Of a stretch of 64,000 bases of DNA, positions 1 through 64,000 are shown one piece after another. Within the stretch, counting starts at the first letter, position 1. Each line of letters opens with the position of its first letter. Made by a program: the position numbers and the translations under genes. Origin of the DNA: Phytoseiulus persimilis (Eukaryota > Arthropoda > Arachnida > Mesostigmata > Phytoseiidae); assembly GCA_037576195.1 (NCBI GenBank), contig CM075104.1:26056211-26120210 (forward strand), in the 5' to 3' direction. Under the pieces are notes generated by a model. It saw only the letters and a program-made list of their open reading frames with translations, did not search any database and was not told where the DNA came from.

Positions 1-3000
1 CTACGCGAAGATCGGTCTCAAATGTTAGACGTGAAGCGCAAAGAGGTTTCTGGCAATCGAAGCTACGAGTATTTCGGGGCTGCAAAAGAACTTCCGGGAG
101 TTCGGGCTTGAGCCTGCGAGATGCGCCCGTAAAACTCGGGGAGAGCTCAATGACGACGACGAAACGAATTGGGGCCGCTGTGGATCGACGCCATCTCGAG
201 ACGCGTCTCATCTTGGGAATCAGCTCAGGTGGGCTTGCAACTTTCCGGGAAAAACAGGGTGGCGATTGAGAATTTCCGACATTTGATGCACTCCCCTCGC
301 GTGATTATCGCGTAGTACTTTGCGAGCGTGCGAAAATGGATGGGAGCAACGCTCCGTCTAGCTGCCGCTTCGAAACCCTTTCGACACCCACTTGCAACGT
401 ACATACGGAATGAAATCGATGAATGAAGCCATTCTCCTCATCGCGCATCAAGATGGAACCCCTGTCAACGGGGCTACCGCGGCCTCGAGCCCGAATCGAG
501 CTGATGGCCAGAGACATTCAGGTGTGGTGTATCCATCAAGACGAAGGAACGGGATGATCCTTCTTAAGACGCATTTTCAGGCTTTACGTAACCCAAGTCA
601 CAGGCCGAAAACTCCATCAATTGACCGCGAAGCAAATCGGCTTCTCGGGTTTCCTCTTCAATTTTTTTTCTCTTCCCAAATCTATAACAGAATCTCTCGG
701 AAAGGCTCAGCCAAGATGAACTCTCTGAACAGCCTTTCAACTAAGTAAATCCATTTAAGCGTTTAAGAGATGCTCTCATTCTCCCTCTCTCAACACCGTC
801 GGCGGCGCCAACCGAAGACACCTTCGGGGAAGACTGCTGCGCGTTCGTCGAAACTTCTGTTGCGAGGATTGGTTCCCGATCACCGAAATTCTGAAATAGG
901 ATTCAAACTTTCCGAATGATGCCGAATAATGGACATTACACAAGGAGGAGAAGGAGGGCCAGAATGGATGCCGCCAGCTTTCTCGGTGGGTCGAACAGCC
1001 AGTCGGGCCAGAAGACAGCGATACAACGTCCGAAGAAACAAAAGAGACATCGATCAATTTAATGCTGCTCTACAGGAATAAATTGATATTCTCATCTGCT
1101 CCATTACACCACGAACTATCGACGATCGAGCCGATCCGAGCTTCCATGCGCTCCTGGATCTTTCGCTCATTCGGCAGAAACAGAAGCCGCACAATAGCCA
1201 ATGTATGTAACGTTTAGTCGCTCAATAAACCTTCGAAAAAGGCGGTAATTTTTGAAAACCTGCTGCAAGATATAGTTGTTGAGTCAGTCGTTTCCTTCTA
1301 GCCTACGGCAGCGGCGGCTAACATATCAAGCTTGCTTGTATTCCTCCAAGTGAGCGACGGCGGCGGCTGTCGCACAAACCCCTAATAGCGTTTCCTTTTT
1401 CTGTTTCGGCACAAAATATATTCAACATTTGAGAGAAACATTACAATTATTTCTAAAATGAAAGCAAAGAACGCTTACAAAGCAAGTCAGCCAGCCTGCG
1501 AAGAGCGCGACCGACCGACTGACAGAAATACGTTCGAGCAGAACCCTTGATGTCTTCGAAAACCGCCTCGCCTCGAGCGTTCGACGTTGTGGAAATCGTT
1601 CGCTCTCTGGAAATCCTTTTTCTTTTCTTCTTTCAAACTCACACCTTGAATTGACTGCACCAGCAGTAACAAATGTCCGACCGAATCACAAGTGCTCGTT
1701 GCGCCCGCTGTGATCCATTTAGGCGTGGATTGCGGACTCATTGCGCGTCGATTGCGGGTTGTTCATTCTCGGGAGACAAAGAAAACAACTGCAGCTTCCA
1801 AAGTGGAATGGTTTCTGGAGTATTCCGTCGCCGACAGGCTCAGCTTTCCATCCAGCTCTTGCATGGTACGATATAATGGTTTCGCACTTGACGCACCCCT
1901 CGCAGCAGTGATTCCAGTTCTGCGAAGTCCTCGGGATGCTGTTGGGATCAATTCTTCGTTGAGTTTACTGCACCCGAACAACTACTTCCCCCGGTCGTCC
2001 GGAGCGCGACCACCGCCAGGGACGTCGTTGTAATAGTCATCATCATCATTATTCAGTCGGGACACCATTATGTGTGCCCCCGGAGTTTGTCACAGGGAAG
2101 TTACTCGCGAAACGAACAACAGTGAAAAATACAAAACGCGTTTTAGGAAAAACCATCGAAAAACCATCAGCTGGCACTTAGCAATCGAGCAAGTGAGCCA
2201 ACGCATCGGCTACTTGACTGGATTCGGAGCCGACCGGCTCATCGGCTCAGCCGACGAAAAGACTGAAAATGAATCCGAGAGCGATGAGCAATCGAGTGAC
2301 CGGCAAACGGCAGCCAATCCAAAACATATTTTTTCCGTTCGATCGACTCGCCAAGCCAGCGAAAAACGAACGATTGGTGGGAGAACAACTCGACTTCGTG
2401 ACTAGAACAGCGGCTGCAGCAGCGGCACCGACCCGCCACTTCAAATGCAGTTAACCAGCCGAAGTAGCTCGAGCAGAGCCAGCAGAAACAACTGTCTCCT
2501 CGCACACCGGCTAAATCGATCCAAATGGAAAATCTTAGCACGCCGGTTCCGTCCGTAGCCATCGAACGCCAGTCGGGAGTCCGCCTCGACTGGTGTCGAC
2601 GAACGAGATCGCTCTTTTCCTAATTTCGGGTTTTGCTCCGATCCGGGAACGCTACGGCGATCTTCCCGACTCGGATCACTGGGAATCGCAAGGATCGTTC
2701 GGGGTCGGAATCGCCGACGATCGTGCCAGGCCTTGTGGTTCCACCTATTCGCACTCGCCCAGTACATGGAACCTGGCAGCCGCCGCATCGGACCAACATG
2801 TTCGTCGACTTGTTCATCTCAGAACAGCGATCCGGATGATCCCGGGCGGCGAAACGATCTTTCCAGCAATCGCTCCTGTTTCATTAATCGACAGCTTTGT
2901 TTTGGTCGTGTTGAAAATCGTCGGCGCATGATTCGAGATACAACCGAACCGGGCGGTTCGTTTTCGTTTGCGAACCTCGAGCCGATGTTTCTTCCAGACA

Positions 3001-4920
3001 TTTTCCATCGAAATTTCACTGGCCTCTCATTTCGGTCGCTTGTTGCGGCCCAAGATCGAGGAACAGAGGCAGTGTTTAATCGGTGCTCGATACATGCAGA
3101 CCTCGCTGTCGACCACCGGCCATGGTGGTCCAATCAGCGGACGACCGTAATGGTTCGACTGTCTCGGCTCGCTCAAGTCGTTCACCGAAGGATCAGGGCA
3201 GTTGTCTTCCTTTCATCGGACTTTACGGTGACAATTCGGTGGAGCCGACATTGTCGCATGTCGTACTTTCCCGGAGAGCTTGTCCGGGCTCAACTGTTCG
3301 ATTTTCGTTTCGGAGGCTTTATATCCCATAAGGAGCCCGCGGGTCGTGCGTGGATCGCTGACGGAATCACGTCCGGTTTTACCTCCTTGTTTCCTGCCAT
3401 GTCTATTCGCGTGCGCGGCGCTTCTCGGCGCTTGCCATGAGGAGCTTCCCCGGCATGTGGCGCGGACGTTGCTTGCCTGAGGTTGTTCGGACTTCTGCCT
3501 CAACCACGAGAGGGTGAGAATCGTGAACTACCCGGCAACCCGATCGATTTGTTTCAATGAGGTCCTGGAAATCTCCTTCAGCAAAAGCGTCATGGTCTTG
3601 GCCGCTCTTGAGACGTTTCGGGAGCGCCCCCGATCATAGGATTTTCAGGACTAACCCAGGAGAGCAAATCCTCCTTCGACTCGTTCGAGAAGGGTTGTTG
3701 AGCTCGTGGACCCCAGAGCCACATCTTGGCTCCATCGAGAGTCACTTCCAACCGTTCATTAAAGGGTCTGATTCCGAGCTCCGCTCCGCGGCGGATCTTG
3801 TTGAACTCCGGAAGCGGGACATTATATGCCAGTCACGACTGTTTTTCCTCGACTGGCAGCACGCACTCTCTATATATCGATCATCCTATCGATAAGAAGA
3901 AGTCGTGAGCAATTTAAAATCGTCCACGGTGCGTCTCCTGATGAGCGGTTTAAGAACGTCATCTCGACCTCAGGCCCCGCTTCCCAAGCGGGCCGATCAT
4001 CGGGTACGAGCGTCGTTTGAGGCTGGTCTTGATGTTCAAGATCTCCTGGATTTGACGACGCTTCCCAGATGAGCTGCCCCCGGAATCAAGACGATGTCCG
4101 ACTCTTCGTCGAACGGCGCAAGTGGTGTCAATCAAACTCGAGCGGCGCTCGCGTCGGAGTCCGCCGCCGTGCTTGCCTCCGACCACGGATTGTCGAGGAG
4201 GATCGAAAGAAACCCGAGCAAGAAGAGAGTGCCAGAAGTTCAATCGGGTATCGAACGCGTCGCCGTACCTCAGTATAGACGTTCTCCCAAGTTGAAATTA
4301 CAGAGAAATTGCTTTCGTGCGCGCGACACATTCTGATAGAAAAATTCCGACTAGTCAGAACCGGCGGTCGAGATCGATCGCACGACGGACGCGCCGTCAG
4401 CGACAACAGATCGAAGCGGAACGACGAGTGTTCGCTGATCAGCCGGCAAAGGAGGCAGCTCACACTTGTTGCTCTTCGGTCTCCGGCTCAAATCTATCGT
4501 TAACGAGAGAACCGGAGCCGCCGCCACCATCGCTGCTGCTTTCAGATCGAGCAAAATAAGAAAATGCTCAACAGCGAGCAGCACCATTGAAAGTCACACA
4601 AAAGAACAGGACGACGAGACGCTGCTTAGTACAGATCAAAAGCAAGCTGAGGAATCTTTTGATTGGGGCCGAAATTACGTCTTCTAAAATTTGTGGCGCG
4701 AGCGAGCGCATTCTTCATATCGTGACACAAAGACCATGACTGCGTCCACGAGTTTCGGTGCTCTTTTTTTTCTCGGCGTGGTTCGATGCAATTTCCAGGA
4801 TGGTTCACGAGCAAGACCCGAATACATCGACGATCAGAGCGAGAGAAACCGGCAGATTCTCGATCCGCGATTCAGATCATCGCAGGCCTCACAGCCATGA
4901 AACTCGTCTGATAAACTGAA

Positions 4921-5166
4921 TCAATTTTCACAGTTGGGTCGCTTCCTCCGATTGGCTGACCCCACGTGTAATTCTTCTTGCGCTCGTTCGACAATCTCCA
5001 ACACGCACACCGTGAGCTTCGTGCCGTCTGTGTTCCTTAGGGTTGGGGGGTGAACGGAGAAGAACCGAAAGTCGAGCAGTCCTTCAGGAAACTCGGGGAG
5101 CTCGGTCACCAGTGCTCCTGGAGCCACAACAAAGTATATCGGACGCATCGATTGAATAATGTACAA
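4921..5166 (-). CDS. Candidate exon or ORF of unknown function (81 aa)
   Basis: I do not recognise it. The segment from about residue 12 (PGALVTELPEFPEGLLDF) to about residue 70 reads like a folded protein, with alternating hydrophobic and polar residues. On the minus strand a good acceptor (GTGGCTCCAG) falls just before GALVTE, so it could be an internal exon rather than start at its own Met. No donor or upstream partner with matching phase was found. Confidence 0.22.
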   Translation of the reverse strand: MYIIQSMRPIYFVVAPGALVTELPEFPEGLLDFRFFSVHPPTLRNTDGTKLTVCVLEIVERAQEELHVGSANRRKRPNCEN

Positions 5167-5225
5167 AAATCCGCTTCATTGTATTTCATTCAAGAACGTT
5201 TCTAGCAGCTGAGCTGACAGCCTGT

Positions 5226-5423
5226 TCATCCGGACTCCGGCTCATACGGTTCAGTCGCGCGAGCCCGGAATCTCCCGAACCCGAAATGTAGCGAGTTCGG
5301 AATACGTTCTCGTCGATGCCAGTCTTCGAGAATGTACGAAGCTTCGCTGTTCGTCACAGACCCCGGAGTGTCATCTCCTCGGTAGGAGTGCGAGAGCTCG
5401 GGAAGCTGCTGATAATAGTCCAT
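5226..5423 (-). CDS. Candidate small ORF of unknown function (65 aa)
   Basis: I do not recognise this protein. It has a true ATG in a fair context (CCGGCATGG), begins MDYYQQLPELSHSY, and has a mixed, soluble-protein-like composition with a codon choice favouring C or G in third positions, similar to the PRDM exons. It lies in a minus-strand cluster with frames at 4921-5166 and 5797-6102. I could not join them with in-phase splice sites. It may be an exon, a decayed gene or chance. Confidence 0.22.
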   Translation of the reverse strand: MDYYQQLPELSHSYRGDDTPGSVTNSEASYILEDWHRRERIPNSLHFGFGRFRARATEPYEPESG

Positions 5424-5796
5424 GCCGGGGATTTAATTCATGCTTCAGAAGCCCAGTAGTGTCTCAAAAGCTCCGATGGATGTCGGTAGTGGATCACATT
5501 AGAACTGGAACGTGCAGAAGCGAATTCCATGTCGGCAAAAACCTTGCACGAGAACAGCGCTTCTCCAATCTCAGGTTGAACGGCGACCGATCATTAAAAC
5601 TTCTCTTTTCCAGAGCGCACTATGCTCGGAAAATACCACACGTTTCTCTTGTGATTAACTCCTAGTTTCACCTTCGAATATACTGTGTCTTCGAGCTTGC
5701 GTTCAGTCACTCGGATCCCGAAGTTTGTGTGCAAGAAATCTGCAGCGTGTTCCACTCCCGCGTCTGCGTGGTCTTCTACTCTTCGGAATGAACTTA

Positions 5797-6102
5797 TCAG
5801 AGTACTTCTGCTCTAAAGTTCCAGACGTTTGAATGGACCATTTCGACTGCGAGCTCGATAATGAAGTTTGCCCCCGCATGCTGGGGTCGCGCCATTTCGG
5901 TTCTTGCCTCCAGCACACGCCCCAAAAAAATCGTGACCATATGAACGATTTTTGGATTAAGAGCGTAATCAGTAGGTGAGCTCTCGGGCTGTCGCCATCG
6001 CTCGCGCTCTGGAATCTCATCTGAAACAACGCCTCTGAAGTGCTGATAGGTGATATGCTCGACCAGATCCTTCAAGATCTCGGTTGAAGAGATAGTCGTC
6101 AA
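5797..6102 (-). CDS. Candidate exon or ORF of unknown function (101 aa)
   Basis: I do not recognise it. It contains helix-like stretches (EILKDLVEHITYQHF; IVHMVTIFLGRVLEA) without low complexity. A second minus-strand frame (5703-6029) is open across the same bases, which weakens the case. Position and strand match the other two candidates in this cluster. Confidence 0.18.
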   Translation of the reverse strand: MTTISSTEILKDLVEHITYQHFRGVVSDEIPERERWRQPESSPTDYALNPKIVHMVTIFLGRVLEARTEMARPQHAGANFIIELAVEMVHSNVWNFRAEVL

Positions 6103-6872
6103 GCCAGGGGTCCCCGCAACGGGTCGGACTCGAGAGCGTGACCTAGGTGGTGCAGAGCGTTGAACACGCCTGCCTGAGCGACTTAGTGAGAGTCAACGGG
6201 CCTGGAAGGAATCTCCCGTTTTCGGCTCACTGATTCATCCACTCTATAACCTCCCAGTTGTCCATCGACTCTCGCCAGAAGTGCCGCAAGAAAATTTGAC
6301 AAACTCTGTCGTGGGAACGGCGGCTCTACTCGCTGCTGACACGGCTGAGAATCATATTTGAAGTTGCTTCGTGACAACGCAGGACCAAAACTTCAAGGTG
6401 TGGACGTATCCGGTCCTACTCTCAATCTAAGAATTACTCGTCAGAGGTTCCTCGGACCGAACGTCTCTAACTTTGGTGCAGAACATCGGGATTGATCTCC
6501 TCGCAAGACAAATCATCGAAGAAGCTGCCGCGGACGATATTTGTTCCTTTGTACCCTTCAGCATTCCCAGACGAGTGAATTTGGAGAAAAGCTGCGCACT
6601 GCTCACTCCTCAAATAGAACCAGGATGCTGGACCTTGCAGGAGTTCAGTATTTCCCGCGTTACAACGAAATTCGATGAGTTATCGCCGTCGCACAGGGAT
6701 TATTAGATGGTCACTGAGCATGCCAGTAATACTCACGGGAAGCGTTCTCCCTCTTCGTCGTACGGCCAATTTTGAATTTGAGTTGCCGTGCTCGTTCGCG
6801 GAATGATACCAGACCGACAGGAGGTATCGTCGTAATTCTGGCTGGCATCGTTCATTCGTCCACTGGCTTCGT

Positions 6873-6892
6873 CCGCTCGCTCGCTCGCTCGT
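6873..6892. repeat. (CGCT)n microsatellite
   Basis: About five CGCT/GCTC units, upstream of the PRDM gene. Confidence 0.85.
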
Positions 6893-8422
6893 CCACTAGC
6901 TCGCACTATTACACGCTTGGCTCGTTTAAATTAATTCTCGCCCCTATTATACCAGTGACTTCTGCTGGACAACGAACGGACGACATCAACCACTCAGAAG
7001 AAAACCAAAACACGAAGTCGGAACCTCAGTCAAGAGCGGCAGCCACAGAACGAATCGCCCGCAAACGTGGAAGAAGAAAAACTTTGAACGGAACATGGGT
7101 TAAACAAAGCGCGCTTCCTTATTCTGTGAGCAAATTAGCTTCATAGGTGTGTCCTGCCTGCGAGCTGACTTCTACATAACAACCCCAATTGTATCGTCGC
7201 TGGGAAACAATTTGCCATCGTCATTATGCGCTATGATATAATATGAGGGAGTCCGAGGTGACAAACATTGGCGAGCGTCCTGGAGGAGCGCAAATTCCAG
7301 CTCAGCGATGCTATATTTGTTGTCAATTAAATGGGAGGCGACGAAGAGGATGAAAACCCGCCGCGAATGACCGCGGTGATGAATATCGTTTATTCAACAC
7401 TACCATAGCGATCGCGGTTGAGATGATGACCGAGAGAGAGCAACGAGTCCTGGCTCGGCATCGACAGCGTCTAAATTACATGACGACATCGTTCGAGAAC
7501 AAATGCAGCAAACGATCAAGAGGATATCCAGGTGTCGAACTCCAGTGCGTACGTCATCCGCTGATGAAGTCGTCGTTGCCAAAGTGCCGATGCTCATGTT
7601 GCCGACATGGGTACGTTGATCTCAAGTGTAGTGAACAATAATTAAATTCCCACCGACAACACCATCAGTGACGACAACGACGCGACGTCGCAATTATGCT
7701 GCGCGTGTTTGTGCCTCTGTGGAGAAATTCTGTCGGAGATCTGCACGCGGCAGCCCCGTGATTCACTCGCCGGAGAGATCATCTCAACTCAAGCATCAGG
7801 TGCCATGAAAAAGAACGTTTCGCTAGCACCTCGCCGTCCCTCTGCACGTTTTTGTTCAGTGAGCCGAAACCTAGCATTATTCTTATCATCCAGCAGAAGC
7901 GCCGGCTACCGGTGGGTAAGGCACCGCCGGCGGAAAGTATCATATGTTACTGAAGGCGGAGTTTCTGTTTCACTCCTCCCGCCAGCGAGCGAGCGTCGCT
8001 GGTAGCGCGTCTGGTTCATCCAATGGGAGGGCTGAAGAGCCAGCCAGAGGGGCGGAGCGTGCTTCGGTGTCGTTTCGCCGACGTTTCGGTGCTGCTCGGT
8101 TGTTCCACTGCGTAACCAGTAGTGTACCAGAGCGCGGTGATGCTGCCGTACCGCCGATCGAACGACAAGATCCACATGCCTTAGTGCCGTCGGAACCAGC
8201 ACTCGGTCTTCAGCCACGACCGCTACCGTTTACCGCTGCTGAGACGTGGACTTGAACTCCTAGACCAGTGCGTCCGGCGAAATCACGGCTTTCTATCGCG
8301 CTCCATTTGCTTCGTGTTTTGAAGTCGCCTCAAGAGGACAACGACGATAGCCGGCGGCCGACTCCGCACGACAACCTGTTGATCTCAGACTAGTGTGACT
8401 GTACTGTGAACCGTTCAGCAGA

Positions 8423-8605
8423 ATGACAATGGAAATCTGTGTCCTCATCCCTCAGGAATTGATCCTAGGAGCGTCGTCACGTGACGAATCGGTTCTGTCA
8501 GTTAGGGCGAATCAGAGGTTCGGCAGATCGAAGCGGCTGCTACCGTTCCAAGGAACTGTTCGCACCGACAAAGTGGAGATTTGTGACCCGCTCGACGATG
8601 ATGAC
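8423..8605 (+). CDS. Exon 1 of the PRDM gene: start codon and N-terminal part of the PR domain
   Basis: It encodes residues 1-61, beginning [13 protein letters not shown] and including [15 protein letters not shown]. This matches the start of PR domains, where a rF-P-G-type turn is followed by an acidic stretch (here DPLDDDD). The donor is GAC|GTGAGT, phase 0, and fits the phase-0 acceptor at 18330. The genomic ATG is preceded in frame by TGA at 8396-8398, which supports this start if transcription is continuous there. An acceptor-like TCTCAG just upstream (about 8384-8389) could mean that the 5' UTR is itself spliced. There is no ATG-less alternative that extends the domain. Confidence 0.75.
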
Positions 8606-11600
8606 GTGAGTTTATTAGCCGAATCCTTACCGTGATCTTCGAAGGGTTCGCGTTCTAGTTCACTGATAGAGATATAAGTAGCTGAGTGAATCGTTCGGGG
8701 AAACGCTTCGGTGATGAACAGCCGAAACGATTGAGGACCGAGAGCAATGTTAACCCGAACGTGGAAATACTTTCCGTCGTGCTCCTTTCCGTGGAAGGCT
8801 CCCGGGAACCCAGAGCTCGGGAATATCGGGAGCGTCATCGATCACGACGTCTCCGTCTCAGAAAATCCTAAAAGCAATGAGCCCGGCTCGGGGTCAAATT
8901 TTCCGGTAAACCTGGGCGGACCAGATCACACGGGCTGTAGTTCCTCTCTCAGGATATGATCAAGGATCACTACCCATGTCAGTGATGAAGACCTCCACCA
9001 GAACGCTCCTCATCGCGCAGCGAAGACCCGGCCATGGACCTCCTGTAGTCCATGTCGCCAACCAACGTTGTTTCCATCGGGCAACGGCTCAATCGAACGA
9101 GAGAGCGGAGTGACCTTCTGATGTCGGTATTTCGGTAGAACGGCATAATATTCGCACGCACCGAACACGAAGCAATGTCTGCCAAGGAGAGAATCCATTC
9201 GTCCCTTTCATTTGCGGCATCGAAAACAATTCAGACGCGCCCGATGGTCAGGGATTCCAGCGCTACTTAACGATGGGGTGCACGAATTGACGGCATCGTC
9301 TCACTCACAGTTAGACGGGATCCTTCCTGTGGTACTACGTTATGGATGCCACTCGGATCTCTTTTTTTCATTCGCTTGATGTCTTCATTGTCACTTCGAC
9401 TTCTAATAGCTCTGAGCACGATATGGGCGTTGGAGCATCTTTCGTTCTGCAGCGAAAACGTCGCTCTGCTGTATTGATTTCGCTCTCTGTGAACCGGCAC
9501 TCAAAGGGAGAACAATTGTCTGCCTTCGGAATTCCGGTGCCAATAAACGATGAGGGGACATTTCTCAAATCGACATGGACGGCGGAGCTCCCTCGAGCGG
9601 GCGAATTCTGGAGCTCAACAAGTGGAAAAACAGCCTCGGCCAAGATCCCCCACGAGCGCCCTCGGCTAGCTCGACGCCCTCCTCCATCGGAGCCTCAAAG
9701 AGCTGCTCGTCGCGATGGACGATAATGAGATCTGAGAGCGCGAGAGAAAATTCGCTTCAGAAGCGAGAGTGGCCGGACTTCAGCGGCTAATGCCATTTGT
9801 ATTGTCTCGGGCTGACAGCTACCGATAGCTAATAGGCCATATTCGGTTCTTAGGTGGCCTTTGTGGTTTTAGCGGAATCACGAACTTCAACTCGTTGTGT
9901 TTCGATCGCGCGTTATCGACGACCGCTTTTCGACCGATTGTCTGTCCGAAATGTAATGAGAAGGCCTCCACGCAGGAGAAGAAACAGTCCGTCTTCGACG
10001 ATTGAGTCTTTTTCAGCTCGCTGAGCTAATTGTTCTTTCTTCTCTTCTGCGGCCGCTTCAGAGCGGCGACTGTCCGTTTGTGATGCACGGTCGATTCCTA
10101 CAATCTCTGCAAGTCGCTGAGCCAGCGAGATCAATCAATTTGGGAAACGGGAACCCTACGAGGGATCGACGGAAGTCCGCACACCGCGCCGTTCCCATCC
10201 CGCGACATCTGACCCGTCTAGACACTTGAACCTAAGGTCGAGTCCGGAACGCGGCTCTGAACCCTTCGTAAGAGGTCTTCGGACGCAATTGGGAAGCAGT
10301 CTGCTTCGAACGCTAAAACTCTCACGAGTATTCCGCGAAAACCTTTTTGGCCTATTTAACCACAGAATGCGAAATTCGCGGCCGTTTATCACAGGCTCGA
10401 CCGTCGGGGTTCGAAACGCCGACAGAGGGGCCGCCCAGATTCGCTTGTTCATCGATGATCTGAACTCCGCTGCACGTTTTGGGAGCGGATTTGAGCCGGG
10501 TGACATCGGCTGGCCGGAGCCCTACCTGGCTCACGAGGCACAACGGCGGACTTCCCCGGCAGAGACACTGCGTTCCTCTTGACTCGAATCACAGCAACGT
10601 CGAGGAGTGTCTGTTCGTCTGGCTCCGTCTTGGGCGTACTGCTCCGAGACACGATGAAGATCTACTCGAATCAATGAGGAATGATGTTCAAACCTCATAA
10701 GTTACTTTCGGAAAGGAGAAATAGCTTCTTTCAACTGTCGGCGCTCGATCGGCTATATTTCACTTGGCCTCAACGTCAGAATCCGAGCACGAAATCATCA
10801 GGGTTTTTGTTCCCGAGTGGGGTTCATTAATTTCCGCAGCGACGCGTTGGGTTGGGCCCGGCGGGAGTCCGGGCCCTGTTCGCGTCTCGATTTCCTCAGT
10901 CTGATCCTCTTCGTTTTCTTCCTTCCTGAATTTGTGTGTGTCGGTAAAACGACGAGCCGCGGCGCGACGGGCCGGTTTCGGTCGACCGACGGAAGGCGTG
11001 CTCTATGTTTTTTCATTTTACGTTCGCGTGGGCGGCAGGAGGAACATTTCGAGCGAGGCCGAGAAGGTTTGCTCCGTCCATTTATCCATGCCCGTTCATT
11101 TGGGTTCGTTCAAGACTGGGATCGGTGACGGCTCTGGTTGTGGTGTATTGTCTGGCAGTTTTCGTGTAGCGATCGCGCGCGTTTCCCGTGGAACCCGAGA
11201 TGCTAGATCGGTTCGGAGGCAGCCGAGAGGGCATTAAGATTCTAACGAAGTTTGCGCCGGGGAAGCGAAATTGTTGCGGCGCTGGGCTCAACCCGTGGAG
11301 TATTCTTTTTTCGGTGGTTATCTGCTGTTGTCGGTGGTGCTGATGTCGTGTTGTTCCATCCGGTGTTTAATTACAACGAGCGTCGTCAGCCTCTCAACTC
11401 AGCCGGCGTAATACAGGAGCCGAGTAACTGGTTGCCGGCCGGCCGGGCAGCCGACTCGAGGGCTGTCTTTTGGGCTTTTCGTCTTCGTCTCCTTACTTAT
11501 TTCTCTTCGGCTTGTTCTTCTGAGACGCCGTTCTCTTGACGACGACAGGAGCGAGCATCATCCTCCGGTAGCACCACCATCGTCAGTTCGTCTGTCCGTC

Positions 11601-14600
11601 GGAATCCCGACAGTGTCGCTACTTATGGTGATTATTTTCGTGATGAGTATGACCATCATCATCTGAAAAGCAATCCGCCGGTTGGTCGTTCGGGGTCCGC
11701 TGGTTTGCTGTTAGGCTGAGTGGCCTGCGCCATGCTAACTACGGTCGACATCCTCATGTCGCTCTTTGATTTGGTCCCCCAAGAGCCGTCCTCCCAAGCG
11801 AGCCAGCGACGGTTCGCGGGCTCTGAAGGCCGCAGAGCGTTGAAGCGAAATTTGAAAAGAAGCAGACGATCAAGTGTGGCAATTATTCCTCGGAGTTTCT
11901 TTCTCGCAATTTCTCGCCATTTGTTTCTTCTGCTGCTGTTGCTACGTTTCTCTCCCCTTTCTTGCCTCACTCGACGTTGCGCGCTCACTTCTCGTCCCTC
12001 TCGCCCGTTTTTCTGTTTTAGCTGATGCTTCTGCGGCGAGTTTTTTCAGGATTAAATGGCGCTCCACATGCGCGCTTGTCTGCACCGGCCGGACGGGGAG
12101 CGTATGCATGTCGTCGAGCGAGAATCGTACAGTCCACATCAACTGATTCCACTTGTCCGCGTTTCTTCCTTCCCCTCTTCTTATTTTCTCTACCGGCGTC
12201 TATGCCTCTTTCTCTCCCGTGTGTTCCGCCGGCGCTTCGTTATGCCGTCTCTGTGTCCGTCGGTGGCTCTGTCTGTCCTTCCGTTCTTCGGTCGCTTCTC
12301 GAAAGAAGTCGCGTCGGCAATTGGTCGGCGTTCTCTCGTTCGTCCGCAGTCCCCGCGATCCGACAGCGTCCTCAACATCGGCCCTCGAGTGATGAACTGG
12401 ACGGCTCGGCAAACCAACCCTGGAGCTCTCTTCCCGCTGGGACCGGCGATTCCATATGTTCGAATTTCCGACCGACGGCTGAGCCCGCGACGCCGGAAGA
12501 CGCTCGCTGGCTCTCGAGAGAATCTCTCGCTGCCGGTAGAAACGAATATTGGATGTGGCGACACATTGAAGTCCCGTGTCGCGATTTCCAAAACCGCCGA
12601 AGTGGCACTCGATCATCGTTTGCTACCATCGCCAGAGAGGAACGCAAGGCGTCGTCCATCCTCTTTGAGGGGTCCATTCAAACTCATGAGGGAGGAATTC
12701 TGGCTCCGGACCAACTCATGAGGGAGGAATTCTGGCTCCGGACCAACTCATTCCGATTGAGCGATTATCGTCCGTAGTTTCGACTTTCGAATCAAAAGAC
12801 GCGCGAATCGTCACGGCGTCAGAGGCAATCACGCAAGTTCTTCATATGCTCGGACGGACGTACGGAGCGACAGGCTGTATCGAGTCTCGTTTGATGCAGC
12901 TGTTGCGCGCGGTTACCAGGCCGGCCGGTGATCCTTCAACTGCTGAAAAGGATGGGCGAAGCAGACGAGACGAGGAATAGAAAGAAAATCTCGGACAGGT
13001 GCTACCGCGTCGCCCGGCCCGCATACTGCAGGCCGTATGCACATTGAGCATATGAAGCGCTTTTTGAAATGAACAGATCCCGTCTTAAATGCTCAAGGGT
13101 GCCGGGGACATTTCAGAACGCCAGTAGTCGAGATGGTGGGAGCTGAAACGAGGAACGATCGTTTCGTCAGAGCCACAAGTCGCAAGGGGATGGTGGCTCC
13201 GCCGGCGTGCGAGATCCGCCCGGACTTCTCGCAGGGTTCGGGACGTGCAGAAAGACTTGCATGGCCGAGGGACTCGACGACGTGAGGGCAGACCGCTCCG
13301 ACGGAAAGTTGGCGACAACTCAACTGTTGGTCGAGCCCAGTATCGCAAGCAGACAGAGTGAATGACAATGGGAAGTTTTCCATAAAACAGACAAATTATC
13401 CACGCGATTTATGGTTTCTGTCGGGTCTGGCGCTGAGTCTTGTCAAGTACAGATTATCCGTCTGCCTGTCCGTCCGTCCGTCCGTCTGTCTGTCTCCAGG
13501 ACGGGAAGAGATCCACGACGAAAGAGGGATGGGCCTCAGGGCGAAACCCAAAGACAAACCACCGTCGCAGCCACGAGCACTACTACCACCGCCGACGCAA
13601 CGTTGCTCCGTCTACAACAACGAGCCAAGCATCTGAGCAATGGATCCCCTCCCGGGCGGCACCGTATATGCCGTTTTGGGCTTCAAATTGAATCGACAAA
13701 TCACCGAGAAAAGGCGATACATAGCAACGCTGGACCGTTTCATTGCCGGTGAAGTCTCGCCGCGATCCGGAGAACTTCGTTCCGCGAGGGCTCCGCGAGC
13801 GACTCGGGGCTCGTGCGTGTGGAGACCGTGGAAGTTGCACGCTCATCTGCTACCGGTACCGTCGCTTCTGTCGCCGATGCAATGAGAATGTTGACTCAAT
13901 GTAGATTAGATTCATCTGTTGCCCCTGTGAGAGAGGGGGAAAAACATGAGCCGTGTGCACAGGATCAAGATAACCCCCTTGTCATACGGGCTGCTATGGG
14001 TCACAAGCGAGTCGAGACGACGAACAAGTCAGCGAGCGACTCATCATCCATCATCGTATCGTGCTGTAGATGTTCTTCAGAGTCACTGGAATCCTCCGTC
14101 TTCGTTGTCGTCGTCTCTGCCGCCGTTTCTGTTGAGTGCAGGCCCTGTCGCTCGTGGACAAGGTCATTGAGTTATAGTGTTCGGCTAGTGACTCATTTTC
14201 GAGCTTCATCGAACAGCGGTCCGGGAGCGGACGGCTTCGAAGAGTGAAGGGTAAAAATCTTGAGCCCCGAATCCCTCTGCATGTGTGTCGTCTGCTCTGA
14301 ACGATCCGAAGGAGTTCCAGCCGGCCAGCCACGAAGTGCAAAGTTTTTCGCGTGCTCAGCCCGCTCCGCACACCGGAACGCTCGAATAGGCCACGGCGGC
14401 TGCAGCTAAAGCACACAGTCGCGGATCGTGTGCTTAATAAAAAGCTACTCACGCAAAACGGTAGCGTCCGTCGGTTCGCTCGCTCACTCGCTCGCTCGGC
14501 CTCAGCAGCCGCCGTGGCGCAGAGCAACGGTGAGAGCAAGTGGCACGGACACGCAATGCTTTTAATTGCCGCAACTGAAACATTCGGTCTTTCGACTCGT

Positions 14601-17600
14601 CTCAGTAGCAACGTCGACGACATTAGGGCACCCTCGACAACTTTGCTGCCTGTCCGTCGTCTGGCCGCCTCGAGGACCCGCGTAGACGCTCGCAGCTCTA
14701 CACCTTGGTCACGCAGCGAGCCCGTGAGAGCTATAAAAATGAGTCGACGCTCGCGTTGAGCACTGACTAGAAATTTAAGCGCCATCATCAGCGGCAACAT
14801 CGCTGCTGCTGCTGCGGTTCGACATCGGCGTCGATGGTACGAAGGCAAGAGAATCGCTCCGGCGGCGGGTTGCGGGAGGGCGGACATTGGGTCCGTCCGT
14901 CTGACGCTCTTTCGTTTGCTCTAGAGCCAGTTTCCCCGTCCATCTGTCGAGTCGTTCTCTTCTGTAGCTGGAATATGAGGAAGACGCGAAACCGACGAGG
15001 GCGCGCCACGCCTCTCGTTCTGTTAGCTCAACAATGCGAACCAAATTACATAGATTCGCCACCAGTAGCGAACTCACAGCGAGCGTGGTAGTACCAAGAA
15101 AGGTTAAAGCAAGGTTGCGCGAGGCGTGATACAATTGACAACGAGCTCCATCTGCATCCACGATAACTGCCGGTCCGCTGTCCTATGGCTGGCTCGCCTG
15201 CTGGAATTGTCTGCGTTGACGACACAGCGAGGGGAAGGCGCAGCGAGGAAAAAAAGCACCAGCAGATATCTAGGAACAGAGTCGGAACGGCGAGCAAAGC
15301 GATCCGACTCCTAATCCTGTCCCAACGGTGTGTCGAAGGTAATGCTAGGAGCAGTTTCAGAAGCAGCAAATAACACGCGACGCGACTTCGCCAGACGATG
15401 GGCGGTTACGCTTATTCAGCGAAGAGCGAGCGAGCGAGCAAACGAACGAACGCACTAGCGACGGCAAAGTAAATGGCGCCAGCCTTCCGAACATCATCTG
15501 GCTGCTCCGTTGGCGGGCTGACAATCTGCGGGTAAACTCACGCTAAATCGATCGATCTCTCCCGTCGCGACGAATCACGCTCCTCAAGTGCTTCGGCGCT
15601 GAGATTCCACCGGCGGAAATCTATTCCCATTCGATCTCATTTCGATCAGGTGGAGCTCGCTTCGAGCGGTCAATCGGTCGACGGGACGACCGCCCTCGAT
15701 ATAACTCATTGGCCGGTAGTCTGTCTCCATGAACACCTCCTTCTAGGTGTAGTGTGTTCAAAGGCCGTCTGTCCTAAGCTTTTAACGAGGGGATTAAGCC
15801 GCGCTCGGTGTATCCGGGCCCGTTGGCGAACAAACGGAAGAATGAATGACTGCCTCCCTGGCGCTTGTTTTCTCGTTTGAACAATCAGAACAGAAGAACC
15901 ATAAAGTGTCGATGACAGCCCCTCGGAACGGCGCGAAAGGAGGAAGAGAAGCAACGCGTTTTTATAGCGTGATTGTGCAGCTCATTCAAATGCTTGATTT
16001 CGACACTCTCGACGACGGGGTCGCATGTCGGGGAGGACCTTTCCAGGATTGATTCGCATCCAGACGGGAGTCCCGGGGATGCGATGTGGAACCGATGGCG
16101 CTGTTATGAGCTGTCGTGATCGTTGAGAGCACTGTTGTGCTTGCGTTATTCTGTCGCATAGGGGGGAATCGTCGTTCAGAAGGAGCTTTTAATGATATGT
16201 CACGAATAGGATGTTCTGATTTGGAGACTTTATGAACCAGACACGACCGCAACCACCGTGGCCGTTCCAGCGTCCGGGAATATTGCCGCCGCCGCCGGCC
16301 GATATAGGCGAATAAAGTCATAAAATACCTCGGGATCCACCGAACGCACTTGCAGGCAATGTTCGGGAACTCGGGTGAACGAGTGTCTGTAACTGAATCG
16401 GGTCTCCCTCTGTTCGCGCGCTGCGCCGGTTGCGTACCGGTACGCCGGTCGAAGCTGAAAGTGCTTCACAGCCCTGGAGTACGTGGATACGTCCGCTGAA
16501 TCTGATTCAGAAACGGAGACGAACAGCGCACGGAGAAAAATTATCGTCGAGAAAGGAGAATGGAGGAAGAGACCGAACGAACGAGCGCGGCGGACGGACT
16601 GACGAACGAACCGGAGGGGAAACCAGTCGAGGAATTGACACGAACTACCGAAACCACTCGGTCGTCGAGTAACTGCGGAAAGTGGCATCGATAAGCCGCT
16701 GCTTCTTTTCTATGCCATAATACATTTCTGTTACACCAGATGAAAGCAGATAAGCTGGTTCGCTCTGCTTCTTATCGCTCCATATATCCGATACGGACGC
16801 GTTTTTGTAGAGGACCTGTGTCTGGTGGTATATCTTCTACTTTTCTCGGAATCGCCACTCCACGAGTGCGGAAAGTAGAAAAAATCGTCATTCTTGCTCT
16901 TGTGGTCACACACAAACACTCCTTCCCCAATCGATTCAGGCCATTCAAGAGTGGATCCACCGAACACACGAACCACTCATCAGAGCCTTCTCTGTGACAC
17001 TGGCTGCCCTCATCACCGAATCCGATCCGGTTTTGTTTGCGAACGTGCTACGGGACCCGTCCATGGATTTCGGGAGTTCGAGTGCGAGCAAGCGCGGGAC
17101 CCGAAAAGTTCACAACCGTCGCCGCGGTGTGAGATCCGCAGTTTGCAGGTTTGCTCAATTCCTGGATCGGGATGAGCCACCCAGAAAGATCAAAGCGGAG
17201 CTAAAATCGTAAAATCACACAGTGGGTGCTGTGAAGCAAAACGAAAACAAATCCGTGAGACACATCGGAGACGATCAGCGAAAGAAGTTCTGCTAGTGAA
17301 TCGTCAGCCCACCGAAACGCTACCGGTGCGGCGGCTCTCATCGATTATTCTGAAGTTCAAGGAGAGAAGGAGAGGAAAGAACGTGTGGGGTGTCGGCAAT
17401 ATTCTCGTCGTGATCTTTATTGCGTTAGTGTTCCATCATTTTGTCGTTACCAGCGCTACTTTACATCGTGTTCTTTTCGCTGCCGCCACCACCGCCGCAG
17501 CCGCTGTCGATATCGCACGCCGAACTACTGTCGAGCATTCTTGAATCGAGCCTCGACGGACCGTCAGGGTCTCGGACAGACAGGCGGACGGACGGAGTTC

Positions 17601-20600
17601 GTGATGACTTTCACGATTCGATCGTTTTCGAACGCAGTAGCTCGTTGTTGTTGTCGTCGTTCTTCGATTTAGCTTCGATTTTCAGTATTGTAACCATGTT
17701 TAGTGACGGAAACGAAACAACCGACTCGGGGTCGCGATCGCTCGAGGAGCCGTTTTCGGCATCAACAAGTCCACACGCCACATCGTCTGTTGTACGGCCA
17801 TAAATTACGGGACGAATCTCAGGGAAGAGCCAGTTGAAGATGCGAACCTAAATCAACATCACGGTACACCGACAGCCCTGGTTGAGTCCGCCGAGCTCGC
17901 GGCGATTTCCACCTTGGAAACGCCGCTGCGGAGCCGTCCTCTGCCCTTCACCTTCGGGCGCGTTGATTAAAATCGTCGGACAATCGCAGGGAGAGAGAGG
18001 GAAAGAGCTACTTCTAATACTTCATCGTGAAAAGAAATTTTCGTATCGATTCGCCGACCACGATTCCTCCAGGATCTTGAAGTCATCCCTCGATTCGGCA
18101 TTGTGCGCTATCGTTCCTTCTCGGGGCGTCGTGACGCGCGAATCGCGATTCTGCACAGCATGATAGGAGAACCTACACTGAAGCAGTGTTCCGTTACGTT
18201 TTTCAAACTTCGAAGTTCTTTTCCAATTGAAGCTCGCTCTCTGTGTGTTCTCCGACCTAGCTTACCAGCATTCCAGCCGAGACCCGACTGAACAACGGTT
18301 CTCAATGCCCCCCTTCCTCCTCATTTCAGATCAGAAACCGTTTGGGGTGCTACGAGGAGATCGTGACCGTGGACAACAAGAAAATCAAATACTGCAACTG
18401 GGTTCGATTCCTGCGCGTAGTTACGTCGATGACCGAGGAGGTAAACTTCATCGCAACCATCGTACGGGGCGAAACAATTTTCGAGAGCATCGTAGAAATT
18501 CCCCAAGGGGGCGAACTCGTCGCGTTCCTCGACAGACGGGAGGGAAGCCCTCCTTCGCTTTCACCGAATTTCGCCCTCCACCGAAACGTGAACCTGATGC
18601 AGTACCGGAACGGTATGGGCAGCATACTTGAAGGTGAGTCCGAACCCATTCCGAACCCCACAATTCGTGCCAGTTGCAATCAGCTGCTTCTGATCTCATT
18701 GTCAGCAGCAAAACGGTCAGCTGCAGCGACACAAGTCGGGGAACGTGTACGCGGTCGTCTCCGCACACGCCGCTTCGCGCATCGATGATCTGCTGAGCTA
18801 GCGACAAATTCTGGCTGTTTTCCCCCAAGAAAGTCGAGCTCGCTGGTCGAAATTTTTTGCTCGTTTGACTATCTGTCGGAGGTTCCTCCGTTGATCCGTC
18901 TCCCCGCTTTCTGAAGCGTCGAAAATCGTATTTGAGATGGTGCAAGTTGCCAGCCGACTGACCGATGGTCCGAACCAACGACCGCTTGGCTGGTTGGCCG
19001 AGCGAGCGAGCGAGCGACCGGCCGATTGCGGTCGGATCGCCCACTCGTCAATAAGCCAATCATCGAGCAGAAGGCAGTCCGTCAGTCAGTCACTCAATAG
19101 AGTGTTTTGGTCCTCTTTTTCTTCGTTTCGTCTGCTTGTCCGTCTGTCCGAGTCTGATTGTGTGAGTGTCTACCGCACCGCCTGTCAACGCTGCGTCGAA
19201 CTGAGTGTGGATGTCGACCGACGGTGCGAGCGAGTTTGTGTGACATGATCTAATCCGGTAGTCAACAACCAGAAGCCACAGACGTCGCTCGCTCGGGACC
19301 GCGAAGAGCATCTGCAGCTGAAAATTATACACTTTGGCGAACAACAGTAGCTGCAGCCGTCGCGGCGGCTGGAGCAGGAGATGAAGAACCGCTTCTGCAC
19401 CTCGTTCTGTTCGTTTCTGTCTTTCGCCTCCTCTCCGGCTCCTTGTTTTCTGCCGAATCCTCTTGAACACCATGTAGTTCGCTTCTGCGACCGCCCGCCC
19501 GCCCGTGCGTCTGTCGGTCCGACGATCGGTTCGTCCGTCATGAAGTCTAATTGCTCGCTATCTCACTGCGGTTGAAGACATCTGTTAATTCACGCACAGC
19601 GCTGCTCCCCTGAACAAGTAGAACCGACTCACTGGTCGGCTAGTTGGCGGACTGTCTGGCCGCCAGGCGGGCTGGATGGCGATCTGCATCACGCCAGACC
19701 GCGAAGGCATCAGGTCGGGGAAAATAGGGACTGGTTTCTGATTCGTTTGGCACCGATGCCTCGACTCGGACGGGTCGTGCGATATTTCTCGCAGCTTGCT
19801 GACCAACGCGAGCGATTCGGAGTTGGGGAGCGGTCGTGAGCTGAGGGAACCGCTCTTCTTGTGGACTCCTGAGCGAATGAAGGCATATCTCCAGAAGACT
19901 CGGTGGCGTTTCCAGCGCAACGAAGAGAGAACTCCGCCGCGACGCGGGAACGACTGTATACCCAACGGAGTTTTGTTATTTAAATTCCTTTCGGAACGCT
20001 GACGGGCTGCAGAACAAATTGTCTGCCTCCTGAGTCGATCATCTGTCTGTTGCACTGTCTCCGTGACTGACAGACGAACTGACCAACCGACCGAGCGACT
20101 GCCGTACCGACTGGCCGAATGATTAAGTCGTCAAGCAGTGAGTGACATCTCATTGAATGGAAGCATTGCTATGCTAATACTAATTACGTGTTTGTGGCCG
20201 CGTCCTGCCGCGTTCATTCATTTTGAATACGACACGTCGCTTCGTGAACAAGGCGAGCATTCTGTGTGAGCTGGCATAATCATGGCGCGAAACTTGTGTC
20301 CTGTAACCGCGCATGGAGTCGAGTGAACTTGAAATTCGGCTCGAACACGGCCGCCGATCGCATTCGGAATTTTTTCCAAACTTTATGAATTCCCTCGCGC
20401 CATCTATTCCAAACGTAAAATGGGACATATGAGCACAGATTCGTTATCGCAGTGGATGGGAGGCTTTCAGAGGCGAGCAGCTCCTTCTTGATATCGGCGA
20501 CGCAGCCGCAGAAATGCTTTGCATTCAGTCGGTTTATCTCGATTGCCGCCACGGCTCGGTTTTCGCGAACCGAGCAGAAAAGGCCGAGATCTCGTCCAGC

Positions 20601-23600
20601 TGAGCGTCGCGGTCTCGACCGAGTGAAGCTTCTCGAGCAGCCGGCTTCCGGATTCCTGAGGATGCGCAATTTCCTGAAAGGAACTCGAACGAGTAGATCG
20701 AGATCAGCGAGGCGTCCGTAGCTCAGTCCGTGCTCATTGTTGAAGCAATCGCGCTCGACGTTCCGAGGAATAATCGAATATCGACACAAATCGAAAAAAC
20801 TCATCACCGCTTCTGTATTTTTCTTTTCAATTTTCAATCCTCCGGCACCGGTGCGGCAGCACTCGGGGCGTGCTGCGAGAGAAAAGGGACGAAGAGCGAT
20901 CAGAGAAGCGGAGCAAAGACGTCTGTTAACAGAGGTTTTCATTTGGAAAGTCATTCTGGCAGCAGTGGCTTGGCCCGGTTGTCGGTTGAAAATTACAAAA
21001 CAATAGCAATCGAATGGCCGCCTCCGATGCCCGATAAGAGCGAGCTCACTGTTTCGGTGCAATACGTGATCGAGCCCACCTCCTTGAACGTTTCTTTCGG
21101 CCGGATCGTCTCTCGCGGGCTCCGTTCCGGCGTTCCCGATGCCATGGCTGGCAACGTTTCCGCAACTTCCACGACCATTACGGCCGTGAGTCATAAGGCA
21201 CATCATCGGTTTCGTTCTCCGTCGATGGCATGCGTGGTACTGGACATTAGCAGCGGAAGCTGGATGTATGAGGATCATTTCGTCCGAGGGATTCGGCCGA
21301 CTGACTCTGCGGTTTTTCTTCTCCCTCTGTTCCCCTGGCGTTGCTTCGTTGTCGTCCCCTGGCGTAAAGATTGCCATCTAAGTTGTCGTCACCGTTTTCT
21401 GGTGACACGGAAACCGGAGTATGGGTCGAATCATGGTCGCGACAATTGAATCACATCGCGGAATCGGTCGCGAGGGACATCTCACTGGCTCGAAGCTTCA
21501 CCAACAAAAATCAACGACGATTCCTTTGATAGATCGCACTCGCTCGGCTCTCCGCTGCTTCAAGGGCGAGCCGAACATTATCTCAAGAGTGCCAGCGTCA
21601 GCGGAATCTATGATTTCCGATTCCGAACTATCCGAGTGCCTAATCAGAGAGCCTTCAGTGATGTTCCATCCCCGTTGCGAACGATCCTGGTTTAGCTTTC
21701 CTGAGTGAGCGAAAATCCGCTGCTAACAGTTCGGTGACGAATCGGGGAGCTTGGAGCCGAGGAGCTGCTCGGATGACAGACGCTTGGTCGAATTACGTCG
21801 TGTCATCTCTGTACTTTCCTTCCCCTCACCAATACTTTGAATAAAACATCAACCTGAAGACGCCAAAGTAAATTTCAGCCATTGAGACAGAGCTTGTCTG
21901 TTGAAAGATTATCGAAGCTGCGGCTTTTCCCTGTTGGGGTCCTGGAGCACCTTGAGTAATCGGAGCGCTTCGGGTGACGTCCTCCGACGGCGACTGCTCC
22001 TAAATTTGCGTTCGCTCGCGGGATAACAGTCACTGTTTGACCGATCCTGCAGGCGATCGGGTAGAACGGATGTGCGAGACAGAGCAGTCAGGTTCTGAAG
22101 GATTGATGGGATCGATGGTGTGGTCGTTACCCGTCAGCGTCGCGTATCCCTCCCGTTCGGGCGAGAACGTTCGCTCCGATAGGTGGTCAGGGAGTACATA
22201 CTCGGCGAGGTCCAATCACCGTCGACTGAAAACTAAGTCACTCATCGTCTTGTTTGCAGAAAACCCTTTGGACCTATCCCAGTCGCTCGTGGCGGGATCT
22301 TCAACGAGATCTCCTTCGTCGTCACCACGACCTGAAATCATGACCCCTCCATCCGAAGGTCGCAGATCGGCCTGCTCGGATCGCAGTGACCAAACCGAAG
22401 ACCTTCCGCTCGGTCTCACGACAGCATCGCCGACGTTCGCTCCGCTGCCGACAGTGCCTCGATCTCCTTTAGGTCTCACATCGTTTCCTCCTCTCGGCGG
22501 GCTTGCAATGCCACCCACGCAGCGCTCGCTCGGACCCAAGAAGCCCCGCGAACGGACGCTGCTCCCGTGTGAGGTTTGCGGGAAAGCCTTCGACAGACCG
22601 TCGCTACTCAGACGGTAAGGCGACGCACTCGAAACTATCCCGAGTTTTTTTTGTAGCCTTGTCACAGATCGTCGTTTCTAACCCATTCCGATCTCAGACA
22701 CATGCGGACCCACACCGGTGAGAAGCCCCACGTGTGCGATGTGTGCGGAAAAGGCTTCTCTACCTCGAGTTCACTGAACACGCATCGGCGCATCCACAGC
22801 GGCGAGAAACCCCATCAGTGTAACGTGTGCGGGAAGCGATTCACGGCGTCGTCCAACCTCTACTACCACAGGATGACGCACAGTAAAGTGAGTATGATCC
22901 CCATCCCACTTGACCTGGGAATAGTCCGCTGGATCGTCCGCTAGATCGTCGGCTTCCATGCAACGCCTGTGAATCAGGAACAATTTGCTCGGGGGGTCCC
23001 CGAAATCAGCCTTTTCAACGTCGATTGTCTGAGGGCTTCATTTCCTTTTTGAGCTTCCTGGTCGGAAAAGAAATGCTGCCCATACTAGGGTCAGGCTGAT
23101 TTTGGGGAATCTATGAAGCAGACGGTAGCTGTTCTCGCCGCGGTCGTTGTCGTCGTCAGTGGAACATTTAGTGTACGGCTTCTGCTGCTACTCCTACTGC
23201 CAGCTATTGCTTCAGATAGGTAGCTGGTTGGCCACTGCACCTCCTAATGGCCTGTTCTAATCGCTGCTCGGTTCTGGTACTCATTTCGATTTTTTCTTCT
23301 TTTTGTTCGTTCGTTCGTTCCTGATTTCGGCTTGCTCACCTGTTGACGGTTGTAGATGTGGCTGCTGGTGTTGCTGCTGCTGCGGCTACTGCTGTTCAGG
23401 TTGATTTTGAGCTCAGCTGAATATAGTCGAGTAGCCGGCGACGACGATGTCTTCGGTTGCTGCTCCGCTGTCGGTGGGAGGAGCCGTATTATTGCGTGTT
23501 TGTGTCGCCTTATGGACATCCGACGACGAAAGCGACGTCGAACTAACCGAGCAAGCGACCGGTTGTCGGCGATGTCGCGCCAACCACAGATGATAGAATA

Positions 23601-26600
23601 CGGCACGGTCGCGCGTAAGATAAAGGCGACAGATTCTGTCGTCGTTGTGACTACGACCGTCGTCGCCGTAGTCATTAACAAAAGGCACATATGATCAGCC
23701 ACAGCAGCCAGCCGCATCTATGTGCATCGAATACTGGGTTTCTAAAATCGGTCAGCTGTCGGCGAATCTCAAACGCCGGTGTTCGGGGAAATCTGACACG
23801 AACTACTGTGTTTATCGACGTGGTGAACGAGCATCTCGTGTCCGTGCGACCTCAAATCGATCGCTCCTGAAAGAAAATGGAACCCCGGGAAGAGGATGCA
23901 CAGCGCGCGAGCCTTACGCTGGGAACGTTGGCTTTCTGAACTGCATTCTGCCGAAGTCATTCACAGAGCTCTCGAATCCGATTCCTGCAAGTCCCGGCTG
24001 AGGCGGCGCGACTTCTACAGAGCCCGTGTCCGCGGTGCTGAAGCGTTCTTTCGGCCGTATCGTCTTCCCCTATACTTTGATTTCGTCTCTTTATTCTCCG
24101 TGATAAGCGAGGCACTTACTCGTCTATAAAAATTTTCGAGGCTGGCGGCTCCGAGCAAAAGGAAACTCAGCGAAAATAATAAAAGTTTCGCTCGGAGCGG
24201 GTTTGAGGTCCGCCGCTAGCTTTCACTAGCCGGACCGATTCTATCCTCCTTTCGGAGACAGTCTGCGCCTTCTACTCTCGCGGCGATAAGACCGTGCGTT
24301 ACGGGACTCACTCGCAAACATCCCTGCCCCCGCCACTACCCGGCATCTCTTTGGCCACCGTCGTTCATCGATGGCTAACTATGTGGCTTGCCGACCAACC
24401 GAGCGGCGACCTGCCATCCTCCCTCCGCCTCCTCTCGTTATCAGAGTTTCTTTCTGCAGCTAAACCAGAAGCGCTAGCTCCGATATCACTACGTTTGTGC
24501 GACAAGCTTATCGCGACATAGAAGCCACTGTGTCTATATCTAGTATCTTTCGCGTCACGCGGTCTCTTGCTTTCTTTTTTCGGTTTCTTCTTTCTCGCTT
24601 GTCTCCGACGAAGGTTTGTCGGCCGCAACAAATTCCGTCTAATTGTTCCCCTCCGGTAGACCACGAACGCTTCAGTGTCTCTGACCCGTTGGGGGCTAGC
24701 TCTCGGTCGCGCTAGCCCTCGATAGAGACGATGAGAATATTCCGGCAGGGGAACCGCGCGAACGGAATTCGTCGAGTGAACTCTTGGCTCGCTCATATGT
24801 AGATTGAGCGAATCGACAACTCGCGTCAATATTCACTGTGTACTTCCTTTCCAGGAGAAACCTCACAAGTGCACCCTGTGTTCAAAATCGTTCCCTACGC
24901 CAGGCGACTTGAAGAGCCACATGTACGTCCATTCGGGATCCTGGCCCTACAAGTGTCATATCTGCAATCGTGGTTTCAGCAAACAGACAAATCTCAAGAA
25001 CCACATTTTTCTGCACACCGGTAAGTGTCTCGCTCTTCATCTCGCGCTTCGCGAGCTCTTGCATGCGCGCTCCCCCTTCTCGAACTGAGCTCACCAGTAT
25101 CTTCAAAGCAATGCTCTTGTGCTCGCTACGCTCACCGTCGATGCTGACCGAGTCAGATGTCCGCTGGGAGAAAAATGGCTCAGAATCAATATTGTAGAAG
25201 CATAATAGCTTCGCTATCGTCGGAGAAGAAAGTGGGAGTGCCTGATATTTCTATCCGTTGAGCCGAAAAGTGAAACAACGCAACTTGGCTCACTGCGTGC
25301 GTCTCCCAAGATCATCAATATTGACCACTCGGCTTTCGTTCAGAACTTCACGGGAAACCTTAGTTGGTCGTATTCAGTTTCGAACACAACTCCGATATTA
25401 CCGCGGCAACTGGACTCGGCGAGAATGCAATCAGATCGGACGCTGGCCGGCGTCGCGATTCGAGCGATAGACGCTGGAAGCGAGGTCGTGTGACGAACTC
25501 GGGTCGGTGCTCACGCACCCTGTCGCAGCATGCCCTTGAAGTTGACGCCGACGGCAAGGGTGGAGTTGGCGGAGCACTCTCGGAACGCACAAGCAGACCA
25601 ATACCCAGAACGAAGCTCGTGTCCAACAGCTCTGTATCTTCTGTGGACTGTTTCCTCTGGCTCATGTGGTTCGTCGCTTTCTTCTGCAACGGCGGAAGAA
25701 CTATCTGCGCACGAATCCCGATGAATTTTAATTCCTCTGAAGGTTAAGGAACTCGAAAAAGCACATCTCCACGCGAAGGAGCGCTGTCGACAGCCAGCGT
25801 TTCAGAAGAGCACTCTGCAAACAGTGCGCGGGATAGAAGGGAGATGAAACTCAACAATGATCCGGCGTTGCTGCGTCACCGACTTCGCGAGAACTCGCTG
25901 CGCGCATAAATCACAGGAACGGCATCACACACGTCAGATGAGAATATTAGCAAGAGCTAGTTCAACAATGCCATGGCACCCTTCAGCTGGGAGTTCCGGA
26001 ACGGATCCACGTCTGGGAGAAGAATCTGGAACTTATCTCGTACTGGATCGGCAGAATCCATTGGGATGGCGGGCTGCGGATTTAATTCAGCTTTTTCTGA
26101 AGCTTTTAACGCAGAATGAAGTCGAGCGACGGGATCGTGAGCCCGAGGCACATCGTGATCTCAACGCCATTTGATCTGGGCCAATCGTGAGCTGGCTTTT
26201 AGATAATGTTTACAAGTGTATTATATCTGTTTGATGGAATGGAAGGCATTACTCGCTCTCTCGCTGCTTCAACTGCATCGGCTAATACCGTTTCTGGTGC
26301 CGTGGCGGGGATACCGACGCGGAGACGCCGCTACTCCGCGCTTTCTGGCTATCGGTGACACCTCAAATCATCCGAATTATCTCGCAACGACGGATGGATT
26401 GATGAACAGCCAATGAACATGAGCAAATTTCATAACAGATAGACAACCACCCGATTCCGGAGGCCCAAACGAGAATGGAGAAAAATAAGAGCTAATGCAG
26501 CCCAGATAGCGAATGCTCCACCAGAGAAGACGTAACCGTCTCGGCGAACTTCGATCGTTTCGGCTTAGCTGACGCTTGAGGAAAGTCCCTCCGTTGACTG

Positions 26601-29600
26601 ACTGACTGACTACCGACCGACCGACCGATCGATGGATCGATCGACTCTTGGTCAATCGGTCCGCCAGCCCGGTCTCCGTGCGGAACGTCGGTTAGTCAGT
26701 TATCAGAAATCCTAATAAGCTGGATCCTGGTGTCACCTAGCGGGGGGTTCGGAGCCGCGTAATGGAACGCTTAGCGCTCGAATCGATTGAACCACGAGTA
26801 TTACTGAAAATGTTTCGCGGAACCGGGAGCTGCCCGTTCCAACGTCATTAAGGTTTGCGCAAACTCCGTAAAGACGCCACTGAACTACGACGGTCACATC
26901 GACCGAGCGTGACGTTTGCTCCACTCCGATTGGAACATCCCCGCTACCTGCCGAGAGAGAGCCCGGCACGGGAGGACCGCCATCGAAAGGTTCCGGAGAG
27001 TCCGATTTGGATCTGGGCTGCTGGTATTGTAGCGTGCGCTGGAGGGATCAAAAGCGGTTATCGAGGCCCCGTTGTCGTTGACTTTCTGTCAGACAGCCAG
27101 GCGGTGGTGGCGCCCATAGGTCGTCTCCCGGCTAAGTTGCTGCTGCCCTTGCTGAACCCTCCGAACGCTTGCCACGACTCCTTTGCCTCGTTCGGTCGCT
27201 CACTCACTCACCGTTAGCTTCAATTGAACTCTGGTTGCAGAAGTAAGCAAAGCCAACTGAACCATAGGGGCGGACTTGATCGTTAGCGGTCGGATCACGA
27301 CCGTCGTGCGATGACGAGTTAATATGAATCCCGAAACTGAGGACCGACGTGAGCAGATCACAGATACACGGTGACTGACACACTCGCTGCCGTCATCGAT
27401 CATGCCCGAAGAGGAAGACTTCTCGACCCGATCGGACAGGATGGTCGTCTCATTCTCAACCTCCTTTGGCACCCAGCTCACCGATGGGTTCTTTCAGCCG
27501 GTCGTTCCCTAAACTAGTCGATAGCTCGATGCTGTCGGAGCCGCGGTCCAACCACCGGGCTTGATGGCGGTGAAGGCTGTGGTGGTGAGTAGATAGCGAT
27601 CGTGTGAAGATCCTTCTCGCTCCGTCCCGCTGAGTCTTCGAGGGCGGCCACTCATTGAGAACAAAATCATCCCTGATCCAACCCTCCTATGCTTCAGAGA
27701 CAAAAAACCGACGACAAAAAAGCCAAGCGCAACAGAGAATCGGCGCATTTTTGAAACACCACCCTTCATTCCTTCTGCTGTTTTGACAGTTGACTTGCCA
27801 GCGAGCCAGCGGCGGCGGCGGCGACGACGGCGGCACGAACAGCGCGCCAGATACATAGCTGGAGCATGCGAGCGAAGCAGCGACCAACCCAACCCAGTCG
27901 GGCACCGTTTCGTCCGATAACCGGCCGCCAAGCAGCCATCGACAGTTAGCGGTTAGCCAACTTTCCTCCCGGATCACTCTCGATCTGTCCCTATCTATTC
28001 ATCTATCTACTATCTATTTATCCGCCCGTCAATTTATTATCTATCCATCGGGCTGACGAGCGGACTGGCTGGCTGGACGGCTACCGGGCTGGCTGGCTAC
28101 TTCTACAACAGCGAAGATCCTCGGCGCTATCAAATTGATTGGTTTAAGAAGATAGCGCTCGTGGAAAAAGGCAGCAGCGTGATCTATCGGCCCCCATTTA
28201 CAAGCAATTATCCGCAGGATATATTTGCGATAACAAACGAGATGAGAACGGTGCGAGCCGAAGCTTCATCCAGTTAGGAGTTACCGTTTCGTCACCGCAA
28301 CGAATCAAGACGCTCAACAACGATTCATTTGTTGGAAGTGTCCTCGCCAAGACCGGAGGCGAAGATTGGTCGCGGTGTTCCTGCGTAATCGAACCGGGTC
28401 CGAACGGCATTGGAAATCTCCGCTGTCGATAGCTCCGCGGCTTTCCCCCAGAAAACCGTGGGAAATCGCGCTGCTCCTCTGACCAGTGCTGGGAACAATG
28501 CGCCGGGAGCCTTCGGATACATTTCAGAAAGTTTTAGAGATAAACCTCCATGAGACTCAGTTCGTCATCCCGCCACCGATAGCTTCCGTCGTGGAGACCT
28601 GTCTTATGAAGACCCTGACAATGATAATACCAGGCATTGTTGACTGATGGAATGAGTTGAGGCTGAAACGAAGTGGTGCCCGGAGATTAGCCAGTCATGG
28701 CATCGGCGAAGCAGAGGTCGGAGCCGGACTATCTCTCGAGAAATCAGCCCGTATTCCGAAGAGAAATATCGACCGCACGCAGGGAGATGCGCATTGGGAT
28801 CCTCCCCAGACGGATGCGGGCGAGCTCGCTCGCACGGCCAGCGCAGTATGCATGCACACAGTGGCATGCACAACATGCAGGTCTGGTCAGCTGACTGACT
28901 GGCTGGATGACTCTCCGTCTACCACACCATCGAGCCGAGCCTGCTCCGTGCGCTGCGGAAGAGCATGTGTTCTCCGCGAAAGATAAGGAACGACAAGCCG
29001 AGAGAACGCATCTGCTCTTAACACAGAAACGGCACAAGTACGGTCATGCTTGCTCCTGTTAAATCCGCGGACTCATGAGATGAACTGAGGCCGATTTCGC
29101 AAGTGGCTGGCTTGCCGGCGCTTCTCTCGGTGGCGTTCTGCCCACTCGACGGAGTGCGGGATCGAATGTCACTAAGTATACAGCGCTGGTTTCGGTCCGT
29201 CGCGCTATGTAATCAATTGACCGCAGGTTCTCTCGGTGAGAGACTGAGCAGATGCTGCTGCTGCCGCCGCCGCTGCTGCTGCTGCTCTTCCCAGAATTGT
29301 CCCGGATGCAGAAAGCAAGTAGTCGGGCCAACGTGTATGCACGCTGTTTTGACCCCTGAAATTACAGACTTCGACTAGCTGGTAGCCGACGGGCCGATGG
29401 TCGTCACAGAGACTACCACGGGCCACATGAGAGCACAGCGATTTTGTTTACTATGAGCGACGGTTGGGGTGACGGTTCTAAGGAATCCCGGGAACATGTC
29501 AGTCGTGACGACGCAATGAATGGTACTCATCAGCTCGTTGTCGGAACGTGTCATATGGCTCCATCGGACTGTAACCCCAGGTTAACCTCAGTGCCCAATG

Positions 29601-32600
29601 AAAATCCAATCGGAGAAGCTCAACCGGAAGAGAGACACCGCGACATCTTGATGCGAAGCTTCAAATTCGATGAACCATGCGCCGTAAGCGTTCGGAGACA
29701 GGCTCAGGGATTCTTATCTAATCGCTTGTTTCTGATTCAATTTCCGTGAGGATCTAGAAGAGAGTCCTTAACCGTCTTCCATGGTTCTAGCCGATCCATC
29801 CTCGTCGCTTACGTTTGCCGAAGCAGAGCAAGCTCTGTACTCTTATCGGGCCAAGCAGCAAAAAAAAAAAAACGTTCAGGAGCGTTCGACCGCATTACGT
29901 GGCAGAAAATCATAAATAACAAAATCATAGAGATGGCTTCTCCCGCCGCCGCGACTATTCGGCCGTCGTCTTCTTCTCGTCTTGCCTGATTCGTTGAGTC
30001 GCAGAAGCCAATTATATCGGATTCTAGCAATAAATTGTTGTTGAGGCGAGACGACAGCGCACAGTAGCTTTGCTCCTCGCTCTTGATTCGGCTGTTGCCG
30101 CTGCTGCCGGTTCTGGCAACAGTAGTGCTGCTGCTCCTGCTCAGAAATGAAGTAGAAAGTCGATGATGCTGATGGAGGAGACGACGACGACGAAGTGAAG
30201 AGCGATCGCTGAAGGAAAGCGGGCGGGCAATGAGGCGGTGGTGATGCTGCAACTGCCGCCACCGCCGCTGCTGAGGATGAGGATGTAGACGGTGGCCTCT
30301 GTGGTCATCTTCGACTTGTCTCGTGCCCCATCGGTACAGAATATGAACTTTGTCAACCCACGGTCTCCCATCTGGACTCCTTTTCAAGGGAATGGAATTG
30401 ACACGCAAAGACTCACCCGAGTCCAGCACCTTTGTGCGACATCTGCCTCGACCGCCAGTGAGCGCGCCTATCTGAACACGGTTTCGTCGTCGATCGGATA
30501 ACGATGTACAGTGTGGAAAAGAGCTGATCCGATGTGGGCTTCTGTCCGTCTTCACGCTGCAGTTGACAAAGAGATGACGATCTGCTCAGGGCGAACCACC
30601 GTCGATCGCCGCGACGGCGTTCTTGGGACGAAACTGTGGGAACCGATCGTTTCGCAGGCGACCCCTCATAATCAATTGTTGTCTTGGCCATCGAGATTCG
30701 GGGAAACTGAAACAAAGCTCTGCTGTGTGAAATCTACACTCCGGCAGCGGGACGGCGGCAGGCGAAAAAGCGAACGCTACACGGCAGATAAACGAATATG
30801 CTTCTCGGTATTTCGGCTGTGCGTAATCGGGGTTCGCGCCTCAATGAGCCTCACGGTTAGGATCGACGTCCAAATCGAAGTCGACGGAGGCTTCTAGGAA
30901 AACTCAATCTCGAAGCAAGACCAGGTGGTGGCATTGCCGGCGGTAAATTTCCGCGCTATAGCCGGTAACTTACTGGGCCTCAAATAGCGAGAAAAATATC
31001 GAAAGAAACAAGAGAGCCTACGGGTAGCTCCTAAACAAACGATCAAATTCACGATAAAGCTCACGCACCATAGCCAACAACTGCCCGGCCGACGAGAGCG
31101 GCTGTGCGAAATATTCGGGGGCGGACGAATCAGAAGTGATCCAAAGGGTTGACGATTCTCTCAAAGAGCAAAAACCTACTGCCCCAGGAATCCGCTGGGG
31201 GGCTAGTTCAACCCATAGATCGCACTGGCGAGTCACGAAAGAAGACTCTGGAAAACGCGAAACCGTCCGGTCGGAATATGAAACAAGTTTGTCGAGCTGG
31301 GGACATCTATCTCCACGCATCGATGAGTATTAAGTGTTGTTGGTGGTGGTGATGATGGTGATCGTGACACTCGTCGATTTTTTTGTTCGCACGCAAAAAT
31401 CAACGCTGAGGAGACCCAAGCTTGTCTCCAAGTCCACTGCTCTTCACATTTCGGACGGGGCCAGTCAATTCGCAATCTTCGCCGCTGTTCGTTCAGTCTC
31501 TTGTGTTTTGAGTGGCGGCTGTCGAAGCCAAGACCAGGTCCATTTTTGTTGTCTGAGGTTATCCTTCTGACAGGGCGCTATTAACCTTCTGCTTCGGCTG
31601 CCACGGTAGCTGAACGAGCGACCGATCGGCCAGTCGCTTCGCTCATTCGTTCGTTCGTTCGCTCGCTCGCCCGCTCGCCTGCTCGCTGACGGCTTACATG
31701 ATACATTTTTAGACAAGCACTAAGCCTGAGAGAGAAAAGCGAACCAAGTGTCGTGGACATCGACAATTTTGGCAGCAGACGACGTCGACAACAACGTGAA
31801 CGTCGACGCCATCGGCTGAGCTAGATTTGCTTCTTCGCGACAGCGGCTAACCTTTATATTCCTCTATACTTTCCAGGGGACAAACCGCATATCTGCGAAA
31901 TTTGCAACAAGCGATTCGCTCTCGCATGCAACCTTCGCGCTCACCTCAAGACGCATGAAGGTAGGTTTCGGGCCAGTAGGATTTACCGATAAGGCGCTCC
32001 GTGGTCAGAGAGATTCCCCGAAATTCGCGCTCATATGTTCTCGGGAGAGAGTTGTCAAGCAACTCCTTGCCAATGTTCAGATCAGCGAGCGCGTCCGCCG
32101 ATCGCAAGTTATGGACTATGCGGAGTCTTTCTGAGAAGAGGCTAATGCGAGTTCCGGGGAACAAACAGAAGCGCAATCCGTCGATAGGCGGCTGTTTCTT
32201 GGAATCGGAGGAATAGTACACGCCTAAGGCGAGCTCGGGGAACGTGATTCTCATCGATGAAGCCAGTCAGGGAATGACATCGTTGTAAAGCCCCGTCTGC
32301 GGATGTCGTGCGAGCTTTGTCTCTGCTGTGACAATCATAACGTTGTTGAGACGGCATTGTCGATTATGGGTGTTATCGTTTGTTTATGACCACTGGTATT
32401 GGTCAATATGGCTCGGTTTATACTGGGTCGCCTATCGTCGCACACTTGCTCCTTCGTTCTCGGGAAGCTGTGCAGCAGACGGTAGCGCACGCACTGAGCT
32501 GTTCAGGTTCACAGACGAAACAAATTTTCACTTAGGGCTTCTAAGGTTTCTTTGGCGCTCAGCCGCTCATCATCATGCCGGCCCTCCCTTGCTCTACAAA

Positions 32601-33389
32601 TATTTAAACCACAAAGGGCGGCAACCATGAAGCACATTACAAGAAGAGTGAACCGATGAAGAAAGAGGAGAAATCAATCTTCACGATTAAGGAAGGGCTA
32701 TCCTTTATTGAACGATGCCTCGATAGGGGCCGATTGGCCGCCTGGTTGGCTGCTCCTCTCAGTGACCAACTTGGTTGGCTCGCTGCTCTTAGTTGGTTAT
32801 TTTTCCCGCACTTAATTACTGAGTGGACGCCTCTCCGACTGCCTCGGGCCGAATCGAGGACAATTTCCGATGTTGCCGCCGGTAGATCTCGCGTCCGATA
32901 CTCGCTGAAGAGCGATGCGCCAGCCGCAGAAGACCACAGACCCTGTCGCGGTGGTTTGCCACTTTTAAGCGGAGTAATTAATGATCGCGTACCGGTTTGG
33001 CTCTGAAAACTTCGCGACCAGCGCCTCCCTTCTGACCACAGAGTCATATTTTAATCTCCATCATCTCCTCTATTTCAGAACAAACACAGCTCGACAAGAC
33101 TCAGTGCCCGCAGTGTGACAAGTTCCCATGCGAGTGCAAAGCCCTCGAGAAGGACAAGGACATGGAGGAGCACTCCAGTGATGGCGCTTCTGACTCGGGC
33201 TCCGACATCAACAACAAGGCTCCAGGTTCAACTTCGGACAAACCGCCGCATTTCAACCTGTTCGGCTCCATGCTGGACCAGATGATGTTGGCTAGTTATC
33301 AGCAGCAGATGAGCGCCTTCATGCCTCCGGCTTTGCGGGCTCTTAAAATGTTCCAAGAGGGCGGTTTCGCCCTACCTACGCCTCCGTGA
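8423..33389 (+). CDS. PRDM-family zinc-finger transcription factor (seven exons, 530 aa predicted)
   Basis: Joined exons are 8423-8605, 18330-18633, 22260-22614, 22698-22887, 24855-25020, 31877-31960 and 33079-33389. All introns are GT-AG. Phases match at every junction (0, 1, 2, 0, 1, 1) and the total is 1,593 nt ending in TGA. The protein has a PR/SET domain (about residues 8-145, with CNWVRFLR at 83-90), a PLDLS motif at 165-169, six C2H2 fingers at about 266-286, 294-314, 322-342, 350-370, 378-398 and 406-426, and a tail with CPQC (437-440) and CEC (445-447). PRDM proteins are nuclear DNA-binding regulators. Many lack strong methyltransferase activity and recruit co-repressors, and PxDLS motifs bind CtBP. 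A repressor role is inferred. The finger number equals that of vertebrate PRDM14, but the PR domain reads differently, so I give no symbol. The ATG at 8423 has an in-frame TGA 27 nt upstream. A further exon inside intron 1 cannot be excluded. Confidence 0.88.
12681..12744 (+). repeat. Exact 32-bp tandem duplication
   Basis: Two identical 32-bp units (12681-12712 and 12713-12744) starting AACTCATGAGG, followed by a partial third start (AACTCATT). No mismatches, so the duplication is recent. It sits in intron 1. Confidence 0.95.
13461..13496. repeat. (GTCC)n/(GTCT)n microsatellite
   Basis: CTGT and CCGT tetranucleotide units in tandem within intron 1. Confidence 0.9.
14474..14499. repeat. (CGCT)n microsatellite with a variant unit
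   Basis: CGCT units interrupted by CACT, in intron 1. Confidence 0.8.
15425..15453. repeat. (GCGA)n then (ACGA)n compound microsatellite
   Basis: GCGA units change to AACG units, in intron 1. Confidence 0.85.
18330..18633 (+). CDS. Exon 2 of the PRDM gene: core of the PR/SET domain
   Basis: It encodes residues 62-162 plus one base of codon 163. The acceptor CATTTCAG|ATC is phase 0 and the donor AAG|GTGAGT is phase 1. The sequence reads [12 protein letters not shown], then CNWVRFLR, a hydrophobic strand ([17 protein letters not shown]), and a GGELVAFL strand that corresponds to the E-L-x-V-x-Y end of PR domains. The NHxC catalytic motif of classical SET methyltransferases is absent, as is usual for PR domains. 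The end ([14 protein letters not shown]) leads straight into the PLDLS motif of the next exon. The + strand also has two other long open frames here, and both are shadows. Confidence 0.88.
18634..22259 (+). other. Intron 2 of the PRDM gene (3.6 kb)
   Basis: GTGAGT to TTGCAG, phase 1. Contains GAGC-type simple repeats near 19.0 kb. The long minus frame 20280-21377 (365 codons) has no recognisable domain. The last 220 nt before exon 3 are open in the exon 3 frame. Confidence 0.7.
18999..19020. repeat. (GAGC)n microsatellite
   Basis: Five tandem AGCG-type units near the start of intron 2. Confidence 0.9.
22260..22614 (+). CDS. Exon 3 of the PRDM gene: PLDLS motif, Ser/Pro-rich linker, first half of zinc finger 1
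   Basis: The acceptor TTTGCAG|AA completes a Glu codon with the last base of exon 2. The peptide starts [15 protein letters not shown] is a match to the CtBP-binding PxDLS motif that is also present in PRDM3/PRDM16 and other repressors. A linker of about 95 residues rich in Ser, Pro and Thr follows (for example [14 protein letters not shown]), then [20 protein letters not shown]. The finger's two cysteines are here, and its histidines come from exon 4. The donor is GACG|GTAAGG, phase 2. The frame stays open upstream to 22037, with in-frame ATGs at 22070, 22106 and 22115. Confidence 0.92.
22698..22887 (+). CDS. Exon 4 of the PRDM gene: end of finger 1, fingers 2 and 3
   Basis: The acceptor ATCTCAG|ACACATG restores Arg-His-Met-Arg-Thr-His. 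Canonical linkers (TGEKPH, SGEKPH) join the fingers. Finger 2 is [21 protein letters not shown] in two pieces of helix and hairpin, and finger 3 has CNVC with HRMTH. The helix positions that contact DNA are variable and intact, and all zinc ligands are present. The donor is AAA|GTGAGT, phase 0. The intron separating exons 3 and 4 is only 83 bp (22615-22697), in contrast to its kilobase-scale neighbours. Confidence 0.95.
22888..24854 (+). other. Intron 4 of the PRDM gene (2.0 kb)
   Basis: GTGAGT to TTCCAG, phase 0. Includes a TTCG repeat near 23.3 kb and GCTGCTG-rich sequence near 23.37 kb. No gene seen. Confidence 0.75.
23304..23320. repeat. (TTCG)n microsatellite
   Basis: Four GTTC units in intron 4. 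Confidence 0.85.
24855..25020 (+). CDS. Exon 5 of the PRDM gene: zinc fingers 4 and 5
   Basis: The acceptor TTTCCAG|GAGAAACCTCAC begins exactly with the linker EKPHK, phase 0. Finger 4 runs from CTLC to HMYVH and finger 5 from CHIC to HIFLH. The linker between them (SGSWPYK) departs from TGEKP, which in C2H2 proteins often marks a change in how the fingers track the DNA groove; that reading is an inference. The donor CACCG|GTAAGT is phase 1. Both fingers keep all ligands. Confidence 0.95.
26593..26644. repeat. (GACT)n/(GACC)n/(GATC)n compound microsatellite
   Basis: Three successive tetranucleotide motifs, each one base different from the last (GACT, GACC, GATC/GATG). This suggests growth from one array by point change and re-expansion. 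Intron 5. Confidence 0.9.
27809..27835. repeat. (GGC)n/(GAC)n trinucleotide tract
   Basis: GGC units followed by GAC units in intron 5. Confidence 0.8.
27992..28101. repeat. (CTAT)n and (GGCT)n compound microsatellite
   Basis: Degenerate CTAT/CTATTT units followed by GGCTGGCT units, in intron 5. Confidence 0.85.
29251..29287. repeat. (CTG)n/(CCG)n trinucleotide tract
   Basis: GCTGCTG, then CCGCCGC, then CTGCTGCTG, in intron 5. Confidence 0.9.
31641..31688. repeat. (TTCG)n/(CTCG)n compound microsatellite
   Basis: TTCG units passing into CTCG, CCCG and CCTG variants, shortly before exon 6. Confidence 0.9.
31877..31960 (+). CDS. Exon 6 of the PRDM gene: zinc finger 6
   Basis: This is an 84-nt exon. 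The acceptor TTTCCAG|GG completes Gly of HTGDKPH, and the finger reads from CEIC through the [10 protein letters not shown] helix to HLKTH. The donor GAAG|GTAGGT is phase 1. The phases at both ends are the same, so skipping this exon would keep the reading frame and remove exactly one finger. Confidence 0.93.
31961..33078 (+). other. Intron 6 of the PRDM gene (1.1 kb)
   Basis: GTAGGT to TTTCAG, phase 1. Nothing else recognised inside it. Confidence 0.75.
33079..33389 (+). CDS. Exon 7 of the PRDM gene: C-terminal tail and stop
   Basis: The acceptor CTATTTCAG|AA completes a Glu codon. The tail of about 103 residues starts with a compact cysteine cluster (CPQC-x4-CEC), followed by an acidic Ser/Asp/Glu segment, then a hydrophobic Met/Gln/Leu-rich stretch ([13 protein letters not shown]) and a proline-containing end (FALPTPP). 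The stop is TGA at 33387-33389. I recognise no catalogued domain. The cysteine cluster could bind a metal, and the Met/Gln-rich part resembles an interaction surface; both ideas are inference. Confidence 0.88.
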
Positions 33390-34240
33390 TCTCCTCCGCC
33401 ATCCTCCTTCGAGCCTTCCTTCGTTTCTACCAACTATCCACCACAAAGCTAACCAGCTAGTAAGCCAACCGACGAGATTCTTCTGCTGGTTTCGCTGCAT
33501 CTGCTGCCACAGCGCATGGCGATCTCTGTGCCACAATTGTCCACAACGCTATGCCGGGCGATAACCTATCTCCACGAAGACGAGCACCACGCCTCGACCG
33601 ATGCAGTCATCGAAACGTCGTCGTACTAGTAATCTGACGGTCCGATACATGTTGGATGGACGGAGAAAAATTATCGACTGAAAAAATCAGTGGAATGAAA
33701 AAGCCAAGATACGATCAGATCGCAGACGTTCCTTGTCGCCACAGCTCTTTCAGTGCGGCAGCGCTGGGAGCAAAGTTTACAGAACTGGTTCAACCGCGGA
33801 AGAAAAGGCAGTAAGTTATGGTTCGGCGCTCAAGTTCCTTTAGGCGTAGTCACGCCAGCTATTTACGACGCGTAAAATGAAGCAATATAGACGCATATTC
33901 TTCAAGTACCTGAGGAGGAAACTGACGTTATAATTCTGTGTGTGTACAGAGCTCGCAACTGGAAAATTCATTCCAGCGCGTGACGTTTGAGGATCATGAC
34001 AAAAATAGGGTAGGGTTTGTAATCTAGTCTTTGAATTGAATATCAAGTGCAGCAATGGAGAAGAATACCGACATTTAGGTGATAATACGACAAGTTCAGA
34101 TATGAATCCTTATTTTATTTCAACGCAAACAAATAGTTGGACCATTGTAAATAGCTCGCATATCCACATATGATTCTTTCGACAGAAGAAATTAATTACG
34201 AACAAACTGAGGATGCGGTAATAAACTATTTTGAACACAA
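33390..34240 (+). other. Probable 3' UTR of the PRDM gene with polyadenylation signal
   Basis: No coding exon follows the stop. The second half of this stretch (about 33,840-34,230) is visibly richer in A and T than the flanks, as 3' UTRs often are. An AATAAA hexamer lies at 34220-34225, with T-rich sequence just after it. The end point is an inference. Confidence 0.4.
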
Positions 34241-35777
34241 GAGTTAGTGCGTTCCTACATCACTTTCCCTTTCCCCTAGCCGGCGTTCGCGTGTTCCATG
34301 TGCTCGATGACGCAGATCGAAACCCCGATCAACTTTGTCGAATCGAATCAGTTATCGAACCCGGGCCATCTTCCCTCGCTGTCTACAGCAGGCTCATGTG
34401 CGCTCTGTCCTGTCCACTCCTTTCCAGAGTTGCCGTCAAACTGTTTAAGCGAGAATCCCTCCGGCATAGCGCTGAACAACGGTAGCTTCTGTTTGGAGAG
34501 AAAAATCGTTCGAGGAATCTGAGTTCAGGGCTGTGGCTCTTTGCATTCCACTCGGACTGAAAGGAACGAGAGAACGAATCGAACGATTGATAGTCGCATT
34601 TCAGTCCAAGCAAGGGGCTGTCGACGCAATGTCTACTGACGCGACCACCGGCTTAAAAGAGGCGTAGATCCTGGACATGGACAGGATAGACGCTGCCGAG
34701 GTGGCCGGTTGTAATTACATACAACGGCAGCAAGAAAATCTGGGAAGTTTGTCGGCATCAAGGTAGAACTGAGTCAAGTCCGAATATGACGTTCAGTGCC
34801 GGGAACGTAAAGACCACTTGTGACAGTCGGCAGCCGTTCGACTCGACGGATCGGGACGGGATGTCAGCACCGGCGTAGCTTCTGTTGGAGTTCCAGTAAT
34901 CAACGGCCTGCAGAGAACTCGTTTGGAACAAACCGATGCTTCCCTCCGATAGAGTCTCTCATTCCTATGGGAGTTGTAATCGTTCCCCCCGCTGGAGGGG
35001 CTCACTCCAACATATCTTGCTGTCGGCCAGTTTCATTTCGAGAAAATCCTCTCGAAATTCGTGACAGGCTTCCACGACGAGCGCTTCTAATCTGAGCCAT
35101 GTACGAGTCTTTGAATGTCGATTTGCGCACCTAATCCTTCTTCCTTAATCGTTTCTGCACGCAGCGGTTTTGTGGGGACATGATTCTGAATACGTTTAGG
35201 CGCTTCGATGCCGCCTGATGCGGAAGAAGCACACGGAATCGTGCCGTACATTTCCGACTCCTCCACGAAAAGCGAACCATCATATCGATTACCCATGTAG
35301 AAGTCAGCGCAACCTGCGAAGCAGGATGGAATCCGCATGCATCACCTGACCGTGATTCAAAATTGTCTGCTTGTTTCTCCTACTATCGCATGAATAATGC
35401 GGGCATGACGCTCCTTACCCCGGCGAAGCGTTCCAACGGCAGCTGACGAGCCAGGTCGTTCATTCATCGTCGATATTTCGATACACGCCGTTCCCGGATT
35501 AACTAGAAAACCTGCGACGGATCCTCGGTGAGAAAATATGAGGAGTCTTGTTATTGAACAATCGACGTCAGATCAAACAGCCGACCCTCTTGCGTAAGAC
35601 AGGTAGCGCAGCAAAAGCGGGCTCTTAGGCGAGTAGACGATTGCTGGCCAGAGAAGAAAAAGCTGCCGCTGCTGAATCTCGGACACTCCCTTGATGCCAG
35701 AAGGAAACGTTGGCGGAGGAATGGGATATGCCCCTCTATCAATTATAGCAGCTAGAAGCGGATAAGAAGGAGAAGAC

Positions 35778-35801
35778 GATGATGACGACGACGACGATGG
35801 C
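35778..35801. repeat. (GAT)n/(GAC)n trinucleotide tract
   Basis: GATGATGACGACGACGACGA. It explains the long Arg/Ser/Val-rich minus-strand frames around 35.75-36.05 kb. Confidence 0.85.
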
Positions 35802-36399
35802 GAGAATCAAAACAACTTCTGATCTGACGTGATTCACATTGCTTTGATGGAGAGATGATGGAGTGCTCGCTGCCCGATGCTTCGGCGCCGGTAGCACGCA
35901 TGAATCGCAGAAAAAGCAGGGCGAATAGAGAAGAATAGAGAAGAACCTGTAAGGAGTCGACCTCGGCGGGCGGAAACGAGCGCTCCGTTGTCTTCGAGCT
36001 TCCAAGAGTCGCTTCCTGGGCTATCGACAGGGTATGAAGAACGATCGTTGACAATTCGGGAAATGTCAGCGATACCCGGCCTGGCTGGCCCCCTCCTCAG
36101 CATATGTTGTATTGAAATTGATCTCGAGAGTCATTGAAAAGGCGAGCTGTTTATCGGACGTCCATAGTTTCACCTATCTGGAGAAGAGCCGAGCGCTGAA
36201 GCTAAACTTATAGACAAATATCTTAGGCTGCCAAGTCACGAAGTGTGAGGAGCACGACGTGTAAAATGGCTTATCATCGCTCGGCAGAGGAGAGGTCTAT
36301 GAGTTTCGAGATGAAATTAGGCGATGGAACGAAAATCAGAGCCATTTGAGCCATCGTCCGAAGTTTCCGTCAGCGAGACTCGGCATTTCGTGAAGGAGC

Positions 36400-37360
36400 T
36401 CACGATCTTCTCAGAAGGTGTAAAGAAGCGAGGCCTTGAACACGATCAACCTGTTACAGACATGGAGCTATAACAAAACCCAATGATCCGCTGTGCGTGA
36501 TGATGGCCGAGCTTCGCGTGTCTCCAGAATTGGTTCAAATGGAGGTCATGAACAAAACTCTCAGAGCGCATGTCTTCCACTTGGGGAGTCACGATTCCAT
36601 TACTTGCCATGCTTGCAGGATATTCAGTTCTCATTAGCGACGACATGCTCATGGTGCATTCTTTGAGAATCCAGAGAAGAAACTTCGCTGTTTTTCGGCC
36701 TGGCTAGGTTCAGGTCGGACAGAGCCATGTAATCTCTTCCATGGTTTCTACAGGTTGTCGAAAAAGAATCAGTCGACTCATCCTCAGGGCTAGCGAACAG
36801 GGTGCACCTGGCGAACTGAGACGGCACAGTCGGGACTAACGTTGATGCTTCGCAAATCAAACTCCTCCCCTGTTTCCTCTATCAAGGATTCGACGAGATG
36901 ATCGGACGGTTTTGGAGGTTTGATCATAATCGTCTTGCTAGATCCTGGAACTCAAATGTCATCGCGATCCTTGGCTTCAGAGTGCACATACACTCCCAAT
37001 CTGTTCGAGCGATACCACTTTCCGCCCCGGACATGGCGATCGGATTCGCAGGACATCTCCTAGGAACTGCCCCAGGCCGGCTCATATCTCAGAATTTCCT
37101 AACCCGCGATCGTTCCGAACTTCACTCGACGGATCGCTGCTTTTTCAGGATAGCATCCATCGCAGTATCAGTACCCGGGAGTCTGTTCTTCCCTTGCAAC
37201 GCAATCCTCCCCAACCTCCTGGTTGACATCATGTTCAGCGTAGAATACATTCAACTCGTAGTCGAGACCAGACTCAACTGAAGACACGAAGTAATCACGA
37301 TCGACGACGTGTATGTGACAGGCGGTGTTCGTGATTATCTTTGGAAAGGGAACCATCATT
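36400..37360 (-). mobile_element. Possible decayed Copia-like protease and pre-integrase region
   Basis: On the minus strand a frame near 37,168-37,359 has NTACHIHVVDRDYFVSS, which recalls the Copia protease start (D-S/T-G/A-x-x-H-I ... D-x-x-F). Some 700 nt further along, the frame at 36,446-36,652 has FWRHAKLGHHHAQRI, which recalls the GAG-pre-integrase LWHxRLGH motif. The order is right for a Ty1/Copia element, but the frames are interrupted and the catalytic Asp of the protease reads Asn. The call rests on two short motif resemblances. Confidence 0.2.
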
Positions 37361-39750
37361 GAAACTACTTTAGCGGTAAGTTGAGCGGTTCGGAGGTACT
37401 CGGCAAAAAAGGCATCAGCGCCATATTAAGGACAGCTTGGGGTAAACGATGCAACCTGCGTCGACGAACGCTCTTTTCTACCCATCCTCGATCGCACACC
37501 GGTCAGGCATCATGATTGTCTTGATTTCGGAGAGAGTGTCGAGTACGCCAAGCTTACACTATGTAGCTGGCCTCCTCCTTATATCAACGTACGTCCAGTC
37601 GCCCACTCATCTTGATCATACAATATTCCCAGTCTTCGTCTGCCCTGTCGATGGAGCCGTCGTTGGGCCTGGGCTTTCCTCCACGGAAACCCTTAAACGT
37701 AGTTATGGAGCTAACAGACGCGCGGCCTGGATTTGAACGGCACCTGCTCGAGGAGGCGGAAATGGATGACCCATCCAACAATCGTTTCTGGTCATGATTG
37801 TTCTGCATACTCTTCAGCAGATCTCTCAAATTTCTTCTTCTTGTTTTTCCAGGGTCATCATCGCATTCCCCTATGTCTCCTGATCGCCATCTCCAGTCAA
37901 ACCCTACGGGCTCTTCCGTCCCGGGGTGATCAGCGGCAAATCTCATTGTGATGTGTGCCATTGTTTCGGGCTCCCGTCCGCATCTCAGGGCATCGGCGGT
38001 CGATCTCCGGTACTTTGAGCGAAGCTTTCTGCTTGGGAGCATTCCCGCCCGGGCGAGTGCCGTAAGCCAACTGTCCCCGTCGTTCGTATACAATTCAAAG
38101 AATGTGAAGAAGCCACGTTATTTCAACTCCCAGAACAGGACTCGGTTCAGAGTTTATTGCTTCCCTCTACGTCTGACCGTTCCTGCACGGCAAGGTTGAA
38201 GAGGCTGAGTTTGGCTCTTCCACTCTCCCGGTATTAGAGTGGGTTATCCGAGCGAATCGATAATGAAGTTCGAGCGAAAACTCAACCGTCGACGGAAAAA
38301 TATTTTCTCGCATCCAGAGTGGAGATGGCGGTCTCGAATGATTCGCCAACGCCATGCGAAAAGCAGCCCGCCACATGGCGATTCAAAACCGCCGACGTCA
38401 CATCCGCAAAGACTGACATCCGTTGACGACCTCCAAGAAGGACGCCCGTGTGATCCAATGAGGCAAAGACAAAGTGTTGCGGGCTGCATCGCGATGCTAA
38501 GGAGTCTCCGCGATACACGCCGCAATGAGAACCCAGCGAGATGAGCTGCAACCTTTTTCTACCTCTTTCAACTCGATGGTGTCAAAACATACAGTGAAGG
38601 GTGTGGGCGGATATTGTCCATGGTGACGGCGCTTAAAATTGCTCTGACGCATCCTGGCGGGAGCATTTCAAAAAGTTGTCGATCGGCGCGGTAGCCCGAG
38701 TGGTTCTCGAATTCTCGAGATATAAAGGATTTGAGTTTTTCTTTCTGAGTCGCAACTTCATTGTTTCAAGCGAACGGAGGATCGCCGGAGGCTTAAACTC
38801 GCTGTGGTAGCTCCAATCTGAGTCGGGATGCCTCAGTGCAATTTTCAACGAAATCCTTCACCATGGACGAGATCCGCCCAGACCCTTTCGAGAAAATCGA
38901 GCAGCCAAGTAGGGACTCCAAAGGGATACGGTTTTTCTCCGGAGATGAGCCCCCTTGGAACGAGTGTTGAGCAGAACCAGAATCGTGAATATAGTTGTCA
39001 CTTATCGGATCTTATTTTGGATTCGACTTGAGAGTTCAATCCCTTTGGACATCCTAATCTGGAGTCAAACCCAAACTAGGATCACTCCATACATCATACG
39101 ACTCGAATTCAAATCAAAATCCGGATCGGGTTCAGATTCGGATTCGAGTCCGGAGTTGAATGAGCATGCATCTCTAGCAGCGCCAGACGGGCCGAGGAGC
39201 TCTTGTATACTCGCCACGACACATTGTTTCATATTATCAGGGGATTCAGGATCATGCGTTGGATCATGCGGTTTAGCCATTGCTCCCATCATGGCTTGGC
39301 AATTTCTGTGAATATATTGTCATGAGAGAGATGAGAGACACTTTTTATCAGTACTGTCAAGTTATCAAGTTCACAAAGGAAGCAAACAAACTGGAACTTC
39401 ACAGCCCAATGTCTGGCGGTCGAATTCTCGTGAAAGCGCTTCGCTCGACCGAGTTGAACGTATAATATAAGGGCTCACCAACACAAGCTGGAACCCTCCG
39501 TACTGGGCGTCATACTCCGGAGTGCGCAGCACTGAAAATTAATTTTCCTGCCAGGCTGGTACGAGAATTGTGTTGCTGCTCCTGGGGGTACGGAGATTCG
39601 AGTCCCGGCCCTAGAAGTGAAAGGGGCGCTTCCCTCGTGAACAATCGTACGGCCGCAGCGGCCGGCTCAGCGAGCTCCTCAACTCAGCCACCCGTTTGCC
39701 TGCGCCGGCGCCTGTTTCCGAGACGCCGCCACAACGGGGACTGGTGTTTT

Positions 39751-39985
39751 GAGCCCTAAGACAATCAGAGCCCCGGTACATTTCAGCGCGACGAAAATCA
39801 AAGCCCAGGTACATTTTAGACCGAGGAAAGTCAGATCCCAGGTGCATCCCAGCCTGAGGAGAATCAGAGCCCAACGACACTGATAGCCCAGTAGCATTTG
39901 GAGCTCGACCACATTCAGAGCCCGAAGACCTAAGGAGTCCAAAGGCATTTCGAGCCCAGCAACGATTTGAGCCCAGCGCTCATAG
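39751..39985 (-). repeat. Minisatellite block A, 33-nt unit made of two ~17-nt half-units
   Basis: On the minus strand the unit reads GGGCTCTGATTNTCNTC followed by a related half ending in TGTACCT. At least three adjacent 33-nt copies (about 39,771-39,869) align with few changes, and more degenerate 16-17-nt half-units follow to about 39,985. The tandem repeat creates the periodic 11-residue frame seen on the minus strand (39,679-40,017), which I do not regard as a gene. Confidence 0.85.
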
Positions 39986-40868
39986 AGGATGATCGCGGAG
40001 TGCGGTTCTCGCAACACCGTTTAGGAATAGGCAACAATTCCGATCGGGATTCGGCTATGGAAAGTTTTTCGCATAGATTCCATTCTCTCATCGATACTTT
40101 GTTGAGAAAAGTGGCTGACCTGTAAAAACTGAGAACAGGGAAATTCGAATGCGAGGCGAACACGAAAGACGATTCAGTAAGTTTAACGCTCATTTAGCTA
40201 TGTTTTCATTGAGAGGCGAAAGGGGTCCTTGTTGTAATATTTCGCCTAGGCGGCCTCGCCCGGTTAAAAGGCACGGGATCTTCGGCATTCCTCATGGGAG
40301 CAGCGAAACGAGTTGGATTTCTCTGCTGGAGCTCCCCCTGCTATACTCCGTGGAAGCTTCCCTCGAGAAAGTCCACGGCCGACTGAATGATAATGATTAG
40401 AGCGTCGAATTTACCGGACATGTCCTTGTCTGGTGCTTTCGTCCGGTTCTCGCGTCTTTCGGGGAGAAGGCCCGGTTCCGCAATATTTTGAGGAAACCCA
40501 TTGAATCTCAGATGTTCCCTGAATCTATGTGCTGGCCGATGCGACTTTTAGCGCGAATTGAGCAAGGGCTCTCTGTGAAACTCCACATGGCGGACTTTTC
40601 GTCGGGGATTTCCACTACCACTTTGAATAGAGACTCTCGGGATCTATGAAGAACCTCGCACCAGTGCTCTCATTCTGTAGAGACGTTGGTTTTATACGCT
40701 TTCAGTGGGGAGGGTTCTGGGAGCTTCACACTGACGCTCAATGAAGGCTCGTCACTATGACAGGCCCGCGGGAAATATATTGAATTGAGCACGCTTCCTT
40801 TCGAGGAGTTCTTTCATGGGTCGAAAATATAGAAGTGTCCCATGTTTCCGATACATTTGCCTTTATCA

Positions 40869-41084
40869 TTATTCCATCGCCGGTAATGTGATATCCCTTC
40901 TTGAACGGGTCTTCTTCCAGCTCAGATTGTCTGTTCGATATTCCAACCGACGGAAGTCCTTTGGTCGCTGTACTCGGGTTTCAGCTGAATTCAATATTTC
41001 CTGAGATGTCCGTCCGATGGTTGTCCGGTTTACGACAAAAACAATGTTCGGCACATTCGAAGCTCTAGTAGTGATACATTCCAT
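40869..41084 (-). mobile_element. Possible Copia-like reverse-transcriptase tail (relic)
   Basis: The minus frame reads ECITTRASNVPNIVFVVN, then SQEILNSAETRVQRPKDF. It resembles the segment of Copia polyproteins after the RT core (TRPDIxFAVN ... HWxAxKRVLRYLKGT). No upstream YVDD motif could be placed. A gag-like frame on the same strand at 42,443-42,781 (LSES...LCRNIPTIRSKFV) might belong to the same decayed copy. Confidence 0.3.
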
Positions 41085-41233
41085 GAGGGAGTTTCGCTCG
41101 CGAGAGAGATTTTTGTTCGTGGAGATCAGACTTCATCACTGAGAATCTATTATAGCATTGCCGAATCAGGAACGTTCCCATCTCCAAACAATGTTGAAAG
41201 AAACAGACTTCTCGAACACCCTGTATGAACGAT

Positions 41234-41335
41234 GGGCTCAACATGCCATCGGGCTCTGAATGTCCTCAAGCTCTGAATGCTCTTGGGCTCCAATGTACCC
41301 AGGCTCTATATGTATTCGGGCTCCAAATCACCCAC
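41234..41335 (+). repeat. Minisatellite block B, ~17-nt unit, same family as block A in opposite orientation
   Basis: Six tandem units of 16-17 nt start with GGGCTC (GGGCTCTGAATGTCCTC type). The words GGGCTCTGA, AATGTACC and GGCT match the minus strand of block A 1.3 kb upstream. Confidence 0.85.
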
Positions 41336-43150
41336 ACCTATTGCAACGGTGCCGGCACCGCTGTGTTCCCCGAACTTACATTTTAATCATATTGGTTGCT
41401 CTTGTCCAACACGGTAACGACGGACGTAGCCGAATAGCGTTTGTGCCGCTCCCTGACCGTGACCTCCCAGATTCTCGAAAAGGGGGAAGGCTCGCCTCAC
41501 AATATTTTCAGGTGCAATCCGATAAGGTACCCGAACTTCTCTGGAATTCGAGGTGATCCCGTAATAGGATGGGGTTGACAGATATCTCAACTCTCTCCAT
41601 CTCAGATTCACCTGTTCCCAATGCCGAAAGCCATCATTCGTTGAAGGTGATTTTCCTGAACGTTGGCTTGTCAGCTACTGCGTGCGTCGTGCTCAGTTTC
41701 ACTGAAATAGTCGACAGGTACACTTGTTCGAAAACCCCCATTGAAGACGCATCGTACAATACATGCGGGGCACCTTTGAAGAGCTAGCAAGCTGATCCGT
41801 TTCTTCGTCGTCCCGGAACCTTGCATCAAATAGGAGAGCAACTTGTTTCGTCCGTTGTTGGAACTGCCAGAATATTTCTGACATTCGTATCTGTATGGAT
41901 TGGAGTTGTTCCGTGATTCCTCTGGAATGTTATTGAATATACCATGACCCATCGTAACTCATCCTATCCTGGTAAAAATTTGAGTCTCATGGCGTTCCTA
42001 CATTTTTCTCGATGTACGTCAATGATCCGTCTCAGGTCCCCAGGGCCCCGTTTCGCCCGGGTATCCCCGGGCCTTCCGAGGTTGGAGATGTTGACGTCGA
42101 TGCTGCTGAAGATTTCGAATTTTTCGGCGCCGTTGTCAGCAGCAACTTCTACGGGGCGCCTCATTCCATTGGCACACGAGGATCGTCTCGTTGAAACAGT
42201 GCTGCCCTTGTCTCGAATGGGCCTATCGACGGCCTACCACAATTTCATGTTCCCAGTCACGCTCCCTTCGCGTCATGGTCGTCATACAGTTTCGGGAGCC
42301 CCTCCGGACTCAAGTACGCAAATCATAGACGAGCGATATTCATCCTGAGTAAGTAGGCGGTCCGCATCGTATCAAGGAGTGACTCGCGACTTCTCAAGGG
42401 ACGCCTGGAAGGTCTCCCAGACGAAGTCCTAGATGCATTTGCTCATGATATGAATCTGTATAAACTGGAACGGTCGGTGTGGTAGGTGAGAAGCCGGTCG
42501 GGGTCCGCTGATCTCATCGGGGCTGTGTGAGTTTTCGAGCTTGTCGAGCTTATCAATGAGGGGATTATTCCGTTGATACAAATCAGGTCGCGTACAAACT
42601 TCGAGCGAATGGTCGGAATGTTCCTGCACAGAGTGTCACCGGATCCAGCGCTCTCAGATAAGCGCTCTCCAGCACGATGGTAGAGACCCAAAAACTTCTC
42701 GCTTCCCGACGCAGTGCTCGCAGTCATCACGAGACGTTCGAGCAACAAATTGTCGAAATCCCTCATTCTTTCCTCTTGCAAGATCTGGAACTTGATTTAT
42801 ATCAAAACGACTCAGAACTGAGTGACCTCATTCAGAGAACGTCTGTCAGACGGAGTTCTCATGGAAAATCATAGAGTATGAACCGGGGAGTGCCGAGAAT
42901 TTTATTGGTTGCGCTTTGGGCAGATGAAACCGAAATCTTTTCTCTGGTGGTGTCACGCGAGTCAGGCTTCCAGCTATCCAGGATCATACGCACTCCATCT
43001 TAATCCTCAGAGAGCAGAAAAAAGGCGGTTAACGGTTCCGCTGGCCGACGACTGAGGTAAAACCCGCATCGAGATTTAGTCGAGTCCTCAAACGAAGTCA
43101 AAAATCAAGTGCGTGTCACTCCGCCTAGCATTCGACTACACGAGGAGAAA

Positions 43151-43268
43151 CGTGATCATAGCCGTGATTATGATAATGATCAAAAATCATGACAATAATC
43201 GTCAATTTATGATCACTCGATGGTTATGACTTTATGATCATTGATGATCATACCAATGAATATGATCT
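43151..43268. repeat. ATGATCAT-rich palindromic patch
   Basis: Many TGATCA and ATGATCA words on both strands within about 118 bp, strongly A+T-rich compared with its flanks, with short self-complementary segments. No ORF of interest. Confidence 0.7.
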
Positions 43269-46200
43269 GTATACATAAATGTCAATGTCCTCGTTGCGTC
43301 TTGTTTTCATCACGAGTCATTGTAAAAACACTCTTCCAGCCACAATTGTTCGAGAGCAGTGAAATGGAAGCGAGAAATGCGCGTTCCTCTCCCAGCTTAC
43401 AACCAATTCCAATCCAGATGAGGCCCAGCACTCTGATAACAAGAACGAGATAGATCCCGCGTAGAGTTTCTTGAACAATTTGTCAAAGCTTCCCGCGCTG
43501 AGCTCAGCCTCCATGATCCATGTTTCGTGTTGACTCTTTCTAGAACTCATACAACGTGCATGATCCGACTCGACTTCTTGGGTTCTACAACTAACTGGTT
43601 TGAAGCTTCTCCCCGATTTTTTTTCAATTTTCCGGGCTCAACTTCCCATGGCATTCATCCAACATACTCCTGGTGTATCGAAATCTCGAGAACTTCCTAC
43701 AGTTGCGATCCCCCCATGAATGGCCCCACACCCGAGTCCGCGGTGCGACCTTACCTTGAGCGGATCAGAATCGCTCTCTCCGAGCATGGCTCCTGGTGTT
43801 ATTGATCCAAAAATCTATTCATACTATCCCCCCTTCCTATACTACCCATGAACGTTTCAGGAGCCTAAGGGAGAGCTCAATTTCCGAGAGATGCTTCGGT
43901 ACTAACACGTAAAATTTCACATGCAGCATCTCAACGAGAACGACCCGCTCATAACACGATTCTCAGCCAGGAAGAGGCGGCTGAAACGTCAATCAGCTGG
44001 GCTGCCTATTCTCCCTTGCAAACGTTTAGTTTTCTTCGTTTCTACCGGGACACAAAGATTTCGCATTCCGTTGCATGCGTAACCGTCGCGGAGGCCGACC
44101 AGCTCCAAGCGGCCGGAGGACGGCTTGTATCACATGTGCTTTCCTCTTTTCCCATCAAGGACGATATTCCTTAGCAGATTATTCGGGCCTCCCATTCCCG
44201 CTGCCTGAGTAGTTCCTCGTCCTCCCTAGTTCTCCAAGATCCGGTTCTCCCTGGAACCCCAATCTCGTCGGGAATACTTCTCCATTGAACAGTCGTGGCT
44301 AGCATTCAACTCATGCTTGCTTCACTGTCCCTTCATCTACCCTACTCCTAATGCAGTACGAATGGATCCCTCGGAACCTTCAACGGTATTTTCGAGTTGG
44401 CATTATTTCCGCTCATGGCGAAGAAAGTGGGAAGGGGAGTTTCTTCTTATCATAAGTGCCTCTGTCTGTTGAGACTCTTTTCACTTTTTGCTCCTTGTCT
44501 GTTGTATGCTTTCAGATTCGGTTTCTGGCCCGTCCGATCTCCCCACATCTGAACTTGCGTTGCTTGGACTCTTGGGCAATTCACTGAGAAGTCACCATTT
44601 TTTCTCGGGGCTCATCCTTTCCATAGTGGTTGAATGGTTAATATTGCCATGGCGACTCATCCATCCGGATTCTTTCTCCAGGTGAGCTGCATGTTCTCTA
44701 AGTTTTTGAATGCCACTTCCGCATTTGCACATGCCGTAGCTGACACCCATGAGGCTTTCTATTGAATTGCGGGATTCAGAGTTCATCCCAAGCCCACGGG
44801 CGTTGAACCTGCATCCGCTGCAGTGGAAAAAAAGCAGAAGAAATCCTGCTTTTTTTTCAGGAGAAATCCGTGTTCTTGGAGATGATCAGCGTGATGACTC
44901 AGCACAATCTCGGTATGATACAGTCATCTTGTATGCCATGCTCCTTATTTGATTTTCCAACTATTGGAGAAAACGGTTCGAATTCGTTAAGGCATCGACT
45001 CCGTCGGAATGATGGAAGTCCGGCCGAGTCGGTTTGGCGTGAGCTCCGGAGTCCAACTCCGAGCGCGAACTGTCAGCCCGCATACGAGCCATCAGGAGAG
45101 GTCGCCTTGTTTCAGAGACTCGAAGGTACGACTCGCTCTCTCTAGCTCAGCTGTCGGAGATGAATACTCCGCAAATATTCTCACTTGAGCTACTTTGCCG
45201 ACAAATTGGTTGATTGAGACTCAAGAGTAGGATGAGGATACTAGGGGTACCGAATTAGTCCAGCTAAGCGGATCACAGTCATTCCGTGTAAGATTAGTAC
45301 GAATGGGCGTTTGGATCCCTTCCCGTCTACGGTCATGTTCAAGCAGCCACCTCTTCGATGTCGTTCATTCACTCAGAAGAATCCTGATCGACTTCCGTAC
45401 GCCGCCGACTGATTTTCCGCGGCCAGTCTCAAGGCTTGGACCTCAACCGAGGGGGCCGAAGCCTACTTTTCCGACAGCATTTTTCTCGCCGAGCGTCAGC
45501 TTCTCGGCTCAGTGGAGCTCAAAGGTATACCTTGAAACCTCGAAAAGCATAATTGGGAAAGCACTTTCGTCGCTCCAGTCTCTGCTACTGCACATCAGCG
45601 CCCAACAATTCTCCACCTACCTTTGACCTGAGCCCGTTTGGCTGATCTCTTTCTAGAAGTTATAATAGTTACATTCGAGTTCCCAGGGACGCTGTCCGAC
45701 TCCTTACTTCGATAGCCCTTATAAGTCTATTGGCTGATATGTCTCCCCAGCTTGCTCTTGATTAACTGTCTTTTTTTCTGCGACTTCGCTCATCAAAACT
45801 CTGCCTCGCCAACTATCGTGGCTATCAAGCGGGGCGTGCAGAGTGCTCGGAACGATTTCAGTATTGGTTTAGAGCCGTCGTAATCTTTTGGCTAAACACG
45901 AGAGCGAGGGTTCGCATCCCGGCGCGAACTTGCGAGGGCATAAGCTGATGCGACGTTTCCTCGGGTGGAGGCAACGGTCAAGGAGTACGCAATTCCACCG
46001 ATACGAATTTGTTCGCACGTTCGGAAAGCGCTCGTGGTGGACTGCTCGAACTACAGGAATTGGGCGATCGTGGTATTGCCTCAGATAGCAGTCGAGGATT
46101 GAATGGCTCCGTTCCTTGGCGGAACCTCATATTTCTCATCGCTGACCATTTGATTTGGCCAAGTTCGGGATTCCTCTCTGCCTCTACACGCTTCAACCGT

Positions 46201-47844
46201 CGTCGACATGGTGACTTCTTCGGAACGTTCCAAAACAAGCAATTGAAAGTCACGTCGGCGGCTGCTTTCGACTGCTTCAAGCCGCGAGGTTCCCACTGGA
46301 CTCGGGAATCTCGCTTGGGGACGATTGATACGGAACGAATGCGAGTCATTTTCGTAGGCCTAGAGTACGGCCATCGCCGTCGGAACTAATCCTGCTGCTC
46401 TTCGGAATTTCCAAATACCATTGAGTCAGGAGAGAAATTCCAGCCGAAACGAGCGAAAATAGGTCCATTGGTCCCATTCTGTGATTGAGGCCTCTCCCCC
46501 GTGAAGCCCCTTCACAGAGGAGTTTTTTACCTGGGAAATTTTCGTTACCGATGATTTTTTTATGGACGCGTTAGAGTCCTCCGCACGGGGAAATCCGTGC
46601 GAAGTAAGAATGAACCAAGGGTCCACGAATGAAAAAGAGCTTCGCCCTTTCGTCCATTACCACTTCTCAGAATATCGGTAATAGAGACCCACTAGGTTTC
46701 CATCGGTTGGTTAGCGGTTCTGAGCCGCTTCGAATTACTCCTCAGTTTTTTCGGGTCGCTAACCACGATCCTCGCCTTCTAACTCTTCTTCATCCAATAT
46801 CGGACGCAGGACAGGTTCAGGAAAAGATGCGCGGAAATGGCCAGCCGGTTTGATGATCCCGGCTCATGCAGGCGATCACAACGGAAAGAAGAAATTATAC
46901 GGTGATCTTCAGCCGACCATACCAGACTTGAAGGTAAAATCAGGTTTAAGAATCCCTCGAGGAATCTTCAAAGAAAAATGATGCAGCTATCATTACTTCC
47001 AGGGGCGAAATAACCGATCGGTATCATCCGGACCATACTGATCGAGACTCCTCGCAGGGTGTAAGCCTCCATGTTGAGAATCGGCTCCCAAAGAGTATCC
47101 GATGATGAATCGTAAGGAATCCTGGCGCTCTGGCAGCGGATCTTGTTTCAGGATAGTGTTCCTTCCGAATTGGCAACATCCGCGAGAGGCGAATATAAGA
47201 CGCAGCCTCGCTTCGCACCTAATCGGCAGCACAACCACTCAATCCCAATTGTCATCGTATCGATATCGACCTTCCTACCAACGAATCGCTGTATTCGTTG
47301 GCCTCTCCGTCTCTCATATTTACACACCACAAAGTCCCCTCCCGTGAACACGACCCTTCCTTTGATGGTTGCTGCGGCAAGAGAAGCGGAAGTCGGTCCC
47401 GGCTGTTCAGGGGACAACGATCATCCTGTCGGAAACGCGTACGGCACGGAACACTTTCGCACTGCGGTCGTGATTTATCTGAAATTTGCTCCTCCAAGCT
47501 CTTCAGGCCCGCACAGGAGACGAGGAATAGCTCCCTGTGCTTTTCTGTAATGTCTTGACATGATCGGTATCAATCTTACACTTCCGTTAATCTGACCGTT
47601 CTCGAGCCGATAACGCCCCCCCCCCCGAGAAAGACGTTCGGAATAGCACTTGGTGGATAAAGGGGTTATTTTTTTCACTCGTTCGAACGCCCACCGTTGC
47701 TGGGCAGAGACAAGCTGGAAATCATAGGTTGCTCACAACCGGGGGAGTTTTCTACTCGAGAAGTACAATACGTTGAACGTTTCCGGTCATATATTCCTCA
47801 AAAATTTCCGTTTCGAATGGTGTTCCTCACATGCGTTTCGATTA

Positions 47845-48062
47845 CCCTAAAGTCCGGGAGATAAGGGACTACTTTTTTGACTGAAAACATTACGGGAACT
47901 TCTGCTTGTGTGTACGCATGTGAATCCCGATGATTTTGCACGATGTAGCAACGCTCCGTCAATCACGGAAGAGTGCCAGACCTTGAAAATTCCATCGATG
48001 ACTGTGAATTCTGGGTGAATTTATAGTTGAAAAAGTAGTCCCTTATCTCCCAGACTTTAGGG
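47845..48062 (-). mobile_element. MITE copy 1 with 33-bp terminal inverted repeats and TA flanks
   Basis: The left end (47845-47877) and right end (48030-48062) are inverted copies of a 33-nt sequence starting CCCTAAAGTC, with one mismatch. TA dinucleotides flank both ends (47843-47844 and 48063-48064), as after insertion by Tc1/mariner-type transposases. The element is 218 bp long and encodes no transposase. Orientation is set relative to copy 2. It is the better preserved copy. Confidence 0.9.
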
Positions 48063-48299
48063 TACTCTTTTTGTTCGACCGAGGACTTGTGAATGACGTG
48101 GAAGCGACCCGACCACTTAAATGGAAACCCATAGAATGACATGATATGGAAGCCAAACAACGTCCCGTATTATTCAAGTATTACGTATATCACGTTCCTC
48201 AGGAGAATTCTCAGAGAATGCCAATTGCGCGGGTCATTCGAGGAACGTCGACTTCCTCCTGAGAGTTGGCAATGCATGTAGCACCGAAACCATCAACAA
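48063..48299. other. Short spacer between MITE copy 1 and the LINE relic
   Basis: No feature recognised. It may include 5' sequence of the retrotransposon. Confidence 0.3.
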
Positions 48300-49720
48300 A
48301 ATACAGTTTTGCCTCCGATAGGACCGGATGGGCTGGGATTGCGTATTCGTAATAAGGTTGGCTATCGATACAGCGAGCCACGGAAGAGCGAGTTCAGTGA
48401 CCTGCTTCCTGGGCTACCCGAGCGCGTACGATCGTATCGATCGGCAACGCCTCTGGCGGCTGCTAAGGCCGGAGAGAAGATGCCAGACCCAATCGTGGCA
48501 TAACTGGAACTGCGTCACGCGGGCGAAAAGGTGGCACTTCAACATGGGGATCCCAGATCCAAAGCTGTACCAAACATGAACGGACTGCTCTGGATCGCAC
48601 AGAGCTTAGGTATCACGGACCCAGTAGCCAAGGCGACCGAAAGCCGCCAAGGTGGCTGGTTTTCAATAATCGACAGCCAGGGAACTTCACGATGAGCGCG
48701 TGTCCTTTTCGCGGATGACCCAGTCCTATTCGGTCGGTCTAGGAATGATCGGAGAGGCTACACGAGCCTTCAAAATTCTGGATCAAACTCTCCAGGGATT
48801 AAATTCCTACGAACACTCCAGGGAAAATGCTGGGACGAACTCGCGCGGAATCCCTTCAGAGATTCAACAGATGCGAGTCTACGAGAACTCGTAGGAAAGG
48901 TGCTTCGGTGCCAACTTCGTCAGACGCGAACGTGGTTACCACCTTTCACCCAAAGTTGGAGATAAAAATTGAGAATCTCCAGCACTAGGCTGAACGATGC
49001 GCGCTCGGGTACCCATATTCAACTCCCGCGATGTAATTTATACGGACGGAGAGCCAAGATGGTCCTGGTTCAGAACAAGGGAGCGAAGAGGAAACTCATC
49101 TACATGGTGAGAAGAGCGAGTCCAGATGTCCGGAAGCAATCCTGACAGTGGTGAGGTCCTCAGGCGCACAAAACAAACGTCGGAGCAGACCTCTTGGGCT
49201 TGGGGGGAAGTTATGGCTCCAGAGACGCCAGATAGGATTCAAGCATTATGACTCGGCTCATGTCAGGTATCTGCAGGAGAATACATGGACGGATTGAAGG
49301 AACTATCGACAGCTCTCAGAACTTCGAGGAAACGTGGAGCTATATCGAGCATGTGTGTGATAAAACGAGGCAAAAACCTGCTTGTAAATGTCCGAGTGGG
49401 ACGGAGGTATCGGTTACGTTCAGGGTTCGCAAAGTCTTCAAAGCATTACGGAAATATCCCGATAAGTGAACTCCGGGTAGATTTCTCCCTCCCGAGAACG
49501 GATTCATCTGCTCAACAACAAAATGAGGAGGGTTCCGAGTCGGAACTTCCGAGTCTAGTTCGTCGGATTATAATCGCGAGATACGTGTTCCAGACGAAGA
49601 AGAAGTTTCATGGATGGCCGCCTCCGAAACATTTCAACACACGCACGGTATACGAGCTGCTAACCTGGTTCACTCAAAACCTTCCGAGAGCTGACCGCAA
49701 TCATCTCCCCGCCCTGTAGG
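48300..49720 (+). mobile_element. Non-LTR (LINE-like) retrotransposon relic with reverse-transcriptase motifs
   Basis: At 48,424-48,465 the + strand encodes AYDRIDRQRLWRLL, an RT motif A block (usually F-D-R/S-V-D-x-x-x-L-W). A second frame at about 48,699-48,760 encodes RVLFADDPVLFGRSRND, the catalytic motif C (F/Y-A-D-D) at 48,708-48,719. The distance between them (about 94 codons) is right for non-LTR RTs. A remnant of motif B (GIPDP) lies between them near 48,550. Stops and frame changes separate the blocks, so it is dead. Further 3' frames to about 49,720 may be its C-terminal part, but I cannot prove that. No endonuclease domain seen. Confidence 0.72.
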
Positions 49721-51085
49721 AGCAACATCGAAAACCTGAAAGAGTGATTTAGTCTTCGATTGTCACGAGACTACACCGAACCCCCGGGATCGACCCCGAT
49801 GATCACTTTGGCGGAGTCTCATCGAAATCAGGAACTATTTTCTTCTGAGTTTCCACTTACTCGGGCCAGCCTGCTCCGAATGACCATTATGAGTATAAAA
49901 AAAGTGTCTTAAATACGGAACATCTCGAACTGGAAAGTGGGTCAATAAGATTTGATCGATCCAAAACAGATCTGACAGAACCGAAACAGGATCGAGAAGC
50001 CTCTCGAACATATCGCGCTGAGAAATTTCCGCATAGGAAGCGAGGAGGGAACCAGGTGCAAGTGTTCGGATGTAAAATCAGAATTTCCTCGAAGATGGCG
50101 CTTCTGCTGCTTCCTGCGAGGCAGAGAAGCTCTTGGTGTCGCGCTCCGAAGAACTTTTCTAAGGCGACAGCGTAATGTGATCAGGATATCAACTCGCCCG
50201 TAGTCCGAGTTCCTGTGGAGTTGAGAGAGAGGTCGGAGTTAGGGCCCAGTCCCTCGGGAAGCAGATCCACGGAATCCAGCTCCGAATCTCGGTTCCTCGT
50301 AACCCAAGCCCCAAAATACTACTCCTCCTCCATGCCGGAGAGCTGGACGGTTATCTGGCGTGAGTGAATTTCTGCCTCTCCTCGGCCTCGCAGGGGCGTG
50401 ATTGTGTCGTTTTTGCTCTCATCCAATGGAACCACGCTCTCGTATCGCCTTGACGGATGTAACGAGCAACGATACAGTAAGAATCCTGGCTGTACGGTCT
50501 TGCGCTCAACCTCAGATTCGCCTAATGATGGCATCATCAGTCTTTCTTCAAGCTCAACCTGTGACCGACTAGGACGAAGTCTGACACTTTGAGTCCGTAC
50601 AGAGAGCGCGAGCGAGACAGCTCGGAGTTCACTCACGCCCGATCGGCGTCAAGGGCTTCCAGATTGAGGAGGATGAATTCTGGGGACTCTGAGCTTCGAG
50701 AAACCGAATTTCGATACCTGGGTTCCACCAATCTGACAGTCGGGGAACTGTACCAGTGCCGATGAAAAGCATGTGAAATGACTCGGAAATCGCAATTTCA
50801 TCAAATTTCCAGACCTAACTCACGCAGTCACCAACACCTTCAACCGGCACGCGGAGCATAACTTCGCGCGAGATAGGCTGTTGCGATCTGAGAGCTGATT
50901 GCAGTTCGCGTGTTTCATCATTCTCCCGCGTCACCTGGAAGCTCAGCCATGAACAGACGAATGTGGCTGCGTGACTCGTGCAAGCATCTGATGCTTCAGA
51001 GCATAAATTATCACGCCACATGACGAACTCATTGATTGGATCCCGCATCATCGCTGATCATCTCAATGACCAATGTTATTCCAAT
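49721..51085. other. Spacer without recognised features between the LINE relic and MITE copy 2
   Basis: No domain-bearing frame seen; the minus frame 50,319-50,636 has no recognisable motif. Confidence 0.4.
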
Positions 51086-51087
51086 TA

Positions 51088-51272
51088 CCCTGATGTCTGG
51101 CGCATGTATGAGGAACTACTTTTTCAACCATGAATTCACCAAGAATTCACAGTCATCGATTTCATTTTCAAGATCTGGCAGTTACCGAGATTCAAATGCG
51201 TACACACAAGCAAAAGCTACAGTAATGTTTTCAGACAAAAAATTAGCCCCCCATCTCTCAGACTTTGAAGAA
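51088..51272 (+). mobile_element. MITE copy 2 (diverged, opposite orientation to copy 1)
   Basis: The + strand here aligns with the reverse complement of copy 1 over nearly its whole length: the end segment, GGAACTACTTTTTCAAC, AATTCACAGTCATCGAT, TCTGGCA, GCGTACACACAAGCA, GTAATGTTTTCAG and the closing GACTTT. A TA lies at each edge (51086-51087 and 51273-51274). The terminal repeats are more decayed than in copy 1, so this copy is older. Confidence 0.88.
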
Positions 51273-51274
51273 TA

Positions 51275-54200
51275 ATCCCATTTATCAGGAAACGGAATTT
51301 ATTCCGATGGTTTCAATGTGTTTATCTCTTTGCACTCGATGAGTCATGTCGCTTGACATTCGAGGTTTCTTGGAGGACCAAATGTCGGAGTTACAATATC
51401 GCGATGTGTAGGGTCCCTGAGAGAGCCTCCCACGAATCGAATGCCCTCGCGGATTGCAACAGCAGGTTGTTCACGGGGCCTTATAACGAGCAGAAGTGTT
51501 TTCCGGATTGAACTGTACGTCTCCGTGATATAGCCGTTTCAGGATCGGAAGGAATCAATAAGACATGCTGCACATAACGAACGCAACGTTTGATTGCAAT
51601 TTCAGACCTGATCAGCGCGGCTGTGATGCGGACTGAAACGTCTCTTCCCCCCAAGTCTGAAATACCGTATGATCAAGCATCGAAAAACGCTTCGATATGC
51701 TGAGTTCGCAATCTTTACGAATGGAATTCAGGAGCACACTCAGACGAGAGAAGGACCGATCGAGCTCTGAGGCAATCCGCGCTTTTCTGCTTCTCAGGAA
51801 CATGGACCCGAAACGAGGCGCCGATCGAAATGGATGGCGCTTGATGGATGACATTCTCGACGGAGACATTCCCGACACGACCGCGACGTGGGTTCGAGGT
51901 GAGGACAAAACGATTTCAATCGAAACCTCAACATCAGTGACCATTGCCGCCGAAGGCAGAAGAGTCTACAACGACCTCGGTTAGAGCCGGCGTTCTACAA
52001 GTATAACGTCAAAACAGACGGATGAAAAACCATACCTTCCCGTTTAGCTCAAGGACAGATGCTGGGAAACGCTCGTTTCCCTCGTGCGAGATGATTCCCG
52101 GTACTCCTGGAATCGTTGATTAGAACGAACCGATATCGTCGCACGCCTATATTCGGTACTCGTGAGGTTCGACTTCGCAGAATGGGCTACGTCACTCATT
52201 TCGGAATATATTCGAGACCCTCTGCAACATCGCCACTAGCTCAGGCAGTTTTCGCGATATCTCGATCTCAGGTCGGGAGAAACACGAACCGTGCTTCAGC
52301 CGCCTTCTCCCATTTCATTCCGCAGTCCCCAACTCCTGCCTCGACACCCCCTCTGACATCTCCAACAGCAGCCCTCCTCCAGCTTCGATGTAACTTCTCC
52401 CATTAGAACTACATTTCCTCCCGCTGACTGTGACAAAGTAAACGCCCTGAAGAGGAACTCCTCAAAATGGTTCCGGGGGTATGATGGAGAAAAAAAAGAA
52501 AAAACATTACCGAACCTGATCGCAACTGTTTTTTCTTTCGCGGATTGGTCTTGCAGCCCAACAATAGCCTCCCTCATATTGGGGACCCACGCCCATTCAC
52601 AAAGTCCATTTGGGAAGACGGATCGAATAGATCGAGTGCACCCGATTTTGTTTCTGATCTGCCAAGTCCTGCTATTTCTTCGAGATGCTTCCTGGAGGGG
52701 TATTTTTTGAATGAGCTCTATAGGGCAGAGACAAAGGAAACCTATGGTTAGTGCTCTGCGCTCGAGAAAAAGACGGACTGTATGTGATAACTAGTAGAAA
52801 ACGCAATCCGTCTTCGTCAGATCAACTTCTGAGTCGATCCGGGTTATTAAATTCTCAGCACACCGAATTGGTCGGGCCCACCGCTATCGCGTGAAAGAGT
52901 TTCCTTACATCGTCTCCGTTGGATTTTCGGTCGCTTCAAGGTTATCGCTGATCAGAATTCTGAGGACGCGAAAACCGATCACTTTGCCCAGCCATGGGGC
53001 AGAACTTTTGCGAGCGTAACACCATGGACTCGAGGGATTCGTAACACCACGAGTGCCCCGCTCGCCTTGACCGGGGATGCTGTGTTTCTCAGGAAGCCCA
53101 TCCGTGGTCTTTCACAGAACATCCGAGACGAGCATTCGTGCTCACATCGTATCGACAACCTCTGGCTACCCCTTCAAGGTCTCACTTAATAGGATTACGC
53201 ATTCTCAACGCGGGAATCCCAATCTTCAGGACACGCTCAAGCCGTCCAGAGCAAGCCCCGTGCCGATGACGTAATGTCAAGGAAATAGTCTCTACGAATG
53301 TGCGATGCTCTGATCGTTCACGCACACCACGCGTCCCCAGGATCCCTCATCGATCTCTCGAGGGCGAGTTCGGGGCTTCTGCGAGGCCAACATGTACCAG
53401 GGCAGCAGTTCGCACGCGAGAGCTCCGAATCCGCCTAGGACCGTCCTCTCGGGAGAGCAGTGGCCCCACTCTCTGCAGCGGAAGTTTGAGCGGTCGTCTT
53501 GGCTTCGCTTTGGCGTTGCGATCACGCGGATCGCACAATTCCTAATCTGCTCACTCCGGAGGTGCTGGTTTGAACATTTTGGTGGGCTTCTGGGCACTGT
53601 CGAGGGCAGTTTCACACTCGGGAAGAGCGCTTCAATTCACTTCAGCGCCATCAGAATCCATTCCGGCTAATGAAAGTCAATGAATTCGAGCAGTTTCCAA
53701 TCAACAGGGTTTTCTGAAGTCTGGCCAGACCCCGCATGGCTCGAACAAAAAGAAACTTTGAGGAGAATAACTCTCTCCTGATTAAACTCTCAATGCTGAG
53801 ATCATTCCTACCCTGGAGCGGCGATCGAATGCCTTCCCGAACAGCTGAGGCATCCTGTTCGCAACGTTAGGGCGCAGTCGTTCATCTTGACCGCGACGGT
53901 GACATTCCTGAGCATAATGCGAACAGACTGCAAAGACAGAAAATAGAACGTTCGGATCCGAGTAGAGGAAAGTAGAGGGGACACGGAGAGAACGAGCCGT
54001 GGAACCGTTTTGACGCACCGTAAGACTAGTTCGAGCTGTCACAGCCCTGCATTTCCGTGAACGGCTAGTGGCTCTCACGAATGAAGGATGAGGCGCACTT
54101 AACTCATCATCTTGTACCCTACGGCACAAAGACTTGGCTGCCTCTCAGAAACACACGGAAGCCTCACCCGCAGAGTCGCCGTCCACGTTCTCGAGACTCC

Positions 54201-57200
54201 GGATCATATTTCATAGATTTCGCGCTCGTCACAATGCACGAAACTTTCTAAAGTGATCAGCTTGTCTGAAAACCCATGAGGCTGCTGGGGAATCGCTCCC
54301 ACGTCTGCAATCGACAAGCATTCCCACTTCGAAGTGGGCGAAGTGGACGATAATGGACCTGCTGAAAGAGCCTCTTGCGGGGGACGTGGCAGTATCTTCC
54401 GCGAGACACGATCAACGAGGGCTCATCTCAAATTCCTATTCATACATTCGTCTTGCAGCTGTTACCTGGTTGATTGTGACAAGTGGGTTGAGTCCTACCT
54501 CGCAGTTATACCATGCAGAACAGAGGTGAGATTTGCCCTTCGGCCGACCGCAGGCGAACGCAAGTCGAGTAATCCTCCCAATCTCATCAACCCGCTAATT
54601 AGCCGGAGAACCGAGTTGAAAACGGAATCCATCGTTCTGTGACTCAGAAATGCGACAAGCCATCGTATCCAGCTGATTTGAGGGCATTCCCACTTGTCGA
54701 ATCTGTTCGCCCAGTATATTCTTCCGTAACCTCTCAACCAGACGGGGATCGCCAATTACTGCGTTTGTAGGAATTACTAAGTGCGTACAAAACCACCTGA
54801 ATATGAAGTTCCTGAGTTCATCGTGCAATTCGTGCTTTATTGCGGAAATCTCCCTTATCCTATTCCCCGCCCTCAATCCACGAAACGCTCCTATAACCGC
54901 AGAGCTGCCAGATAGTATAGTTTGCCATATTCAACGTCACAAGATGATTCCATTCGGTTTCTTAGCGAAAGGCCGGTTTCCTTTCGTGCTTCGAATGCAA
55001 CCGAACGAGCTCGAATTCGATTAGAGTCGGAGGAAATAGTGAACTTCGCAACACTCGCCCGGATGCAGATTCCATCATATCTGCTCAAATCATGGGAAAA
55101 AATGGAGGCGCCAGAATTTTGGGCCTGTAGACGGGAAACTGGCCTAGAATCGCTGCTCGGTGCAGATGTTCTGATTCGGAGCTCAGCATCCCCAGGACGG
55201 GACAAACGGTTTCGAACTATGGAAAATGAGAATCCCTCCGTCGCTGAACGGAGGAGAGGAATCGCTGAATACATCGGGAGTGCTTCCGCTGAATACATGC
55301 TCGCGAACTAATGTGAGTTTTGTCGAATCAGCGGTTGGAAGCGCAGCGCGTGATCTCTCATTTCACATGATGTTCGTCCGGGACTCGTCCGCCAACGGAT
55401 CGAGGCTCGCTTGCGTGACTGAAACTTCGAGTACCAGTGCCGAGATAATAGTTGCGTGTGCGTTTTTGTTTGAAGGTGATGTTGTACGCCCGTTGTCTCC
55501 CTGTAGTTCAAGAACCTGACAGAGGAGGGTCTTCTGCGGAGTTCCTATGTGGGATTCGGATTCCTTCTCACGCTCTTCTGGTCTTGTTTCCATTGAAATT
55601 TCTCCTAGTCTGATTGCGCGGGATGTTGAGACTCTCGTATTTGGAGTAGACCGAGGCTGCGGCTGTCCGTTCTTCTCGAACGGCTCACATGGTGCAGCTT
55701 CGTTAACGGAATACGGACGTTTTGAATGAACCGGGAGAACGATTCGAGACTCACGCCGCCATCTTCACATATTTCTCATTGCGCGCCGTTGCCTATGGAA
55801 AGTAGCGAGTCGGCAACGATCAACGTCAATCAAGCAGGTCGAGGGCAACTCGAGCTGGCAGATAAGCACAGATGCAAGCGGTAGGCCGACTGACCTACGC
55901 AATTCGACAATCATATTAGAAGCGCGTGACAAATAAGAGGGTAATATGAGAGCGCTCCGTGCGGGCGTCCCAGGTCTCAAGCCAACACTCGGAGTCTGAT
56001 GAAGATAAAATCCTCATGAAAATATTTTCCCATGGCCTCAGAGGCACCTGAACCGCGACGGTGACAGTGCCCCGCTTGTCATGAGGTGGGGAAAATCTTC
56101 TTCCTAGCGGCTCCAAAGTTCGGAGCAACGATTGCGTTAGATCTGGAATCCATCACGAGTTTCTCAGTTGGGGTCCTTTGAGGAGTGTAAACTCAACGCG
56201 GTTGCCAGCTCGCTCTGACAGAAGGTGCCGCACCCGCGAATGACACAAAATAGGATTCCCGAGGATGATGTCTGTCAGTGGTCTCTTTCTCCAGCCGTCT
56301 GCCCGCGGACCTGTCTGTCTGTACACAGGACGCTGGAACGGCTTGGCCGCCCGTTTGCTTGCCCGTTTGTCTGGCTGGCCGCCTGCCATTCCGTCAATGG
56401 GAACAAGCAAAAACGATTTCAACCACCGAAAACATCCGCTCTGCCGGACATCTATTCGAGGGCTAAGCCATCACTTCTGTTCGTGCTTCGGGCGCGCCAG
56501 CTCCTCCGGGGGAGTCCATCAGTGAATGAAGATCAACATGCGCCTCGAGCCCCACAAGTTTATCGGTGACGGATGCCGTGTCCTGCCGTCACCGGATTCG
56601 GTCCCGGAGGCTGGACAAGTAGACTTACTCTGCAGGGGGCCAAGGTTTTGTGATCTGAGGAAGCTGCGCTTGGAAACGCATGTTTCAGGATTCTCTCGGA
56701 ACCGCAAGATTCTGCCGCGATAGACCAAAATTTACCACTGGGTCATGCGGGCATGCCCAACTCCTGTGATTTTGAAGCACAAGCTCTTTAGCGCTCCTGG
56801 GAATGCCAACAGGATTCTTCCGAGTTCCACTATGCTCATCAACGAGACGTGCCTACCGCGTCGCATATCTCCTTCTTGCCGCGGGCTGAGACGCTATCGT
56901 CAAGCAGGTATGAAAGTACTCGACCATGCTTATGAGGATGGATAATGCAACCCTGGAGCCAAAGGCAAACGAAAAGATCTAGCGCAACATACCTTCCAGC
57001 TAGTCGAGGATACTCCAATGCAATTTGAGAGCTGCAACCAGATGCAACCGCGCAAAGGCCTGGTTATCTTTCTCACTTGATGTTCCATTAAAATTATTCC
57101 ATCGGCTTGATGCGATGGATGATGACCGCACGTCCAATTTCGAGATGATGGGAAACAGAGCCGGAGTGACTTTTCGGCCGGCACGGCCTCTTACCGCTCG

Positions 57201-58616
57201 GCTTGCTACGCTCACTTGCAAGAAAGTTCCCTCCGTGGTATCTCTCCGGTCGAGGCTGTCGCCACCCGCAGAGGATGGCGATGTGCCTGAAATCAGTATT
57301 CCAGAACATGGAGAAGCTTCCGGCTGAACGATTCGGGAGCAGTTACGTCTGACTGAAGGGCTCGCTCCATTTAACGGCCATGCTCACTATTCGGGCATGT
57401 CCCGCACGTTTAAAAAATATGGAGGGGCATGCTCCATCACAGGAGCATACTCTTTTTGACGATTGTGCTCCGTATGACCGTCAATCTCTATCCGACTGGG
57501 AGACGCGACTCCACTAGCGATGGAGGAGTGCTATTCAACGGACTGCTCGAGCTCATTGGAGGCCGGCGTGCGGAATAGTGTTGAGATTCTGAGCGTTTGA
57601 TTCCCATCTCGTTCGGCTCCAGACATTCAGTTTGCCATTAGCCTCTTGAAGGAGGGTCATACTTCACTGCCATGACATGTTGCGTTGGTCTGAAAGTTGT
57701 AGGCGGGCTTGCTCCATCACGTGGACAGTTTCCAAGACACGGGCTCCTTCTACAAGATTCAGAAAGAGGGAGGCATGCTCCTTGATCAGAAGAAATACGG
57801 TGTTCCGCGTACCTTAAGATCAACTGCTTCTAGATGGGTTATGCCGATTATCCTTCCAATCCAACGTGGGGTCCATCTCTACACATGTTATCCGCGCTAA
57901 GCATGCGATCCTCCTAGTAGCTCATTGGGTGAGCAAAGCAAGAGACGTTAGACTCGACGCGTATCTCTTCCATCACAAAAGCATAGCGGTTTAGTCTCGA
58001 TCGATGCTTCTCTCAACTGTCAATTCCAAGTGTGAAGTTTGCCGTCCGCGAACGCAGCGCTTATCTATGCGGACCAATCTCCGCTGTCTCACTTCTGAGA
58101 GGGCTAATCTCACGTCAAAGAGTGATCCAGACTGAGCCTTTCACAACAGGCTTGCTTCATTTGATTTTCCTCAGGTGGGCAGGCATTCTGTTTCGGGAGA
58201 CAGTGTCTTACATCTTCTTCCGAACTTGAACCCTGAGCCGATTTTCCGTGAGCCATGGCTGAAAGACACTTGGAGCACGAAACCAACAAGCGCTCCCCTC
58301 GGAATTGAGGATCGTTCTTGGGTTCCGATGACTCGATGCGGTTCACCTTTACGAAAGTGCAGAGGTTAAACATGGTGGTGTGCTACGTTTCATTCGGACC
58401 TTGAAGAAGGCTCTGTAAGAGGGGAAGACTTTGGCATCATTGCATACATCGAATTCGATGGGGGACTATACAGGGTGGTCAAATTAGGTCGGGAATTTGT
58501 TTCGCCGTTCTTCTTTTGACTGTTATGCAGAGCTCAGTGGGCGGATTTCAGGAATCCTCTTTGCGAAATGTAGCTCTTCCATTCGACTACATTTTCGAGC
58601 CAATTCCTTGTATTGG
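51275..58616. other. Intergenic stretch without a recognised gene
   Basis: Only short frames without domains. Near 57.4-57.8 kb several near-palindromic GGAG-GCATGC-TCC words recur (57,431, 57,703 with one change, 57,769). Elsewhere I see nothing I can name. Confidence 0.4.
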
Positions 58617-58835
58617 TTTTCGTTACATTCTGATCTCCATTCTTCGAAAATTGGCGAGATTTTTTTTTCCTCAAATTCAGGGGCCTCACAAATTTTCCAC
58701 AGGCGGCGCGGCTGAGTTCGCTCGGTGACATGCGGGAGGGTATCAATCTGGAGAAAAGTGCCCGGTGTCTCCAGCATCTGGCTCCCAACTGAGGAGAGCG
58801 AAGGAGCCACAGCATGAGAAAGTCGCGATGAAAAA
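58617..58835 (+). repeat. Left arm of a long inverted repeat (foldback-like element)
   Basis: Aligns with the reverse complement of 59,045-59,262 through shared segments such as CTTCGAAAATYG, TTYCCACAGGC, GTTCGCTCG, GACATG and AAGCATGA-type words, with substitutions and small gaps. On its minus strand it encodes LPHVTERTQPRRLWKICEAP, part of a 171-codon frame (58,523-59,038). Confidence 0.7.
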
Positions 58836-59044
58836 TCGTTCGTTCTGGTGTTTTGGCCGTAAACTGACCACCAGGGCGCGAGTCGAGTTTCGATTGATGG
58901 AAAAAATCGACCACGAAATGTCTTATCGATTTGAATGGCGAAAGGATACGCAACTTTAGCACGGAATCCGTGACCAGGAACCAGTTTTCGAGAAGTTACA
59001 GAGCTCTCTCCGGTCAAGTTCCGGACGTTCCGCGGCATCCGCTA

Positions 59045-59262
59045 TTCTGGCGACATATTCATGCTTCGGCTCGTTCGTTCTCCCCTGATGGGAGCGGTAT
59101 GCTGGTAACATCGGGCATTTTTTCTCAGAAGGATATCCCCCCATGTCACAACGAGCGAACCTAGCTGCACTGCCTGTGGGAAATCGGCGAGCCCTCTGGA
59201 ATTGAGGGGAGAAGAATTCCGTCGATTTTCGAAAGATAGGGTTTCGAATGGAACGAAGAACG
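59045..59262 (-). repeat. Right arm of the long inverted repeat
   Basis: Inverted partner of 58,617-58,835, separated by about 210 bp. Its + strand encodes a peptide parallel to that of the left arm (HNERT-stop-LHCLWEIGEP against VTERTQPRRLWKICEAP), now broken by stops. The similarity at peptide level suggests that both arms descend from one coding sequence. Confidence 0.7.
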
Positions 59263-62200
59263 ATCAAAAGAATTGAAGAACCCAGATGCAGAACGTCGCA
59301 ACTCCTGATTTCTGAAAGTCAAGTTGTCAGTCGGAAATTTTACGAACTGAGTTCCGACAACATTCTCTTAAATTGTCGCCTGAGATTTCCTTGGCAACGC
59401 AAAAAGTGGAGGGAAACAAGGAGAGAAGGGTTTTCGAAAAGAACGCAAGATAACGCTATCGGAAATCGGTTGCATGTATTTCTGACTGACAACTCGAGTT
59501 TTGAAAATGTGGAGTTACGACGTTTCGCAGATTCGCGTTCCCACAGCCCGTGGAGACTCTTACGGTTCGCAAAAGTCATCAATCGTTGAATAATATAATC
59601 CAGTGACTTTCCATCGCTTTCAACCATCTCATGTCAACGTCCCAGCCATCAGCGATCGACAGCCAGTTCAGAATACTGAGCCATGGAAGAGCAAAATGTT
59701 GCACGGACGTTCTCCCGGTCGCCCTACGAGCCCCACATTCGTTTCGATGGTTTCAGAAAGTCTTGGGAGGGTCCTTGAGCGCATAGAATGATGTTGTCTT
59801 CTGGACCGACGGGTACCAACAAGGGCCTCACCCCCTCCATTCGACTTCCCCGCTCCCTGCGTGCCTCAACGGCAGGCTATTTGATATGCCAGATACTCCA
59901 TCACGAGCTCGATCGCTCAGTCGGGGTGACCGCGGGCCGCGAGTCCCTGATACTGAGCTCGTTACATCTTTTTCCCTCGAAACAAGCGGGGCTTGGTCGG
60001 AGATAATGCATCTCCGTAACATATCGGGTGGCAAATACGGCGATAGTCGAAAGTATAGAAAAACATGACTTCTATACAGCTACATTGCATCGAGCTTCCC
60101 CATACAGTGAATTTGAGTCGCAGCCTGCATGGCAGGAAACCGATAGCATGACTCCATTCGTTGAATAGCGAGCTTGAAAGCGGTCCCCTCCAATCATTGC
60201 CAAGGAGCCGAAGCATCTCGGAAAATACAGTTCGAAGTGCATGTATCTAGTTCCATCGGAAACTGAGCGTTGCGGATCTCATTCGTATGAATGTATGAGG
60301 TATGCTGTTCATCTCAAGGATCATACCACTGTTCCTGTCGGAGGGAACACTCTGGATGAAAAATTATGATCGCTGGCTGGTTGTTACCAGGTTCTCCGAC
60401 ATCCCTGGCGACGGGATGCGTCAAGGCGCCGAGAGGCCCCGGGCGAGTTTCGCAGCAGTGCCGAAACTATTTTGAAACTTTGTTGGAAACACATCAGAAC
60501 TTCTCTGCGATGACCTGAGACATCCTCGAAACATCTGAAGCCTTTTTGGGGATTGACTCTGCGTCTCCTCAACGATAATTGAGTTTTCCCAACGGAGACG
60601 TGGTGGATCAAAAGCACAATATCTCGAACTGATGCCGGACTGAACAAAGCCGTCGCGAGGTGCTCGCAGATTTTTGTGGCTCTTTTCTTCGTCGATGAGG
60701 CCACGGCAACACTCCGCCGGATGCAGAGAATAATATTCTATTGAAAACCCATACTTTGACAGGAACGCCGCCGTATAGTTTCCAGCGCCCGAGCGGTTGT
60801 TGACAAGCCAACCGTCAGCAGTTGGCAGCAGATGGTCCGATGCTCCCTTGTCGGAGGATGGCTGAGTGGGCGGCAGGGTGTCTGCTTCACCGACTCGCCC
60901 ACGGGTTTGCTGGCGTCGATTTAAAGCGACTCTCACAGTTTATCGGTCCACCGAACAAGCGTTGTAAACTTCTAGGAGCAATGTAGTCCGGTTCTTCTTC
61001 TTGGAAGATGAAGCCCAATCGAACCACGCGAGATGAACTGAAATAGTCGATTGATGTCTCCACTCGTTTTCCTAGTGATTCTGGTCCAGGCACATTGCTC
61101 CATTCTCACAGCGAGCGTGGACAGGGTATGAAGAAGGGGGGTTGCGGTCGTTGAGTCATTTCATGTGAGATTCGTTCACAGCCGGTTCGGACGTTTTCGT
61201 CAATCGCTGCGTTCCAGCGTTTGAATTCTCGCCGTGCTAGAGATTCACAGAGGAATTAGCTATTTCGGCGTTTCGAGCGGATGCTATTTGTGGGTTGGGT
61301 GCGAAACGAGATTGCGAAAGTCCGGAAACGGGGAGCTATTGTCTCGATTCTGCCACAACTGGAGGCGGGCGACTCTCAACAACCCCTGCCGGGAGCTGTA
61401 TGGTTGCAAGAACAGCTGCCGTCTGCCGGCCTGTCCAATCGCTGCCTTCATATCCGTGCAGGCGGCTGCGACGACAACTGCTGCTTCTTGATCTCCCCTC
61501 AAGAGCTGTTCTCCGGGCACAATTAAATTTATATACACCAGTCCAGACTTTCTACAAGATATTTTCTCCCAGGAGCATCTTCAGGAAAAGTTCCGCACGT
61601 GAGTCGGAGTAGAGAACAGAGGGATTCCTGTGCGGGAGTTGTGTTGTTTCGTCGTCGCAGTGAGGAAGTCGATTTTGCACCCCGAGGGAAAGACAAAATC
61701 CACAAAGGACTCCTGGGGTTCGTAAAAGCCCCCACCGCACCAAAGTCTCGCCACCTTGAGTGTTTTACAGACTACATTTGTCGATTGCATTCTTTTTTTC
61801 ATACAGCTAGCCTGGCTGCCGAACAAACCCATTCAACCTCACAGTTCGCTGCCCATTCATGGTCTATCCTAGTAGGTCGTCCGGTGGGTCGGGGATGACT
61901 CCATCTGTTCACTCCGATTACTTCCTTGATGACTCCATTCCTACAGAATGTCACGATTGTTTTCCGCGGAAGGAACATGATTGTAGACGGAGGAAGCGAG
62001 TCCAGCGCATCATGACCAGTGGTGATTGAGGATTATCAGGAATGACCGAGAGCTCAGGGAACACCTGCGATGATACTTCGACTCGAACGAAACTCGGAAA
62101 CTGGCGAAAGCTCGGTAACGCTCCTGGCGTTTTCTGGTCACTTCGGAGAAGGCATACAGAGGTCATCTAGGTCGGACATGACTGATCTTCCGACGAGGTT

Positions 62201-64000
62201 TCGCTTTACAACTGGAGAGAGCGGAGTCCCTAATGCCAGGAGCTCGCTATGCCGGAATCGCTCCTGTAATAAACGGCCATCGTCACATGGTTCGCCATCG
62301 ATCGCTTCTCCTTTGCTGCTTCTTCCGCCTCTGCAGGAGCCGGCAGCGAGCTCCATGTTGCGTTCCCGGGAAGAGAGAACCACTCGTTTCCAGGAGAGCT
62401 GAATACACAATCGAAGAGTCGCCAGCGCAGCGGAAACGACGGGTATGCTCTCGGCTCACTAACCACAACAATACCATTCATCCGTATCTGAATTCTTTCG
62501 TATTCTGGTTACACTTGCTTGTTCCTCCGTTTCTTCGAGTGGGTGGTGACGCCTTGGAAATTGAATTCCGAGACTGTTTCTTCCCACTCTTGATGCGTGT
62601 CCCGTACGACTGTTTTCAATCGCTTCCAAAACCCGCTGAGAAGCTCAGGACTGGGATGACTCTGAGGATGATTGTCTTATCACCGTTGGAACGGTTATTC
62701 CGGCTGCGGGAGTGAGAATATTCAGAGCTCGCGGGAGTTCTCTCGACCAGGGAATAGCAGAGCTTGATGCCTGCACAAGGAACATGATTTGTCCCGCATC
62801 GATACCTCTCGGCGACTTCCCGTGCGCGCGCTCAGCAACTAGAAAAAGCCGAATCGTCCCGAAACTTTTCCGTAGTTCCTTGGCAAGACCACCGCAGAGA
62901 TTCGCAGAAAATTCACAGCGCGATGCCCCCGATTCGGTTCTCCTATCGGCTCCGACGACTCGCTGCGTAGATGTCGTTGTTCACGGATCCCACAACTGGA
63001 TCACGTTCATCTTGGGCATTTATGCACTTGTTTCTCGCCGGGCTGGGTCGTTTACGTTCGGAAGCGTTCTTTCGTCAGATCTTTCATCGGACGAGAGAGA
63101 AGCTAGGCCCCAGGCTGGAACTGCGGGAACGCGTCACCAGCCACCGTCGCTTCCCTTGTTGATGCGACAAGACGAGGTTCTAACAGTGCACGTTCTGAGA
63201 AGCTCGGTGCCAATCGAAGCTCGGTATAGGAAGAATGCATACAAAGCATGCTTCGTCACATTTCGGTGGGACGCTCGTTCTCCACACTCGCTCTGATCAT
63301 ATCGATGGTGCCGCAAGTGGAATGATTGCTCAACATGGGCGGACTCACGTTGAAGCGACCGCGATATGTATCCTGTAGAAACTCGCTGGAGGATGGTCAC
63401 TCGACAAGGCTCTGCTATCCTCCCCCTCCCCCGGGCACTCCACCAGCCAGAGACGAATGAATCCTCTCTTCTAATCTGAGTCCTGGACACGCCTTCCAGA
63501 ACCCGACACGTCCGAGCTCTTCGGTGGTGGTCGAAACAGCTTGAGGAACGGAAATATCCATCGCAACCCGAGGTAACGTGCCGTGCAAAGTATCGCGAGT
63601 TTGTCTATAGCTCATCTGAATCTTATCGTTTGTCTATCTGAATGCCGACCCCGGGCTCTGCCTGATGACGCCTCCTGGTGGCGGCCGTCGCGCGTTGAGC
63701 CGAAGAGCCCCTCGATGAAATCTCGATGGAATCCGAACAGTAGCGCACTCGACCGTGACTTCCAGAATGCTGTCCTTTGATCAATGTCGCCTCCGATTCG
63801 AGAAGCGGCGGAAAATCGATGGTCCATCGATCTCGGCATTCGAAAAATCTTTAACTAGTCATGCTGAGTTGCAAAGCGAATCTCACTGTTCCGAACTTGG
63901 CTCCGAGGCGAAGACGGCTAGTGCCCTCAGCGGGAGTTGCTGGGCTCCGTGAACGCAGTCGGTCGACTTGACTCATCGACGAACCTCTCGTAAAATACTG
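59263..64000. other. Right end of the window, no recognised gene
   Basis: Frames up to 194 codons (62,712-63,296 +) occur, but they overlap frames on the other strand and show no domain. The frame 59,248-59,589 (+) directly follows the inverted repeat and is basic, and could be part of the same element. No RNA gene recognised. Confidence 0.4.

Follow-up and report, generated by a model that had tools for sequence, protein, structure and literature searches.

The window, a stretch of 64,000 nucleotides of the Phytoseiulus persimilis genome (C4:26056211-26120210 in a 181-Mb assembly of 127 contigs), carries on its + strand a gene that spans positions 8423-33389 and whose seven exons, spliced in frame, produce a frame of 1593 nt ended by a TGA and coding for 530 residues. 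The predicted product presents, in this order, a PR domain, a PLDLS motif and six C2H2 fingers (Table 1). The original prediction of seven exons with matching phase at six junctions and of a 530-residue PR-PLDLS-6xC2H2 protein was reproduced when the gene was rebuilt, and the six introns (9724, 3626, 83, 1967, 6856 and 1118 bases) were all of the GT..AG type, with GTGAGT (three), GTAAGG, GTAAGT and GTAGGT as donors and acceptors containing 71-94% pyrimidine. The gene is a real one, belongs to a known kind and, so far as sequence can tell, is complete.

Table 1. Parts of the gene (positions in the window) and PRDM-class or PF21549-matching loci elsewhere in the genome (contig and position)
Feature	Position	Strand	Content or closest match
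Exon 1	8423..8605	+	Start codon and N-terminal half of PR domain, residues 1-61; ends in phase 0
Exon 2	18330..18633	+	C-terminal half of PR domain (CNWVRFLR ... GGELVAFLD)
Exon 3	22260..22614	+	PLDLS motif, Ser/Pro-rich linker, first part of finger 1
PLDLS, canonical CtBP-binding motif	22265..22279	+	Residues 165-169, inside exon 3
Exon 4	22698..22887	+	Remainder of finger 1, then fingers 2 and 3
Exon 5	24855..25020	+	Fingers 4 and 5
Exon 6	31877..31960	+	Finger 6
Exon 7	33079..33389	+	Cys-containing segment, acidic stretch, C-terminal tail, TGA stop
Blimp-1	C2:216337		PR E 1.5e-51 to PRDM1 chain 3dal; five fingers, different from those of the window gene
PRDM9-like, many-fingered gene	C3:25856708		PRDM9 is the closest solved chain
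PRDM10-like gene	C3:36610112		PF21549 match in two pieces; PRDM10 is the closest solved chain
PRDM13/8-like gene (label presumed)	C4:12889869		Best solved match PRDM9, E 8.6e-8
Weak PF21549 match	C89		
Hamlet-like gene (hamlet orthologue)	C1:17035728-17037797		Both finger clusters, own PLDL-type motif

At the 5′ end, the ATG at 8423 is accompanied by a second in-frame ATG at 8429, and an in-frame TGA at 8396-8398, 24 nt upstream of the first ATG, closes the frame. Since an AG directly precedes the 8423 ATG, exon 1 may be internal and an extra upstream coding exon is possible. The exon 3/4, 4/5 and 5/6 joins are well supported because finger 1 and the linkers that follow fingers 3 and 5 become complete only across the splices, and the proposed exon 2-3 join is read from its splice signals, its phase and the logic of the family, not from homology. 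Codon usage gave weak support, the best frame being that of the model in 7/7 exons, since rival frames carried a penalty for stops, training relied mostly on finger genes and the absolute score was negative in 3/7 exons. A codon-usage scan of the window for further exons or neighbouring genes yielded no segment at 14 bits, and as known exons were missed too it was uninformative on absence; tRNA and Rfam searches of the window returned none.

The exon 2-3 join is also where the locus could be split into two genes, one short and made of exons 1-2, with the PR domain only, the other made of exons 3-7, with six fingers, no PR domain and a start of its own within the open frame 22004-22618. The frame of exon 3 is in fact open upstream to 22004 and contains in-frame ATG codons, splice signals and phase alone bridge the two parts, and PR-minus forms driven by second promoters are described for PRDM1 and PRDM2 (excerpt of PMC4009873), as is EVI1, a product of the MECOM locus that lacks SET (excerpt of PMC11095456). 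However, both parts lie on the same strand, only 3.6 kb apart, with matching phase and a good donor and acceptor, and a fingerless PR protein would be a rarity, PRDM11 being the sole case among 17 human genes (excerpt of PMC4009873), which makes two genes very unlikely. A PR-minus isoform is likely even for a single gene, because PRDM1, PRDM2 and MECOM all yield PR-less forms.

The PR domain was recognized at the limit of the Pfam PR model PF21549, which gave exons 1-2 a score of 27.2 bits against its cut-off of 27. The whole protein (23.8 bits) fell below this cut-off, as did the exon 2 frame taken by itself when the genome was searched (24.6 bits). We also made three PR profiles from which the window sequence was excluded, two of them broad and one based on MECOM and PRDM16 only, and searched with them 4085 open frames of at least 20 aa, drawn from the window and from the 60 kb lying upstream of the hamlet-like gene. 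Exon 2 ranked first of the 4085 frames with 3/3 profiles (E 7.2e-6, 1.1e-4 and 0.0045), and exon 1 was placed second by the broad profiles (E 0.092 and 0.021) and only fifth by the MECOM+PRDM16 profile (E 5). Moreover, the joined exons 1-2 reached 33.9 bits with the first broad profile and 35.2 bits with the second, against maxima of 22.2 and 25.0 bits when exon 1 was shuffled 500 times, with 0/500 shuffles matching the real score in either case. Exons 1 and 2 thus very likely represent two halves of a single PR domain, covering residues 8-129, and, judged by PF21549 and by the independent profiles, this predicted domain is a real but divergent member of the PR/SET family.

The divergence affects the motifs by which the family is usually known. 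The domain retains the NW and EL anchors and lacks both the FGP..G core, replaced by LLPFQG, and the aromatic ELLVWY ending, replaced by ELVAFL, so that it finishes in VAFLD. In active methyltransferases of the PRDM9 type, the VWYG ending holds the catalytic Tyr. Because the ELLVWY ending and the FGP..G core are gone, the domain probably serves in protein contact and not in methyl transfer, and it appears too degenerate for catalysis to be assumed. A PR domain without the VWY ending is likewise found in the alignment for MECOM, and also in PRDM16. Losing VWY does not prove a loss of activity, because mouse Mecom, which is without it, is still listed with H3K9me1 activity (excerpt of PMC4009873); no methyltransferase activity is given for 10 of 14 human rows considered in the table of that paper.

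The six C2H2 fingers all match Pfam and occupy residues 266-426 in tandem with short linkers, their contact residues (-1,2,3,6) being RSLR, TSST, ASNY, TGDS, KTNN and LCNA. Upstream of them, PLDLS is the sole match to P[LVIPME]DL in the protein; it occurred in 0.1% of 20000 shuffles of the 133-residue linker region, and as PxDL-type motifs arose in 1.4% of these shuffles under the looser pattern, the motif by itself is suggestive. Exactly the same PLDLS is present in MECOM, where it sits within the repression region, and CtBP binding is predicted for the copy described here. EVI1/MECOM represses through CTBP1/2 bound to its single PLDLS motif (excerpt of PMC11095456), and a separate CtBP gene lies in this genome at C1:44135723-44137236, with 71-77% identity over three pieces to human CTBP1.

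These features point, with a probability of about 0.72, to a seven-exon arthropod PRDM-class gene, apparently single-copy, whose product would be a sequence-specific DNA-binding regulator, most likely a repressor, that recruits CtBP. According to the proposed mechanism, the six fingers would bind a defined DNA site, PLDLS would bring in CtBP together with a histone-modifying complex, and the PR domain would provide a surface for protein contact rather than methyl transfer. PRDM proteins set animal cell fates, and the gene is a likely developmental regulator.

A search of the genome with PF21549 returned seven matches at E <=1, the window gene among them, and the family architecture of the window protein is shared with PRDM1/Blimp-1, as the combination of a PR domain and C2H2 fingers is with PRDM3/MECOM, PRDM16 and Drosophila hamlet. 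Clear orthologues of these genes keep high finger identity: three finger pieces of the hamlet-like gene are 77, 84 and 87% identical to human MECOM, and the Blimp-1 fingers 78% (104/133) to human PRDM1. Several identities for the window gene were rejected: for Blimp-1 a clear orthologue exists instead, PRDM9-, PRDM10- and PRDM13/8-like genes are located elsewhere, and for hamlet/MECOM the two conserved clusters sit in the C1 gene, the window gene having one six-finger block. From these matches, the window gene is additional to the Blimp-1, hamlet, PRDM9-, PRDM10- and PRDM13/8-like genes. A recent duplicate was also rejected, as neither the exon 2 search nor the finger matches listed contained a second copy. 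With exon 2, one other match appeared to E 10 (E 0.19, inside the PRDM10-like gene). The finger search, in which 150 of 543 candidates were scored and 219 matches obtained, recovered exons 4 and 5 of the gene itself at 97 and 81%; among the matches listed, long ones elsewhere stood at about 38-50% and no other exceeded 58%. With no second copy found, the gene is apparently single-copy. Pattern searches of the prokaryotic genome_contigs and of the viral_contigs gave 28 and 5 matches, of which none was a confirmed relative. The genome also has 112 matches to Chitin_bind_4, a domain that we take to be that of arthropod cuticle and to support an arthropod origin of the assembly. The earlier assignment of a PRDM-class gene to an arthropod genome agrees with the Pfam match, the independent PR profiles, the six fingers and these cuticle-domain matches.

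The search of solved structures to E 10 gave six PDB matches for the PR domain, the best being PRDM5 (E 0.0037, a weak match), and PRDM4 (E 0.22) and PRDM9 (E 1.5) were interspersed with chance matches such as a PsaE chain (0.58) and a colicin immunity protein (0.96). For the fingers, the 18 sequences obtained to E 1e-25 corresponded to general finger proteins, ZNF568 at the top and PRDM9 arrays included. In the PR tree, the window domain stood on an end branch of 3.5, without starred support; its open group also took in PRDM2, PRDM5, MECOM and PRDM16 (82/87), the nearest being MECOM and PRDM16 with low support (73/34). The tree comprised 15 rows, four of them partial, without PRDM6, 7, 8, 11, 13, 15, 17 and other arthropods, and for this reason it cannot settle orthology. 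Twelve groupings, picked after the tree was seen, were submitted to the AU test. The tree already contained one of them; two others fell below p 0.05, uncorrected for multiple testing, and counted as rejected, and the remaining nine, at p 0.071 to 0.28, did not. The two rejected were window+PRDM9 (p 0.018) and window+the genome's PRDM9-like gene (p 0.019), both uncorrected over 12 groups; these values, together with an ending in VAFLD and not VWYG, disfavour a PRDM9-like methyltransferase gene. With so long a branch and 9/12 groupings left unrejected, the tree gave the PR domain no firm place among the PRDM proteins. Neither the fingers nor the PR tree would single out one PRDM subfamily as the line of descent.

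Six fingers are reported for PRDM14 (excerpt of PMC4463580), and Pfam confirmed the equal count that had been pointed out for the window protein, also a PR protein with six C2H2 fingers. The gene might be a diverged PRDM14 orthologue, retaining all six fingers together with a role of the neural or pluripotency type. Fingers 2-3 show a local likeness in this direction, being identical to human PRDM14 at 37/59 positions, the closest among ten arrays (the other nine at <=32/59), and the AU test just fails to reject window+PRDM14 (p 0.071). That grouping nevertheless costs 4.4 log units, and the whole finger array, at 46% (61/134) to human PRDM14, is no closer to it than to FEZF (47%) or to an unrelated finger gene of the same genome (47%), whereas the clear PRDM orthologues of this genome keep 77-87% finger identity. 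The PRDM14 chain 5ecj was absent among the PDB matches to E 10, and in these comparisons neither the PR domain nor the fingers overall reached orthologue-level similarity. The position of the domain also differs, PR being central in human PRDM14 (253-371 of 571; excerpt of PMC4009873) and N-terminal here (8-129), and so does the predicted partner, as Prdm14 represses via Mtgr1 bound to its pre-SET/SET domains (excerpt of PMC4749557) and the PLDLS of the window protein points to CtBP. A PRDM14 orthologue is therefore quite unlikely, and the doubt already expressed about this orthology proved justified.

A derivation from the hamlet/PRDM3-16, PRDM2 or PRDM5 side, either as an old paralogue or through the acquisition of a PR domain of the hamlet type, is possible though doubtful. 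The tree neighbours lie on this side, PLDLS is common to MECOM and the window protein, and the closest solved structure, PRDM5, has its PR domain, like the window protein, at the extreme N-terminus (8-128; excerpt of PMC4009873). Moreover, no PR exon for the hamlet-like gene was found by the Pfam PR model, by a MECOM PR query or by the scan of 60 kb upstream. On the other side of the balance, the tree support is unstarred and the branch very long, the hamlet-like gene is separate and keeps both finger clusters, and the window fingers are only 34-48% identical to the MECOM clusters. When the MECOM PR domain was used to query the entire genome, the window gene did not come up to E 10 either. Human PRDM5 has 16 fingers, many more than the six of the window protein. 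EVI1/MECOM is built of a block of seven fingers, a repression region and a block of three fingers (excerpt of PMC4009873), unlike the PR, PLDLS and one six-finger block found here.

With a PRDM-class CtBP-recruiting regulator still the preferred reading, an unlikely extension of it would be a PRDM lineage restricted to chelicerates (or to arthropods), in which a fast-evolving, non-catalytic PR domain, nearest to the hamlet/PRDM5/PRDM2 side, would have been retained as a protein-contact module on a CtBP-recruiting six-finger protein, the PR domain of hamlet being apparently lost. Whatever its descent, the gene would be the sixth of the PRDM class in this small arthropod genome. It combines an intact array of fingers with a PR domain that has diverged strongly, and it would help to show which PRDM lineages were kept by arthropods beyond those named from the fly and from the Daphnia survey, and that a PR domain can outlast the loss of family-wide core motifs.

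Fumasoni et al. assigned three PRDM genes to arthropods, two Drosophila being the only arthropods in the species list (excerpt of PMC2082429), the Daphnia survey described two PRDM1 genes, hamlet and PRDM13 (excerpt of PMC2889900), and a mollusc study repeats a report of the absence of PRDM14 from the cricket (excerpt of PMC10451705). Among the titles and opening parts of abstracts that were listed, none dealt with PRDM genes of mites or other chelicerates, which does not prove that nothing has been published. The nearest, a survey of SET genes across 147 arthropod genomes that included 10 from chelicerates, counted PRDM as one SET group and used the model PF00856 at 1e-5 (excerpt of PMC5459927). 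In the present genome, a PF00856 search to E 0.1 returned 31 matches, 0 of them in the window gene, and the model was absent from the Pfam scan of the window protein to E 1; since it finds the gene in neither, a survey of this type would miss it. Such genes, without this being evidence of novelty, may be under-counted in surveys that use PF00856.

The PR domain encoded by the PRDM-class gene of the window, whose C-terminal half lies in exon 2 (18330-18633), had no match to PF00856, the Pfam SET model, and because of this the gene would be overlooked by surveys based on that model. Downstream of the gene (window 33390-64000), tRNA and Rfam searches returned 0 matches and no additional gene was recognised, by a coding scan too weak to show absence. 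The gene may be surrounded by a large regulatory landscape, and short tandem repeats were also found in the window.

Short tandem repeats in the window
Feature	Window position	Repeat details	Location
Short tandem repeat	12681-12751	32-base unit, 2.2 copies, 100%	within intron 1 of the gene
Short tandem repeat	39748-39873	33-base unit, 3.8 copies	

Elsewhere in the genome, a clear Blimp-1/PRDM1 orthologue was located at C2:216337-218457, where about 2.1 kb hold both the PR domain and the fingers, the latter being identical to those of human PRDM1 at 104 of 133 residues. The hamlet/MECOM orthologue, found at G000:C1:17035728-17037797, preserved two finger clusters and a PLDL-type motif. Its PR exon was not found by any of three routes, namely the Pfam PR model, a MECOM PR query and a scan of the 60 kb upstream, and would have been either lost, placed more than 60 kb away, split, or diverged too far. 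On another contig, very long C2H2 finger arrays were clustered at G000:C3:21186000-21207000, where the open frames reach lengths of 1239, 2021 and 2482 residues.
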